DNA of 64,000 nt from Kofleriaceae bacterium (GTDB lineage: Bacteria; Myxococcota_A; Polyangia; Haliangiales; Haliangiaceae): positions 1-64,000 of the forward strand of contig JABFXX010000231.1 in assembly GCA_013368795.1 (NCBI GenBank), in the 5' to 3' direction. The position numbers and the translations under genes are program-made. Each line of letters starts with the position of its first letter. The stretch's first letter is position 1. Below are positions 1-64,000 of this stretch, piece by piece. The notes below the pieces were generated by a model. The model was not told where the DNA came from. It was given only the letters and a program-made list of their open reading frames with translations, and ran no database searches.

Positions 1-411
1 TGCCTGTGTGTGAACCGGATCGCGCGCGAGCGCCGCGCCGAGCTGCCAGCGCCGTCGCTCGCCGGGCGAGAGCGTGTCCCAGCGCGCGAGCTCGTGGGGC
101 CCGAGGTCGAGCAGGCCGCGCCACCGGCCGGCACCCGCGTCGTCCGCGTCGGCGAGTGCGCGCACGTCGTCGCCGAGCGCGGATACGCCCTGGGCGCAGA
201 ACGCGACCACGGCGTCGCGCGGCTCGACGATAATGCGGCCGGCCGTCGGCGAGAGCTCGCCGGCGACGAGGCGCAACAATGTCGACTTGCCGGCGCCGTT
301 CTCGCCGACGATGCCGGTGAAGCCGCGATGGATGTGGATATCGATATCCGCGAGCAGCGGAATCGCATCGGAATACGCGAACGCAACGCGTTCGAGCTGG
401 ATCGAAAGCAT
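1..411 (-). CDS. ABC-F / ABC transporter ATP-binding protein (partial, runs off window start)
   Basis: Reverse-strand reading from ATG at 411: MLSIQLERVAFAYSDAIPLLADIDIHIHRGFTGIVGENGAGKSTLLRLVAGELSPTAG...LSPGERRRWQLGAALARDP; Walker A GENGAGKST and signature LSPGE. Absent from ORF track because it is open at the edge. Confidence 0.85.
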   Translation of the reverse strand, partial: MLSIQLERVAFAYSDAIPLLADIDIHIHRGFTGIVGENGAGKSTLLRLVAGELSPTAGRIIVEPRDAVVAFCAQGVSALGDDVRALADADDAGAGRWRGLLDLGPHELARWDTLSPGERRRWQLGAALARDPVHTQA

Positions 412-582
412 GACTCTCCTCACAAAACAGAGCAGGAGCAACGCGCCACAAGGCTGGCGCCGGGCGATCGGTGAATTGGCTCAGGCTCAGAGGGTCATGC
501 GTGCACCAACGCGGGTCGGCGCAGCCCCTTCCTAGCGTCTCCTCCGGACGCTGGCAAGGCCCAGCTGGTCTACGCTCGCTAT

Positions 583-1836
583 GTGGTCCATCCGCTCGAA
601 CACCACATCCGAAAGATGCGCGGGCGCGACCCGCACGAACCTCATCGCGTCACGACGCCGCTCGAGCTGCTGTTCGACCTGACGTTCGTCATCGCGTACG
701 GGACCGCGGCGAGCCAGCTCGCGCACATGCTCGCGGCCGGGCACATCGGCGCCGGCATCGGTGGGTTCGCGTTCGCGAGCTTCGCGATCGCGTGGGCGTG
801 GATCAACTTCGCGTGGTTCGCGTCGGCGTACGACGTCGACGACTGGGGCTATCGCCTGCTGACGATGCTGCAGATGGTCGGCGTGCTGATCCTCGCGCTC
901 GGCTTGCCGGCGATGTTCGCGTCGTTCGAGCACGAGGACATCAACAACCGCGTGATGGTGCTCGGCTACGTCATCATGCGCGTTCCGATGGTCGCGCAGT
1001 GGGTGCGCGCGGGCCGCCAGGATCCCCGCCGACGTGCGAGCAGCAGGATCTACATCCTGTCGATCGTCGTCAGCCAGATCGTGTGGTGCATCCTCGTCCT
1101 GTTCCCGATCCGGATCGGGACATTCTTCCTGCTCGCGTCGGTCCCGCTCGCGCTCGAGCTGGCAGGGCCCCTGATTGCCGAGCGCAAGTACGGAGGTACG
1201 CCGTGGCATCCGCATCACATCGCGGAGCGCTACAGCCTCGTCGTGATCATCGCGCTCGGCGAGTCGATCGTCGGCACGATGGCGGCGCTCGCGGCGGTCA
1301 TCGGTCCCGAGGGACCGGGCTGGTCGCTCGAGGTCGCCGTGCTCGGGCTCGCGGGCACCGCACTGACATTCGGGATGTGGTGGATCTACTTCGTCATCCC
1401 GTCGGGCGAGATGCTCGCCGCGTACCGCGAGCGCTCATTTGGCTGGGGCTACGGCCACATGCTGGTGTTCGCATCGATCGTCGCCGTCGGGGCGGGGCTG
1501 CACGTCGCGGCGTTTGCGATCGAGCATCACAACGCGCTGTCGTTGCCGAAGACGCTGCTGTGCACCGCGGTCCCGCTCGCGATCTACACCGCGATGATCT
1601 TCGCGCTCTACTCGGCAGTGACGCGCAGCTACGATCCGAGCCACAAGTGGATGGCGCTCGGCTCGGCGATTCCGATCGTCGCATCCGTCGTCATGGCGTG
1701 CGCCAGCGTCGGTCTCGCATGGTGCGTCGCGGTGCTCGCGCTATCGCCGTGGTCGATGGTGGTCGGCTACGAGCTCGTCGGGCATCGCCACAACGAGCGG
1801 ATGATTCGCGAGGCAGCAGAGGCCCGTCGCGACTAA
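583..1836 (+). CDS. ltrA: Low temperature requirement protein A (LtrA) family membrane protein
   Basis: TTPLELLFDLTFVIAYGTAASQLAHML... and polytopic hydrophobic ORF typical of LtrA. Confidence 0.85.
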   Translation: MVHPLEHHIRKMRGRDPHEPHRVTTPLELLFDLTFVIAYGTAASQLAHMLAAGHIGAGIGGFAFASFAIAWAWINFAWFASAYDVDDWGYRLLTMLQMVGVLILALGLPAMFASFEHEDINNRVMVLGYVIMRVPMVAQWVRAGRQDPRRRASSRIYILSIVVSQIVWCILVLFPIRIGTFFLLASVPLALELAGPLIAERKYGGTPWHPHHIAERYSLVVIIALGESIVGTMAALAAVIGPEGPGWSLEVAVLGLAGTALTFGMWWIYFVIPSGEMLAAYRERSFGWGYGHMLVFASIVAVGAGLHVAAFAIEHHNALSLPKTLLCTAVPLAIYTAMIFALYSAVTRSYDPSHKWMALGSAIPIVASVVMACASVGLAWCVAVLALSPWSMVVGYELVGHRHNERMIREAAEARRD

Positions 1837-2552
1837 GCGGAGAGCTGCTTGCTCGCCGCCGCCGACTCCGAGCCGCGCGCGAGCACGCCGATCACAAGGG
1901 CGACGCTGCTCGCCGCGAGCGCGACCCACGCGCCGAGACCGAAGACCGCGAGCGCGACCTTGCCGACCACGAGGACGAACGCGCCGTAAACGGTGATGCC
2001 GGCGCCGGCCGAGAGCTTCGCGCCGTTGCCGCCCGCGCTGAGCAGGCCGGCGACGCCCGCGACCGGGATGAGCCAGAGCGACTTGAACGCGAGGCCCGGG
2101 ACATCGCCCTCCCACAGCACGCCGGCCAGCGACAGATCGGCCCACGGCGCGAAGAAGCCGGCGAGGACCGCGGCGCCCCCAGCCGCGCGCAGCCACGTGC
2201 GGTTGCCCGCGCCCGCGAGCATCGCGCCCGCGCCGCCGAGCATCAGCCACAGATCGAGGCCACCGGTGAGAATGCCTTTCGTCAGACCGAACATCACGTA
2301 GCCGGCGACGACGATGCCGGCGAAGATCGCGGCGAGCCGCGTGTGCGCCGAGCGCGTCGCTGAGGCGGCAACGAGCAGGATGCCGGCGAGCGGCACGAGC
2401 AGGAACCAGCGGCTGCCATCGAGCGCGAGCTGATAGCCGCGCACCGTGAAGTCACCACCGAGATCGACCCAGTTGAGGATCATCGAGCCGACGAGTGCGG
2501 CCCCGACCATTCCAAGAACACCGAACGCCCACGCGGGGAGGCTCTTCTGCAT
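1833..2552 (-). CDS. Hypothetical multi-pass membrane protein
   Basis: MQKSLPAWAFGVLGMVGAALVGSMILNWVDLGGDF...; hydrophobic segments; start chosen at 2552 inside the longer ORF. Confidence 0.6.
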   Translation of the reverse strand: MQKSLPAWAFGVLGMVGAALVGSMILNWVDLGGDFTVRGYQLALDGSRWFLLVPLAGILLVAASATRSAHTRLAAIFAGIVVAGYVMFGLTKGILTGGLDLWLMLGGAGAMLAGAGNRTWLRAAGGAAVLAGFFAPWADLSLAGVLWEGDVPGLAFKSLWLIPVAGVAGLLSAGGNGAKLSAGAGITVYGAFVLVVGKVALAVFGLGAWVALAASSVALVIGVLARGSESAAASKQLSA

Positions 2553-2680
2553 GGCGTTGACGCTACTTAAGTCGGTCCGACCAGACAAGGAAGTTCGCTG
2601 AGCCGCCTGTGCTTTTGGCGGGTCGCGTCCCACAATGCCTCCTGGTGATCGCTCCCTGGCAATACACGGCACTCCCTCCC

Positions 2681-3460
2681 GTGCCTCGATGTCCGAATGT
2701 ATTTCTCTTCGCGTTCAGCCAGGGCTTGCTTCGCGAGGCCGGCGCGATCGACCCGGCCCAGCTCGGCGCGCCGTCGGCGGAGTCGATCGCGCAGTGCGAT
2801 GTCCGGACGATCGCACGTGCGGCGGATCCGGCGTGGTTCGATGCATGGCGCAGCGGTTCGATGCGCGCGATCGCGGAGAAGGACCTCGGCGCCGGGCTGG
2901 CGGCGCTCGATGCGGCCGATCACGTCACGTTGATCCAGGTCGCGCCGACCGCGCCGAAGGACCTCACCTACCTTCAGGGTGCGTGGGCGATCGCCCGTCA
3001 CCTCGCTGCGCGCGGCGCCTCGAGCTTTTTCGACGCGCACGCGATCTCGTTCAGGCCTGCCGACAAGGTGCAGGCCGCCGGCGAGTCGTTCGAGATTCGC
3101 CGCGAGATCAGCGTCGTCTACGAGACGAGCAAGGAGCGACCGGATCAGGCGCACGCGCTCCACACGCGCGGCATGCGGAAGTTCGGCGCACCTGACCTCA
3201 TCGCGCTGTGCACCGACGCCGATGTTCCGCTCGTCGCGCATGCGGTCACCGAGCTCGCCGATATGGTCGCGCGGGGGACCGACCTCGCGACGCCGAAGCA
3301 TGCGGTCGAGGTCGCGCCGGGCGTCCGCTGGGTCGCCGTCGAGGATCAGCATCGGCTCGGCGAGCTCTTGCAGCTCAACAACGAGGCCCGCGTGCTGGTC
3401 GACGAGACCGGCCACGATCTGATGGGCGTCATGTCGCGCCTGCCTCGCGCGTCGAGCTGA
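2681..3460 (+). CDS. Hypothetical protein
   Basis: GTG start VPRCPNVFLFAFSQGLLREAGAIDPAQLG...; good codon bias, no family recognised with confidence. Confidence 0.55.
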   Translation: MPRCPNVFLFAFSQGLLREAGAIDPAQLGAPSAESIAQCDVRTIARAADPAWFDAWRSGSMRAIAEKDLGAGLAALDAADHVTLIQVAPTAPKDLTYLQGAWAIARHLAARGASSFFDAHAISFRPADKVQAAGESFEIRREISVVYETSKERPDQAHALHTRGMRKFGAPDLIALCTDADVPLVAHAVTELADMVARGTDLATPKHAVEVAPGVRWVAVEDQHRLGELLQLNNEARVLVDETGHDLMGVMSRLPRASS

Positions 3461-3523
3461 CGGTCCGTACGCGGCGCCAGGCGCAGCGTTTGCGCCGGCA
3501 CATCGCTTGAACCCAGCGCATGT

Positions 3524-5977
3524 ATGAGCGCCTGGGAGCTCACGTACAACGGATACGATCCTCGCAACGAGGGCGTGCGCGAGACGCTGACGACGCTCGG
3601 CAACGGCTACTTCGCGACGCGCGGTGCGACCGCTGAGACGTTTGCCGACGGCATTCACTACCCGGGCACGTACATCGCGGGTTGTTACGACCGGCAGAAG
3701 ACGGTCATCGAGGGCACGCAGTACGAGTACGAGGACATCGTCAACGTGCCGAACTGGGTCCACGTCTCGTTCCGGTTCATCGGCGAGGAGTGGCAGATGC
3801 TCGGCGCGCTCGAGGTCCTCGACTACCGCCGCAGCCTCGATCTCGCGCGCGGCATCCTGCTGCGCGACCTGCGCGTGCGTGACAAGAAGGGTCGGGTCAC
3901 GAAGCTCACGACGAGACGGCTGGTCCACATGAGGGAGCCGCACGTCGCGGCGTTCGAGCTGAACCTGACGCCGGAGAACTGGTCGGGGCGGATCGAGCTG
4001 CAATCGACGCTCGACGGCTGGGTGACGAACTCGGGCGTCGATCGGTACCGGCTCCTCGAGAATCACCATCTCGCGCCCGTCGAGGCGCGCGCGATCGACG
4101 AGGAGTCGATGCTGCTTGCGGTCCGGACGCTCCAGTCGGGCATCCTGATCGCGGAGGCGGCGCGCACGCGCGTGTTCGCCGATCGAGACGACATCATCAT
4201 GCGGCGGACGCTCGCGCACGAAGGTTTCGTCGCGCACGAGATCATGGTCGACGTCGAGGCGGGCCAGAGCCTTCGCCTCGAGAAGGTCGTCGCGATCTTC
4301 ACGTCGCGCGACCACGCGATCTGCGAGGCGCGCCTCGCCGCGTCGCAGAAGCTCGCAGAGACGCCGGACTTCGCCGAGCTCGAGCGCTCGCACGTCCTCG
4401 CGTGGGAGCAGCTGTGGCGGATGTTCGATATCGAGATCGATCTCGAGGACGGTGCTCAGATGGACGAGGAAGTCACCGCGATCTTGCGGCTCCACGTGCT
4501 CCATCTGCTGCAGACGGCATCGCCCCACACGATGGATCTCGACGTCGGCATCCCCGCGCGCGGCCTGCACGGCGAGGGCTACCGCGGCCACGTGTTCTGG
4601 GACGAGCTGTTCGTGTTCCCGTTCTTGAACCTGCGCATGCCCGATATCACGGAAGCCGTTCTGCTCTACCGGTTTCGCCGGCTCGACACGGCACGGCGCA
4701 ACGCGCGCGCGCTCGGCTATCGCGGCGCGATGTTCCCGTGGCAGAGCGGTAGCGACGGTCGCGAGGAGACGCCGAAGATCTCGTTCAACCCGCGCTCCGG
4801 CCGCTGGATGGCCGACAACACCCGCCTCCAGCGTCACGTCGGCGCGGCGATCGCCTACAACGTCTGGCAGTACTTCCAGGTCACCGGCGACCACAAGTTC
4901 CTCGAGAACGCCGGCGCCGAGCTGATCCTCGAGATCGCGCGATTCCTCGCGAGCCTCGCGACCTACGATCCCGAGGCGGATCGCTACGACATCCGCGGCG
5001 TGATGGGGCCCGACGAGTATCACTCCGCGTATCCGGGCTCGCCGACGCCGGGGCTCGTCAACAACGCGTACACGAACGTGATGACTGTCTGGGTGATCCT
5101 CCGCGCGTTCGACACGCTCGACGTGCTGAACCCGGCGCGCGCGAGAGAGCTGCGCGAGTCGCTTGGCCTGCGCGGCGAGGAGCTCGCGCTGTGGGACGCG
5201 ATCAGCCACAAGATGCGCGTGCCGTTCCTGGAGAACGGCGTGATCGAGCAGTTCGAGGGCTACGGCGAGCTGAAGGAGCTCGACTGGGACGCCTATCGCG
5301 CGCGCTACGGCGACATTCACCGGCTCGATCGGATTCTGGAGTCGGAGGGCGACTCGCCGAACGACTACAAGGTGTCGAAGCAGGCCGACGTGCTGATGCT
5401 GTTCTACCTGTTCTCCGCCGACGAGCTGCGGCCGATCTTCGCGCGGCTCGGCTACGTGTTCGGGCCGGAGATGATCCAGCGGACCGTCGACTACTACCTG
5501 CGCAGGACGAGCGACGGCTCGACGCTCAGCCGCGTCGCGCACGCTTGGGTGCTCGCGCGCACGAACCGCGTCCGATCGTGGGAGCTGTTCCGCGAGGCGC
5601 TCGTCAGCGACGTCGCCGACATCCAGGGAGGGACGACGCGCGAGGGCATCCACGTCGGCGCGATGGCGGGCACCGTCGATCTCCTGCAGCGCTGCTACAC
5701 CGGGCTCGAGCTGCGCGACAACATCCTGTGGATTCGCCCGCGACTTCCCGACGACATCCATCGGCTGACCCTCGTGATTCGTTATCGCACGCACGTCCTG
5801 CGACTCTCGGTGACGAGGACCGACCTCGAGATCGCCGCGGCGCCGGGCGAGATCCCACCGGTGCGGATCGGCATCCGGAACGTCGTCTACGTGATCAACG
5901 CCGGCCAGCGGCACACGTTCGCGCTCGTCGGTCCGCCGGAGGGCACGTTGATCGACGAGCTTCACGCAGGCGCGTGA
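3524..5977 (+). CDS. Glycoside hydrolase family 65 protein (maltose/trehalose/kojibiose phosphorylase-type)
   Basis: NEGVRETLTTLGNGYFATRGA...PARGLHGEGYRGHVFWDELFVFPFLN...NDYKVSKQADVLMLFYLFS; full-length GH65 layout. Confidence 0.92.
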   Translation: MSAWELTYNGYDPRNEGVRETLTTLGNGYFATRGATAETFADGIHYPGTYIAGCYDRQKTVIEGTQYEYEDIVNVPNWVHVSFRFIGEEWQMLGALEVLDYRRSLDLARGILLRDLRVRDKKGRVTKLTTRRLVHMREPHVAAFELNLTPENWSGRIELQSTLDGWVTNSGVDRYRLLENHHLAPVEARAIDEESMLLAVRTLQSGILIAEAARTRVFADRDDIIMRRTLAHEGFVAHEIMVDVEAGQSLRLEKVVAIFTSRDHAICEARLAASQKLAETPDFAELERSHVLAWEQLWRMFDIEIDLEDGAQMDEEVTAILRLHVLHLLQTASPHTMDLDVGIPARGLHGEGYRGHVFWDELFVFPFLNLRMPDITEAVLLYRFRRLDTARRNARALGYRGAMFPWQSGSDGREETPKISFNPRSGRWMADNTRLQRHVGAAIAYNVWQYFQVTGDHKFLENAGAELILEIARFLASLATYDPEADRYDIRGVMGPDEYHSAYPGSPTPGLVNNAYTNVMTVWVILRAFDTLDVLNPARARELRESLGLRGEELALWDAISHKMRVPFLENGVIEQFEGYGELKELDWDAYRARYGDIHRLDRILESEGDSPNDYKVSKQADVLMLFYLFSADELRPIFARLGYVFGPEMIQRTVDYYLRRTSDGSTLSRVAHAWVLARTNRVRSWELFREALVSDVADIQGGTTREGIHVGAMAGTVDLLQRCYTGLELRDNILWIRPRLPDDIHRLTLVIRYRTHVLRLSVTRTDLEIAAAPGEIPPVRIGIRNVVYVINAGQRHTFALVGPPEGTLIDELHAGA

Positions 5978-5982
5978 CGAAA

Positions 5983-6024
5983 GCGATGACGCCTACATTG
6001 GCGCGTTGCAGGCGGCGTCATCGC
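5983..6024 (+). repeat. Inverted repeat GCGATGACGCC-N20-GGCGTCATCGC
   Basis: 11-bp perfect arms 5983-5993 and 6014-6024, just after the GH65 stop; terminator-like stem without a clear U-tract. Confidence 0.6.
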
Positions 6025-6104
6025 GCTCACGAACATTTCAGGGCGCCGATCGTGAACCCAACTTATGGGTGATGCTGAGGATTTTCGAAACCGCATAATG
6101 GGAA

Positions 6105-9100
6105 GTGATGTCGACGCCGCGCAGTTTGGCGTCTGCTCCTCCTGACCCGGAGCAGTTGTTTGCCGGGAATGCCCGCTTCGAGCTTCGCCGCGTCGTCGGC
6201 GAGGGCGGCATGGGCCTCGTCTACGAGGCGTATGACCACGAGCGAGGGCTGACCGTCGCGCTCAAGACCGTCCGCGCGCTCGACGCGCAGACGCTCTATC
6301 GCCTGAAGACCGAGTTTCGCGCTCGCGTCGATCTGGAGCACAGAAATCTCGTCCGCCTCGGCGAGCTGCTCTACGACGACGGCCACTGGTTCTTCACGAT
6401 GGAGCTCGTCGACGGCTGGTCGTTCCTCGACTGGGTCCGCATGGGACCGAGCACGGAGGACGACTCGTCCGATCAGTTCGTCGATCCGACGGGCGGTATG
6501 GAGGCGCGCCTGCGGAGCGCGGTCACGCAGCTCGCATCGGGACTCGAGGCGCTGCATCGCGACGGCAAGGTCCATCGCGATCTCAAGCCGTCGAACGTGC
6601 TCGTGACGCGGAAGGGTCGCGTCGTCGTGCTCGACTTCGGCCTCGTCGGCGAGAACGCGGGGCACAGCGCGAACCACGACGTCGTCGGCACCGCCGCGTA
6701 CATGGCGCCGGAGCAGGCGCGGACGCCGAGCGTCGACGCGGCCGCCGACCTCTACTCGATGGGCGTGATGATGTACGAGGCGATCGCCGGGCGGCTGCCG
6801 TTCGACGGCGCACCGCTCGAGATCCTGATGCGCAAGCAGCAGGAGGATCCGCCGCCGCCGCATGCGAAGACCATCTCGCCCGAGCTGGCGAAGCTGTGCA
6901 TGGAGCTGATGTGCCGGCGGCCCGAGGCGAGACCGACCGCGTCGGCGGTGATCGCCAGGCTGACGGCGCGAGCGCAGTCCGAGGATCGCCAGCCGCCGTT
7001 CGTCGGCCGGTCACGCGAGCTCGCGCAGCTCGATGCCGCGCTCGACGAGGTCACCGACGGGCTCACGACGACCGTGTTCGTCGAGGGCGAGTCTGGCATC
7101 GGCAAGAGCGCGCTCGTCCGCAGCTTCGTCGAGCGGATCGAGCGGCAGCGGCGCAACGTGCTCGTCCTCTCGGGCCGGTGCTACGAGCGCGAGTCCGTGC
7201 CGTTCAAGGGCATCGACGGCGTCGTCGATTCGCTCGCGCGGGAGCTCGCGCGGCGTCCATCGGCCGACGTCAGCAAGCACCTCTCGAACGAGGTCGATGC
7301 GCTGTCTCGCGTGTTCCCGGTGTTGCGCCGCGTGGCTCCGATCGCAAGGATGAGCGTGCCGCGGCCCGCATCGCCGGTCGAGCTTCGCGCGCGCGCGTTC
7401 CGCGGCCTGCGCATGCTGCTGGCGTCGCTCGCGAGCGCGCAGCCGATCGTGCTCGTCATCGACGACCTCCAGTGGGCCGACAGCGACTCGATCGCGCTGC
7501 TTCGCGAGATCCTCCATCCGCCGAACGCGCCGCGCATCCTCGTCGTGATCACGCGGCGAACCGATGCCGGGCCGGCGCCGATGCTGCCGGGCGACGTCCA
7601 GACGATCACGCTCGGCCGGCTGACGCTCGAGGAAGGTCGCGCGCTCGTCGCGCTGATCGCGCCGGGCCGCGGCACCGACGCCGACTCGCTCGTCGAGGAC
7701 ACGGGCGGTCACCCGATGTTCCTCCACGAGGTCGTGCGCCATCCCGAGGACGTGCGCGCGGCATCGCAGCGGTTCGACGACACGCTGTGGGCGCGCATCA
7801 CGCGCATGGATCATCGCGCGCGGCGCGTGCTCGAGCTCGTCGCGTGCGCAGGCTCGCCGCTGCCGCAGGGCATCGTCGGCGAGGCGCTCGGCTACGAGAC
7901 ACCGACGATCACGAAGGTGATCGATGCACTCCGTGCGACCTCGCTCGTCAAGACGAGTGGCACGCGCAAGAACGATCCGGTCGAGCCGTATCACGACCGC
8001 GTCCGCGAGGCCGTCGTCGCGCGTGTCCCTCTGCCGCGGCGCCGCCGCTATCACGAGCGGCTCGCCGTCGTGCTCGCGAGCAGCAAGACCGCGACGAAGG
8101 ATCCGCTGACCGTCGTGCGGCACCTCGAGGCCGCGGGCTCCGCCGAGGCCGGCGAGCTCGCGATCCAGGGTGCGCGACGCGCCGAGGAGGCACTCGCGTT
8201 CGAGCTCGCCGCGGCGCTCTGGCAGGTCGCGCTCGAGCACGGCACGTACGACGAGGACGAGCGTCGCGACCTGCAGATGAAGCGCGCGCAGGCGCTGTCG
8301 CATGCGGGCAGAGGTCCCGACTCGGCGGCGGTGTTCCTCGAGGCGGCCGAGGGCGCGAACGCCGAGATCGGCTTTCAGTGCCGCCGCCACGCCGCGCACG
8401 AGCTGCTTGTCAGCGGCCACGTCCACGACGGGCTCGCGCTCCTGCGCAACGTGCTCGCCGAGATCGGCGAGGACCTGCCGACGTCGGTCGGTAAGGCGAA
8501 GCGGCAGCTCGTGTGGCGGTGGGCGCGGATCGCGGTGCGCGGGACCAAGTTTCACGAGCGCGAGGTGCCGGATGCGCGCGCCAGCCTCGACGAGCTTCGC
8601 CTCGACGTGATGCGCAGCGCGTCGCTCGGCCTGTCGATGGTCGACGTGCTGCCGGGCGCCGCGTTCCAGGCGCGCGCGGTGCTCGTCGCGCTGCGCATGG
8701 GTGACCGCCGCCGCATCGCCTACGCGCTCGCGTTCCACGCGATGTACATCGCCGCGAGCGGGATCCGCGTGCCGGCGGCGCGCAAGCTCGTCGCGCAGGC
8801 GCGCAAGATCGCGGTCGAGCTCGGCAACCCGTTTCTCGTCGGCTGGGCGAGGGCAGGCGAGGGCATCGCCGAGTTCTTCGCCGGGCATCACGCCGTCGCG
8901 CTCGACATCCTCGAGGACGCCGAGATGCAGATCCGCGAGCGCTCGGTCGGGACGTCGGCCGAGCTCAACCACATTCGCAACTTCATGCTGTTCGCGCTGC
9001 GCCGGATGGGCGCGTATGACCGGCTCCGCGACCAGGTCGTCGAGTACGTGCGCGATGCGATGCGGCGCGGCGATCGCTACGCGACGACGTCCTACGTATG

Positions 9101-9695
9101 GTCGTCGAATGTCATCTGGGTCGCCGCCGACGAGGTCGAACGTGCACGCGCCGACCTCGCCTCGGTCGTGTGGTCGCGCCCCGAAGACGGCCTTCATCTC
9201 CAGCACTGGTTTCATGTCCGCGCCCAGGCGGAGCTCGCGATGTACGAGGACGATCGCACCGAGATCGATGCGCTCGTTCCGCCGCTGCGCGCGTTTCTCG
9301 GCCCGGCGTTCGCCCACGTGGAGGCGGTCAGCACCGAGACACGCTACCAGCTCGGCCGTGTCGCGATCCGCAACGGCAACGCGGCGCTCGCCCGCAAGGA
9401 AGTCGCCGCGGTCGCGCGCCGCAAGGAACCGTACATCCGCGCGTTCGTGCGGCTCGTGCTCGCCGCGGCCGACGTCCTCGACGGCAAGCACGATGCCGCG
9501 CGCGAGCAGTTGATCGGTGCGATTGCCGACGCCGAGAGCTGCCAGATGCTCGCGGTTGCCGCGCTCGCGCGCCGGCGGTTCGCACAGCTCGCGGGCGACG
9601 AGGCTGCGGTCGCCGAGGCAGATGCGGCGCTGCGCAACCGCGGCATCGTCGATCCCGAGCGGTTCGCGCGCGTGTTCGCGACGTGGCCCGAGTGA
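6105..9695 (+). CDS. Ser/Thr protein kinase with AAA/NACHT-like ATPase and TPR-like C-terminus (PknK-like architecture)
   Basis: Kinase motifs VALKTV, HRDLKPSNVL, DFGLVGE, then AAA ATPase VFVEGESGIGKSALV and VLVIDDLQWAD, long helical C-terminus. Confidence 0.92.
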   Translation: MMSTPRSLASAPPDPEQLFAGNARFELRRVVGEGGMGLVYEAYDHERGLTVALKTVRALDAQTLYRLKTEFRARVDLEHRNLVRLGELLYDDGHWFFTMELVDGWSFLDWVRMGPSTEDDSSDQFVDPTGGMEARLRSAVTQLASGLEALHRDGKVHRDLKPSNVLVTRKGRVVVLDFGLVGENAGHSANHDVVGTAAYMAPEQARTPSVDAAADLYSMGVMMYEAIAGRLPFDGAPLEILMRKQQEDPPPPHAKTISPELAKLCMELMCRRPEARPTASAVIARLTARAQSEDRQPPFVGRSRELAQLDAALDEVTDGLTTTVFVEGESGIGKSALVRSFVERIERQRRNVLVLSGRCYERESVPFKGIDGVVDSLARELARRPSADVSKHLSNEVDALSRVFPVLRRVAPIARMSVPRPASPVELRARAFRGLRMLLASLASAQPIVLVIDDLQWADSDSIALLREILHPPNAPRILVVITRRTDAGPAPMLPGDVQTITLGRLTLEEGRALVALIAPGRGTDADSLVEDTGGHPMFLHEVVRHPEDVRAASQRFDDTLWARITRMDHRARRVLELVACAGSPLPQGIVGEALGYETPTITKVIDALRATSLVKTSGTRKNDPVEPYHDRVREAVVARVPLPRRRRYHERLAVVLASSKTATKDPLTVVRHLEAAGSAEAGELAIQGARRAEEALAFELAAALWQVALEHGTYDEDERRDLQMKRAQALSHAGRGPDSAAVFLEAAEGANAEIGFQCRRHAAHELLVSGHVHDGLALLRNVLAEIGEDLPTSVGKAKRQLVWRWARIAVRGTKFHEREVPDARASLDELRLDVMRSASLGLSMVDVLPGAAFQARAVLVALRMGDRRRIAYALAFHAMYIAASGIRVPAARKLVAQARKIAVELGNPFLVGWARAGEGIAEFFAGHHAVALDILEDAEMQIRERSVGTSAELNHIRNFMLFALRRMGAYDRLRDQVVEYVRDAMRRGDRYATTSYVWSSNVIWVAADEVERARADLASVVWSRPEDGLHLQHWFHVRAQAELAMYEDDRTEIDALVPPLRAFLGPAFAHVEAVSTETRYQLGRVAIRNGNAALARKEVAAVARRKEPYIRAFVRLVLAAADVLDGKHDAAREQLIGAIADAESCQMLAVAALARRRFAQLAGDEAAVAEADAALRNRGIVDPERFARVFATWPE

Positions 9696-10505
9696 CTACT
9701 TGCGCGCAGCCGTCTCGGACGACGATGCGGCGTCGATGATCACGGCCGCGACCTCGCGCGGCTTGGACAGCATCGACAGGTGCCCCGCCTCGAGCGAGAC
9801 CGTGATCGCCTTCGCCCGCTTGGCCATCTGGGCCTGCACTTCGGCCGAGATGAACTTGTCCTGCGTGCCGCGCACGTACCACGACGGCTTCTTCCGCCAC
9901 GCCGGATCGACCATCGGCTCGTTGAAGTTGGCCGCCGGCACCGGGCCCTGCTTCGCCGCGATCATGCGCTGCTCGAAGATCGTCAGGTCCTGCGCGAACA
10001 TCGTCGCGATCGTCTCGAACGGCAGCAGGACATAGCCGCCGCTGTCGGTCAGCAGCGTCTTGACCCACGGCGGCGGGACCTTGAACAGCGCGTTCGCGGT
10101 CTCACCCTCGTCGAGCGCGTACGCGTCGACGTAGACGAGGCGCTTCACCTTCGGGTCGTTGCCCGCCCGCGTGATCACCATTCCTCCATAGGAGTGGCCG
10201 ACCAGCACGACATCGCCGGCCTGGCGATCGATCGCGCGGGTCGTCGCCGCGATGTCGTCGGTTGCCGACGTCAGCGGCAGGTGAACGACGACGACGCTGT
10301 AGCCCTTCTGCTCGAGCTGCGGCACGACCTTGTCCCACGCCGAGCCGTCGGTCCACGCACCGTGGACGAGCACGATCGACACGGGCGGCTTCGCCGGCGC
10401 CTTCGGTTTGCCTGCGGGTCGGGCCGTACGCGACTGCGCGTAGCCGAGCGCGGGCGCGAGCACGACGGCGAGTACGACGACGAGTGCGAGCTGAACGTTC
10501 CGCAT
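9696..10505 (-). CDS. Secreted/lipid-anchored-type alpha/beta hydrolase with signal peptide
   Basis: MRNVQLALVVVLAVVLAPALGYAQS signal; VLVHGAWTDGSAWDKV; GHSYGG nucleophile elbow; start trimmed to 10505. Confidence 0.88.
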   Translation of the reverse strand: MRNVQLALVVVLAVVLAPALGYAQSRTARPAGKPKAPAKPPVSIVLVHGAWTDGSAWDKVVPQLEQKGYSVVVVHLPLTSATDDIAATTRAIDRQAGDVVLVGHSYGGMVITRAGNDPKVKRLVYVDAYALDEGETANALFKVPPPWVKTLLTDSGGYVLLPFETIATMFAQDLTIFEQRMIAAKQGPVPAANFNEPMVDPAWRKKPSWYVRGTQDKFISAEVQAQMAKRAKAITVSLEAGHLSMLSKPREVAAVIIDAASSSETAARK

Positions 10506-10518
10506 GCAGCTCGCACGA

Positions 10519-10532
10519 GCACGCGATGTGCC
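10519..10532 (-). promoter_or_regulatory. Candidate sigma54-type -24/-12 element TGGCACATCGCGTGCT (hydrolase)
   Basis: GG-N10-GC on minus strand; -12 C is 14 nt from ATG 10505. No upstream dyad found. Confidence 0.4.
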
Positions 10533-10539
10533 ACTGCCG

Positions 10540-11436
10540 CTACGCGATCGCCGCGGCGGGAGGGAGCCAGATGCCGACCTTCGTGCCGCGATCGGGCGAG
10601 CTCGCGATCGCGAGGTGACCGCCGGCGGCGCGAACGACGCGGTCCACGCTCGGCATGCCGAGGCCCGCACCGGCCACGCCCTGGTGCTCGACCTCGACGA
10701 CGATCCACGCGCCGGCCGGTTCCGGCTCGCTCGTCCCGACGATGCGGTAGGACGTCGACACGATCACGCGATCCTTCGGCTCGCTCGCGTCGCATGCGTT
10801 GACGACGAGGTTCAGCAGGATGCGCTCGAGGTCGGCCGCCGAGATCCGCACCGTCGGGAGAGGGTTCTCGAGCCGCGTGGTCAGGAGGACGCGCTCGTTC
10901 GTGATCGCGTGCAGCGTGACGAGCAGGTCGGCGATCACCATGTTGACGTCGAGCTCGTGCGCTGTCTGGTCGGTGTTCGCCGTCGAGATCCGGCGCAGGA
11001 TCGCCGTCAGCCGTTTGCAGCCGTCGACGAGGACTCCGGCGAGCTCGCCCGGGCTCACCGCGCTGAGCGCGTCGGCGGCGAACACCATCGGCACGAGCGC
11101 GTTGCGGGCATCGTGCGCGACGATCGACGCGATCATGCCGACCGACACGGAGTCATCGAACGCCGCGCGCAACGTCGCGAGCTCGACGGCGAGGCGGCTG
11201 ACCGCGGCGAGGTCGTCGACGGTCGCCGATGTCGACAGCCGGATCACCGTCTCGTCGTCGATCCGTACCGCGGGCTCCTGCAGGTCGTCGACCAGGTGGA
11301 CCGTCCACGGCCTCTCGGCAACGTCGGCAACCGCGAGGCCAGCGCGACCGAGTGCCTGCGCGAGGGCCGCACGCCGTGCATCGTCCGGGCACAACAACAC
11401 CACAGGCTGCATGCCTTCGAGGTGCAGCAAATACAT
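10540..11436 (-). CDS. Sensor histidine kinase (HisKA-like and HATPase)
   Basis: IASIVAHDARNALVPMVF, ILLNLVVNACDAS, GAGLGMPSVDRVVRAAGGHL. Confidence 0.8.
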   Translation of the reverse strand: MYLLHLEGMQPVVLLCPDDARRAALAQALGRAGLAVADVAERPWTVHLVDDLQEPAVRIDDETVIRLSTSATVDDLAAVSRLAVELATLRAAFDDSVSVGMIASIVAHDARNALVPMVFAADALSAVSPGELAGVLVDGCKRLTAILRRISTANTDQTAHELDVNMVIADLLVTLHAITNERVLLTTRLENPLPTVRISAADLERILLNLVVNACDASEPKDRVIVSTSYRIVGTSEPEPAGAWIVVEVEHQGVAGAGLGMPSVDRVVRAAGGHLAIASSPDRGTKVGIWLPPAAAIA

Positions 11437-11483
11437 GTTTCAAGTGGTGCCGAACGCGCCAGAAAACCGCGCGGTTCGCGCCA

Positions 11484-12500
11484 TCACCGCCGGATGCGCG
11501 CGCGCGTCGGGTTCGTGCCGGTCCACCGGCGATAGGCGCGCCGGAACCCGCTGACGTCCTCGAAGCCGAGCAGGAACGCGACCTCGGTGACCGAGACCTT
11601 GCGCGTCTGGAGCAGCCGATCCGCCATGTCTCGCCGAGCATCCTCGACGAGGACGCGGTGGGTGACGCCGAGGTCCTGGAGGTGGCGCTGCAGCGTTCGC
11701 GGCGACGAGTGGAGCGCACGCGCCGTCGCCTGCAGCGAGGGCCGGCCTCCGCGCAGCGTCCGCGTGATCGCCTGCGTCACGCGATGGAGCAGCGAGCCGG
11801 TATCCGGAAGGCGCGCGACGAGGTCCTTCATGTAGCGATCGAGGATCGCCGCGAGGCCCGGTCTGGCCGTCTTCACCGGCATCTCGAGCTGATCTGCCGC
11901 GAACACCAGCTCCGAGCTCGGACAGGAGAACCGGACGGGACAGCGAAACACCGCGCGATGCACCTTCGTATCCGACGGCGCGCGGTGCATGAACCTGACC
12001 TCGTGGATGCGGAACGTGCGGCCGACGAGCTCCCGCGCGCGCAGCACGACGAACGCGAAGAATGCCTCGGCGCGATGTCGCTCGTCGTGGACGACGCGGT
12101 GCAGGCGCGCGAACCGCCCGCTGCGCACGAGGTGGAGCTCGAGATCATCGCCGAGCAGGCGGTAGAACCTCACGATCCGCTCGATCGCGTCGTCGAGCGT
12201 CGCGCTCGCCCACAGCGCGTAGTCGAGGGCATCCATCGTGCCGATGCCCGAGCGCTCGGCGAGGTGCAGGCCGAACGCGGGGTCGTGTGATCGGAACGCG
12301 GCGAGCGCCCAGGCGCGTCGGTGAACCGCGAGCGGGATGCGACCCTCGGGATCCTCGAGGCTCGCGGGATCGATCCGGAGCTCGCGTGCGAGCGTGCCGT
12401 TGTTGACGCCACGCGTGCGGGCGTAGCGGAGGACATTGCGGGTCGCGAGGACGCTGACGGTCTGACCGTAGTCCGTCGGGCTTCTCGCGCGATTCCGCAT
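11484..12500 (-). CDS. AraC family transcriptional regulator (arabinose-binding-like N-terminus)
   Basis: C-terminal RTLQRHLQDLGVTHRVLVEDARRDMADRLLQTRKVSVTEVAFLLGFEDVSGFRRAYRRWTGTNPTRAR. Confidence 0.9.
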   Translation of the reverse strand: MRNRARSPTDYGQTVSVLATRNVLRYARTRGVNNGTLARELRIDPASLEDPEGRIPLAVHRRAWALAAFRSHDPAFGLHLAERSGIGTMDALDYALWASATLDDAIERIVRFYRLLGDDLELHLVRSGRFARLHRVVHDERHRAEAFFAFVVLRARELVGRTFRIHEVRFMHRAPSDTKVHRAVFRCPVRFSCPSSELVFAADQLEMPVKTARPGLAAILDRYMKDLVARLPDTGSLLHRVTQAITRTLRGGRPSLQATARALHSSPRTLQRHLQDLGVTHRVLVEDARRDMADRLLQTRKVSVTEVAFLLGFEDVSGFRRAYRRWTGTNPTRARIRR

Positions 12501-12537
12501 GCGGAAACCGTGGCCCTTTCGCGCGGGCGGTGCCAGG

Positions 12538-13317
12538 TCAGCTATGGCGGCGCACGAAGTCGTCGATCAGCTCGCGTGCGATCGACAGCTTCGGCGGAAT
12601 CACGGGTAGCTCGTTCGGCGCGAACCAGCCGGCCTCGAGGATCTCCTCGGGCTCCTCGACGATGTCGCCGCCGGCCCAGCGGGCGGTGAAGCCGATCATC
12701 AGAGAGCCGGTGAACGGCCACGGCTGACTTCCGAAGTACCGGATATCGGCAACCTCGATGCCGGCCTCTTCGCGAATCTCGCGGGCGACCGTCTGCTCCA
12801 GCGTCTCGCCTACCTCGACGAATCCGGCGAGCGTGCTGAAGAACGGCATCCTCGTGCGAGCGTTGCGCGCGAGCAGGCAGCGGCCGTCCCTCTCGACGAG
12901 CACGATGACTGCCGGCGAGAGGCGAGGATATGAGGCGTGGCCGCACGCCGTGCACGTCCTCACGCGCTCGCGCGTAGACCGCGCGGTCGGCGCTCCGCAT
13001 CGTCCGCAGAACCGATGGTCGCGGTCCCACGCGGTCAGGCCGAGAGCGCGCCCGGCGATCCCGAATTCGACGTCGGTGAGAGTCCCGAACAGCTGGCGCA
13101 GCGCGACCGGTTCGGCATCAGGTGGGCCCGCATTGGGCTCGACCAGCCGGGCGAAGCACGCGGTGCCATCGAGGTCCCCGAGATAGAGCGCGTCGTCAGC
13201 GACCTCCGCTACAGGAACGGCGACGTGCGGGTTCCGCGTGACGAAGAGCGAGGCTCCCGTGATCGCGAATACTCGGCCGCGCGAGACCGACGAGGTGATG
13301 CCAGGCGTGAACGTCAC
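12538..13317 (-). CDS. nudC: NADH pyrophosphatase / NUDIX hydrolase, NudC-like
   Basis: Zn ribbon CGRCGAPT...CTACGHASYPRLSPAVIVLV; Nudix box GFVEVGETLEQTVAREIREEAGIE followed by SQPWPFTGSLMIGF. Confidence 0.92.
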   Translation of the reverse strand: MTFTPGITSSVSRGRVFAITGASLFVTRNPHVAVPVAEVADDALYLGDLDGTACFARLVEPNAGPPDAEPVALRQLFGTLTDVEFGIAGRALGLTAWDRDHRFCGRCGAPTARSTRERVRTCTACGHASYPRLSPAVIVLVERDGRCLLARNARTRMPFFSTLAGFVEVGETLEQTVAREIREEAGIEVADIRYFGSQPWPFTGSLMIGFTARWAGGDIVEEPEEILEAGWFAPNELPVIPPKLSIARELIDDFVRRHS

Positions 13318-13347
13318 GGGAGCCGATTACCACGCGCGAGCATTTCG

Positions 13348-13360
13348 CGCAGTGCCTGCG
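13348..13360. promoter_or_regulatory. 13-bp dyad CGCAGTGCCTGCG (CGCAR-N3-YTGCG class)
   Basis: Perfect match to the recurring dyad, in the nudC/hemerythrin divergent gap; no phased GG-N10-GC found. Confidence 0.35.
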
Positions 13361-13453
13361 TCGCGTTCACCGACCCGATTGGAATGCGAATTCATTGCGC
13401 ATTTGGCGACGGTTTTCGGCGGCATGCGCCTTGATACGAGGCCGGGGCACAAG

Positions 13454-13885
13454 ATGGAAGAAATGCATCGGTCGGGGCCCGGTCGCATTCTGGTGGAGCT
13501 CGAGGCGCAACACGCCGAGCTACGCAAGATGATGGATCGCTGCGAGGAGAGCATCGACGAGCTCGAGCAGGGACGCATCGACGTCGCCGATATCGCGAGG
13601 GAGACCGCGCGCCTTCGCCTCGCGTTCACGGCGCACAACACGTTCGAGGAGCAGAGCCTCCGCCCGATCCTGCTCGCGAACGACGCGTTCGGTATCGTTC
13701 GCTGCGATCGGATGATCGAGGATCACATCGCAGAGCATCGCGAGCTGCGCGAGCGGATGCAGGCGGCCACCGACTCGACGGCGCACCTTCGCGATGTGAT
13801 CGAGACATTGCGCGCGCACCTCGATGCCGAGGAGCGCTACCTCCTGACCGCCAAGGTCCTCCGCGCGCACGCCGTCGGCGAGTGA
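13454..13885 (+). CDS. Hemerythrin HHE-type cation-binding domain protein
   Basis: LVELEAQHAELRKMMDRCEE...FTAHNTFEEQSLRPIL...MIEDHIAEHRELRERM...HLDAEERYLL; alternative start 13424. Confidence 0.8.
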   Translation: MEEMHRSGPGRILVELEAQHAELRKMMDRCEESIDELEQGRIDVADIARETARLRLAFTAHNTFEEQSLRPILLANDAFGIVRCDRMIEDHIAEHRELRERMQAATDSTAHLRDVIETLRAHLDAEERYLLTAKVLRAHAVGE

Positions 13886-13895
13886 AAGTCTGACC

Positions 13896-14195
13896 CTAGA
13901 GGTCGGACGGGCGCCACGCCTCTTCGACGAGCAGGATCCGGCGCTTCAGCGTCTCCCACAGCGAGCTCGCCCGGTCGAGGTCATCCCAGCAGGCTGCGGA
14001 GAGCTCGATGAGGTAGATGTGGAGCTCGTCGGGCAGCCAGGACGTGAGCTGCTCCGAGACGTAGCGAAGCGTCGAGAAATCGCCGTGAGCAGCCGCCCAG
14101 TCGCCGCTCACGCAGAGCTGGCCGATCTCTCGCGCCGTGTCGTGGCTGTAGGGGAGGGCCTGCATGGACGACGAACGCTGCATTTCGAGGGCCAA
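13896..14195 (-). CDS. Small hypothetical protein
   Basis: 99-aa ORF, plausible codon bias (MQALPYSHDTAREIGQLCVSGDWAAAHGDFSTLRYVSEQ...). Confidence 0.5.
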   Translation of the reverse strand: MALEMQRSSSMQALPYSHDTAREIGQLCVSGDWAAAHGDFSTLRYVSEQLTSWLPDELHIYLIELSAACWDDLDRASSLWETLKRRILLVEEAWRPSDL

Positions 14196-14219
14196 TCGGG
14201 AGTGGCCCTTCGCGAGCGA

Positions 14220-15140
14220 TCAACCGGCGAGCGCCAGGTCACCGCGGATGCGCTCCACGATGCGCTCGTACGCGGCGGTCCCGACGAGGCTCGCGAACAC
14301 GCGCGCGGGCGTGCCCCAGTCGCTCCAGCCACTGCCCGCGACTTGGAGCACCGCGAGGTGGTCCGCGTACGCGAGCACGTCGCGCGAGAAGCTCGACGGG
14401 TGCATGAGCCGGTAGGCCGCCTCGAGCGCGGCGAGCTCGTACACGCCGCCGATCGAGACCGCGTAGCGCTCGAGCGCCGTCGCATGCGTCGGCAGGCAGC
14501 GATGCGCGAGCTTCCAGAACGCGTTGACCGGTCCGGTCTGGATGAACGTGTTCCACAGCCCGCCGCGCCGCCACAGATCTTCGGCGATGTCAGCGCCGGG
14601 CTTCTCGCGAAACTCCGCAACCTCGAACGACGCGACGCCGAGGCGACGGCCGCAGGTGATCCAGCCGTACTCGACCTCGGGTGCGGTCGGGGTGACGCCG
14701 ACGAGCGAGATGCGATCGCGCAGCGGCCCGACCTGCGTCGACGCGAGCGCCTGGAGGATCGGCATCGGGTTCGGGATGTAGTGGTCCGAGGGCAAGAAGA
14801 TGACCCTCGCCGTCCACGACCGCGCGACGATCCGCGCGAGCGGCAGCAGCATGCCGGGCGCGGTGTCGAGGTTGAATGGTTGGACGATCAGCTCGACGCC
14901 TGGGTAACTGAACAGCTGTGCGCGGGCGATCTGTTCGTGATGAGCAGTGACGACGACCGAGATCCGATCGATCGAAGTCAGCTGCATCGCGCGTTCGACG
15001 GTGGTCTGCATCAGCGAGCGATCGCCGGCGAGCACCGCGAACTGTTTGGGCAGGTCGTATCCGTAGAGCGCTCGCGTCAGCGAGGACAGTCGACAGCCTT
15101 CACCACCCGCGAGTATCACCACGTAGGGCTGTTCGGTCAT
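14220..15140 (-). CDS. NDP-sugar nucleotidyltransferase (mannose-1-phosphate guanylyltransferase-like)
   Basis: MTEQPYVVILAGGEGCRLSSLTRALYGYDLPKQFAVLAGDRSLMQTTVERA; start trimmed to 15140. Confidence 0.85.
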   Translation of the reverse strand: MTEQPYVVILAGGEGCRLSSLTRALYGYDLPKQFAVLAGDRSLMQTTVERAMQLTSIDRISVVVTAHHEQIARAQLFSYPGVELIVQPFNLDTAPGMLLPLARIVARSWTARVIFLPSDHYIPNPMPILQALASTQVGPLRDRISLVGVTPTAPEVEYGWITCGRRLGVASFEVAEFREKPGADIAEDLWRRGGLWNTFIQTGPVNAFWKLAHRCLPTHATALERYAVSIGGVYELAALEAAYRLMHPSSFSRDVLAYADHLAVLQVAGSGWSDWGTPARVFASLVGTAAYERIVERIRGDLALAG

Positions 15141-15155
15141 GGCGGGACCGCATGT

Positions 15156-15169
15156 GCACGGTGTACGCC
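15156..15169 (-). promoter_or_regulatory. Candidate sigma54-type promoter TGGCGTACACCGTGCA (nucleotidyltransferase)
   Basis: GG-N10-GC; 30 nt downstream of dyad 15200-15212; -12 C 16 nt from ATG. Confidence 0.5.
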
Positions 15170-15199
15170 AGACGCAAGTACGGCTCCCGCCCGAAATTG

Positions 15200-15212
15200 C
15201 GCAAGGTCTGCG
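15200..15212 (-). promoter_or_regulatory. Dyad UAS candidate CGCAAGGTCTGCG
   Basis: Same 13-mer recurs at 46553-46565; matches CGCAR-N3-YTGCG. Confidence 0.6.
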
Positions 15213-15246
15213 CCGAGCGGGTCCTGAAGCGCAAGACGCGCCGGAT

Positions 15247-16161
15247 TCAGGGTGCGGTTCGCTCGCTCCGGTTGAACAGCTCTCGCCACCACGAGCTCGG
15301 CCAGTGGACGGCGGTGATCGGTACGAAGTCGAGCTCGCGCGCGGCGCGGGTGCCGTCGAGCACGCCGCCGAAGTGAAAGCGGTGAGGGCCGAGGAGCGGC
15401 GCCGGCACCTTGACGTCGGCGCGATGGCTGCGCGCGATCGCGCGCGAGAGCGGCAACGAATCGCGGCCGGGGATGTTGAACACGCCGACCGCCTTGCTCC
15501 GGGTCGTGAGCGCGAGCGCGTAGGCGGCATCCTCGATTGCGAGCACGTTGACGATCGGATCGAAGCCAAAGGGCCGCAGACACACGGGCGACGACAGGTA
15601 GTCCCAGAGCTGGCTGCCGACATCGGGCGCGACGATCTCGGCGCACCGCACGACCGCGATCTGGAGCCGGCTGCCGATGTGTGCGCAGATCGCGAGATCC
15701 GCCTCGACGCGATCGCGCAGCCATTGGGGCGCCTTCGGCGCGAACTCGAGCGGCGACTTCTCGTCGAGCAAGCTCGACCCGGCATTGAGCGAGTAGACCT
15801 CGCCGGAGCTGCGATACACGAGCCGCCGGATCGACGGGTGGTTCGTGCACGCGACGATCAACTCCCGGGCCGCATCGACCGCCGACGCGCCAGGCTTGCG
15901 TCCGCGCTCTGCCGTGCGCTGGTGCTGCGCGCTGTGCACCACGACTTCGATCCCGAGGTCGCGCGCGTCACTCCAGATCAGCTCGCGGAGGTTGCGCGGA
16001 CGGCTCAGATCCGCCTTCCGGTACACGACGTCGGCGTGCTCGCGTATGGGTCGCTCGCCGGTTCCCGTCGCCAGGATCGTCTCGACCTCGCCCGTCGCGA
16101 TGAGTGCCTCGACGAGCGCTGCGCCCAGTGGAGTCGTCGCCCCGGTGACCATCACACGCAT
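15247..16161 (-). CDS. NAD-dependent epimerase/dehydratase (extended SDR)
   Basis: MRVMVTGATTPLGAALVEALIATGEVETILATG...; Rossmann motif, RRLVYRSSGEVYS; start trimmed to 16161. Confidence 0.85.
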   Translation of the reverse strand: MRVMVTGATTPLGAALVEALIATGEVETILATGTGERPIREHADVVYRKADLSRPRNLRELIWSDARDLGIEVVVHSAQHQRTAERGRKPGASAVDAARELIVACTNHPSIRRLVYRSSGEVYSLNAGSSLLDEKSPLEFAPKAPQWLRDRVEADLAICAHIGSRLQIAVVRCAEIVAPDVGSQLWDYLSSPVCLRPFGFDPIVNVLAIEDAAYALALTTRSKAVGVFNIPGRDSLPLSRAIARSHRADVKVPAPLLGPHRFHFGGVLDGTRAARELDFVPITAVHWPSSWWRELFNRSERTAP

Positions 16162-16196
16162 GGAACCTCCGGTCGTCGGACGAGCAAGCGATATGC

Positions 16197-18626
16197 CTAG
16201 CGCTGCGAACGCGCGGCGTACGCATGTCTTGCCGAGGGGGAGTGACGACGTGATGCCGCGTGCGATGCGAGCGTCTTCGACGGAATCGCGATCTTGAGCG
16301 CCGCCTCGATCGTCTTCGCGTAATGCAGCGTGAGCCCCTCGTAGATGTGAGGCGAGACGTCCTCGCGCACGTCGGGCTCGTTCGCCGCCGGAAGGACGAC
16401 GTCGGTGATGCCGCTGCGCCGGGCGGCAAGCAACTTCTCCTTGAGCCCGCTGACCGGCAGCAGGTGACCGCTGAGCGTGATCTCGCCGGTCATCGCGACG
16501 TGCGGTGACACCGACCGCTCGGTGTACAGCGAGATGAGCGCGGTCGCGAGCACGACGCCCGCCGACGGCCCGTCCTTCGGGATGCCGCCCGACGGGAAGT
16601 GGACGTGGAGGTCCTCGACGCCGAACAGCGCAGCATCGATGCCGTAGGCCTCGGCGCTCGCGCGCACCCAGGTGACCGCCGCCTTCGCGGACTCCTCCAT
16701 CACGTCGCCGAGCTGGCCGGTGAACGTCAGCTTGCCGCGGCCGCGAGGGATCCGCCGCGCCTCGACGAGCAGCGTATCGCCGCCGGCCGGCGTCCACGCG
16801 AGGCCGATCGCGACGCCGGGCTCGCGCGTGCGCTCGGCAAGCTCGGTCTCGGAGCGATACATCGGCACGCCGAGCAGCTTGCGGACACCGGTCGGCGTGA
16901 CGAGGCGGCGACCTCGGCGCGACTCGGCGAGCTGGCGGGCGCGCTTGCGGCAGATCGCGGCGATGTGTTGCTCGAGCTTGCGAACGCCGGCCTCGTGCGT
17001 GTAGCTGCCGATGATCTCGCGGATCGCGGCGGCCTCGAACTGGATGTCGCGCGGCACCGCGAGGCCGTGCTCGGCCGAGACGCGCGGCACGAGGTGGCGC
17101 ACCGCGATCTGCAGCTTCTCGTCCTCGACGTAGCCCGGCAGCTCGAGGATCTCCATGCGATCGCGGAGCGCCGGCGGCAGCGGATCGAGGAAGTTCGCGG
17201 TGCACACGAACAGCACGCGCGACAGATCGAACGGCACGTCGATGTAGTTGTCGTGAAACTTCGCGTTCTGATCCGGGTCGAGCACCTCGAGCAGCGCGGC
17301 GTATGGATCGCCGTGGTGCTCGCGTCCGAGCTTGTCGACCTCGTCGAGCAAGAACAGCGGATCGCGGGCACCGGCGCGCTGCAGGCCGCGCAGGATCTGG
17401 CCCGGCATCGCGCCGACGTACGTCCGGCGGTGGCCGCGAATCTCGGCCTCGTCGTGGACGCCGCCGAGCGACACGCGGACGAACTCGCGCCGCATCGCGC
17501 GCGCCATCGACGCGCCGAGCGAGGTCTTGCCGACGCCGGGCGGACCGACGAGACAGAGCACCGGCGCCTTGAGCCCGGCGTTGAGCTTCTGGACCGCGAG
17601 GAACTCGAGGATGCGCTCCTTCACCTTCGACAGGTCGAAGTGATCCTCGTCGAGGATCGCCGCGGCGCGCTTCAGCTCGATTGTCTTGGACGAGACCTTG
17701 GTCCACGGCAGACTCGCGAGCGTCTCGAGATAGGTGCGCGACAGGCTGTACTCTGGCGAGCCGAGCGACATGTGGCCGATCCGTTCGAGCTCGCGCTCGG
17801 CCTCGGCCATCGCATCCGGCGGCAGCCCCGCCGTGCGCAGGTTCTCGCGCAGCGTCGCGACGCCGGCGAGGCCCTCGTCGCTCTCGCCGAGCTCCTTGCG
17901 GATCGCGCTCAGCTGCTCGCGCAGGAGCAGCTCGCGCTGGCGCTCGCCGATCCGCTCCTCGACCTCCGTGTGGAGCTCGTCGCGCAGCTTCTGGGCGGTG
18001 CGCTCGCGGCGGACGATCTCGATCAGCTTCTCGACGCGCCTGCGGACATCGAGCTCTGCGAGCAGGGCATGCCGCTCGGTCGCGACCTCGACGACACCCG
18101 ACGCGACCACATCGGCGAGCGCACCCGGGTCGCTCAGCTGGCGTGAAAACGCGACGAGGTCATCGGGCAATGTCAACGAGTGAGTGACGAGCTCGGCGAC
18201 CAGCTCGACCAGCCGTGTGCGCAGGATCCCGAACGACGCATCGTCATCATCGGGCGCCATGCTCTCGATCCGCTCGACCCTCGCGCGCAGAAACGGATAG
18301 CGCTGTAGCTCCTCACCGAGGCGGATCCGTCCGATCCCATCGAGTGCGATCGGCATCGCGCCGCCGAGCTCGGGAATGCGGTCGGGCCGGCGGACGATCG
18401 CGACCGTGCCGACCGGGTGAAGGTCCTCGATCCGTGGCTCTTCCTGGTCCGGGTTCTTCTGTGCGGCAACCGCGATCAGATCGCCCTCCTTGAGCGATTC
18501 GACGGCGCGCATGAGCGAGGGACGGTTGAGTACGATCGACCGCGACGCATGTGGAAACACCACTGCGGTCTGCAACGACAAGACGGGAAGCTCGAGGAAT
18601 CGAGGCAGGGCCTTGAGGTCGATCAC
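16197..18626 (-). CDS. lon: ATP-dependent protease Lon
   Basis: LELPVLSLQTAVVFPHASRSIVLNRPSLMRAVESL..., LVGPPGVGKTSLGASMARAM, PKDGPSAGVVLATALISLYTERSV; GTG start at 18626. Confidence 0.95.
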   Translation of the reverse strand: MIDLKALPRFLELPVLSLQTAVVFPHASRSIVLNRPSLMRAVESLKEGDLIAVAAQKNPDQEEPRIEDLHPVGTVAIVRRPDRIPELGGAMPIALDGIGRIRLGEELQRYPFLRARVERIESMAPDDDDASFGILRTRLVELVAELVTHSLTLPDDLVAFSRQLSDPGALADVVASGVVEVATERHALLAELDVRRRVEKLIEIVRRERTAQKLRDELHTEVEERIGERQRELLLREQLSAIRKELGESDEGLAGVATLRENLRTAGLPPDAMAEAERELERIGHMSLGSPEYSLSRTYLETLASLPWTKVSSKTIELKRAAAILDEDHFDLSKVKERILEFLAVQKLNAGLKAPVLCLVGPPGVGKTSLGASMARAMRREFVRVSLGGVHDEAEIRGHRRTYVGAMPGQILRGLQRAGARDPLFLLDEVDKLGREHHGDPYAALLEVLDPDQNAKFHDNYIDVPFDLSRVLFVCTANFLDPLPPALRDRMEILELPGYVEDEKLQIAVRHLVPRVSAEHGLAVPRDIQFEAAAIREIIGSYTHEAGVRKLEQHIAAICRKRARQLAESRRGRRLVTPTGVRKLLGVPMYRSETELAERTREPGVAIGLAWTPAGGDTLLVEARRIPRGRGKLTFTGQLGDVMEESAKAAVTWVRASAEAYGIDAALFGVEDLHVHFPSGGIPKDGPSAGVVLATALISLYTERSVSPHVAMTGEITLSGHLLPVSGLKEKLLAARRSGITDVVLPAANEPDVREDVSPHIYEGLTLHYAKTIEAALKIAIPSKTLASHAASRRHSPSARHAYAARSQR

Positions 18627-18640
18627 GATCGTGGAGCGGT

Positions 18641-18654
18641 GCGCGCTGCGTGCC
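18641..18654 (-). promoter_or_regulatory. Candidate sigma54-type promoter TGGCACGCAGCGCGCA (lon)
   Basis: GG-N10-GC with perfect TGGCACG; 19 nt from dyad 18674-18686; -12 C 15 nt from GTG; weak -12. Confidence 0.5.
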
Positions 18655-18673
18655 AAGGCCTGAATCGCGGTCG

Positions 18674-18686
18674 CGCAACTACTGCG
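18674..18686 (-). promoter_or_regulatory. Dyad UAS candidate CGCAACTACTGCG
   Basis: Perfect CGCAR-N3-YTGCG upstream of lon. Confidence 0.6.
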
Positions 18687-18853
18687 TGAGCCACCGTGCC
18701 TTGCGCTACTTGATCCAGCGCAGCGACGAACGCGAGCGGCTCGTCGAGGACGTCGGCGTGCACGACACCTCGTCCATGTGCATGACCGAGCACCTTCTCG
18801 CGGAGGAACTTCACGATGACCTCCACCGATCTCGTCAGCGCATGCGCGGCGCC

Positions 18854-20002
18854 TTAGAGCATTCCGTGGGCTGGGAGGCGTGGCAGCCCGAGCGCGCGCC
18901 CGTTGCGGGCGGGGTCGAAGGCCGCGCCAGAGCGGGGTGATAGGAGGAACCCGCCGGGCGCGAGGCAGGTCGCGAGCATGACCTCGTTGATATCGAGGTG
19001 GGCGCGCCAGCCGGGCCGGGCACGATTCTGAGGGTCGAGCCAGAACGACTCGAGCTCCATGCAAAGACCGTCGAGGGTCGCGAGCTCGTTGAGGAGATAT
19101 CGGGTGTCCTCGTTCGGCGGCTGGATCGTCGCCGCCGCGTGGAGACCGATCACGAGCCCGAGCTCGCGAAACGCGATGCGCTGATCGACGGGCGCTCGCA
19201 GGTCGCACTCGCTGATGTATACGCGCAGACCCGACAGCGCCGAGACGAGCGCGAGCTCGAGGTGGTCGGTGTCGCCGAGGGCCGCGAGCCGTTGCGCGTG
19301 AAACAGGAGCCCGCCAATACCGAGAGGGTCCGAGGTCGCGAGCAGGTCGGGCTCGATCATCGTGGCGAACGAGGCGATCGCAGCGTCGAGGTCGTGCGTG
19401 CCCGATGTCGCCTGGAGCTGGCGATACGTGACGTAGCCGTCGAATGGATCGTGAAGCCCCATCGCACCGACGAGCGGGCGCGAGAGGTCGATGCTCATCT
19501 TCCAGTACATGCGGCTGCCGTGGACGAATCGGCGGAACGCGATGTCCGCGAGGTCGCGCGACCACCGCGCGTAGAGCGGAGACCTCGTCGCGTTCGCGAC
19601 GCGATCGAGCGCGTGCATCCACTTCGTCAGGTAGTGGAAGTACTGGCCGTCGCGCTCCCACTCGATCTGCTCGTCGATCGGTGCGCCGGGCGCACGCTCC
19701 TGCAGCTCCTTGCCGATCCGTAGACCACCCGCGGTCGGTCGCCCGTCGCCGAACCCCTCGGCAAGGCCGCTCAGCCAGCCGGTGCGACGATCATCCGGCC
19801 GGTGCTTGCCGAGCGTGTGATGAACCTGGTGCACGAGGCGGACGGCCAGGTCGGTCTCGCCGAGCGACAGGTAGTTACAGACCGCGAGTGCGTCGGTCCA
19901 CAGATAGCGGGTCGAGTGCGCCCGCCTGCCGAACCTCGTCATGATCCCTCGGCCCTCGTCCAGGCGAGACCGTTGCCGCGTCCATGCCGTCACCGGTTGC
20001 AT
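18854..20002 (-). CDS. Conserved-looking hypothetical protein (about 382 aa)
   Basis: MQPVTAWTRQRSRLDEGRGIMTRFGRRAHSTRYLWTDALAVCNYLSLGETDLAVRLVHQVHHTLGKH...; start chosen at 20002 (ORF track start 20020). Confidence 0.75.
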   Translation of the reverse strand: MQPVTAWTRQRSRLDEGRGIMTRFGRRAHSTRYLWTDALAVCNYLSLGETDLAVRLVHQVHHTLGKHRPDDRRTGWLSGLAEGFGDGRPTAGGLRIGKELQERAPGAPIDEQIEWERDGQYFHYLTKWMHALDRVANATRSPLYARWSRDLADIAFRRFVHGSRMYWKMSIDLSRPLVGAMGLHDPFDGYVTYRQLQATSGTHDLDAAIASFATMIEPDLLATSDPLGIGGLLFHAQRLAALGDTDHLELALVSALSGLRVYISECDLRAPVDQRIAFRELGLVIGLHAAATIQPPNEDTRYLLNELATLDGLCMELESFWLDPQNRARPGWRAHLDINEVMLATCLAPGGFLLSPRSGAAFDPARNGRALGLPRLPAHGML

Positions 20003-20016
20003 CGCGCCTGCCCCGA

Positions 20017-20030
20017 GCAACTCGCATACC
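20017..20030 (-). promoter_or_regulatory. Candidate sigma54-type promoter GGGTATGCGAGTTGCT
   Basis: GG-N10-GC with TTGCT; -12 C 15 nt from ATG 20002; 20 nt from dyad-like 20051-20063. Confidence 0.45.
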
Positions 20031-20050
20031 CGGCAGGCGCGGGAAAATCG

Positions 20051-20063
20051 CGCATGGGTTGCG
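20051..20063 (-). promoter_or_regulatory. Dyad-like UAS candidate CGCATGGGTTGCG (9/10)
   Basis: One mismatch to CGCAR-N3-YTGCG; 20 nt from GG of the 20017-20030 element. Confidence 0.4.
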
Positions 20064-20080
20064 CGTCAGGGGCGCGCCGT

Positions 20081-20093
20081 CGCAATGCCTGCA
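20081..20093 (+). promoter_or_regulatory. Dyad UAS candidate CGCAATGCCTGCA (9/10)
   Basis: 31 nt upstream of GG at 20125. Confidence 0.55.
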
Positions 20094-20123
20094 TCGCAGT
20101 GACGTCGCGACTCTGCGGGGCTC

Positions 20124-20139
20124 TGGCATCTAGCTTGCG
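20124..20139 (+). promoter_or_regulatory. Candidate sigma54 promoter TGGCATCTAGCTTGCG (CBS-USP operon)
   Basis: GG-N10-GC, close to TGGCACG-N4-TTGCW; 26 nt to ATG 20164 with GAGGAG Shine-Dalgarno in the predicted leader. Confidence 0.65.
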
Positions 20140-20163
20140 TCCCGTGACATCGAGGAGCCCGCG

Positions 20164-20595
20164 ATGAGGATCGAGGAAATCATGACGAGGGTCGTGTTCA
20201 CGATCGAGCCCCACCTGCATCTGGACGAGGCCGCTCATCGCATGCATGCCGCGGCCGTTCGTCACCTGGTGGTCGTCGAGCGAGGCTGCGTCGTCGGCGT
20301 GCTTTCGGACCGCGACGTCGAACGGATTCATGGCCTCCGTCACGCCGGGGTCGACGAGAAGTGGACGGTCGCGGATGCGATGAGCTCTCGCGTGATCACG
20401 GCCGCCCCCGAGACGTCGCTGCGTCACGCGGCGCAGCTGCTCCGCGCGCACGTCGTCGATTGCCTGCCGGTCGTCGAGGGCAAGGAGCTCGTCGGAATCG
20501 TCACGACGTCCGACCTGCTCGAGGTGCTCAGCCGCGGCAAGGAACACGCACCTGCGACGCCCGCGCCGGAAGAGCACGGTGTGTCGAGGACCTGA
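20164..20595 (+). CDS. CBS domain-containing protein
   Basis: MRIEEIMTRVVFTIEPHLHLDEAAHRMHAAAVRHLVVVERGCVVGVLSDRDV... two CBS motifs. Confidence 0.92.
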   Translation: MRIEEIMTRVVFTIEPHLHLDEAAHRMHAAAVRHLVVVERGCVVGVLSDRDVERIHGLRHAGVDEKWTVADAMSSRVITAAPETSLRHAAQLLRAHVVDCLPVVEGKELVGIVTTSDLLEVLSRGKEHAPATPAPEEHGVSRT

Positions 20596-20600
20596 GCAGG

Positions 20601-21368
20601 ATGACCCCGCATCGCATTCTCTGCCCGATCGACTTCACGCTGGCATCGGAACAGACGATGCGAATCGCTGCCCGGCTATCGGCGGAGTGGCAGCAGGAGC
20701 TCGTCGTCGCCTACGCGTGCTACCTCCCACGCTCGGCGTTCGCGGGGATCGCCAGGTTGCCGGCCGACATGATGAGACGCCTTCTCGAGGAGGACGAGCT
20801 CGCCCTGGTCGATGCAGCGCAGAGCGCAGGCGAGCTGGGCGCGGCGGCAGTCAGCTCGGCCTTGTACTCGGGCTCGCCGGCCGAGGAGATCGTCGAGGCT
20901 CTCAACGAGGACCCGATGTTCGACCTGGTCGTGATGAGCACGCACGGCCGCTCGGGGCTTCGCCGGATGGTCATGGGCTCGATCACCGAGCACGTCATCC
21001 GTCATGCGCCTTGCTCGGTGCTGGCGATGCGCCGTGACACGCTTCTCGACGACAGCGGGTTTCGCCACGTGCTGTGTGCGCTCGACGTCTCGATCGCATC
21101 CCGCCACGCGCTGCTGTACGCCTCGAACCTCGTCGAGCGGGATATCGGCCGCATCACGCCGCTGCGCATGAGCGAGTCGATCGTCGAAGTGCCGGTCAGT
21201 ATCACCGTCCGCGAGATCGCGTGCGCGGTCGACCGCACGCGCACGATCGATCTCGTGATCCTCGCCGGCGACTCGCTCCCGAAAAGTCGCGCACGTCTCG
21301 CGCGGATCGCGACGAACGTTCTGCGCGAGACGTCGTGCCCGGTGCTCGTCGCGCGCGCAAGAGAATGA
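20601..21368 (+). CDS. Universal stress protein (tandem UspA, second domain degenerate)
   Basis: HRILCPIDFTLASEQTMRIAARLS...LVVMSTHGRSGLRRMVMGSITEHVIRHAPCSVLAMR, followed by FRHVLCALDVSIASRHALLYA. Confidence 0.9.
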   Translation: MTPHRILCPIDFTLASEQTMRIAARLSAEWQQELVVAYACYLPRSAFAGIARLPADMMRRLLEEDELALVDAAQSAGELGAAAVSSALYSGSPAEEIVEALNEDPMFDLVVMSTHGRSGLRRMVMGSITEHVIRHAPCSVLAMRRDTLLDDSGFRHVLCALDVSIASRHALLYASNLVERDIGRITPLRMSESIVEVPVSITVREIACAVDRTRTIDLVILAGDSLPKSRARLARIATNVLRETSCPVLVARARE

Positions 21369-21407
21369 CTACGTGCGCTCGGGTACGCGAGGGACCGCGC
21401 ACCGTGC

Positions 21408-21496
21408 TGTCGTGCCTCGAGCGAACCGCTCGGACGTCCCTCTAGCCTCGTCCCGGGTACCAAACACGGTCCGAGCGGCTCACTCCAGGCACGACA
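21408..21496. repeat. Large inverted repeat, 28-bp arms (25/28 identical), 33-nt loop
   Basis: 21408-21435 TGTCGTGCCTCGAGCGAACCGCTCGGAC; 21469-21496 reverse complement TGTCGTGCCTGGAGTGAGCCGCTCGGAC; between convergent genes. Confidence 0.85.
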
Positions 21497-21526
21497 ACTA
21501 TCAGTGCAGTGCGTTCGGCGTCAGCT

Positions 21527-22150
21527 TCAGGCTCCTTCGACTTGATGCGTTGCAAGATCAGAACCGCGCGCACGGCGGCGGACGGCGTTCGAGACGCGGG
21601 CGGCGAACTGCGAGGCGACGTACTCGTCGTCACGCGGAAACACATCGACGATCAGCGGCAGGAGCTCGATCGTCTGGAGTACGCGCGTGATCGTACGGCC
21701 CAGGACGGCTCGCGCAGCCACGACGAACAGCGCTGACGGGATGTCGACGAGCACCGAGCGATACAGAGCGAGCCACCGGCGCATGTTTCGATCGCGCATG
21801 CGTCGCCCCGTCATGCCGATCACGATCATGTCGTAGTCGGGCGGAGCGGGCATCGCGTGCGCGTCGACGTTGCCGAGCTCTGCGATGTGTCCGTCGGACG
21901 CGAGTTGCTTGCAGATGTGAACGCCGACGCGCGTGATCGCGGAATCTCTGAAGCCGATCGCGACGAGCACGTGCGCGTGACGCGGAGAGTCCGCGGGTAG
22001 AAAGTCATCGTCGTCGATCGCGCGAGCGAACACGCTGCTACGTGTTGCATCGGTCGTACCTTCGACGAGCAATAACGCTACGCAGAACATTCGCTTGCGA
22101 CGCACTCCACGGGCAGTACACCGCAACAGCCATGCCTGCCCCTTCACCAT
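21527..22150 (-). CDS. Flavodoxin-like / HemG-like domain protein (tentative)
   Basis: HAHVLVAIGFRDSAITRVGVHICKQLASDGHIAELGNVDAHAMPAPPDYDMIVIGMTGRRMRDRNMRRWLALYRSVLVDIPSALFVV resembles the flavodoxin fold; true start probably downstream of 22150. Confidence 0.45.
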   Translation of the reverse strand: MVKGQAWLLRCTARGVRRKRMFCVALLLVEGTTDATRSSVFARAIDDDDFLPADSPRHAHVLVAIGFRDSAITRVGVHICKQLASDGHIAELGNVDAHAMPAPPDYDMIVIGMTGRRMRDRNMRRWLALYRSVLVDIPSALFVVAARAVLGRTITRVLQTIELLPLIVDVFPRDDEYVASQFAARVSNAVRRRARGSDLATHQVEGA

Positions 22151-23814
22151 CCGGGCTCGTGCTCGGTACGTGGATCGATCCAGAGGGTCGTCGCACGGAA
22201 TGGAGCGATGCCGAGATCCACCCGGACCTCGAGACCATCGAGCACGATGCAGGTCGGCTCGAGAGCGGGCGGATCTTGATCGTCGAGGACGAGCACCTCG
22301 TCGCGCTCGACCTCCAGGTGCGGCTCAAGCACATGGGCCACCAGCCCGATGTCGCGTACTCGGGCGAGGAGGCGGTGCAGAAGGCGACCCAGAACAAGTT
22401 CGACCTGCTGCTGATGGACATCAAGCTCAAGGGCGCGCTCGACGGGATCGAGGCGGCCAAGCTGATCCGCGAGACGTTCGACGTCCCGATCATCTATCTC
22501 ACCGCGTATGCCGACAACCACACGCTCGATCGTGCGCGCTACACCGAGCCCTACGGCTACATCCTCAAGCCGTTCCAGGAGCGCGAGCTCAAGGCGGCGA
22601 TCGAGATGGCGTTGCGCCGGCACGCGCACGACAAGCAGCGCTCGCAACAGCAGGTGCTCGAGCGCTTCCTCGCGGAGGCGAGCGCGCACATGGCGACGTC
22701 GCTCGACTACCGTGCGGTTGCACGAAGCACGGCAGAGCTCATCGTTCCGCGCTACGCCGACTGGTGTCTGATCCACCTGCGCGAGGCAGCCGACGAGGTG
22801 CCGGCGTTCTCGTTCACGCAGCCGTCTGGCGACGATCGGCCGGTGTCATCGCCGCTGGTCGACATGGTCGAGCGGACCGGTCGTCCCGAGATGATCTCCG
22901 CGATCGCAGGGACCGGCGCGTATCGTGACGCGTTCGGTCCGCAGCATGTCGAGACGCTTCGCGACCTCGGCGCGCGATCGCTCATGTGCGTACCGCTGGT
23001 CGTGCGCGACCAGGTCCTCGGTTCGCTGGCGCTCGTCTCGGGCAAGACGCGCGCTCACTACACGGCTTCGGACATGGCGTTCGTCGAGGACCTCGCGCGC
23101 AGGCTCGCGGTGGCACTCGACAACGCGCTGCTCTATCGCCGCGCCGAGCGCGCGATCCTCATGCGCGACGACGTGCTCGCGGTCGTCTCCCACGATCTGC
23201 GCACACCGCTGTCGACGATCTTGATGCAGGCCGAGCTGTTGTCGTCGCACGATGACCTCGGCGGCGTCGGCCAGGCGATCGCGAGAGCCGCGCAGCGGAT
23301 GAACCGGCTGATCGGCGACCTGCTCGACGCCTCGGCGATCAACAGCGGCCAGCTCGCGCTCGAGGTCGGAACCCATCGCGCCGACGAGCTCGTCCACGAG
23401 GCGGCCGAGCCGTTCCGGTCGATGGCCGAGACGCGAGGGATCTCGCTCGAGGAGGTCGCGACGACCGAGGTCGGCACGGTCCGCTGCGACCGCGATCGCA
23501 TGCTCCAGGCGCTGTCGAATCTGATCGACAACGCGCTCCGGTTCACACCACGCGGCGGCAGGGTCTGCGTCGCGGCGAGGCGAGACGGCGACGGTGTTCA
23601 GCTCGAGGTTCTCGATACGGGCAGGGGCATTCCGCCCGACCAGCTGCCTCATCTATTCGACCGGTTCTGGCGAGGGCAGGCTCGTCGAGGCGGGGCAGGG
23701 CTCGGGCTCTTCATCACGAAGGGGATCGTCGGCGCGCACGACAGCGCACTGAAGGTAGAGAGCACGGTGAACGTGGGCTCGCGGTTTCATTTCACGCTGC
23801 GAGCGGGCTCTTGA
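22132..23814 (+). CDS. REC-GAF-histidine kinase hybrid
   Basis: RILIVEDEHLVALDLQVRLK...DLLLMDIKLKG receiver; GAF-like middle; VVSHDLRTPLSTILMQAELL; LSNLIDNALRFTP; GGAGLGLFITKGIV. Confidence 0.9.
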   Translation: MPAPSPSGLVLGTWIDPEGRRTEWSDAEIHPDLETIEHDAGRLESGRILIVEDEHLVALDLQVRLKHMGHQPDVAYSGEEAVQKATQNKFDLLLMDIKLKGALDGIEAAKLIRETFDVPIIYLTAYADNHTLDRARYTEPYGYILKPFQERELKAAIEMALRRHAHDKQRSQQQVLERFLAEASAHMATSLDYRAVARSTAELIVPRYADWCLIHLREAADEVPAFSFTQPSGDDRPVSSPLVDMVERTGRPEMISAIAGTGAYRDAFGPQHVETLRDLGARSLMCVPLVVRDQVLGSLALVSGKTRAHYTASDMAFVEDLARRLAVALDNALLYRRAERAILMRDDVLAVVSHDLRTPLSTILMQAELLSSHDDLGGVGQAIARAAQRMNRLIGDLLDASAINSGQLALEVGTHRADELVHEAAEPFRSMAETRGISLEEVATTEVGTVRCDRDRMLQALSNLIDNALRFTPRGGRVCVAARRDGDGVQLEVLDTGRGIPPDQLPHLFDRFWRGQARRGGAGLGLFITKGIVGAHDSALKVESTVNVGSRFHFTLRAGS

Positions 23815-23820
23815 GGTGCG

Positions 23821-26517
23821 ATGACGAGGCGCAGCGCCATCGCGAGCATCGCCCTGGCGGGCATCTTCATTCTCGTTGCGTGGCTCGGGATGTCGGTCCA
23901 CGCGCCGATGGAGATTCCGTCGCTGTTGTGGGCACCCAGCGGCATCGCGCTCGCGTTCGCCCTGATCTACGGACCGGTCACCGCGCTCGGCATCCTCGTC
24001 GGTTGCTTCGCGTCGGTCGTCATGCGCGGCCACGTGGCATGGGTCGCGGCCACGATCGCGTCCGTCAACGCGCTCGAGACGCTCGTCGCCTACTACGTCC
24101 TGCGTCACTACGACTTTCATCTCGCGCTCGATCGGCTGCGAGACGTGGTCGCGCTGGTGGTGACCGCGTTCGTCGTGTCGGTGGCGAGCGCGAGCCTGAC
24201 GACCGCACTCGTGTTCCAGTTCGTGCCGCACCGCGACGGCAGTCTCGAGATGTGGTGGCGGTGGTGCTGGGGACACATCTCAGGCGATTTGATCGTCACG
24301 CCGCTGATCGTCACCTGGGCTCGCGCGCCGAGCATCGCGCAATACAGCAGGCCCGCGCTCGTGGAGATGCTCGTGCTCGCGCTCGGCGTGGTCGTGGTTG
24401 TCACCGGCGTCCTGACAAGCTGGCTTCCCGGGTCGAGGATGCCGCACTACCTGTTCCCGCTGCTCATCTGGTCGGCGCTGCGGTTCGGACCGCGTGGTGC
24501 CGCGACGACGAACGCGGTGATCACGTGCTTCGCGGTGCTCGGGATCATGTACCAGCGAGGTCCGTTCGGAGAGCTCGCCGACTTCCAGAGCTTCGTCTCG
24601 ATCTCGGCGATAGCGACGCTCGCGCTCGGTGCGATGCGCGTCGAGGTGATCCGTGCGTTCCGGCGCAAGGCCGCGATCCAGAGCGCCGCGCTCGACGCGA
24701 TCGTCACGTTCGACTCGCGTGACCGCATCTGCGAGTTCAATCCAGCCGCCGAGCGGTTGTTCGGGGTACCGGAGGCATTCGCACTCGGCCGGAACATCAA
24801 ACATCTGTTCGTGCCCTCCGAGCGTTACCTCGAATCCGGCGAGAGTGTCGCCGCCTTCCTCCGCGAACACGCCGAGGAGATCGTCGGCAAGCGCGTCCGC
24901 TACACGGCGAAGCGATTCGACGGCACCGAGTTCCCCGCCGAGGTCGCGATCTCGCGCGTGCCGCTCGAGGACGAGGACTTCTTCACCGGCTTCGTGCACG
25001 ACATCACTGCGGAACACCGCGCCGAGGAGCACCGCCGCGAGACGCGCCGGATGCTCGAGCACGAGGTCGAGGAGCGCACGGGCGAGCTGCGCCGCAAGGA
25101 GGAGCTGCTTCGCGATACGCAGGAGCTCGCGCATCTCGGAAGCTTCGACTTCGAGCTCGCCACCGGAGCGCTCGCGTGGTCTGACGAGATGTTCCGGATC
25201 TACGGCCAGGACCCGAAGTCGTTCGTGCCGAACTATCCGGCGTTCCTCGGTGCCGTGCATCCCGAGGATCGGGCCGAAGTGACCGAGGTGCTCGAGAGGA
25301 CGATCGCGGCGGGTACGCCGTTCATCGTCGAGGAGCGGATCGTCCGACCCGACGGTAGCGTGCGCGTCCTGCTCTCGCAGGCAAAGGTGATGCACAGCTC
25401 CGATGGCCGTGGCTCCCACATGATGGGCTGCTGCCAGGACATCACCGAGCGCAAGCTCTCCGACGCCGAGCGCTACCGGCTCGTCGATCTGGTCGAGTCA
25501 TCGGCCGATGCGATGCTGCTGCTCTCGCTCGACGGCACCATCGAGACCTGGAACCCGGCCGCGGAGAAGATGTTCGGCTACACCGCGGCCGAGGTCGTCG
25601 GCCATCACGCCGATATGCTCGTGCCGCCCGGGCTCGCATCGCGGCTCGATCGAATGGTCGCCGCCGTCGGCGCGCGCGAGCGCCTCGAGACCTACGAGCT
25701 CGTCCACCAGCGCAAGGATGGCTCGACGTTCGACGGCTCCGGGACGATGTCGAGCATCGTCGACCACCGCGGGCACGTGATCGGCGTCTCGAAGGTGCTG
25801 AGAGACACGACCGAGCAGAAGCGCGCGCGCGACCAGCTGCGCGATTCGCTGCGCGAGAAGGAGGTCCTGCTCCGCGAGATTCACCACCGCGTGAAGAACA
25901 ACCTGCAGGTCATCTCGAGCCTGTTGAACCTCCAGGTCGCGTCGGTGCCGAGCGAGGTCGCGCGCAAGGGTTTGATCGAGAGCCAGAGCAGGATCCAGTC
26001 GATGGCGCTGCTCCACCAGCTGCTGTACCAATCGAAGGACCTCGCGCGCATCGAGCTCGGCGACTACCTGCGTGCCCTGCTCAGCTACCTCGCGACGACC
26101 TACGACGCGCTCGATCGCTCGATCCGGTGCGTCGTCGAGGCACCGTCCGTGCTGCTCGACCTCGATCGCGCGATCCCGTGCGGCCTGATCGTCAACGAGC
26201 TGGTGACGAACTCGCTGCGCCACGCGTTTCCATCGGGGCGCGGCGGCCATATCACGGTCGAGGTCACCGAGGTCGAGGTCGATCGACTGCGGCTCGAGGT
26301 CCAGGACGACGGCGTCGGAATCCCCGCGGACATCACGCCGGAGACCTCGCCGAGCTTCGGCCTCCAGATCGCGCGCTCGCTCACCCAGCAGCTCGACGGG
26401 ATCGTGCAGATCTTCAGGACAGGTGGAACGCAGATCAGGGTCGAGTTCCCGATCGGCAACACTCGCGATCAGACGTCAGGAGCCGACGCACAACGTCCCG
26501 CAGCCGCGACAGGCTGA
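23821..26517 (+). CDS. MASE1-PAS-HisKA_2/HWE-type sensor histidine kinase
   Basis: N-terminal polytopic MASE1-like segment, several PAS domains, LREIHHRVKNNLQVISSLLNLQ motif. Confidence 0.9.
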   Translation: MTRRSAIASIALAGIFILVAWLGMSVHAPMEIPSLLWAPSGIALAFALIYGPVTALGILVGCFASVVMRGHVAWVAATIASVNALETLVAYYVLRHYDFHLALDRLRDVVALVVTAFVVSVASASLTTALVFQFVPHRDGSLEMWWRWCWGHISGDLIVTPLIVTWARAPSIAQYSRPALVEMLVLALGVVVVVTGVLTSWLPGSRMPHYLFPLLIWSALRFGPRGAATTNAVITCFAVLGIMYQRGPFGELADFQSFVSISAIATLALGAMRVEVIRAFRRKAAIQSAALDAIVTFDSRDRICEFNPAAERLFGVPEAFALGRNIKHLFVPSERYLESGESVAAFLREHAEEIVGKRVRYTAKRFDGTEFPAEVAISRVPLEDEDFFTGFVHDITAEHRAEEHRRETRRMLEHEVEERTGELRRKEELLRDTQELAHLGSFDFELATGALAWSDEMFRIYGQDPKSFVPNYPAFLGAVHPEDRAEVTEVLERTIAAGTPFIVEERIVRPDGSVRVLLSQAKVMHSSDGRGSHMMGCCQDITERKLSDAERYRLVDLVESSADAMLLLSLDGTIETWNPAAEKMFGYTAAEVVGHHADMLVPPGLASRLDRMVAAVGARERLETYELVHQRKDGSTFDGSGTMSSIVDHRGHVIGVSKVLRDTTEQKRARDQLRDSLREKEVLLREIHHRVKNNLQVISSLLNLQVASVPSEVARKGLIESQSRIQSMALLHQLLYQSKDLARIELGDYLRALLSYLATTYDALDRSIRCVVEAPSVLLDLDRAIPCGLIVNELVTNSLRHAFPSGRGGHITVEVTEVEVDRLRLEVQDDGVGIPADITPETSPSFGLQIARSLTQQLDGIVQIFRTGGTQIRVEFPIGNTRDQTSGADAQRPAAATG

Positions 26518-26827
26518 ACGGCTTGTGGAGGAGCACCGCGTTGTCGCCGAGCAGTGCGACATCCTCGTGGCGGATCCTCGAAGCAGTCATCACGATCACC
26601 GGGGATGACACGCCCGCCGTGCGGGCACTGTGCGCGACCTGCAGGCCGGTCATCCACGGCATCGCCACGTCCGTGATGATGAGCTGGTAGTTTCCCTCGG
26701 CCAGCATCTGGAGCATCTCGTTACCATCGTCGGCGCGAATGACCGTGTAGCCGAGACCTTCAATTGCATTAGAGACCAGCGTCAGCGTATCGGCATCATC
26801 GTCAGCAACGAGCACTCTCGGCTCCAT
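26435..26827 (-). CDS. Single-domain response regulator
   Basis: MEPRVLVADDDADTLTLVSNAIEGLGYTVIRADDGNEML...LIITDVAMPWMTG...LLHKPFSLSRL. Confidence 0.88.
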   Translation of the reverse strand: MEPRVLVADDDADTLTLVSNAIEGLGYTVIRADDGNEMLQMLAEGNYQLIITDVAMPWMTGLQVAHSARTAGVSSPVIVMTASRIRHEDVALLGDNAVLLHKPFSLSRLRDVVRRLLTSDRECCRSGTRP

Positions 26828-26855
26828 GAAGGGCGAATGTGCATCCTGCGTGCCG

Positions 26856-28250
26856 TCAACGTTCGGCTGAGGAGGGCTTCTGCATGGCCATGCTGCGCTC
26901 CAAGCGCGCGAGGAGCGTTGCAGCACGTTCCTGGCCGATGGCCGAGCTGACGCGTGTCGCGTGCTCGTGTGCCGACCGCACCAACCGACGCGCGCGTCCG
27001 CGGTCACCGAGATGCCCGTAGAGCGCGGCGAGAGTGAGCAGCACGCACCACAATGACGGCGTCGAGCGTCCGGCCTCGACCTCGGCGGTGAGTCGCTCGA
27101 CCGCCCGCTCGAGCTCGGCAATCGCCTGCTCGGGTTCGTGCTGATCGACGAGCGTGCGCGCGATCGCGAGATATGCGTGGACCATCCGGTCGGAGTCACC
27201 TACGGCGTTCGCGGCCTCGGCCTCGTGATGGAGGTGGCCGAGCGCGCCGCGACCCTCGCGAAGCGTCATCCCCTTCGATCGCTTCGGCAGGTTGTGTTGC
27301 GGCCAGCGCTGGGTCGGTCCGGTGGTCGAGAACAAGAGCGGCGCGAGCGGCTGGCTCGTGCGCGCGAGCGAGCTTCGCACCCGACGGATCTCGGAGCCGA
27401 ACATCTCGGCATCCTCGAACCGCTCACCCGGATGCTTCGCGAGCGCGCGCATGACGAGCGACTCGACGACCGCGGGGATGAACAGATCACCTCGCCGGCG
27501 CGACGGCGCGATCGGATCGTCGTTGAGCTGGCGGGACAGGATCTCCTGCGTGCAGCCGCCGGCAAACGGCGTCGAGCCGGTCAGGAGCTCGTAGAGCAGG
27601 ACACCGGTCGCGTAGACATCCGAGGCAGGGGATGCCGGCTGGCCCTGGATCAGCTCCGGCGCGATGTACTCGGGCGTTCCGTAGAGGAGATGCGTGTCGT
27701 TAGCCTTGTCTGGCGGATGCGCCTTCGCGAGTCCGAAGTCGAACAGCCGCGCAGACAGACCGCCGCTGCGCGTCGACTCGACGAGCACGTTGTCTGCCTT
27801 GACGTCGGCGTGGATGATCCCGCACGCGTGGGACTCCGCCAGTGCGTCGAGGATCTGCGATGTGAGATCGAGCGCGACGTCGACGTCGAGAGGTCCGTGA
27901 CTCCCGAGGAGCCGACCGAGCAGGACACCATGCACGTGCTCCATGACGAGGAACGGCACGCCACCGCAATCGCCGTAGTCGATTACCGCGACGATGTTGC
28001 GATGCCAGAGCCTGCCGGCGACGAACGCCTCCGTACGAAACCGCTGAAGCACGTCGGCCTGCACCGGCGCGTCGGGACGCGGCATCTTGATCGCGACGCG
28101 GCGACCAAGCGAACGCTGGACTGCACCATAGACGACTCCCATCCCGCCGGCGCCGATGACATCACCCAGTACGTACTTCCCACCGATCAATTCTCCACAT
28201 CTCTTCGACGCCGCCATGATGATGTCCAGCATGGTCGCTGCCCAAAGCAT
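26856..28250 (-). CDS. Ser/Thr protein kinase with TPR-like C-terminus
   Basis: GKYVLGDVIGAGGMGVVYGAVQ, VAIKMPR, IIHADVKADNVLV, DFGLAKA, GTPEYIAPELI. Confidence 0.92.
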   Translation of the reverse strand: MLWAATMLDIIMAASKRCGELIGGKYVLGDVIGAGGMGVVYGAVQRSLGRRVAIKMPRPDAPVQADVLQRFRTEAFVAGRLWHRNIVAVIDYGDCGGVPFLVMEHVHGVLLGRLLGSHGPLDVDVALDLTSQILDALAESHACGIIHADVKADNVLVESTRSGGLSARLFDFGLAKAHPPDKANDTHLLYGTPEYIAPELIQGQPASPASDVYATGVLLYELLTGSTPFAGGCTQEILSRQLNDDPIAPSRRRGDLFIPAVVESLVMRALAKHPGERFEDAEMFGSEIRRVRSSLARTSQPLAPLLFSTTGPTQRWPQHNLPKRSKGMTLREGRGALGHLHHEAEAANAVGDSDRMVHAYLAIARTLVDQHEPEQAIAELERAVERLTAEVEAGRSTPSLWCVLLTLAALYGHLGDRGRARRLVRSAHEHATRVSSAIGQERAATLLARLERSMAMQKPSSAER

Positions 28251-28621
28251 GCAGCGTGCCCTACAGAACGTTGCGTTCCGGTCGGGGATTCACGACCTTC
28301 GTGGCGGCTCGACGCGCGCGAGCACACCTACCGCACTACCAGATGCGCCGTACCGACGGCTCGTGCCGCGCGTCGTTCGGTCAATTCGTCGACGAAACGT
28401 TGGTCTATGCGATGCACCGGCCTTCGGTCGCGTCGTCGAGCGAGCGCCGTGATCGAAGGCCCGCTTGTCGCTGAGCTCCAGCACGATCCACGTCGAACCT
28501 CGACGACGCACCACCTACAACTACAAACAGAATCCGTAGAACAGCTGATATGCACTGAAAGCTGTCGGCCCTATATCTGGAATGACGGCCGCTTGTCCTT
28601 GCGGCTAGAAAGGATCCAGGG

Positions 28622-29323
28622 ATGGGGCGTATGGATTGCGAGGACGCGGCGGGTCTTCTCGAAGACGATGTCGTTGCCATCACGCACGATCTGAAGAGTC
28701 CACTCGCGGTGATCGCGCTCGAGGTCGAATGTCTCGACGGAAAGCTCGGTGAGCAGTCGGTATGTGAACAGCGCCGTGCGCTACGCCGGATCCAGCGCAA
28801 CGTCGAGTCAATGGACAGGCTGGTGCACGAGCTGCTCGATCTCTCGCGCATGGACTCGGCGCGCCTCGAGGTCATCCCTGCCTTGACCGACCTCCGTGAC
28901 ATCGTCCTCGACACCGTCGATCGAATGCTCGCGACGAGCGATCACTCGACGGTTCGCATCGAGGCGGAGGCGCCGGCGATGGTGCTCGTCGACGTGCCGC
29001 GCATCGAGCGCGTCATCGCGAACCTCGTCGGCAACGCGCTGAAGTACGCGCCGGACCACCCCGTCACCGTCAGGCTCGAGGCCGAAGGAGCGGTCGCGCG
29101 CGTCTCGGTCATCGACGGCGGGCCGGGGCTGACGCCGGACGAGATGCGCTCGCTGTTCGTCAAGCACCACCGTTGCCGCGGCGCTTCGCGTCTCGATGGT
29201 TCGGGGCTCGGGCTCTACGTGAGCCGCAAGATCGTCGAGGCGCACGGCGGCCTCATCGGCGTCGAGAGCGGGGAGGGCTCGGGCTCGCGGTTCTACTTCG
29301 AGCTGCCGCTGTACCGCCGGTAG
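28622..29323 (+). CDS. Sensor histidine kinase (no N-terminal sensor)
   Basis: VVAITHDLKSPLAVIALEVECL; IANLVGNALKYAP; GSGLGLYVSRKIVEAHGG. Confidence 0.88.
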   Translation: MGRMDCEDAAGLLEDDVVAITHDLKSPLAVIALEVECLDGKLGEQSVCEQRRALRRIQRNVESMDRLVHELLDLSRMDSARLEVIPALTDLRDIVLDTVDRMLATSDHSTVRIEAEAPAMVLVDVPRIERVIANLVGNALKYAPDHPVTVRLEAEGAVARVSVIDGGPGLTPDEMRSLFVKHHRCRGASRLDGSGLGLYVSRKIVEAHGGLIGVESGEGSGSRFYFELPLYRR

Positions 29324-29324
29324 C

Positions 29325-31274
29325 TCACGCCCGCTGCTGCATGCGCGTCGCGAGCGCGTACTTGATCGTCGTCGCGAGCTCGTGCAGGTCGACCGGCTTC
29401 GCGACGTGGGCATCGAAGCCGGCCTCGGCGCAGCGCCGGCGATCGTCATCGGAAGCATAGGCGGTGAGCGCGATCGCGGGGATGTCGCGCTGGCTGCCGG
29501 GGCAGACGCGAAGCACGCGGACGAAGCTGAAGCCGTCCTCGTGTGGCATCGCGAGATCGCAGAGCACGACGTCGGCTTGCTCGCGGTGAAGTACCGCGCG
29601 GGCCTCGCGAGCCGACGACGTCGACAGGATCCGCGTGCCGAGTCGGCCGAGCAGCAGCGCGAGTGCATCGCGGACGCGAGGATCGTCGTCGATGACGAGC
29701 ACCGTCGTGCCGTGCAGCTGCGGAATGCCGGGCTCGGGCGAGCCAGCGACCGGTGACTCGGCCCGATAGATCGCGGCGGGGAGCGTGATCGTGAACGTCG
29801 CGCCCTGGCCGCTGCCTTCGCTCGTCGCGACGAGCGTGCCGTCGTGCAGCGCGACGAGCTGCTTCGCGATCGCGAGGCCGAGGCCGAGGCCGCCTTGCGT
29901 GCGGGTCAGCACGTCCTCGGGCTGGCTGAACGGTGTGAACAGGCGAGGCAAAAACTCCGGCGCGATGCCGCGGCCCGTGTCCTTGATCTCGATGACGATC
30001 GAGTTGCGCTCGCGTGCCGCGGTGATCGAGATCGTGCCGCCGGTCGGCGTGAACTTCACGGCGTTCGAGAGCAGATTGTCGAACACCTGGCGCAGGCGGG
30101 CCGGGTCGGCGAGTACGCGGCCGGTGCGCGACGAGATCTCGGCGACGATGTGGATCTCGCGCTCGGTTGCCGACGGCCGGACGTTGTCGATCGCGGCCGC
30201 GAGCACGTCGGTGATCACGATCCGCTGGCGATCGAGGAACAGCTTGCCGCTGATCGCGCGCGAGATGTCGAGCAGGTCGCCGACGAGGCGCGACTGCGTC
30301 GCCGCGCTATCCCGGATCGCGTCGAGCGCGCGCGACCGTAGGTCGATGTTCTCGACGTGCTCGCGCAGCACCTTCTCCCACAGCATGATCGTCGTCAGCG
30401 GCGCGCGGAGCTCGTGCGAGATCGTCGCGAGGAAGTGATCCTTCGCGCGGTTCGCGTGCTCGGCCTCGGACAGTGCCGCGAGCAGCTGCTCGAGCAGGAG
30501 CGTGCGGTTCTGGGCGGAATCGCGATCGCCCTGGGCATCGGTCGCGATCGCGAACCAGCGCGAGCTGCCGGCGTGACTCTCGCGGCGGAGGCGCAGCTGG
30601 TACCAGCGGAACGAGCCGTCGGGGCGGCGGAGCCGGATCTCGCGGTCGGGCTCTGCGCCGCGCGACTTGCCCTCGAGGATGCGCTCGACGTGGACGCGAT
30701 CATCGGGATGGATCTGGTGTCGCCAGTGAACCCTCGCGATGCGCGAGGACTGACCGGTGATCGACGTCCACTCCTTGTTGAAGTAGTCGGGCTCCTCGCC
30801 GGCGGCGCCGCTGAACACGAGCGCGAGCGACGGCGCGGCGAGCCTGCGCGCGACGACGAGGTCCGTCGTCTCGAGGCACGCGGCGGTGACGCCGGTGACC
30901 GTCTTGTCGGGTCCCGCGTGCACGGGATAGACGACGACTCTGCAGCCGCGTTCGAGGCCCTTCGGGTCGGCATCGGGTCGGAACACGAGCTCGTCGATCG
31001 TCGTGACGCGATCGGAATGGTAGGCGGTATCGAAGATCGGAGAGAGCGAGCGAGGCGCTCCGGCGAGCGTGCCGAACAGCTCGCGCCAGCCGGCGCTCGC
31101 GACGGTCAGCTCGTGGCGGCTGCCGAGGAACGCGGCGAGAGGAACCGGCGCGCTCGCGACGAACGACGTCGTGTCGCCGGCACATTCCTCGATCAGGGCG
31201 CGGCCGAGCGTTGCGAACCAGTGAAGGTCGAGTACGTCGTCGGAATCGTCCGACTGGCCGACGGGGCCGCTCAC
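29325..31274 (-). CDS. Hybrid PAS-histidine kinase-receiver
   Basis: FLATISHELRAPLTTIMLWEKV; FDNLLSNAVKFTPTGG; GLGLGLAIAKQLV; C-terminal VLVIDDDPRVRDALALLL...VVLCDLAMPHEDG. Confidence 0.92.
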   Translation of the reverse strand: MSGPVGQSDDSDDVLDLHWFATLGRALIEECAGDTTSFVASAPVPLAAFLGSRHELTVASAGWRELFGTLAGAPRSLSPIFDTAYHSDRVTTIDELVFRPDADPKGLERGCRVVVYPVHAGPDKTVTGVTAACLETTDLVVARRLAAPSLALVFSGAAGEEPDYFNKEWTSITGQSSRIARVHWRHQIHPDDRVHVERILEGKSRGAEPDREIRLRRPDGSFRWYQLRLRRESHAGSSRWFAIATDAQGDRDSAQNRTLLLEQLLAALSEAEHANRAKDHFLATISHELRAPLTTIMLWEKVLREHVENIDLRSRALDAIRDSAATQSRLVGDLLDISRAISGKLFLDRQRIVITDVLAAAIDNVRPSATEREIHIVAEISSRTGRVLADPARLRQVFDNLLSNAVKFTPTGGTISITAARERNSIVIEIKDTGRGIAPEFLPRLFTPFSQPEDVLTRTQGGLGLGLAIAKQLVALHDGTLVATSEGSGQGATFTITLPAAIYRAESPVAGSPEPGIPQLHGTTVLVIDDDPRVRDALALLLGRLGTRILSTSSAREARAVLHREQADVVLCDLAMPHEDGFSFVRVLRVCPGSQRDIPAIALTAYASDDDRRRCAEAGFDAHVAKPVDLHELATTIKYALATRMQQRA

Positions 31275-31945
31275 TCGGCGAGCGCTCCTTGGCGCGCGGC
31301 AAGCCGGATCATGTCGACGATCGAGTGCGTCGCCAGCTTCTTCATGATGCGCTGGCGATGGGTCTCGACGGTGCGGCGCGCGATGAACAGCCGCGTTCCG
31401 ATCTCGTCGTTCGTGTAGCCGCGAATCAGAAGGTCGAAGATCTCGCGCTCGCGACGCGTCAGGCGCTGCAGCGGCATGTCGCCGGCGCCGTTGATGCGGG
31501 CGAGCACCTCTTCGCGCGCGGCTCGCGGCGGCAGATAGCGACCGCCGGTGAGCACGAGGCGAATCGCCTCGATGATCTCCTGTGGTGGCTGCGTCTTGAG
31601 CGCGTAGCCAGAAGCTCCCGCGCGCAGCATCGCCGCGATCATGACCGGCTCGTCGAGCACCGAGAGCGCGAGCACCTTGCAGGTGCGCACCTCGAGAAGC
31701 TGCGCGGCGAGGGAGATGCCGGACGTCGACGGAATGAGGACATCGAGGACAACGACGTCCACAGGATCGCGCCGAAGCATCGATACCGCGTCCGTTGCAT
31801 TCCCCGCCTCGCCGACAACTTCCAGATCTGGTTCTTGCGATAGCAGTTGAGCGAGCCCCGCCCGGAAGAGCGGATGATCGTCGACTACCAACACCTGTGA
31901 CCTGAGTACCGCGACCATTTGGGCCTGCACCCCAGCAGTTAGCAT
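31271..31945 (-). CDS. NarL/FixJ family response regulator (LuxR HTH)
   Basis: VLVVDDHPLFRAGLAQLLSQEPDLEVVGEA...; LTRREREIFDLLIRGYTNDEIGTRLFIARRTVETHRQRIMKKL; 4-nt overlap with 29325-31274. Confidence 0.93.
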   Translation of the reverse strand: MLTAGVQAQMVAVLRSQVLVVDDHPLFRAGLAQLLSQEPDLEVVGEAGNATDAVSMLRRDPVDVVVLDVLIPSTSGISLAAQLLEVRTCKVLALSVLDEPVMIAAMLRAGASGYALKTQPPQEIIEAIRLVLTGGRYLPPRAAREEVLARINGAGDMPLQRLTRREREIFDLLIRGYTNDEIGTRLFIARRTVETHRQRIMKKLATHSIVDMIRLAARQGALAE

Positions 31946-32013
31946 GCCATCTCGTGGACTACCGAAGATCGAGTTGATGAGTACCAGCGAGGCTCACGAC
32001 AGCTCCCTCGATC

Positions 32014-32026
32014 CGCAATTGCTGCG
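32014..32026 (-). promoter_or_regulatory. Dyad CGCAATTGCTGCG upstream of NarL-type regulator
   Basis: Perfect CGCAR-N3-YTGCG; no good phased GG-N10-GC (closest TGGTACTCATCAACT lacks GC). Confidence 0.45.
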
Positions 32027-32088
32027 TCGCTTGGAAGCACTGCGTCGTAGGGCGAAACCTATCTACCCACAGGCGATATTTGTCTATC

Positions 32089-32100
32089 CGTATTAATACG
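32089..32100. repeat. 12-bp palindrome CGTATTAATACG
   Basis: Perfect palindrome in locally AT-rich DNA upstream of the NarL operon. Confidence 0.6.
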
Positions 32101-32193
32101 TATTCGCCGACGAGGTCCCCTCGATCATCGGCGACCGTCGCTGTCATCCGTCGCAGCAAAACGCGGCGTTCAGCGAGACAAAAAAATTCCGCG

Positions 32194-33735
32194 CTAGGTC
32201 CACTGCAGAACGCTGACGAGTCGATCGATATCGACCGGCTTCGGCACGTAGACCGAGCCGAGCCGGCGCACGGCAGACGCGACGTTCGGATCCTCCGGCG
32301 GGAGTCCGGTCAGGACGATGCTGCTGAACGTGCCGAGCTCCTGCTCGAGCCGGAACAGCATGTCGACGCCACTCGTACCTCGGAGCCTTGCATCGGCCAC
32401 GACGACGTCGGGACGGCGCGTGCGCGCGAGCTGGATGCCCTGGCCGGCGGTCAGCGCGACCGCGGTCTCGTAGCCCTCGTCATGCAGGAGCTCGGCGAGG
32501 CCCTCCGCCTGGTCGCGCTCGTCATCGACGATCAGGATGTAACGGCGGACCCGTGCCACGCGACGGGCGACCTCGACCTTCGCGCCGGCGCGCGCGCTCA
32601 CGGGGAGCTCGAAGTAGAAGCGCGAGCCCGCGCCCTTCATGCTCTCGACGCCGATCCGGCCGCCGTGGGCCTCGATGATCTTGCGGCACACGAACAGGCC
32701 GAGCCCCGATCCGGGCTGCCCGATCGAGGACGACGCACGCTTGAACTTGTCGAACACCCCCGCTGCCTCCTGCGCCGTGAGGCCGGGGCCGTCATCGATG
32801 ACCGAGACACGTGCGCACGATGCGGCAATCGTGAGTCGGACGATCACGTCGGAGCCGCGATGACCATACTTCAACGCGTTCTCGACGAAGTTCGCGAGCA
32901 CGCGCTCGATGCGAGGCTCGTCGCATGCGACGACGACCGGGCCCTGCACCTCGACCCGGATCCGCGAGCGCTCACCGGAGGGCACTCTCGCGAGGACGTG
33001 CTGGAGCACGTCGCCGAGCTCGGCCGGTTTTCGATCGAGTTGAAGTTTTCCGGCATCGATCGCACAGAGATCGAGAAGCTCCTGGACGAGGCGATCCATG
33101 TAAACGATGTTGCGCTCGATACGGGCGCACTGGCTAGCGTGCATGTCCTCATCGCTGCGGCGCTGCGACAGGAGCTGAGCGTCGAGCGCGATCGTCGCGA
33201 GCGGGCTCTTCAGGTCGTGCACGATCTCGGCGACCTCCTCCTCGCGGAGCGAATCGCGATGCCGTGCGGCCGAGGGGCGCGCGAGGATGATGCCGTTGCC
33301 CTGCTCGTCCGAGCAGACCGTGAGATCGAGACCCAGGCGCTCGCCGTTGCGCTGATACATGAAGACGCCGCGACGCGCGCTCACGAAGCGAAGCCCCCTC
33401 GGCGGAATCGCGAGGCGCGAGCGCGGGTCACTCTCGCAGTGAATCCAGTCGTCGAACATCTCGCCGACGAGGTCGTCGCGCGATTCACCGAGCAGCTCCT
33501 CCGCCAGCACGTTGACCGAGGTGATCCGGCCTTCGCTGTTGATCAAGAAGACGGCATCGCTCGCCTCCTCGATATCGAGGTCGGAGTCGAACGAGACACT
33601 CGTGACGGTCGGCAACAGCTGCGGCAGCTGCTCGACGGTGCCGCGGGCCAGACGCATCGGACGATCCCCCAGATCCCCCAGATCTTCGTCGGCAACCACG
33701 CCACCGTTCTTCTCACCGTCAGTGATGCCGTACAT
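32194..33735 (-). CDS. Hybrid PAS-histidine kinase-receiver
   Basis: VAEIVHDLKSPLATIALDAQLLSQ; LANFVENALKYGH; GSGLGLFVCRKIIEAHGG; C-terminal YILIVDDERDQAEGLAELLHDEGYE. Confidence 0.9.
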   Translation of the reverse strand: MYGITDGEKNGGVVADEDLGDLGDRPMRLARGTVEQLPQLLPTVTSVSFDSDLDIEEASDAVFLINSEGRITSVNVLAEELLGESRDDLVGEMFDDWIHCESDPRSRLAIPPRGLRFVSARRGVFMYQRNGERLGLDLTVCSDEQGNGIILARPSAARHRDSLREEEVAEIVHDLKSPLATIALDAQLLSQRRSDEDMHASQCARIERNIVYMDRLVQELLDLCAIDAGKLQLDRKPAELGDVLQHVLARVPSGERSRIRVEVQGPVVVACDEPRIERVLANFVENALKYGHRGSDVIVRLTIAASCARVSVIDDGPGLTAQEAAGVFDKFKRASSSIGQPGSGLGLFVCRKIIEAHGGRIGVESMKGAGSRFYFELPVSARAGAKVEVARRVARVRRYILIVDDERDQAEGLAELLHDEGYETAVALTAGQGIQLARTRRPDVVVADARLRGTSGVDMLFRLEQELGTFSSIVLTGLPPEDPNVASAVRRLGSVYVPKPVDIDRLVSVLQWT

Positions 33736-33783
33736 GACGCCATTGATGCCGTTGCTGAGCGCTCGATGCTATCCGGAGAATTA

Positions 33784-33817
33784 CGCAATTCTAGAATCCG
33801 GAACGATCAGAATTGCG
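33784..33817. repeat. Inverted repeat CGCAATTCT-N16-AGAATTGCG
   Basis: 9-bp perfect arms upstream of the 33735 kinase start. Confidence 0.6.
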
Positions 33818-33917
33818 ACGCCAAACGTGTGCGATCGTGCGCGCGTCGAGCACCGTCATCACCGACGAGAAAGTACAGACGTGGCTTCACACGCAACGCA
33901 TGCCGCGGCTTCGTACC

Positions 33918-33946
33918 GGTTCGCTGCGAGCGAACCATTTCTTTAT
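33918..33946 (+). terminator. Terminator-like hairpin GGTTCGCT-GCG-AGCGAACC then ATTTCTTTAT
   Basis: 8-bp perfect stem, 3-nt loop, T-rich tail, with no annotated plus-strand gene upstream. Confidence 0.45.
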
Positions 33947-34001
33947 CTACGCACGAACGTCGCTCGTGCGCGTGGCATGTCGATTGTACTCGCCGACTCG
34001 C

Positions 34002-34751
34002 ATGGCAAACGAGACGGCGACGGTGGCGCTTGCTCTTCGGCCTCGTGCGCTGCCTGCGTCGACGAAGACACGTTCGTCGCGAAGCACTGCGACTGCTCTC
34101 GCACTCGGGACACTCACGAGTGGCGTGATGATGACGGTCGGCTCGCTCGCTCTCGTCGCGTTCGTGGTCTGCGTGCTCGGTATGTACATCGTGATGAACA
34201 CGCGTCCGGCGCGCGCGCTGCGTGCGACACGTGCGGCACGTCGTGCGAAGCGCGCGCGGCGAGATGCTCGCGAACGCTCGCTGCCCAACGGGAGCATCGG
34301 CCGCGATCGGCTCGCCGAGCTGACGAGGCTCGTCGACGAGGTCGAGGATACGGATCCGGCGCTCGCGGATCGGATGGATCTGGAGGCGCTGCTCGACCGG
34401 TACGCGTCACTGATGCTCGGTCAGGAGCGCGTGCGGCAGGCGCTCGCGATGTCGGATCGCGGGCAGCTTCAGCGTCTGCGCGATGCTCTCCGGATCGATC
34501 ACGGTCACGCCAAGCGACTCGAGCTGTGCGAGCGGCGCCTGCGCTGCATCGATAAGTGCATCGAGCGCGCGGACTCCTACGCAGACGAGGTCGCGATCAT
34601 CGAGGATCTCGTGCGCTTGATTGCACAGCGCGTGGCGTGTCCCGATGGGCCGTCGGCGGAAGAGGTGCTCGACCTGCGGTTGTTCGAGCTCGAGATCGAG
34701 GAAGAGAGCGACGCACAGTTCAACGCGCCGGGCGACCAACCGCTGCACTAG
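34002..34751 (+). CDS. Hypothetical single-pass membrane protein
   Basis: MANETATVALALRP...TLTSGVMMTVGSLALVAFVVCVLGMYIVMNTRPARALR then charged helical domain. Confidence 0.6.
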   Translation: MANETATVALALRPRALPASTKTRSSRSTATALALGTLTSGVMMTVGSLALVAFVVCVLGMYIVMNTRPARALRATRAARRAKRARRDARERSLPNGSIGRDRLAELTRLVDEVEDTDPALADRMDLEALLDRYASLMLGQERVRQALAMSDRGQLQRLRDALRIDHGHAKRLELCERRLRCIDKCIERADSYADEVAIIEDLVRLIAQRVACPDGPSAEEVLDLRLFELEIEEESDAQFNAPGDQPLH

Positions 34752-35436
34752 CGAGCAAGTACGCCACCTCGCGATCGGGCACCTGATGAAAGTCGGCGTA
34801 CCACGCGCCGACGCTGACGAGATGGAGTGGGCGCGCGAGGCACACGATCTCGTCGGCCTCGTACGCGAGCACCTGTAGCGCTGCGGGTCCCGCAACAGGC
34901 GCCGCGACCACGACGCGCTTCGCGCCGCACTTGCGGAGCGAACGTATCGCAGCGCGCAGCGTTCCTCCTGTCACGATTCCGTCATCGACGAGAAACACAT
35001 CTCGGTTGCGCACGTCGGGGCGCGGTCGTCCCGCGCGATACCGGCGCGCGCGTTCGCGGATCTGCTGAGCTGCGTGATGGACGAGATTCCGGAGCTGCAT
35101 GTTCGTCGTCGATGTCCACGCGACGATGTCGCGATCGACGATGAGGCTCGCTCCTTCTGCGAGCGCGCCCATCGCGATCTCGGGACGAAACGGGACGCCG
35201 ATCTTTCGTACGAGCCACACGTCGAGCGGGAGCTCGAGCGTGCGCGCGATCTCGTCGGCAACGACGATGCCTCCGCGCGCGAGACCGATCACGAGCGTGT
35301 TCGCGCTCAGGTGCTGCGCGAGTGCGTGCGCGAGACGTTTGCCGGCGGTACGGCGATCCGGAAACAGTTCGCGACGCGCCGTCGGATCGTCTTCGATCGT
35401 GACTGGAACGCCATCGTTCTGCTCCGACTCATTCAT
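34720..35436 (-). CDS. Phosphoribosyltransferase domain protein
   Basis: NTLVIGLARGGIVVADEIARTLELPLDVWLVRKIGVPFRPEIAMGALAEG...VFLVDDGIVTGGTLRAAIRSLRK. Confidence 0.9.
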   Translation of the reverse strand: MNESEQNDGVPVTIEDDPTARRELFPDRRTAGKRLAHALAQHLSANTLVIGLARGGIVVADEIARTLELPLDVWLVRKIGVPFRPEIAMGALAEGASLIVDRDIVAWTSTTNMQLRNLVHHAAQQIRERARRYRAGRPRPDVRNRDVFLVDDGIVTGGTLRAAIRSLRKCGAKRVVVAAPVAGPAALQVLAYEADEIVCLARPLHLVSVGAWYADFHQVPDREVAYLLASAAVGRPAR

Positions 35437-35526
35437 CAGCGCGGCCCGTGGTGCAGGGCATGTTCCAGCCGCCGATCAAGCTCCCGAGACAACATGCGCA
35501 TCCATCGCGGTGTTCGAGAATGACGG

Positions 35527-35539
35527 TGCAGGTAATGCG
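35527..35539 (+). promoter_or_regulatory. Degenerate dyad UAS candidate TGCAGGTAATGCG (8/10)
   Basis: Found at the predicted position, 31 nt upstream of GG 35571. Confidence 0.35.
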
Positions 35540-35569
35540 CGAATTGCGCTCGAATCAACTCTCCTCGCG

Positions 35570-35585
35570 TGGCAGAGACCTTGCT
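35570..35585 (+). promoter_or_regulatory. Candidate sigma54 promoter TGGCAGAGACCTTGCT
   Basis: Strong TGGCA and TTGCT, GG-N10-GC; 22 nt from -12 C to ATG 35606. Confidence 0.6.
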
Positions 35586-35605
35586 CGCCGAGCGCCTCGC
35601 AACTC

Positions 35606-35836
35606 ATGAAGGCGACGTTTGAGAGTGGAGTCGAGCAGGTCTTGATCGAGGCGATCGGTGTCGGCGACTTCGTGTTCACGAATCATCCGGCGCCCGGTGT
35701 CGGCGCGAAATGCGTGCTCGCGAAACACGCGAAGACGAACGAACGCACCGAGCGCATCGTCGGCTGGCTCCTCGAGCTCAACGGCGGAAGCCTCGCGTGG
35801 TGGCCGCACGGCGCGACCGTGTGGCGACGCCGCTGA
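35606..35836 (+). CDS. Small hypothetical protein (76 aa)
   Basis: MKATFESGVEQVLIEAIGVGDFVFTNHPAPGVGAKCVLAKHAKTNERTERIVGWLLELNGGSLAWWPHGATVWRRR; start supported by upstream promoter-like element. Confidence 0.6.
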   Translation: MKATFESGVEQVLIEAIGVGDFVFTNHPAPGVGAKCVLAKHAKTNERTERIVGWLLELNGGSLAWWPHGATVWRRR

Positions 35837-35938
35837 GTGCTCGCTCGGGAGGTTTTGCATTCTGCGGCGATCGCGCGCAGCGAGCGCGGTCGCCACGTGC
35901 ATCGCGCGGCGCACGGCGTTTGCTCCGTAAGATCTGCG

Positions 35939-36445
35939 ATGTCGGACGTCGGCAGGAGCATCAAGGAAGGAACCGGTTACGGGCTCATCGCCGGTACCGT
36001 GCTCGGGCTCGGGCTCGTTCTCGCGACGGTGATCGATGGTGGTCCACCGATCATCGTGTTCCGCTCGCTCGCGAGCGTGTTGCTCGGACCTGCCGCATTC
36101 GCGCAGACGCCGGCCGCGACGGCAGTCGTGCTCGGCGTGATCACACTGCAGTACTTCTCCGCGATGTTCGGGCTTTTCTACGGCGTCTACAACTCGGCGC
36201 TGACGCTGAGGACGCGACGTTCGCTGCCACGCGAGGCGGCGATCGGGATGATCTACGGCGCGATGGTCTGGCTCGTCAGCTTCCGGCTCGTCGTGCCGCT
36301 TCGCTGGCCGTGGCTGCTCGTCGTGCCAGCGGTCCCGGTGTTCGCGATGCTCGTCCTGCTCTACGGCCTGCCGCTCGGGCTGCTCTACGCGACGGCGGAG
36401 CGCCACGCGGTCAGTAGAACTCGGGATATTCGATCTTGCTGCTGA
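35939..36445 (+). CDS. Hypothetical multi-pass membrane protein
   Basis: MSDVGRSIKEGTGYGLIAGTVLGLGLVLATVIDGGPPIIVFRSLASVLLG... Confidence 0.7.
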   Translation: MSDVGRSIKEGTGYGLIAGTVLGLGLVLATVIDGGPPIIVFRSLASVLLGPAAFAQTPAATAVVLGVITLQYFSAMFGLFYGVYNSALTLRTRRSLPREAAIGMIYGAMVWLVSFRLVVPLRWPWLLVVPAVPVFAMLVLLYGLPLGLLYATAERHAVSRTRDIRSCC

Positions 36446-38192
36446 TGCGCAGGACCGCGTTGATGAGCCCGACGTGGCTATACGCCTGCGGGAAGTTCCC
36501 CCACTGGCTCTGCGTGTCGGGCTCGACGTCCTCGCTGAACAGGCCGAGGTGATTCGCGTAGCCGCGAAGTAGCTCGAGCTCCTTGAGCGCTGGCTCGAGG
36601 CGGCCCATCGCGGCGAGCGCCTCGACGTACCAGAACGAGCACACGAGGAATCCGGTCGTCTGCATGCCGAAGTCGTCGGGGTGCGTGTAGCGATAGATCA
36701 GGCCGCCCCTGGTCAGCAGATGTTTTTCGATCGCCTCGAGCTGCCGCGCCGCGCGCTCCGATCGCGGGTCGAGATAGCCGAGCGTGATCAGCTGGAGTGT
36801 GCTCGCGTCATGGTAGGGGCTTCCCGGCTCCTGCATGTACGCGCCTTGCTGCTCGTCGTAGCAGGCCTCGACGCGCGCTTCCGCACGGACAACGAGCCGG
36901 GTGGCAGCGCGGCGCAGTGGTTCGTCGCCGACGGTGCGTGCGATCTTCTGCGCAGACTTCGCTCCGACCCAGTGCGAGAGCGCCGTGTAAACGTGACGGC
37001 GTTCGATCTCGCGAAACTCCCAGAGGCTCGCGTCCGGATCGTCGAGGCATCGATCGATGATTCCGAGCAGGCTCGCGATCAGATGGCGCGACGCGGCTCG
37101 CGGCTCTCTCGGGAACCGCTCGTCGACGTAGAGCTGCAGGAGTGCGTAGATGACCTGACCGTAGATATCGTTCTGAACCTGCTCGTACGCCGCGTTGCCG
37201 ACGCGCACCGGACCGTTGCCGTCATAGCCGCTGAGCGGCACGATGCGCTCGGGAAGGGCGAGCGAGCCTTCGATGCCGACGACCGGCGGATAGCGATCGC
37301 CCGGACCCGCGGCGGCGATGTTCTCGATGAACTTCGCGAACCGCTGCATCTCTTCGAACTGGCCGAGTCGGTTGAAGGCAGTGAGGCAGAAGTGCGCGTC
37401 GCGGAGCCAGCAGTAGCGGTAATCCCACGTGCGGCCCGTACCCGGGGCCTCCGGCAAGCTCGTCGTCGCCGATGCGATGATCGCACCCGTGTCCTCGTAC
37501 TGGTGCAGCTTCAGCACGAGCGCAGAGCGGATCACGTCGCGCTGGTAGAAGCGGCCGATCGCGCAGCCGCGGACCCAGCGCTGCCAGTAATCGCACGTGC
37601 GCTGGATGAAGTCCTCGGCGGTCGTCGCGAGTGCCGCCTCGAGCCGGACGTTCCAGGTCAGGATGATGTACGAGGTCTCGCCGAGCACGAACGACCGCTC
37701 GTCGACGATGTAGCTCGTCGGGATATCCGTGTTGAGGCGAACGACGTCGCTGCCGATCTGGTAGCGCACGTGATTGCTCTGTGGCGCGACCTGCGGGTCG
37801 AGCGCGCCGTAGTCGCCGCGTGGCCGGCAGACGATCTTGATCCGCGGCGTGTTCGCGATCCGCTCGAGCTTGCGGATCAACATGAGCGGCCTGTACACGC
37901 GGCCGTACTGCTCGAACCTCGGTGCGCAGTCGGTGACCCTGAACGTGCCGTGGCGGGTCGTCACCGTTGTCTGCAGCACGTTCGTGTTCCACACGTACTC
38001 CTGCGTTGTCGACGTCACGTCGACGCCCGACGCGCACAGCTCGCCGCCCTTCTCGGCATCGAGCAGATCGCCGAACACGAAGCTGCTATCGAAGCGCGGC
38101 ATGCACAGCCAGCGAATCCGCGCCGACATGTCGACGTGCGCGAGGTACCCGCAGTTGCCGATGATGCCCATGTCATACGTGTGACGCGTCAT
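36411..38192 (-). CDS. Glycoside hydrolase family 15 protein (glucoamylase/trehalase-like)
   Basis: MGIIGNCGYLAHVDMSARIRWLCMPRFDSSFVFGDLLDAEKGG...GTGRTWDYRYCWLRDAHFCLTAFNRLG; start trimmed to 38192. Confidence 0.93.
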   Translation of the reverse strand: MTRHTYDMGIIGNCGYLAHVDMSARIRWLCMPRFDSSFVFGDLLDAEKGGELCASGVDVTSTTQEYVWNTNVLQTTVTTRHGTFRVTDCAPRFEQYGRVYRPLMLIRKLERIANTPRIKIVCRPRGDYGALDPQVAPQSNHVRYQIGSDVVRLNTDIPTSYIVDERSFVLGETSYIILTWNVRLEAALATTAEDFIQRTCDYWQRWVRGCAIGRFYQRDVIRSALVLKLHQYEDTGAIIASATTSLPEAPGTGRTWDYRYCWLRDAHFCLTAFNRLGQFEEMQRFAKFIENIAAAGPGDRYPPVVGIEGSLALPERIVPLSGYDGNGPVRVGNAAYEQVQNDIYGQVIYALLQLYVDERFPREPRAASRHLIASLLGIIDRCLDDPDASLWEFREIERRHVYTALSHWVGAKSAQKIARTVGDEPLRRAATRLVVRAEARVEACYDEQQGAYMQEPGSPYHDASTLQLITLGYLDPRSERAARQLEAIEKHLLTRGGLIYRYTHPDDFGMQTTGFLVCSFWYVEALAAMGRLEPALKELELLRGYANHLGLFSEDVEPDTQSQWGNFPQAYSHVGLINAVLRISSKIEYPEFY

Positions 38193-38563
38193 GGATCTCC
38201 GATCGTGTCGGCGACCAGCTCGAACAGCTCGCGCATCTCGAACGGCTTGCCGAGGTCGGCGTCTGCTCCGATCTCGTCGGCGCGCAGCTTGGAGTCCTCG
38301 GCTGCGGTGATCACCGCGAGTGGGATGCGCCGTCCGTAGCGGTCGCGGAGCATGCGCGCGAACGTCCAGCCGTCCATCACCGGCATGCGCATGTCGAGCA
38401 GGACGAGCTGTGGCTGCTCCTCGGCGATCCGCTCGAGACCCTCCTCGCCGTTCGCCGCGGTGGCAACTCGATAGCCCTTCTCGGCGAGTGCGTCGCGCTC
38501 GAGCTCGAGGAGGTCCGGATCGTCCTCGACGATGAGGACGAGCGGGCGCGGGCGTTCCGTCAT
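38189..38563 (-). CDS. Single-domain response regulator
   Basis: LVLIVEDDPDLLELERDALAEKGYRV...LVLLDMRMPVMDGWTF...LGKPFEM; 4-nt overlaps both sides. Confidence 0.92.
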   Translation of the reverse strand: MTERPRPLVLIVEDDPDLLELERDALAEKGYRVATAANGEEGLERIAEEQPQLVLLDMRMPVMDGWTFARMLRDRYGRRIPLAVITAAEDSKLRADEIGADADLGKPFEMRELFELVADTIGDP

Positions 38564-40191
38564 TGCGGCGCCTCCTTGAGGATCGGGAGACTGAACCAGA
38601 ACGTCGAGCCCTTGCCCTCCGTACTCTCGAACCCGATCCGTCCACCGTGCCTCGTGACGAGCTCGCGCGACACGTACAGCCCGACGCCGAGACTCGACGT
38701 GTGCTCGTACTGTGTGCCGACGTGTGCGCGATAGAAACGCTCGAACATGCGACCTTGCTTGTCGGCGGGGATCCCGATGCCGTGATCGCGCACGCAGACC
38801 ACCGCCTCGCCGTCCTGCCGGCGTGACTCGACCTCGATCGAGTCGCGGCCGGGTGAGTACCTGACGGCGTTCACGAGCAGATTGGTCAGCACCTGCTCGA
38901 TGCGCTCGGAGTCCGCATCGACCGTGACCGGATCGTTACGGCGGATCTCGATGTGGTGCTGTGCGCTGACATCCTGGACCTCGGCGACGGCCCTCTCGAC
39001 GAGCGAATCGAGGTGGACCGGCGCGCGCGACAGCACGAGGCGCTTGAGATCGATGCGAGACACCTCGAGCACCTCGTTGACGAGCCGCGTGAGCCGGTTG
39101 ACCTGGCGATCGAGGCGATCGAGGAGGCCGGGCAAGCGTTCTGCGCGCTGGTCCGGACTCAGCTCGCTCGCCATCTGGACGGCCATCTTGATGACCGCGA
39201 GCGGCGTCTTGATCTCGTGGACCGCGGTCGAGATGAACTCATCGCGCTCGCGCGCCAGACGCGCGTTCTCGATGACGAGCGCGAACCGGCCGCCGATGTC
39301 GTTCGCGATCCCGAGGTCTGCCTCGCTGTACCGGCAGCGCTGCTGCGACGCGAGCACGAGCACGCCCGTCAGGCGCTCGCGCACGACCTGCGGGATGACG
39401 ATCAGCGATCGGGGCTCGAGCCGGCTCAGCAAGCGCAGCTGCGCATCGTCGCGCGCGAGGTTGACGAGCTCGTCGTCCTCGATGCTGCGGAGCAGCGTCG
39501 GCTGGCGCGTGCGGAGGACCTCGCCGAACACGGGATCCGTCGCTTCGAGCACCGGCGGGTGGTTATGCGCGAGCTCCTCGAGCGCGGCGCGATCGACACC
39601 CGGCCGACACGCGACGGCAACGGCGTCCGTGATCGTCCGCCGATCGCGCGCGTAGACGGTGCACCAGTCGGCGAGGCGAGGCACGACGAGCTCGGCAGCG
39701 CGACTGACGACCGACTCGAAGTCGGGAGCCTCGACGGCAAGGCGCCCGGCCTCGGCGAGCGTCTCCAGCGCCGCCTCCGCCCACCGGCGCTGATGCCGGA
39801 TCGTGGCCTCGCGGAGCTCGCGCGCGACGACGGCCGCGAGCCGCCCGAGGTGGTCCTTGAGCACGAAGTCGCTCGCGCCGGCCTTCATCATCGCGACCGC
39901 GGTCTCCTCGCCGACGGTGCCCGACACGAGGATGAACGGGATGTCGAGGTCCGCCTTCTGCAGGACCTCGAGCGCGAGCGGCCCGCTGAAGTGCGGCATG
40001 CTGAAGTCGGCGAGGATCACGTCCCACGAGTGCTCGTGGAGCGCGGCGGCCATCGCGTCGGGCGTGTCGACGCGCTTGGTGTAGAGCTCGAACCCGGCGC
40101 GCTCGAGCGCGCGCGAGACGAAGAACGTGTCGTTCTCCGAATCGTCGACGATCAGAACGGACAGGGGAGTGGCAGGTTTCGCCTCGGTCAT
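38560..40191 (-). CDS. REC-GAF-histidine kinase hybrid
   Basis: SVLIVDDSENDTFFVSRALERAGFELYTKRVDT; FISTAVHEIKTPLAVIKMAVQMA; LTNLLVNAVRYSPG; SLGVGLYVSRELVTRHGG. Confidence 0.92.
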   Translation of the reverse strand: MTEAKPATPLSVLIVDDSENDTFFVSRALERAGFELYTKRVDTPDAMAAALHEHSWDVILADFSMPHFSGPLALEVLQKADLDIPFILVSGTVGEETAVAMMKAGASDFVLKDHLGRLAAVVARELREATIRHQRRWAEAALETLAEAGRLAVEAPDFESVVSRAAELVVPRLADWCTVYARDRRTITDAVAVACRPGVDRAALEELAHNHPPVLEATDPVFGEVLRTRQPTLLRSIEDDELVNLARDDAQLRLLSRLEPRSLIVIPQVVRERLTGVLVLASQQRCRYSEADLGIANDIGGRFALVIENARLARERDEFISTAVHEIKTPLAVIKMAVQMASELSPDQRAERLPGLLDRLDRQVNRLTRLVNEVLEVSRIDLKRLVLSRAPVHLDSLVERAVAEVQDVSAQHHIEIRRNDPVTVDADSERIEQVLTNLLVNAVRYSPGRDSIEVESRRQDGEAVVCVRDHGIGIPADKQGRMFERFYRAHVGTQYEHTSSLGVGLYVSRELVTRHGGRIGFESTEGKGSTFWFSLPILKEAPQ

Positions 40192-41339
40192 GTGCGGCAC
40201 TCCCCGTCGGTTGGAAGCGTGAAGTGAAGCGTCGCGCCGGTGTCCAGAGCCCCCGTTGCCCAGATGCGGCCACCGTGGCGATGGATGATCCGGCGCACGA
40301 TCGCCAGCCCGATTCCGGTGCCGGGGAACTCGTCGGCCGCGTGCAGGCGCTGGAAGGCGCCGAACATCTTGTCCGCGTACGCCTCGTCGAAGCCGGCGCC
40401 GTTGTCGCGGACGAAGAACGTGCGCTCGCCGTTCTCGTCCGCCACGCCGACCTCGATCCGTGCGTTCGTGGTCTTGCTCGTGAACTTCCATGCGTTATCG
40501 AGCAGGTTCTGGAGCGCGACGCCGAGCAGCCTCGCATCGCCGCATGCCGCGAGACCGTCGGGGATCTCGACGTCGACGCTGCGCTCCGGTGTGCTCGCCG
40601 CGAGCTCGCGAACGCTCTCGCGTGCAGCAGCGGACAGGTCGACGGTCGTCCACGCGAGGTCGGCGCGTGTCACGCGCGACAGGCGCAGCAGGTCGTCGAT
40701 CAGCTTGCCCATGTTCTGCGCGGCCTTGCGCACGCGCTGGAGGTAGTCCTTGCCGGTGGCGTCGAGCACGGTGCCGTAGTCCTCGAGCAAGACCTGGCTG
40801 AATCCGTTGATCGCGCGCAGCGGCGCGCGCAGATCGTGTGAGACCGAGTAACTGAATGCCTCGAGCTCCTGGTTCGCCGACGCGAGTCGTGTATTCGCGG
40901 TGCTCAGTTCGGCTCTCGCGCGCTCGCGCTCGGTGACGTCCTGGATCACGAGCACCGCCGCCGGCTGGCCTTCGATCCTCCCTCGGCGCCCGTACACCTC
41001 GAGGACGGCCCGGCGATCGCCGATCGTCGCGTCGTAGTTCTCGAGCAGCTCGTCGACCTCGGCGAGGATGCGGACCGCCGGATGGAGCTCGCCCGTCACC
41101 GGGTGGCCGTCGCGCTCGAGGACGAGCAGCTCGGTCACCGGCTCGCCGAGCAGCGCGGTGTGGTCGACGCCGGCGAGTCGATCGAACGCGCGGTTGCACC
41201 AGATGATGCGTCCATGTGCGTCGAGCCACGCGAGCGCATCGCGTGCGAGCGACAGCGCGAGCGAGAACCGCCCGAGTGTCGCGTGCAGCTGCTCGACGAG
41301 CACGCACAACGGCCGCGCCTGTGGGGGCTCAGCGAGCAT
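40188..41339 (-). CDS. PAS-domain sensor histidine kinase (phytochrome-like kinase core)
   Basis: LEAFSYSVSHDLRAPLRAINGFSQVLLEDYG; LLDNAWKFTSKTTNARIEVG; FPGTGIGLAIVRRIIHRHGG. Confidence 0.93.
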   Translation of the reverse strand: MLAEPPQARPLCVLVEQLHATLGRFSLALSLARDALAWLDAHGRIIWCNRAFDRLAGVDHTALLGEPVTELLVLERDGHPVTGELHPAVRILAEVDELLENYDATIGDRRAVLEVYGRRGRIEGQPAAVLVIQDVTERERARAELSTANTRLASANQELEAFSYSVSHDLRAPLRAINGFSQVLLEDYGTVLDATGKDYLQRVRKAAQNMGKLIDDLLRLSRVTRADLAWTTVDLSAAARESVRELAASTPERSVDVEIPDGLAACGDARLLGVALQNLLDNAWKFTSKTTNARIEVGVADENGERTFFVRDNGAGFDEAYADKMFGAFQRLHAADEFPGTGIGLAIVRRIIHRHGGRIWATGALDTGATLHFTLPTDGECRT

Positions 41340-41736
41340 CGAGTGCGACCTCCTCTCCGACGACGTCGATCGTCGCGCCGAACACCCAGCCTCGCTCGAC
41401 GAGCATGCCCGTGATCACGTGCTCGGCGCGAAGCTCGTCGCCCGAGGCCGTCGCGACCCACAGGCCGAGCGGCCGGTCGAGCAGCGTCGGCTCGCGCGTC
41501 ATCAAGAACCGCGAGAAGCCGAGATTGTGCGCATCGCGGAACCTACGCGGGATGATCGTCGTCAGCGGCTGATCGAGGAGCTGGTCGACGCGCCACCGCA
41601 GCGAGCGCGCCAGCTCGGGATCGACGTGCTCGATGAGGCCAATCTCGTTCGCGACGATGATCGAAGGGACTGCGTGATGCGTCAGCGTCGCGAGGCGGGC
41701 GCGAAGTCGATCGACGTGTGGGCTGGCTTCCGTCAC
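41329..41736 (-). CDS. Stand-alone PAS domain protein (GTG start)
   Basis: VPSIIVANEIGLIEHVDPELARSLRWRVDQLLDQPLTTIIPRRFRDAHNLGFSRFLMTREPTLLDRPLGLWVATASGDELRAEHVITG. Confidence 0.8.
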   Translation of the reverse strand: MTEASPHVDRLRARLATLTHHAVPSIIVANEIGLIEHVDPELARSLRWRVDQLLDQPLTTIIPRRFRDAHNLGFSRFLMTREPTLLDRPLGLWVATASGDELRAEHVITGMLVERGWVFGATIDVVGEEVALDAR

Positions 41737-41760
41737 TGGCCGACTCCCGATCCCTCGGGT

Positions 41761-41776
41761 TGCAACGGACAGACCA
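41761..41776 (-). promoter_or_regulatory. Candidate sigma54-type promoter TGGTCTGTCCGTTGCA
   Basis: GG-N10-GC with TTGCA; 26 nt to GTG 41736; GGGAG Shine-Dalgarno in the predicted leader. Confidence 0.5.
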
Positions 41777-41784
41777 GCGTTTAC

Positions 41785-41799
41785 GCATACTAGGTATGC
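41785..41799. repeat. 15-bp dyad GCATAC-TAG-GTATGC
   Basis: Perfect 6-bp arms, adjacent to the 41761-41776 element and overlapping the DUF5996 start. Confidence 0.6.
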
Positions 41800-42809
41800 C
41801 GACAGCGAGAGGAGCGTCGGCGTCGGGCGGTATGACGCACGGCACGACGGATGCTTCGCTGCTTGTCATGCATCCCGAGCTGCAGGAGCTGCCGTTCGAC
41901 GCGTGGAGCGACACGCGCGAGACGATTCATCGCTGGTCTCAGATCCTGGGGAAGATCCAGCTCAAGCTGACTCCGCACGTGAATCACTGGTGGAACGTAG
42001 CCCTGCAGGTCACGTCGCATGGCATCTCGACCGATACGATTCCGTACGGCGAGCGGTGTTTCGACATGGAGATGGACTTCATCGATGACGTCCTGCGTCT
42101 TCGGACGAGCGACGGATCGATCTGGGTGGTCCAGCTCGGGCCTCGCTCGGTCGCCGAGGTCTACGCCGACGTGATGGCGAGCCTCGAGGACGCGCGGATC
42201 GAGGTCCACATCAATACGATTCCCGCCGAGATCGAGAATCGCATCCCGCTCGATCGTGATTTCGAGCATGCGTCGTACGACAAGGAGTACGTGCTGCGCT
42301 GGCACCACGCCGCGTCATGGGCTGCGACCGAGATGGGGCGATTCCGCAGTCAGTACATCGGCAAGCAGAGCCCGGTGCAGCTGTACTGGGGCCACTTCGA
42401 TCTCTCGCTGTCGCGGTTCTCGGGCCGCCGCTGCATCACGGCGCCGCCTGCCGATCCGATCGAGCGCGAGGCCTACTCGCACGAGCTGTTCAGCATCGGC
42501 TGGTGGGCCGGCGACAACCGCTACCGCAGGCCCGCGTTCTACGCGTACGCGGCCCCCGAGCCATCCGGGTTTCCCGTCGCGAGGGTCTCGCCGCAGGAGG
42601 CGTACTACAACGCGCAGCTGCGCGGCTTCTACCTCGACTACGACGACCTCCGGGATGCCGACGAGCCCGACGTGCTCGTTCTCGACTTCTTCCAGAGCGC
42701 ATACGACGCGGCCGCGACGCTCGGCGGCTGGGACCGCATGGCGCTCGAACGTGGATTCGAAGGAGCAATCAGCGATGTCAACGTGTTCGCACCTACGTAC
42801 GCACGATGA
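41796..42809 (+). CDS. DUF5996 family protein
   Basis: ELPFDAWSDTRETIHRWSQILGKIQLKLTPHVNHWWNVALQVTSHGISTDTIPYG...QLYWGHFDLSLSRFSGRR. Confidence 0.85.
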   Translation: MPTARGASASGGMTHGTTDASLLVMHPELQELPFDAWSDTRETIHRWSQILGKIQLKLTPHVNHWWNVALQVTSHGISTDTIPYGERCFDMEMDFIDDVLRLRTSDGSIWVVQLGPRSVAEVYADVMASLEDARIEVHINTIPAEIENRIPLDRDFEHASYDKEYVLRWHHAASWAATEMGRFRSQYIGKQSPVQLYWGHFDLSLSRFSGRRCITAPPADPIEREAYSHELFSIGWWAGDNRYRRPAFYAYAAPEPSGFPVARVSPQEAYYNAQLRGFYLDYDDLRDADEPDVLVLDFFQSAYDAAATLGGWDRMALERGFEGAISDVNVFAPTYAR

Positions 42810-43032
42810 CGCGGCCCCGACGACGGACGGCTGCAAGGAATGCCTCGAGCTCGGCGATAGCTGGGTCCACCTGAGGCGTTGCCTGCACTGCGGCCACGTC
42901 GGCTGCTGCGACTCGTCGAAGAACAAGCATGCGACGAAGCACTTCCTCTCGACGCATCACCCGGTCGTCCAGTCGTTCGAGCCGGGCGAGAACTGGAAGT
43001 GGTGCTACGTCGACGAGCTATTCGCGGGCTGA
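42775..43032 (+). CDS. UBP-type zinc finger protein
   Basis: CKECLELGDSWVHLRRCLHCGHVGCCDSSKNKHATKHFLSTHHPVVQSFEPGENWKWCYVDE. Confidence 0.92.
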   Translation: MSTCSHLRTHDDAAPTTDGCKECLELGDSWVHLRRCLHCGHVGCCDSSKNKHATKHFLSTHHPVVQSFEPGENWKWCYVDELFAG

Positions 43033-44024
43033 TTCGTGACGACGATCTTGCCGCGGGCGTGACCGCGCTCGAGCTCGACGAACGCCTCGCCGATCTCCGC
43101 GAACGGGTACGTGCGATGGAGGATCGGTCGCAGTCTGCCCTCGTCGATCCACGCGGCGAGCTCGGCGAGCTCCTTGCCGTCAGGCCGCATGAACAGATAC
43201 TCGAACCGCGTGCCGTGCTCCTTCGCGATGCGGCGGCGCCTCGCCGTCATGAGCCACAGCGCGGGGCGCACGAACACGGGCAGCCACTCGCGCGCGAATG
43301 CGAGGTCGGGCAGGCCGCCGATACCGACGACGACGCCGCCTCGCTTGACGATGCGGAGCGCCTCGAGCTCGCTCGCGCCGCCGAGCGTCTCGAACACCGC
43401 GTCGAGATCCTTCGCGCGGTCGACGACGCGCTCCTTCGTGTAGTCGATGACCTCATCGGCGCCGAGCTGCTTGACGAGCTCGACGTTCTTCGTGCTCGTC
43501 GTCGTCGTGACGTGCAGGCCGAGGATCTTCGCGATCTGGATCGCGAGGGAGCCGACGCCACCCGCGCCGGCGTGGATCAGCACGCGCTGGCCGGCCTTCA
43601 GCTTGGCGACGTCGCGCAGGGCCTGGAGCGAGGTAAGCCCGGCAAGCGGGACCGCTGCGGCGTCGGCGAATGTCGTGTTCGCCGGCTTCTTCGCGACGAC
43701 GTCCTCGTGCGCCGCGACCTCCTCGGCGAAGCCGCCCATCCGCAGCTTCTCGAGCCGCGCGAACACCTCGTCGCCGACATTGAACTTCGTCACCTCGCCA
43801 CCGCACGCGGTGACGACGCCGGCGACATCGGAGCCGAGGACCGCGGGTAGCTTCAGCGGCACCGCGAGCTTGACCTTGCCCTCGCGCAGCTTCGCGTCGA
43901 GTGGGTTCAGGCCGGCGGCCCTGATGTCGATCAGGACATCGCGCCCACCGACGACCGGTGGCGGCCGGTCCTCGATCCTCATCGCCTCGGGACCACCGTA
44001 GCGACGCAGGACGAGCGCCTTCAC
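43005..44024 (-). CDS. NAD(P)-dependent alcohol dehydrogenase / quinone reductase-like (MDR)
   Basis: MKALVLRRYGGPEAMRIEDRPPPVVGGRDVLIDIRAAGLNPLDAKLREG...VLIHAGAGGVGSLAIQIAK. Confidence 0.92.
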   Translation of the reverse strand: MKALVLRRYGGPEAMRIEDRPPPVVGGRDVLIDIRAAGLNPLDAKLREGKVKLAVPLKLPAVLGSDVAGVVTACGGEVTKFNVGDEVFARLEKLRMGGFAEEVAAHEDVVAKKPANTTFADAAAVPLAGLTSLQALRDVAKLKAGQRVLIHAGAGGVGSLAIQIAKILGLHVTTTTSTKNVELVKQLGADEVIDYTKERVVDRAKDLDAVFETLGGASELEALRIVKRGGVVVGIGGLPDLAFAREWLPVFVRPALWLMTARRRRIAKEHGTRFEYLFMRPDGKELAELAAWIDEGRLRPILHRTYPFAEIGEAFVELERGHARGKIVVTNQPANSSST

Positions 44025-44464
44025 GGTGCGACCTCGACGGCGATCGAGGCGAGCGCGGCGCGGATCGACTCGGGAATCGGCGTCGGCGTGCGCGTCGTGC
44101 GGTCGACGAACACGTGGACGAAGTAGCCGTGTGCGGCCGCGCGCGGATCATCGTCGGAAAAGATCGCGATCCCGTACGTCACCGCGCGATGGCCGAGCTT
44201 GTCGACGCGCACGCCCGCGCGGATCGGCTGCGGATACGTGAGCGCCGCGTGGTAGGTGCACTTCGACTCGACGACGAGCCCGATCACGCTCGCGTTCGCG
44301 ATGTCGAGTCCGCCTCGCTCGATCAGGAACCGATTCGCCGCGCTGTCGAAGAAGCTGTAGTACGCGACGTTGTTGATGTGACCGTAGATGTCGTTGTCCA
44401 TCCACCGCGTCGTGATCGGCGTGATGTACGGGTAGGTTTCGATCGTCGGTCGTTCGGGTGGCAT
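44021..44464 (-). CDS. Acyl-CoA thioesterase (4HBT superfamily)
   Basis: ITTRWMDNDIYGHINNVAYYSFFDSAANRFLIERGGLD. Confidence 0.9.
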   Translation of the reverse strand: MPPERPTIETYPYITPITTRWMDNDIYGHINNVAYYSFFDSAANRFLIERGGLDIANASVIGLVVESKCTYHAALTYPQPIRAGVRVDKLGHRAVTYGIAIFSDDDPRAAAHGYFVHVFVDRTTRTPTPIPESIRAALASIAVEVAP

Positions 44465-44468
44465 CGGA

Positions 44469-45773
44469 TCACCAGTAGGTCAGGGCGCGCTCGAACAGCT
44501 CGTGCAGGCACGCGGCGTCGACCTCGCACGGCGCGTTCGCGAGGAGGCGCTGTTGAGGCATCGTACCGGCGACGAGATCGGCGATGTCGGTCGCTGCGTA
44601 GCCGACACCGGCGAGACCGTTCGGGATCCCGATCGACCGCGCGAGCTCGATCACCCTCGCCGCGAGCAGGTCGCCGGCGTCGTCGGCGTTCGCGCCGCGG
44701 ATGTCCGCGCCGAGCAGGCCGGCCGCTTCGAGGTGGCGATCGGCGCAGAACGTGCCGAACGCGCGGAACACCGCCGGCGCACCGACGGAGACCGCCATGC
44801 CGTGCGGCACGATCGGTGTCTCGGGATACCCGTCGGGCGAGAAGTCGCGCACGCGTCCCGCGACCGCATACGCCATCGCGTGCGGCACGTGGACGCCCGC
44901 ATTGCCGAACGCGATGCCCGCGAGCGTCGCCGCCCACATGATCTGCTCGCGCGCCTCGGCGTCCCTCGCGTCGTGCACGGCGCGGCGCAGGTACGTGTTC
45001 GCAAGCGTCATCGCCTCGCGGCAGCCGAGGTCGCTCCACGGGTTTCGGCCCTGGCTCATCGGCCGCGCGGTCGCCGCGTTCGGCGCGGCGCGCTGCAGGT
45101 ACGGTCGGGCCGTGTACGACTCGAGCGCGTGGCAGAGGACGTCCATCCCGCTCGCCGCGACGACGCTCGCCGGCAGCGTGCTCGTCGTGCGCGGATCGAC
45201 GACGGCCTCGCTCGGCCGTAGCCGCGGCGATGCGATGCCGGTCTTCGCGTGATGCGCGAGCCAGTCGAAGATCGCGATGCCGGTGACCTCGCTGCCGGTC
45301 CCCGAGGTCGTCGGGCAGGCGATGTGCGGCGCGAGCGGACCGGGCACCGGCCTCGCCTCGCCGAGTGGCGCGTTGACGTAGGTGCGCAGCGGCGCGGGAT
45401 GGCTCGCGAGCAGGTTCGCCGCCTTGCACGTGTCGATCACCGAGCCGCCGCCGAGCGAGACGTAACCATCGGCCTTCGCGTCGCGCGCGAACAGCGCGGC
45501 CGCCTCGAAGCTCGCATCGGTCGGCTCGATCGCGACCGCGTCGAACACGGCGACGTCGAGCCCCGCGGCGTCGAGCGAGCGCGAGACCTCGTCGAACCAC
45601 GGCAACACGCGCAGCCGCGCGTCGGTGAACAGCGCGACCCGCCGCATGCCGAGCGCACGGGCGCGATCGCCGACCTCGTCGAGCGAGCCACGGCCGAACG
45701 TGACGCGCGATGCATCGACAGTGAATGCGGTCTCGCATCCCGCCGCAGCTGCGACAATGTGTCGACACGTCAT
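44469..45773 (-). CDS. Hydroxyacid-oxoacid transhydrogenase-like iron-dependent alcohol dehydrogenase
   Basis: [18 protein letters not shown]...[18 protein letters not shown]...[17 protein letters not shown]...[16 protein letters not shown]. Confidence 0.88.
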
Positions 45774-45868
45774 GCGTCGGCGAGAATCGCAGCTCGCCTC
45801 GCCGCAGGGAAGCGAGCGCGCGACGCTTCGCCGCAGCCTCGGGCGCGCTCCCGGTGCATCGCAATCGC

Positions 45869-46297
45869 ATGAACGAAGCGTTCCTCCGCAACCTCGTCGG
45901 CGTGGTCCTGACGATCGCCGTGATCACCGCGCTCGGGCTCTGGTACGGAATGACGCGGTCGGCGATGCCGAAGCACTCGTTCGCGCCGGAGCAGGCGGCC
46001 GCGAAGACACCCGAGGCGCTGGGCGCGTCGGTGTTCGAGCGCAAGGGCTGCGCGGGCTGTCACTCGGTCGACGGCTCGTCGCGCGTCGGGCCGTCGCTGC
46101 ACCGCGACTTCGGATCGATGGTCGCGCTCGCCGATGGTTCGACGGTCGAGATGAACGAGGCGTACATCCGCGAGTCGCTGCACTCGCCGCGTGCGAAGGC
46201 GAGGCCGGGCTTTCCCGACGTGATGCCGTCGTTCGACGGCGTGCTCAGCGAGCGAGAGACGGATGCGCTCGTCGCGTACATCGCGTCGCTTCGCTGA
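45869..46297 (+). CDS. Membrane-anchored mono-heme cytochrome c
   Basis: N-terminal TM helix; [31 protein letters not shown] (CXXCH); [27 protein letters not shown]. Confidence 0.9.
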
Positions 46298-46507
46298 TCA
46301 TCCCGCGTGCGTGTCCTCCGGCCCCTCGGCACCGCGAAGCATGCGCAAGAGTCCACCGAGGACGCCGGCGCCGAGCGCGACGAGAACGATCATCGCGGAT
46401 GCGCTCGCGAATGAATGCTCCTGCTGGGTCACGGAACCGAACAGCAGGAACGCGAAGCACAAGGGGACCATGACGAGGGCGAGTACGGCTGCCATGACCT
46501 TCCTCAT
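46298..46507 (-). CDS. Small two-TM membrane protein (start 46507 or 46495)
   Basis: MRKVMAAVLALVMVPLCFAFLLFGSVTQQEHSFASASAMIVLVALGAGVLGGLLRMLRG. Confidence 0.6.
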   Translation of the reverse strand: MRKVMAAVLALVMVPLCFAFLLFGSVTQQEHSFASASAMIVLVALGAGVLGGLLRMLRGAEGPEDTHAG

Positions 46508-46508
46508 T

Positions 46509-46522
46509 GCTTCGGCCGTGCC
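46509..46522 (-). promoter_or_regulatory. Candidate sigma54-type promoter TGGCACGGCCGAAGCA
   Basis: Perfect TGGCACG, GG-N10-GC, weak -12; 30 nt from dyad 46553-46565. Confidence 0.45.
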
Positions 46523-46552
46523 AGCAAAATCGGCCAGTTAAGAGCGATTTCG

Positions 46553-46565
46553 CGCAAGGTCTGCG
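46553..46565 (-). promoter_or_regulatory. Dyad UAS candidate CGCAAGGTCTGCG
   Basis: Perfect match, identical to 15200-15212. Confidence 0.6.
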
Positions 46566-46570
46566 TAGAA

Positions 46571-46744
46571 CTACGTACGAGGCGGCAGGGCCTGCGCACG
46601 GGGCCGATCGTCGTCGAACAGGATGCGGCGCGGCGGCGTGTCGACGTCGTCGAGCTGGCCGGAACGGACCGTCCACACGAACGCAGCGACGGCGCCGCCA
46701 GCGATCAGGAGCGCGAGCGGAAGCACGATGTAGAGCGCGATCAC
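46571..46744 (-). CDS. ccoS: cbb3 oxidase maturation protein CcoS
   Basis: GTG start; [45 protein letters not shown] is the typical CcoS layout; 4-nt overlap with ccoI. Below the ORF-track cutoff. Confidence 0.9.
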
Positions 46745-49146
46745 GGACGACCTCCTCGAAACGCGCGCGAGCGCAGCGAGCTGCCGAGCACCGTCAGCGA
46801 GCTGGCGGGCATCAGGACGGCGGCGATGAGCGGGTGGATGACGCCGGCGATCGCGAGTGCACCGACGGTGATGTTGTAGGCGAGCGAGATGCGGAGGCTG
46901 CGGCGAATCGTCGCGAGCGTCGCGACCGCACCTTCCGCGGTCGCCGCGATCGCCGCGATCGAGGGCGAGCGAAGGACGACGTCGGCGGCCTCGATCGAGA
47001 TCTCGGCGGCGCCCGACACGGCGATGCCGCACGTGGCAGCGGCGATCGCGGCGGCGTCGTTCACGCCGTCGCCGACCATCGCGACCGGGCTCTGGCGGCG
47101 CTGCGCCTCGACCCGCATGCGCTTGCCCTCCGGCGAGACCTCGCCGGTGCAGCGGTCGGCGGGCAGCCCGAGCGCGGCGCCGACCGCACGGGCGACGCGT
47201 GCATCGTCGCCGGACAGGATCTCGAGGTGCCAGCCGAGCCGGGTGAGCGCGTCGACCGCGGCGCGCGCATCGGGGCGGATCGGATCCGCGAGTCCTGCGA
47301 TCGCGACGATCGTACCGTCGACCGCGATCGCGATCGGCGTCTCGGCTGCGCGTGCGGCCTCGGCGATCCAGCGCTCGATATCGTGGCGCGACTCGCGCGC
47401 GCACTGCTTGCGCACCCATGGCGGAGAGCCGACGATCACGCGGCGTCCCTCGACGGTTCCGGTGATGCCTCGGCCGAGCTCCTCGCGGACCTCGGTCGCG
47501 GTCGCCGTCGTCTCGGCGCATGCGGTGATCGCTCGTGCGATCGGATGTGCGCTGCCGCGTTCGAGCGCGGCGGCGAGCGGACGCGCGTCGGTATCGCCTC
47601 GCCACGACGCGACCGCGAGCTGGCCGGCGGTCAGCGTGCCGGTCTTGTCGAGGTACATCGTGCCGGGCGTCGCGAGGCGCTCGAGCGCATCGGCGCCCTT
47701 CACGAGGATGCCGCGGCGTGCGGCGCGGCCGAGCGCGACGGTGACCGCGAGCGGGGTCGCGAGTGCGAGCGCGCATGGACAGGTGACGATCAAAAGTGCC
47801 ATCGCATGCTCCGCCCCGAGCGCCGGCGAGACGAAGCTCCACGCGACAAACGTCAGGATCGACGCGACGGTGACGGTCGGCACGAACCGGCTCGCGATGC
47901 GATCGACGAGGCGCTCGATCGGCGCCTTGCGCGCGGACAGCGCCTCGATGCTCGCGACGAGCGCGCCGACGCGTGTCTGCTCGCCGACGGCGGTCGCGCG
48001 CACGACGAGCGGGCCGGCGACGTTGACCGTACCGGCGTGCACGGTGTCGCCCGGTGCGACATCGACCGGGCGCGCCTCGCCGGTGAGCAGGCCGGCATCG
48101 ATCGCGGAGCGGCCGCGCTCGACGATGCCGTCGACGGCGATCGTGTCGCCGGCGCGAACCTCGATGCGATCGCCCTCGACGATCGACTCGATCGCGACCT
48201 CCTCGATCGTGCCGTCGGCGGAGACGCGGCGCGCACGGCTCGGCGTGAGCGCGAGCAGCAGCTCGGCGGCGGTCGATGCGCGGCGCTGGTGGCGCAGCAC
48301 GATCCAGCGCGCGACGAGCAGCAGGAACACGAGCATCGCGAGGCTGTCGAAGTAGATCTCGCCGACGCCACGGATCACGTTCGCGCTGCCCCACGCGAGG
48401 CCGGCGACGATCCCGATCGAGAGCGGCAGGTCGAGGTGCATCGTGCGCGCGCGCAGCGCCCCGAGCGCGGTCCTGAACATCGGCGTCGCGGCGAAGCCGA
48501 GCGCGGGGACCGCGACGAGCATCGATGCCCACCGGAAGAACGTCGTGTCGGTGGCGCTCATGCTCGCGAACAGACCGGCGTAGAGCGCGATCGCGAGCAA
48601 CATGAGGTTGCCGACCGCGGCGCCGGCGACGCCGAGCTTGACGAGCAGCGCGCGGTCCTCGCGGCGGCGCTGGGTGTCGCGCTCGACGCCGCGATACGGA
48701 TGCGCGGGATGGCCGATCCGATCGAGGTGGCGCGCGACCTGCGCGAGCGAGGTCCGGGCCGGATCCCACGTGACGTCGGCGCGGCTGCGACCGAGGTCGA
48801 CGCGAACGTCGTCGACGCCGGCGAGGCAGCGCGGCGTCGCCTCGACGAGCCACACGCACGCGGTGCAGCGCAGGTCGGCGAGGTAGAGCGCCGCATGCGC
48901 CTTGCCGTCGCCAGAGGTCCGGACGTGGACGCGCTGGAACGCCGGATCGTCGAGCTCGGTATAGCTCTGCGATGTCGTCGTCGCGGGCGCAGCCTCGTCG
49001 CGCAGCGCGTAGAACTGCTCGAGGCCAAAGCCCGAGATCGACTCGTGCACGACCTCGCAGCCGGCGCAGCAGAACTCGCCCGTGCGGCCGGCGGGAATCG
49101 GCAGGCCGCAGTGAGCGCAGCCAGCGAGCGCGACCGCCGCGGTCAC
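46741..49146 (-). CDS. ccoI: Heavy metal (copper) translocating P-type ATPase, CcoI-like
   Basis: [69 protein letters not shown] start at 49146. Confidence 0.93.
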
Positions 49147-49850
49147 GAGGCACCGCCGTGGCAGGACGGACAGTGGGGCGCTGTCACCTGCGCCGTGCCC
49201 GCATCGTGCCAGCGCAGCGCGAGCGTCGCGGTACCGAGCGCGATCAGCGCGAGCGCGGTGACCGCCGGCATGCGCGCGCGCAGCCGCGCGAACACGGGGC
49301 CGGCGAAGCCGAGCACGCCGACCATTGCCGGGACCGTGCCGAGCCAGAACGCGGCCATGACGAGCGCGCCGGCGCTTGCGTGCGCGGTGCTGCCCGCGGT
49401 GACGACGAACGCCCACAGCCAGCCGCACGGGATGAGCCCGGTCAGCGTACCCATGAGCCACGCGCGCGTCTGCGGCTTGCGCGTCCTCAGCTGGACGAGC
49501 GCCGACGAGAACGCCGGGCGCTTCGCGGTGCGCTCGCGTGCGAGCCAGCGAATGCCGAGCGCGCGCGCGGCGTGGACGAGGCCGACCGCGATCACGGCAC
49601 CACCCGCCGTCAGCATCGCGATCCGCTGGACGCCGGAGAGGCGACCCGCGAGATCGAGCGCGCCGCCGAGGAGGCCGGCGAGCGCACCGAGCAGGCCATA
49701 CGTCGTGAGCCGGCCGAGCGAGTGTGCGAGCGCGAGCCGCATCGAGCGCGCGCCGCCGTGCAGGCCGACGAGCGGTCCGCACATCGCGACGCAGTGCAGG
49801 CTGCCGAGCGCGCTCGTCGCGACGATGCCGGCGAGGAGGGCAGGACTCAT
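49143..49850 (-). CDS. Sulfite exporter TauE/SafE family protein (cytochrome biogenesis-associated)
   Basis: [32 protein letters not shown]...[18 protein letters not shown]...[11 protein letters not shown]. Confidence 0.92.
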
Positions 49851-49987
49851 CGCGCCTCGGTCTTGTAGGACGGCAGCACGCGAGACTGGTCGCTGCCGTT
49901 CGCGACGACCATCAGGACGATCGCCGCGATCATGTTGATCGCGAGCAAGCCGATGATCGCGATGAGCCACTTCGTTCCGGGCTTCAT
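49847..49987 (-). CDS. 46-aa CcoH/FixH N-terminus-like membrane peptide
   Basis: [50 protein letters not shown] coupled both sides; absent from ORF track. Confidence 0.75.
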   Translation of the reverse strand: MKPGTKWLIAIIGLLAINMIAAIVLMVVANGSDQSRVLPSYKTEAR

Positions 49988-51351
49988 TTCGTTCCTCCAT
50001 CGGGACCGAGCAGCGTCACCGTGATGATGCGGCTGAATCCCTCGGTGTCATGGATCTTCAAGTACGCGCGGCGCTTGCCCGCGACGAACGACGTCCGCGG
50101 CACGTCGACAAACAACGGCACCTCGAGCGACTTGTGCGGCGCGAGCTCGTACGACGGCTGCGCGCGTAGCGACGCGTCCGGCGTGTCGACGAGCACGATG
50201 AAGTACTTCTTCGGCGCGTCGGTCCCGTTCTCGAGCTTGATCCGCGCCTGCGCCGAGATCGAGCCATCGGGCAGCTCGACGAAGCTCGGCCCGTTCACGC
50301 GCTCGACCCACACCTCGGTGCCGGTCCGGCGCGCGACGACGAACGCGAGCATGCCCGCGCACAGCACGAGCACCGCCGGATAGACGATCGTCCGCAGCCG
50401 CAGCAGCGCGCGCGGCTTGCCGGCGAGCTCGTCCTGCGATGTATAGCGGATGAGGCCGCGCTTGCGGTCGAGCTTGTCCATCACCGCATCGCACGCGTCG
50501 ATGCACTGCGCGCAACCGACGCACTCCATCTGCAGGCCGTTGCGGATGTCGATGCCCGTCGGGCAGACCGCGACGCACGCGCTGCAGTCGACGCAATCGC
50601 CGACGGTGCTGAGCACCGGCAGCTTCTTCTTCTTGCCGCGCGGCTCGCCGCGAGCTTCGTCGTAGCCGACGATCAGCGACTGGCGGTCGAGCAGCACCGA
50701 CTGCAGCCGGCCGTATGGGCACGCGACAATGCACATCTGCTCGCGGAACCAGCCGAAGTCGGCCAGCATCAGCGCGCTCGTGCCGAGCACGATGGCAAAG
50801 CCAACCGGGTGCTCGAGCGGCGAGCGGAACACCCAGGTCTCGAGCCGGTCCGTGCCGACGAAGTATGCGAGGAACACGTTCGACAGCGCGAACGCGAGCG
50901 CGGAGAACACTGTCCACTTGACGACCTTGCGCACACGGCTCGTGTGCTGACCGCGATAGCCCTCGAGCCAGCGCTCGATCGGGCGGAACACGTGCTCGAG
51001 ATACACCGTCTGCGGGCAGCCCCAGCCGCACCACACGCGACCCCACAGCGCGGTCACCAGGAACACGGCGATCGCGATCGTGAGCCCGACGAGCGCGAGC
51101 ACGAAGCCGTCGCTCGGCCGGAACACCGTGCCGAAGAAGTCGAGCTCGCGGTCGACGAGATCGATCATGAACGCGGGCCGACCGCCGATGCGAATGCGCG
51201 GCAACAGCACGAACAGCGCGATCAGCGCGTAGCCGACGATCTGGCGGCGGCGCATGAAGCGGCCGGGCGCCGGCTTCGGCGTGATCCAGCGCCGGGTGCC
51301 GTCGCGGTTGAGCGTCGACAGCACCTGCTCGGGGGCGAGGTTCGTCGTCAT
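49984..51351 (-). CDS. ccoG: cbb3 oxidase accessory protein CcoG (4Fe-4S)
   Basis: RVWCGWGCPQTVYLEHVFRPIERW; CVDCSACVAVCPTGIDIRNGLQMECVGCAQCIDACD. Confidence 0.96.
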   Translation of the reverse strand: MTTNLAPEQVLSTLNRDGTRRWITPKPAPGRFMRRRQIVGYALIALFVLLPRIRIGGRPAFMIDLVDRELDFFGTVFRPSDGFVLALVGLTIAIAVFLVTALWGRVWCGWGCPQTVYLEHVFRPIERWLEGYRGQHTSRVRKVVKWTVFSALAFALSNVFLAYFVGTDRLETWVFRSPLEHPVGFAIVLGTSALMLADFGWFREQMCIVACPYGRLQSVLLDRQSLIVGYDEARGEPRGKKKKLPVLSTVGDCVDCSACVAVCPTGIDIRNGLQMECVGCAQCIDACDAVMDKLDRKRGLIRYTSQDELAGKPRALLRLRTIVYPAVLVLCAGMLAFVVARRTGTEVWVERVNGPSFVELPDGSISAQARIKLENGTDAPKKYFIVLVDTPDASLRAQPSYELAPHKSLEVPLFVDVPRTSFVAGKRRAYLKIHDTEGFSRIITVTLLGPDGGTK

Positions 51352-51974
51352 GGCGCCTTGAACGGGTCGACGGGATGGCCCTGCGGCTCCTTGCCCGGGA
51401 CGTTCGTGTTCCGCAGCGAGATCGCGAACGCCGCCGCGGCGAGCACGTCGGTCGCCGGCAGCTGCTCGCCCCACGCGAGCATCGCGGTGCCGGGCGCGCC
51501 GTTGGACACGGTGTTGTAGATGTCCATGCGCGTCGAGCCGTGGATCTGGAACCCGTCGGTCAGGTTCGGACCGATGAGGCCGTGGCCGTCCTCGGTGTGG
51601 CAGCTCGCGCAGCGCGTCTTGAAGATCTGCTTGCCCTTCTCGACCGTCTTCGGATCCTTCGACTCGCGAGCGAGCACGTTCTCGTCGACGTTCGCGGCCT
51701 CCGCGGCCTCGCGCAGCGCCTTCTTGTCGTTGTACTCGGCGAGCTCGCGCGCGTACTGCTGGTCCGGCGTCGAGCCCCACGGCGCGACGTGGAACCACAC
51801 CCAGTAGCCGGCGGCGAACACGATCGCGGCCCAGAAGCCGGTGAGCCACCAGCCGGGCATCGGGTTGTCGTATTCCTGGATCCCGTCGTAGGCGTGATCC
51901 ATGAGCGGCGCGTCGTCGGTCGTCGTCTCGGCGACCCCGGACTCGGCGGTCGGAAGGTGAACGGGAGGTGTCAC
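51348..51974 (-). CDS. ccoP: cbb3 oxidase subunit III CcoP, mono-heme form
   Basis: YDGIQEYDNPMPGWWLTGFWAAIVFAAGYWVWFH; only one CXXCH (CASCH). Confidence 0.94.
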   Translation of the reverse strand: MTPPVHLPTAESGVAETTTDDAPLMDHAYDGIQEYDNPMPGWWLTGFWAAIVFAAGYWVWFHVAPWGSTPDQQYARELAEYNDKKALREAAEAANVDENVLARESKDPKTVEKGKQIFKTRCASCHTEDGHGLIGPNLTDGFQIHGSTRMDIYNTVSNGAPGTAMLAWGEQLPATDVLAAAAFAISLRNTNVPGKEPQGHPVDPFKAP

Positions 51975-52153
51975 GGGCGATCTCCTGCGTCGTCGGCGAG
52001 TGGGAGCTGAGCGGCGTGCGCGTGCTCGGCAGCGCGGCGCTTGCCGCCGTGGCGGACCGCGACCGCGGCGAACACGGCGACGAAGAGCACGAGCGCGAGC
52101 TCGGCGAAATGGGTCGGTGTCAATGCAGACACCAGCTCGGATAGCCGGATCAC
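51971..52153 (-). CDS. ccoQ: cbb3 oxidase small subunit CcoQ-like
   Basis: GTG start VIRLSELVSALTPTHFAELALVLFVAVFAAVAVRHGGKRRAAEHAHAAQLPLADDAGDRP; 4-nt overlaps both sides. Confidence 0.8.
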   Translation of the reverse strand: MIRLSELVSALTPTHFAELALVLFVAVFAAVAVRHGGKRRAAEHAHAAQLPLADDAGDRP

Positions 52154-54309
52154 TGGATACCTCCTTGCGTGCTCTTGCGGATGTCGACGCCGAGCCGCTG
52201 CATGTACGCGATGAGTGCCATCACCTCCTTGCTCTGCATCCCTGCCGGACCGCCCTGCGTTTGCAGCTGGCCGGCGAGCGTCGTCGCCTGATCGCGCGCC
52301 ATTTGCGCGCCGTGCTGGAGCGCCTCCGCGCCGTACGGCACGCCGAGCATCGCCATCGCGTCGATGCGGCGCTGGATGACATCCCACTCGATGTCGTCGT
52401 GGAGCAGGTGCGGGTAGCTCGGCATGACCGAGCCCGGCGACGTGTTGCGCGGGTTCTCGAAGTGCCGCAGGTGCCAGAGCTCGTCGCGCCGGCCGCCCTC
52501 GCGCGCGAGGTCAGGGCCCGTGCGCTTGCTGCCCCACTGGAACGGATGGTCGTAGATGAACTCGCCGGGCCGCGAGTACTCGGCGGGCTTGCCGTTCATG
52601 CCGTAGCGGACCGTCTCGTCGAGGAACGGCCGCACCATCTGCGAGTGGCAGTTGTAACAACCCTCGCGGATGTAGATGTCGCGGCCGTAGAGCTCGAGCG
52701 GCGTGTACGGCTTGACGCTCGCGATGCGCGGCACGTTGTCGCCGATGAGGAACGTCGGCAGGATCTCGAACAGCGACGCGATGACGACCGCGAGCGTGAC
52801 GAGCACGGTGAACAGCGCCGGCAGGCCCTCCCACTTGCGGTGCCAGTGGGTCTTCGCCTCGGCCTTCGCCGCCGCCTTCACCTCGCGGATCATCGGCGGC
52901 ACGCTGACCTCGACCTCCTCGTACGTCGCCGGGCGCGACTTCCAGGTCTTGTAGATGTTGTAGGCGCCGATCGCGAGGCCCGTGATGTAGAGCGAGCCGC
53001 CGATGGCGCGCAGCCAGTACATCGGCACGAGGCGCGTCACCGTCTCGAGGAAGTCGGGATACATGAGGCGGCCGGTGTGGTCGAACGCGCGCCACATGAG
53101 GCCCTGCGTGATGCCCGCGGCCCACATCGCGACGACGTAGATGACGATGCCGATCGTCGCGACCCAGAAGTGCGTCGTCGCGAGCTTCTTCGAGTAGAGC
53201 TTGGTCTGGTACAGGCGCGGGACGAGCCAGTAGATCATCCCGAACACCATGAAACCGACCCAGCCGAGCGCGCCGGCGTGGACGTGGGCGATGTTCCAGT
53301 CCGTGTAGTGCGACAGCGCGTTGACGCTCTTCACCGAGAGCATCGGGCCCTCGAACGTCGCCATGCCGTAGAACGTGATGCCGACGACGAAGAACTTGAG
53401 GACCGGGTCCTCGGCGACGCGATTCCATGCGCCGCGCAGCGTGAGCAGGCCGTTCAGCATGCCGCCCCACGACGGCATCCACAGCATCACGCTGAAGATC
53501 ATGCCGAGGGTCGAGGCCCACTGCGGCAGCGCCGTGTAGTGCAAATGGTGCGGGCCCGCCCAGATGTAGATGAAGACGAGCGACCAGAAGTGGAGGATCG
53601 ACAGCCGGTAGCTGAACACCGGCCGCTCCGCTGCCTTCGGCAGGAAGTAGTACATGAGGCCGAGGAACGGCGTCGTCAGCACGAACGCGACGGCGTTGTG
53701 GCCGTACCACCACTGCATGAACGCGTCCTGCACGCCGGCGAACAGCGAGTAGCTCTTGAACATGCCCGCGGGGATCGCGAGGTTGTTGAAGATGTGGAGG
53801 ACCGCGATCGTGATGATCGACGCGATGTAGAACCACAGCGCGACGTAGAGGTGCTTCTCGCGGCGATCGCGCACCATCGCGAAGAAGTTGACGGCGAACG
53901 CGACCCACACGACCGCGATCGCGAGATCGATCGGCCACTCGAGCTCGGCGTACTCCTTCGCCTGGGTGAAGCCGAGCGGCAGCGTGATCGCGGCCGCGAC
54001 GATGATCAGCTGCCAGCCCCAGAAGTGGAACTTCGACAGCCACTCGATCGGTCGCGCCTTGAGCAGTCGCTGCGACGAGTAGTAGACGGCCGCGAAGATG
54101 CCGTTGCCCGCGAATGCGAAGATCACCGCATTCGTGTGCAAGGGACGCAGGCGGCCGAACGAGAAGTACGGCGCGAAGTTCAGGCTCGGTAGCGCGAGTT
54201 GCAGCGCGCACCACAGGCCGACGAGCATGCCCACGGCACCCCACACGATCGTGGCGGTGACGAACTTGCGGACGATCGCGTCGTCGTAGCGAAGACTGGC
54301 GTTCGACAT
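52150..54309 (-). CDS. ccoNO: cbb3 cytochrome c oxidase CcoN-CcoO fusion
   Basis: CcoN core (LHTNAVIFAFAGNGIFAAVYYSSQRL; GHNAVAF; IWAGPHHLHYTALPQW) continuous with CcoO (DIYIREGCYNCHSQMVRPFLDETVRYG) in one 719-aa ORF. Confidence 0.96.
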   Translation of the reverse strand: MSNASLRYDDAIVRKFVTATIVWGAVGMLVGLWCALQLALPSLNFAPYFSFGRLRPLHTNAVIFAFAGNGIFAAVYYSSQRLLKARPIEWLSKFHFWGWQLIIVAAAITLPLGFTQAKEYAELEWPIDLAIAVVWVAFAVNFFAMVRDRREKHLYVALWFYIASIITIAVLHIFNNLAIPAGMFKSYSLFAGVQDAFMQWWYGHNAVAFVLTTPFLGLMYYFLPKAAERPVFSYRLSILHFWSLVFIYIWAGPHHLHYTALPQWASTLGMIFSVMLWMPSWGGMLNGLLTLRGAWNRVAEDPVLKFFVVGITFYGMATFEGPMLSVKSVNALSHYTDWNIAHVHAGALGWVGFMVFGMIYWLVPRLYQTKLYSKKLATTHFWVATIGIVIYVVAMWAAGITQGLMWRAFDHTGRLMYPDFLETVTRLVPMYWLRAIGGSLYITGLAIGAYNIYKTWKSRPATYEEVEVSVPPMIREVKAAAKAEAKTHWHRKWEGLPALFTVLVTLAVVIASLFEILPTFLIGDNVPRIASVKPYTPLELYGRDIYIREGCYNCHSQMVRPFLDETVRYGMNGKPAEYSRPGEFIYDHPFQWGSKRTGPDLAREGGRRDELWHLRHFENPRNTSPGSVMPSYPHLLHDDIEWDVIQRRIDAMAMLGVPYGAEALQHGAQMARDQATTLAGQLQTQGGPAGMQSKEVMALIAYMQRLGVDIRKSTQGGIQ

Positions 54310-54324
54310 CGCCCGCGCTGCATC

Positions 54325-54339
54325 GCAACTCCCGTGCCC
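54325..54339 (-). promoter_or_regulatory. Candidate sigma54-type promoter GGGCACGGGAGTTGC (ccoNO)
   Basis: GG-N10-GC, TTGCG at -12; 31 nt from dyad 54370-54382; -12 C 16 nt from ATG. Confidence 0.55.
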
Positions 54340-54448
54340 GCGCGTACGTGCCCTCCCGTACGCATTGCGCGCAACTCTTGCGTCGATCAGGGGTCGCGCA
54401 GCAACCGGTGCGCGAGTTCGCGTACGGGAGCCCGCGTACGCGTGGCAC
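54334..54448. repeat. Approximately 30-bp imperfect inverted duplication centred on the ccoNO/mini-ORF divergent promoter
   Basis: 11-bp perfect arms CTCCCGTACGC (54353-54363) / GCGTACGGGAG (54420-54430), plus CGCGTACG and GTGCC blocks; four CGTACG palindromes at 54343, 54357, 54421, 54435, symmetric about 54391.5. Confidence 0.8.
54370..54382 (-). promoter_or_regulatory. Dyad UAS candidate CGCAACTCTTGCG (perfect palindromic arms)
   Basis: CGCAA-CTC-TTGCG. Confidence 0.65.
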
Positions 54449-54458
54449 GCCCGGTGCT
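54443..54458 (+). promoter_or_regulatory. Candidate sigma54-type promoter TGGCACGCCCGGTGCT (mini-ORF)
   Basis: Perfect TGGCACG, GG-N10-GC; 16 nt to ATG 54473; 31 nt from degenerate dyad 54400-54412 (AGCAACCGGTGCG). Confidence 0.5.
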
Positions 54459-54472
54459 CTCACGCGGCGGTC

Positions 54473-54583
54473 ATGGAAACTCGCCAGCGCAGAGACTCAT
54501 GGGCCATCCCCTTCGAAGTGATCCTGTGGACCACCTACGGCGTCGGGCTGATCATGGTGATGGTCGTCGTGCTGATGCACTGA
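54473..54583 (+). CDS. 36-aa single-TM peptide divergent from ccoNO
   Basis: METRQRRDSWAIPFEVILWTTYGVGLIMVMVVVLMH*; mirror-image promoter with ccoNO. Confidence 0.6.
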   Translation: METRQRRDSWAIPFEVILWTTYGVGLIMVMVVVLMH

Positions 54584-54587
54584 CGCG

Positions 54588-56508
<1,921 letters not shown>

Positions 56509-56519
<11 letters not shown>

Positions 56520-57609
56520 CGAACCTCACGACGAAGATGGTCCCCGGATTTGCGTCCTCGATCCAGATCGAGCCGCCCTGCGCCGCGGTCGCGACCTTGC
56601 AGAATGCGAGGCCGAGGCCGTGCCCGGCGCGACCGCTCGTGCCGCGGACGAACCGTTCGAAGACCTGCGCGCGCAGCTCCTCGGGGATGCCGGCGCCGGC
56701 ATCGGCGATCCGGATCTCGACGCGCGAGTCGACCAGCCGCGCAGAGATGCGGACGCTCGAGTCCTCGGGCGCGTGACGGATCGCGTTGTCGACGATGTTC
56801 TCGATCACCCGTCGCACGAGATCGGCGTCGGCCTTTGCCGCGAGCGCAGGGGCGTCGACCTCGAGCGTCACGTTCGAGGCGCGCGCGCGTACCTCCATCG
56901 CCGTCACGATGTCCGCGACGAGCGGCGGCAGGACGACCCGGTCGAGCTTGGGCGCGAGCGCTCCCTCGTCGTCCTTGCTGAGATCGAGGAGGTTGCCGAT
57001 CATCCGCGAGAGCGCGCGCGTGTCCGACTGGATCTGCGACGCGGCGCTGCGCCCTCGCTCGGTCGCACCCGGATCGCGGGCGACGCGCTGCGCGTTCAGC
57101 TCGATCGCGTGGACCGGGTTCTTGAGGTCATGGACGAGGAACGCGATCAACTGCTCGCGCTGGAGCTGCAGCCGCATCACGTCGTCGCGCTGCTTGCGGA
57201 TGAGCTCGTACAGCTCGGTGCGCTCGGCGGAGATCCGGCGCAGCTTCATCGCCGCCTCGACGCGCATCACCAGCTCGTTGGGCCGGAATGGCTTCGTGAT
57301 GTAGTCGTCGCCGCCGGCGAGCTTTGCGCGGTCGAACGTGTCGACGTCGCGCTGCGCCGTGACGAACAGGATCGGGACGTCGGTGCCGCCGGGAAGCGCT
57401 CGCATCCGCTGGCAGGCGACGACGCCGTCCATCCCGGGCATCCGAACATCGAGCAGCACGCAGTCGGGATGCTCGCGCTCGAACGCCGCGATGCCCGCCT
57501 CGCCGCTCGGCGCGAGGACGACACGGTAATCCTCGTCCTCGAGCGTGGCCTGGGCGAGCGCGCGATTCTCTGCGTTGTCGTCGACGACAAGCACGACCGC
57601 CTGACTCAT
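56509..57609 (-). CDS. REC-histidine kinase
   Basis: VVLVVDDNAENRALAQATLEDEDYRVVLAPSGEAG; LIAFLVHDLKNPVHAIELNAQRV; GHGLGLAFCKVATAAQGG. Confidence 0.92.
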
Positions 57610-57716
57610 GATCGCGGCAGACCTTAGCAGACGCGCAGCGTAGGCATGTCGGCTGCACTCGCCGAGCGGTGTTTCGGGGCTAGACGCCACCCGGTCGAAA
57701 ATCTTGCATCGAAACG

Positions 57717-57729
57717 CGCAATTCCTGCA
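57717..57729. promoter_or_regulatory. Dyad CGCAATTCCTGCA (9/10)
   Basis: Divergent gap between REC-HK and NtrC genes. Confidence 0.45.
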
Positions 57730-57745
57730 TGCCGTTGCGGGCTGA

Positions 57746-57758
57746 CGCATGTTTTGCA
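57746..57758 (+). promoter_or_regulatory. Degenerate dyad CGCATGTTTTGCA (8/10)
   Basis: 31 nt upstream of GG 57790, the position predicted by the model. Confidence 0.4.
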
Positions 57759-57788
57759 CGTTTTGAGTCGTAACTAGTTGGATTGTCC

Positions 57789-57804
57789 TGGCACGATCGT
57801 CGCT
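57789..57804 (+). promoter_or_regulatory. Candidate sigma54-type element TGGCACGATCGTCGCT (ntrC-like gene)
   Basis: Perfect TGGCACG, GG-N10-GC; weak -12; 14 nt to ATG 57817. Confidence 0.4.
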
Positions 57805-57816
57805 ACGAGGTCACTT

Positions 57817-59222
<1,406 letters not shown>

Positions 59223-59226
<4 letters not shown>

Positions 59227-60386
59227 CGCTGCTGGAGGAGCTGCTGGCGTACGTCGCTCTCGATGACGCGGACCGCACCCGGCTCCGCGCTCTTCACGAA
59301 CGACTCGCGCCCAGCTTCCCGGCGATCGCCAATCTTTTCTACGACGCGATCAACGCGAGCCCGGGCGCGCGCAGCGTGCTGCATGGGCCGGCGCAGATCG
59401 CACGCCTGCACGGCACGCTCGTCGACTGGATGTCGACGGGGTTACTCGGACCCTACGACGATCGGTTCTACGAGAAGCGCTCTCGCATCGGCCGCCGCCA
59501 CGTCGTGATCGGGCTCGAGCATCAGTACATGTTCGCGGCGATGAACACGCTGCGCACGGCGTATCACGATCAGATCATCGTGCTCTATCCGTCGGACCAG
59601 GCGCTCGCGGTCATGCGCTCGGTCAACAAGCTCCTCGACGTCGAGCTCGCGATCATGGTCCAGCACTACCACCTCGACTCCGAGGAGAGGCTGATCGCAC
59701 GCGAGCGCACGATCCAGGGCGATCGGATTCTCGCACTGCAGACGATGTCGGCGGGGCTCGCGCACGAGCTCCGCAACCCGCTCAACGCCGCGAAGCTGCA
59801 GCTCGAGCTGCTCGAGCGGCGGCTGCGCAAGCAGAGCGACGAACCGCGGCTGCTCGAGCCGGCGGAGCTCGCGCAGAGCGAGATCCAGCGCCTGACGAAC
59901 CTGCTCGGCGACTTCCTCGCGTTCGCGCGGCCGTCGGAGCTCAACCCGGAGCGTCACGACGTCGCCGCGATCGTGCGCCACGTCGTCGAGCTCGAGCGGC
60001 TCGGCGCCGAGCGCAAGGGCGCCAAGCTCGAGGTCATCGACAGTCCGCGCGAGCTCCACGCCGACATCGATGCGCCGAAGATGCACCAGATCCTGCACAA
60101 CCTCGTTCGCAACTCGGTCGAGGCCGTGCCGGCGGGCGGTCACATCGCCGTCGGCCTCGTATCCCATCCGACCTCGTTCAAGCTGCGGGTCGAGGATGAT
60201 GGCCCCGGGATTCCGGACGCGGTCCGCCAGCGCATCTTCGAGCCGTTCTTCTCGACCAAGGAGGGCGGTACCGGGCTCGGCATGTCGATCGTGCACAGCC
60301 TCGTGACGCTGCACGGCGGCGTGATCGAGCTCGACACGAGTCCGCGCGGAACGCGCTTCGACGTGTCGATTCCCGTGCGCAGCTAG
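59223..60386 (+). CDS. Protoglobin-domain (globin-coupled) sensor histidine kinase
   Basis: LAPSFPAIANLFYDAINASPGARSVLHGPAQIARLHGTLVDWMSTGLLGPYDDRFYEKRSRIGRRHVVIGLEHQYMFAAMNTLR (protoglobin-type), then MSAGLAHELRNPLNAAKLQLELL and GGTGLGMSIVHSLVTLHGG; GTGA overlap with upstream gene. Confidence 0.9.
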
Positions 60387-60393
60387 CGGCCGA

Positions 60394-60915
60394 TCATTCG
60401 CGCTTGCCGGGAAGCTCGTCGTTGTCGACGAGCCAGCGCACGATGTCCTTCGCGGAGATGACGCCGATCAGGCTGCCTTCGCACGACACGATCAGCACGT
60501 GATGCAGGTCTTCGAGCGTCATCAGGCTCGCGGCATGCGCCACCGTTGCCCGCTCGTCGAGTGTCAACGCGAGCGGCATCATGACGTCGCGCGCGGTCTT
60601 GAGCGTCCACGCGGTGGCATCGGCATCGAGGTGCTCGACCAGGTCTGACTTCGTCACGATGCCCTGCGGACGACCTCGTTCATCGATGATCGGAAGGCAG
60701 CCGATGTGCTCGCCGAGGAACAGAGCGGGCAGGGCCGACACCCCGAGGTCCGGGTCCGCGCAGACCAGGCGCCGCGACATGATCGCGGTCACCGGAACGT
60801 CGTGCGCGATGGTCACCCGGCGCGGCGGCCTCGCCAGCTCGTCGTGACCGCACGGATGGACGTCGCGTACCCGAAGCCGTCCCTGTCCGTCGTACACACG
60901 TTGTGTCGTTGCCAT
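60394..60915 (-). CDS. CBS domain protein
   Basis: VPVTAIMSRRLVCADPDLGVSALPALFLGEHIGCLPIIDERGRPQGIVTKSDLVEHL; second CBS IGVISAKDIVRWL; start trimmed to 60915. Confidence 0.92.
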   Translation of the reverse strand: MATTQRVYDGQGRLRVRDVHPCGHDELARPPRRVTIAHDVPVTAIMSRRLVCADPDLGVSALPALFLGEHIGCLPIIDERGRPQGIVTKSDLVEHLDADATAWTLKTARDVMMPLALTLDERATVAHAASLMTLEDLHHVLIVSCEGSLIGVISAKDIVRWLVDNDELPGKRE

Positions 60916-60939
60916 GCCGACCTCCTGAACGGGGAGAGA

Positions 60940-60954
60940 GCAAGGTTCGAGCCT
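60940..60954 (-). promoter_or_regulatory. Candidate sigma54 promoter AGGCTCGAACCTTGCT
   Basis: GG-N10-GC, TTGCT; 31 nt from dyad 60985-60997; AGGAGG Shine-Dalgarno in the predicted 13-nt leader. Confidence 0.6.
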
Positions 60955-60984
60955 GCACATACCGGCCATCCCGCACGCCGAACC

Positions 60985-60997
60985 CGCAACTCCTGCG
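60985..60997 (-). promoter_or_regulatory. Dyad UAS candidate CGCAACTCCTGCG
   Basis: Perfect match. Confidence 0.65.
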
Positions 60998-61114
60998 CTG
61001 CTCGCTCCGGCGAGGCGAGCATCTGCGCGATCCGGATCGCAGGATGCCCTCCATGATTCGGGAGATGGCGTACGTAGGATTGCGCGCAGGCGTCGCGCAG
61101 GATTCTCGTGGACG

Positions 61115-61127
61115 CGCAAGGGCTGCG
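61115..61127 (+). promoter_or_regulatory. Dyad UAS candidate CGCAAGGGCTGCG (norB)
   Basis: Perfect match, 52 nt upstream of GG 61180 (31 plus two helical turns). Confidence 0.55.
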
Positions 61128-61178
61128 CATTTGTGGGCCGGCGTCATCGCGTTCTCGCATAGATACGGCGTCGCTCTC

Positions 61179-61194
61179 GGGCGCAGGTTCTGCA
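61179..61194 (+). promoter_or_regulatory. Candidate sigma54-type promoter GGGCGCAGGTTCTGCA (norB)
   Basis: GG-N10-GC (61180-81 / 61192-93); 16 nt to ATG 61209. Confidence 0.45.
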
Positions 61195-61199
61195 GAACC
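61186..61199. repeat. 14-bp perfect palindrome GGTTCTGCAGAACC
   Basis: Directly upstream of norB start, overlapping the -12-like element. Confidence 0.75.
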
Positions 61200-61208
61200 G
61201 GCAGGCAA

Positions 61209-63452
61209 ATGCGTCGCCTCTGGTTGGGCCTCTCTCTCGTCTTGCTCCTGTCGTTCGGCATCCTCGCGTGGGTCGGCTCGCGGATCTATCAGCTCGCGCC
61301 GCCGATCCCCGATCGTGTCGTCACCACCGACGGTCGCGTCGTGTTCGGGTCGGGCGAGGTCGAGGCCGGTCAGGATGTCTGGCGGTCGTTCGGCGGTATG
61401 GAGCTCGGCTCGATCTGGGGCCACGGCTCGTACGTGGCGCCGGACTGGACCGCCGACTGGCTGCACCGCGAGCTCGTCGCGGTGCTCGACCAGTGGGCGA
61501 CCTCGGCGAGCGCGAACAGCTACGCCGCGATGGGAGCGGAGGACCAGGCCGCCTTGCGCGAGCGACTCCGCCGCGAGACGCGCCTCAACACCTACGATCC
61601 GGCGACTCGCACCATCACGGTGTCGCCCGAGCGCGCGCAAGCGATCGACGCGAACGTCGCGTACTACGCCCAGCTGTTCGCACAGGGCAACGATGACTAC
61701 GCGCTGCCGAGCGGGACGGTCACCGAACCCGCGCGCGCACACGCGCTGTCGGCGTTCTTCTTCTGGTCGGCGTGGGCCGCCGCGACCGATCGCCCGGGCG
61801 ACACCGTCACGTACACGAGCAACTGGCCGCACGAGCCGCTGATCGCGAATCGGCCGACGCCCGATTCGATCGTGTGGACCGGCGTCAGCATCCTGATGCT
61901 CCTCGGCGGCATCGGTGCACTCGCGTTCTGGCACGCCGCGAAGCGCAAGGAGGAGGTGCCCGACGTGCTGCCTGCGGCAGACCCGCTGCTCGGCTCGTCG
62001 CCGACGCCGTCGCAGCGCTCGACGGTGAAGTACTTCTGGGTCGTGTGCGGCCTGCTCGTGCTGCAGATCTGCATGGGCATCATCACCGCGCACTACGGCG
62101 TCGAGGGTAACGGCCTGTTCGGCATCGCGCTCGCGAAGGTGCTGCCGTACTCCGCGGCGCGCTCGTGGCACGTCCAGCTCGGCATCTTCTGGATCGCGAC
62201 GGCATGGCTCGCCGCTGGCCTCGCGATCGCGCCGTCGGTCGGCTCGGAGCCGCGCGGGCAACGCCTGCTCGTCAACGTCCTGTTCGCGGCCCTCGTCCTT
62301 GTCGTCGGTGGTTCACTCGCCGGCCAGCTGCTCGCGATCAACGGCCAGCTCGACGCCAGCGGCGTGTGGTGGTTCGGCCACAGCGGCTACGAGTACATCG
62401 ACCTCGGCCGCATCTTCCAGTACGCGCTGCTCGCGGGTCTCGTCCTCTGGGTCGTCCTCGTCGCGCGCGCCCTGTGGCCGGCGCTCAAGCGCCGCGACGT
62501 GCAGCGGCCGCTGCTGATCATGCTGCTCATCTCGACCATCGCGATCGGTGCCTTCTACTTCGCGGCGCTCGGCGCGGGACGGCACACGAACCTCGCGATC
62601 GCCGAGTACTGGCGCTGGTGGGTTGTCCACCTCTGGGTCGAGGGCTTCTTCGAGGTGTTCGCGACCGTCATCATCGCGTTCCTCTTCGCGCGCCTCGGCC
62701 TCGTCCGCTACGCGACGGCGGGTCGCGCATCCGTCCTCGCTGCCTCGATCTTCCTCGCCGGTGGCGTCATCGGCACGCTCCACCACCTCTACTTCAGCGG
62801 CACGCCGACGGTCGCACTCGCGCTCGGCTCGGTGTTCAGCGCGCTCGAGGTCGTCCCGCTCGTGTTCCTCGGCTACGACGGCTGGGAGAACTGGCGCCAC
62901 ACGCGCGCGACGCCGTGGATGCGCCAGTACCGGTGGCCGATCTACTTCTTCATCGCGGTCGCGTTCTGGAACGTCGTCGGCGCCGGCCTGTTCGGCTTCA
63001 TGATCAACCCGCCGGTCGCGCTCTACTACATGCAGGGCCTCAACACGACGCCGGTCCACGGCCATACCGCGCTGTTCGGCGTGTACGGCATGCTCGGCCT
63101 CGGCCTCGTGCTGTTCACCGTCAAGTCGGTGCACCCGAACCTCGTGTGGCCGGAGCGCCTGCTCAAGATCGGCTTCTGGGCGATCAACATCGGGCTCGGC
63201 GCGATGGTGCTGATCAGCGTGCTGCCGGTCGGCCTCCTCCAGACCTGGGCGGCGATCGACGTCGGCTACTGGTACGCGCGCAGCTCGGAGTTCCTGCACA
63301 CCGGGCCGATGGAGACGTTGCGCTGGCTGCGCATCATCGGAGACACGGTGTTCGCGATCGGTGCCATCGTGTTCGTCGTGGCCATCGCCAGGATGACCAT
63401 CGGACGGCGGCGCGAGGGTGCGAACCTCGAATCCACGCACCCGGCCGCGTGA
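61209..63452 (+). CDS. norB: Quinol-dependent nitric oxide reductase large subunit (qNOR, NorB/NorZ)
   Basis: GSGEVEAGQDVWRSFGGMELGSIWGHGSYVAPDWTADWLHRE; WHVQLGIFWIATAWLAAGL; WVVHLWVEGFFEVFATVIIAFLF; GTLHHLYFSGTP; VHGHTALFGVYGMLGLGL. Confidence 0.96.
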   Translation: MRRLWLGLSLVLLLSFGILAWVGSRIYQLAPPIPDRVVTTDGRVVFGSGEVEAGQDVWRSFGGMELGSIWGHGSYVAPDWTADWLHRELVAVLDQWATSASANSYAAMGAEDQAALRERLRRETRLNTYDPATRTITVSPERAQAIDANVAYYAQLFAQGNDDYALPSGTVTEPARAHALSAFFFWSAWAAATDRPGDTVTYTSNWPHEPLIANRPTPDSIVWTGVSILMLLGGIGALAFWHAAKRKEEVPDVLPAADPLLGSSPTPSQRSTVKYFWVVCGLLVLQICMGIITAHYGVEGNGLFGIALAKVLPYSAARSWHVQLGIFWIATAWLAAGLAIAPSVGSEPRGQRLLVNVLFAALVLVVGGSLAGQLLAINGQLDASGVWWFGHSGYEYIDLGRIFQYALLAGLVLWVVLVARALWPALKRRDVQRPLLIMLLISTIAIGAFYFAALGAGRHTNLAIAEYWRWWVVHLWVEGFFEVFATVIIAFLFARLGLVRYATAGRASVLAASIFLAGGVIGTLHHLYFSGTPTVALALGSVFSALEVVPLVFLGYDGWENWRHTRATPWMRQYRWPIYFFIAVAFWNVVGAGLFGFMINPPVALYYMQGLNTTPVHGHTALFGVYGMLGLGLVLFTVKSVHPNLVWPERLLKIGFWAINIGLGAMVLISVLPVGLLQTWAAIDVGYWYARSSEFLHTGPMETLRWLRIIGDTVFAIGAIVFVVAIARMTIGRRREGANLESTHPAA

Positions 63453-64000
63453 TGCGGTCGCTCTGGCCTCGCGAGCACGGCGCGTACGCCCAGCTCGGTG
63501 TCCCGCTCGCGACGGCGCTCGTGCTCGCTAAGCCGACGCCGGCCGCGATCCTGTTCACCGCCGCGGCGTGTCTCGCATTCCTCGCCAACGAGCCACTGCT
63601 CGTCGTCCTCGGTCACCGCGGTGCACGCGTTCGCGCCGAGGCGGGAGGACGCGCGCGACGCCGGCTCGCGGTGCTCTCGGTGGGCGCCGCGCTGTGCGGC
63701 GCGACCGCGCTCCTGCTCGCACCTCGTGCGGCGCTCGTCGCGTGCGCCGTGCTCGCGGTTCCGGTCGCCGCGCTGGTGGCGATCGCGTGGCGGCGGGCGG
63801 AGCACTCGCTCTGGGGCGAGCTCGTCGCGGCGCTCGCGCTGCCCGGCGCGAGCGTTCCGGTGACTGCGGCCTCGGGCGTTCCACTCGCCGTCGGCGTCGA
63901 GCTGTGGCTCGCGTGGTCGCTCGGCTATGCGGCGAGCGTCGTCGCGGTGCACGATGTCATCGATAACCGCCGCGGACGCACGCGGCTCGCGATCGTCCAC
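63452..64000 (+). CDS. YwiC-like membrane protein (partial, runs off window end)
   Basis: TGATG overlap with norB; MRSLWPREHGAYAQLGVPLATALVLAKPTPAAILFTAAACLAFLANEPLLVVLGHRG; absent from ORF track because it is open at the edge. Confidence 0.88.
   Translation, partial: MRSLWPREHGAYAQLGVPLATALVLAKPTPAAILFTAAACLAFLANEPLLVVLGHRGARVRAEAGGRARRRLAVLSVGAALCGATALLLAPRAALVACAVLAVPVAALVAIAWRRAEHSLWGELVAALALPGASVPVTAASGVPLAVGVELWLAWSLGYAASVVAVHDVIDNRRGRTRLAIVH

What the first reader, a model, noticed from the sequence alone, without database searches (positions are those of the whole stretch)
15156..61209. Candidate sigma54 regulon: 13-bp dyad CGCAR-N3-YTGCG phased to GG-N10-GC promoters
Seen directly: exact CGCAR-N3-YTGCG sites at 3482, 13348, 15200, 18674, 32014, 46553, 54370, 60985 and 61115, and one-mismatch sites at 20051, 20081, 57717 and 61182, all outside the CDSs as I start them. 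A by-eye scan of coding DNA found no exact copy, but that scan was not exhaustive. Gap from dyad edge to GG of a GG-N10-GC element: 31 (ccoNO, CBS 60915, CBS-USP 20164), 30 (15140, 46507), 19 (lon), 20 (gene at 20002), 52 (norB). Eight-of-ten dyads also fall at exactly 31 for 35606, 54473 and 57817. Gaps of 20/31/52 differ by whole helical turns. Established: enhancer-binding proteins bind dyads upstream of -24/-12 promoters (TGGCACG-N4-TTGCW). Inference: one enhancer-binding protein controls these units. The degenerate sites were found after the spacing was noticed, so they are weaker evidence.
Basis: partly seen in the sequence, partly recalled or inferred. Interest (0 to 1): 0.92.

Follow-up and report, generated by a model that had tools for sequence, protein, structure and literature searches.

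The report
Clustered low-oxygen NmpR regulon, σ54-dependent
The repeated DNA motif is the landing site of NmpR, an activator tied to a haem-globin gas-sensor kinase and already known from one myxobacterium; in this uncultured relative at least a dozen likely NmpR promoters, set out by a strict spacing rule, are packed into one 67-kb stretch around the sensor genes.

Summary
The dyad is real, lies mostly between genes, and sits at fixed distances from −24/−12 (σ54) promoters. The NtrC-type response regulator at 57817–59226 is the reciprocal best hit of Myxococcus xanthus NmpR. NmpR's published, EMSA-tested box is GCGCA-N5-TGCGC, the same dyad, usually in tandem 14–15 bp apart. In this contig 14 σ54-like sites have such a box in register, against 0.5 in shuffles, and 7 have two boxes. 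Across 47 loci (46 from relatives) the box-to-promoter distances follow a ~10.5-bp helical repeat, and second boxes sit 29–31 bp away.

The motif is not enriched genome-wide. It is concentrated in this one contig: 13 exact copies against 1.3 expected. Targets match or extend the M. xanthus regulon: cbb3 oxidase, CBS, USP and nmpR itself; new candidates are lon, norB and a hibernation factor.

The clearest difference is the wiring. In M. xanthus the globin kinase NmpU acts through NmpS on NmpR. Here one protein joins an NmpU-type globin to an NmpS-type transmitter and overlaps nmpR. This is a new variant of a known system. Binding, phosphotransfer and oxygen response here are inferred.

The parts
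57817..59226 (+). nmpR orthologue: NtrC-type response regulator (receiver + sigma54-activation AAA + Fis-type HTH); taken to start at ATG 57817
   Evidence: Pfam; reciprocal best hit with M. xanthus NmpR, 58%; recognition-helix region conserved
59223..60386 (+). globin-coupled histidine kinase: NmpU-type protoglobin + NmpS-type transmitter, overlapping nmpR
   Evidence: Pfam Protoglobin, HisKA, HATPase; tree and identities
56509..57609 (-). REC-HisKA-HATPase kinase, NmpS-like architecture but a separate kinase lineage
   Evidence: next to nmpR also in L068 and L069
54588..56519 (-). PAS-HisKA-HATPase-REC hybrid kinase, syntenic in L068 and L069
57717..57804 (+). nmpR promoter: boxes 57717 and 57746 (one mismatch each), sigma54 element 57789-57804 TGGCACGATCGTCGCT; gaps 60/31
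54324..54458 (.). divergent promoters of ccoNO (-) and a 36-codon ORF (+) sharing boxes 54370 (exact) and 54400 (1 mismatch); sigma54 elements 54339 to 54324 (-) and 54443-54458 (+); gaps 31/61 on both sides
52150..54309 (-). ccoNO fusion (cbb3 oxidase), first gene of cco operon (ccoP 51348, ccoG 49984, DsbD-like 49143, ccoI 46741, small ORF 46571 in the position of ccoS)
   Evidence: Pfam; ccoS by position and size only
20016..20139 (.). divergent promoters sharing boxes 20051 and 20081: CBS-USP (+, 20124, gaps 31/61) and leftward gene 18854 to ~20002 (-, 20031, gaps 20/50)
20164..21368 (+). CBS-domain protein (20164-20595) and universal stress protein (20601-21368)
   Evidence: Pfam
35452..35585 (.). 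divergent promoters sharing boxes 35497 and 35527 (one mismatch each): 76-aa ORF 35606 (+, gaps 31/61) and phosphoribosyltransferase 34720-35436 (-, gaps 30/60)
18640..18686 (-). lon promoter: box 18674, sigma54 element 18655 to 18640 TGGCACGCAGCGCGCA, gap 19
16197..18626 (-). lon protease
   Evidence: Pfam
15155..15212 (-). promoter of nucleotidyltransferase 14220-15140: box 15200, sigma54 element 15170 to 15155, gap 30 (weak second box at 60)
46508..46596 (-). promoter of a 65-aa ORF 46298-46495 (probable membrane protein): boxes 46553 and 46584, gaps 30/61
   Evidence: start codon uncertain
60939..60997 (-). promoter of CBS protein 60394-60915: box 60985, sigma54 element 60954 to 60939, gap 31
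61085..61194 (+). norB promoter: boxes 61085 (1 mismatch) and 61115 (exact), sigma54-like element 61179-61194, gaps 82/52; weaker than the others
61209..63452 (+). norB-type NO reductase (quinol-dependent type, from fusion architecture)
   Evidence: Pfam NorB cytochrome c-like domain + COX1
31934..32026 (-). box 32014 with strong sigma54 element 31949 to 31934 TGGCATGCTAACTGCT (gap 65) before a LuxR-type response regulator; N-terminus uncertain
13348..13435 (+). box 13348 and imperfect sigma54-like element at 13420 (gap 60) before hemerythrin 13493; tentative

Best explanation
The dyad is the NmpR box. In a myxobacterium, probably of family Kofleriaceae, a globin-coupled histidine kinase (59223-60386) senses oxygen, or another haem ligand such as NO. 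It controls phosphorylation of the adjacent NtrC-type regulator NmpR (57817-59226). Active NmpR binds two boxes about 30 bp apart. The nearer box lies about 2 or 3 helical turns (19-21 or 30-31 bp) upstream of the -24 GG, so that NmpR faces sigma54-RNA polymerase and opens the promoter. Divergent genes share one pair of boxes. The regulon is a physically clustered low-oxygen set: cbb3 oxidase, CBS and USP proteins, nmpR itself, and probably lon, norB, a phosphoribosyltransferase and, just beyond the window, a ribosome hibernation factor. Shown here: boxes, spacing, orthology, conservation in relatives, NmpS-like transmitter. Shown elsewhere (M. xanthus): NmpR binding to this box, sigma54 dependence, hypoxic induction, and haem binding needed for NmpU activity. 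Inferred: binding and phosphotransfer in this organism, its signal, and the sign of the oxygen response.
For: The NmpR box in M. xanthus is GCGCA-N5-TGCGC, usually paired 14-15 bp apart, sigma54-dependent, with a regulon of CBS, USP, CcoI/cbb3 and HemN-hemerythrin genes (PMC11841059). Reciprocal best hits: 58%, E 2e-171 against a next-best of 49%, 1e-126; back-search 58%, 4e-169, then the paralogue at C689:64783 with 55%, then 48%. Recognition helix region GISVRxxQYRL is shared by most NmpR orthologues and not by the other EBPs compared, apart from one close to it in L092. 14 in-register promoters against 0.5 in shuffles, 7 with both boxes. In 47 loci, 0.47 sigma54 partners per dyad against 0.00-0.15 for 16 control dyads; 10.5-bp phasing, jitter p<0.001 without this contig; second box at +/-29-31, 50 against 6.7 expected. 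Same boxes precede ccoNO and nmpR in G086, nmpR in L068 and L069, nmpU in M. xanthus and Archangium, and CBS and USP genes in others. Transmitter 44-48% identical to NmpS of Myxococcia and 27% to M. xanthus NmpU, with NmpS-like DHp helix.
Against: No enrichment of the box across the whole genome. Two NmpR paralogues could share or split the targets. Some sites (3482, 46040, 32014, norB) fit the spacing rule poorly or not at all. The assembly is a fragmented MAG with 6.9% contamination. Pooled loci are not fully independent: several come from one genus-level group. The degenerate sites and my gap classes were chosen with the data in view. Two other kinases beside nmpR could feed it.
Confidence: 0.88

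Rival explanations
1. The boxes are read mainly by the second NmpR paralogue (C689:64756-66153, just outside the window), or by both as mixed oligomers, so control is split between two signals.
For: Paralogue 82% identical to the window's NmpR, similar HTH, and in the same cluster, behind a hibernation-factor gene that has a box and a sigma54 site upstream.
Against: The window's NmpR is the better match to M. xanthus NmpR and carries its own paired boxes and the globin kinase; no kinase gene was seen beside the paralogue in what remains of the contig.
Confidence: 0.3
2. NmpR is driven by a multi-step relay here too: globin kinase to the REC-kinase at 56509 to NmpR, as in M. xanthus, with no direct phosphotransfer from the globin kinase.
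For: A REC-HisKA-HATPase protein with NmpS architecture lies divergently next to nmpR, with a hybrid kinase beyond it, and both are near nmpR in L068 and L069 too.
Against: Its kinase domain is not of the NmpS lineage, whereas that of the globin kinase is; many relatives show only globin kinase plus nmpR in the fetched stretch.
Confidence: 0.25
3. The dyads are chance, composition-driven palindromes and the promoter matches are picked out of a GC-rich sequence.
For: The motif is not enriched genome-wide and GG-N10-GC is common in 68% GC DNA.
Against: Local density P about 1e-9 in the contig; composite test 14 against 0.5; tandem and helical spacing reproduced in other genomes; same genes targeted.
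Confidence: 0.02
4. The palindromes are sites of another local regulator, such as the LuxR-type response regulator at 31271-31945, and NmpR is a bystander.
For: A LuxR-type regulator lies in the cluster behind a box.
Against: The box equals the tested NmpR box; boxes follow nmpR loci across the phylum and are locked to sigma54 promoters, which need an EBP.
Confidence: 0.03

Closest known systems
NmpRSTU system of Myxococcus xanthus (McAllister et al. 2025, PMC11841059; Bretl et al. 2018, PMC6211767)
   Same: Orthologous NmpR; same dyad; tandem boxes 29-30 bp start to start; sigma54 promoters; protoglobin sensor kinase; overlapping targets (cbb3/CcoI, CBS, USP, hemerythrin, its own genes).
   Different: Globin sensor fused to an NmpS-type transmitter and overlapping nmpR, no NmpT found in the window; targets clustered in one 67-kb stretch; candidate targets lon, norB, HPF and PRTase are not among the genes discussed for M. 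xanthus; divergent genes share box pairs; second NmpR paralogue.
AfGcHK of Anaeromyxobacter sp. Fw109-5 (globin-coupled oxygen-sensor kinase)
   Same: Protoglobin-HisKA-HATPase architecture; haem-ligand histidine position conserved (H93 here, aligned with that of NmpU).
   Different: AfGcHK is the NmpU homologue in a genome that also has NmpS and NmpT; its regulon was unknown as of PMC11841059. The window protein has the other kinase lineage.
NorR (sigma54 activator of NO reductase)
   Same: Sigma54-dependent EBP linked to NO-reductase genes (general knowledge).
   Different: NorR is controlled by its own GAF domain in response to NO (PMC2941729); here the EBP has a receiver domain and a partner kinase.

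Membership tests
NmpR regulator | Reciprocal best hit with M. xanthus NmpR, clearly ahead of other EBPs | tested here: met
   (58%; next-best non-paralogue 48-49%)
NmpR regulator | Receiver + sigma54-activation + Fis-type HTH domains, conserved recognition helix | tested here: met
NmpR regulon | GCGCA-N5-TGCGC boxes, perfect GCA-N5-TGC core | tested here: met
   most sites keep the core, outer G and C positions are partly degenerate
NmpR regulon | Two boxes per promoter 14-15 bp apart (29-30 bp start to start) | tested here: met
   7 of 14 promoters have both in-register boxes; lon and CBS 60915 show one
NmpR regulon | sigma54 promoter downstream in the same orientation, and rpoN in the genome | tested here: met
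NmpR regulon | NmpR binds the boxes and activates the genes under hypoxia | not testable with these tools
   needs gel shift and reporters
NmpRSTU relay (four proteins) | Separate NmpU (globin kinase), NmpT (two receivers) and NmpS (REC-kinase) | tested here: not met
   one globin kinase with NmpS-type transmitter; REC-kinase 56509 is of another lineage; no two-receiver protein among the window genes scanned with Pfam; the rest of the genome was not searched for one
Globin-coupled histidine kinase | Protoglobin domain with haem-ligand histidine joined to HisKA-HATPase | tested here: met
   H93 invariant; aligned with NmpU
Globin-coupled histidine kinase | Haem binding and oxygen-dependent autophosphorylation | not testable with these tools
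   needs purified protein

The most novel reading that the evidence does not exclude
Outside the Myxococcus type of system, the NmpR pathway is a two-protein system in which the globin sensor acts directly on NmpR through an NmpS-type transmitter. Because in the M. xanthus model oxygen-bound NmpU turns the pathway off through NmpS, the direct version must have the opposite sensor polarity (kinase active without oxygen) if it serves the same response. Its regulon in this genome has been gathered into one promoter cluster governed by a helical-register spacing rule that holds across the phylum.
Probability: 0.5. Interest if true: 0.65.

Novelty: new variant of a known kind. Interest (0 to 1): 0.5.

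Why it matters
It extends a regulon defined in one species to several families of Myxococcota. It gives a simple spacing rule for finding NmpR targets (paired boxes 29–31 bp apart, nearer box in ~10.5-bp register with the −24 element). It suggests that a four-protein relay in M. xanthus and a two-protein system elsewhere do the same job with re-sorted domains, which makes sensor polarity and partner choice testable.

Tried and rejected
Genome-wide enrichment of the dyad or of dyad plus GG-N10-GC: not found (201 against 279 control; 105 against 201 control). Most dyad+σ54 hits outside the contig look like background; plausible exceptions are C582 (USP, gaps 21/61) and C47 (4Fe-4S protein, gaps 19/50). 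A low σ54 score threshold (8.5) gave unreadable background and was raised to 12–13.5. The REC-kinase at 56509 was considered as NmpS because of its architecture; the tree does not place it there. That tree is a short search without bootstraps, and long branches lie among the outgroup rows. No structure prediction was run: it would not decide the question.
Full report
WHAT WAS CHECKED. The dyad CGCAR-N3-YTGCG occurs 10 times in the window. All listed coordinates and dyad-to-GG gaps were reproduced. The genome (9.8 Mb MAG, 723 contigs, 90% complete, 6.9% contamination) has 201 exact copies and 279 of the reversed control pattern, so there is no global enrichment. The window holds 10 where 1.25 are expected and the whole 67,573-bp contig 13 where 1.3 are expected. 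The signal is therefore local.

PROMOTER ARCHITECTURE. With a simple −24/−12 score, 14 σ54-like sites in the contig have a box (at most one mismatch in the eight core bases) at 19–21, 30–31 or 60–62 bp, and 7 of them have two such boxes. 200 dinucleotide shuffles give 0.5 on average (max 3) and none with two; seven control dyads give 0–4. The gap classes were chosen with this contig in view, so the pooled analysis is the fairer test. In most of the clear promoters the −24 element lies about 28–40 bp upstream of the start codon: CBS-USP (gaps 31/61), ccoNO (31/61), a 36-codon ORF divergent from ccoNO (31/61), nmpR (31/60), the 35606 ORF (31/61), a phosphoribosyltransferase (30/60), a 65-aa ORF (30/61), a nucleotidyltransferase (30, weak 60), lon (19), CBS 60915 (31) and the leftward gene near 20002 (20/50). 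Divergent promoters share one box pair in three places in the window and in a fourth beyond it.

INDEPENDENT TEST IN RELATIVES. Loci around globin kinases were collected from other genomes. In 47 non-duplicate loci (902 kb, this contig included), the box CGCA-N5-TGCG has 0.47 strong σ54 partners within 120 bp per copy, against 0.00–0.15 for 16 control dyads. Distances repeat at about 10.5 bp: 19–21, 30–34, 41–44, 60–63, 72–75, 84–86. Rayleigh R is 0.45–0.59 with jitter p<0.001 for the 10.5-bp period, also without this contig; a period near 14 bp fits about as well in some subsets, so the period itself is not sharply determined. Second boxes stand at ±29–31 bp in 50 cases against 6.7 expected, with a lesser peak at 19. 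The pooled loci include groups of close relatives, so the p-values are optimistic.

IDENTITY OF THE REGULATOR. A literature search led to NmpRSTU of M. xanthus. There NmpR, an NtrC-like regulator, binds GCGCA-N5-TGCGC, mostly as two boxes 14–15 bp apart (5 in pilR, 24 in nmpU). It activates σ54 promoters of a CBS-protein operon containing nmpR, of nmpU, a USP gene, a CcoI/cbb3 operon, hemN-hemerythrin and pilR (PMC11841059). The window EBP and M. xanthus NmpR are reciprocal best hits by a wide margin. A second NmpR, 82% identical, lies about 5.5 kb downstream of the first, beyond the window. The same boxes precede nmpR in G086, L068, L069 and others, ccoNO in G086 and L102, nmpU in M. xanthus and Archangium, and CBS and USP genes elsewhere.

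WIRING. In the M. xanthus model NmpU (globin kinase) inhibits NmpS (REC-kinase), which phosphorylates NmpR. Here the gene overlapping nmpR encodes a globin kinase whose transmitter is 44–48% identical to NmpS transmitters of Myxococcia and 27% to M. xanthus NmpU. It groups with NmpS and not NmpU (SH-aLRT 89 for the set with NmpS, 98 for the NmpU set; quick tree) and has the NmpS-like DHp helix HExRNPLNAAxLQL. The haem-ligand histidine is invariant in the aligned relatives. Polyangium has globin-PAS-kinase with nmpR alongside. The simplest reading is that the globin kinase acts directly on NmpR, with the sensor sign reversed relative to NmpU. This is inference, and which arrangement is ancestral is not resolved.

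TAXONOMY. Nearest named loci are a Kofleriaceae MAG (L069, NmpR 81%) and a deltaproteobacterial MAG (L068), so the window is most likely from Kofleriaceae, Myxococcota.

VERDICT. The finding is real and the inference correct, but the system is known in its main lines. New are the clustering, the spacing rule across the phylum, the candidate targets (lon, norB, HPF, phosphoribosyltransferase) and the re-sorted sensor kinase. The literature searched is an open-access subset, so earlier descriptions may exist elsewhere. Interest 0.5.

Noticed in passing
L017:4756-6153 (contig C689:64756-66153): Second NmpR paralogue (82% identical) just beyond the window, behind a hibernation-factor gene (L017:4369-4701, Ribosomal_S30AE) that has a box at gap 61 from a good sigma54 element.
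   Followed up: partly
54473-54583 (+): 36-codon ORF that looks like a single membrane span (METRQRRDSWAIPFEVILWTTYGVGLIMVMVVVLMH) behind a clear NmpR-type promoter, divergent from ccoNO; a weak relative lies near ccoI in L068 (802-903). Possible small oxidase-associated protein.
   Followed up: partly
L204:1640-2227 (C582) and L206:1047-2183 (C47): Likely further NmpR targets elsewhere in the genome: a universal stress protein (gaps 21/61) and a 4Fe-4S protein (gaps 19/50), the latter on a contig that also encodes a succinyl-CoA-ligase-like domain.
   Followed up: partly
L054:12295-13737 and homologues in L051, L052, L055: Wax ester synthase/diacylglycerol acyltransferase genes behind boxes and sigma54 elements in another family, beside USP, CBS and Host_attach-family genes; recalls hypoxia-dormancy regulons (from memory).
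   Followed up: partly
L086:10001-11572; similar split matches in L085, L088, L089, L092, L093: Polyangium protein with globin-PAS-HisKA-HATPase architecture next to nmpR; relatives show a similar insert between globin and kinase matches.
   Followed up: partly
46040-46052: Exact dyad inside a cytochrome c coding sequence; no good promoter in register.
   Followed up: no
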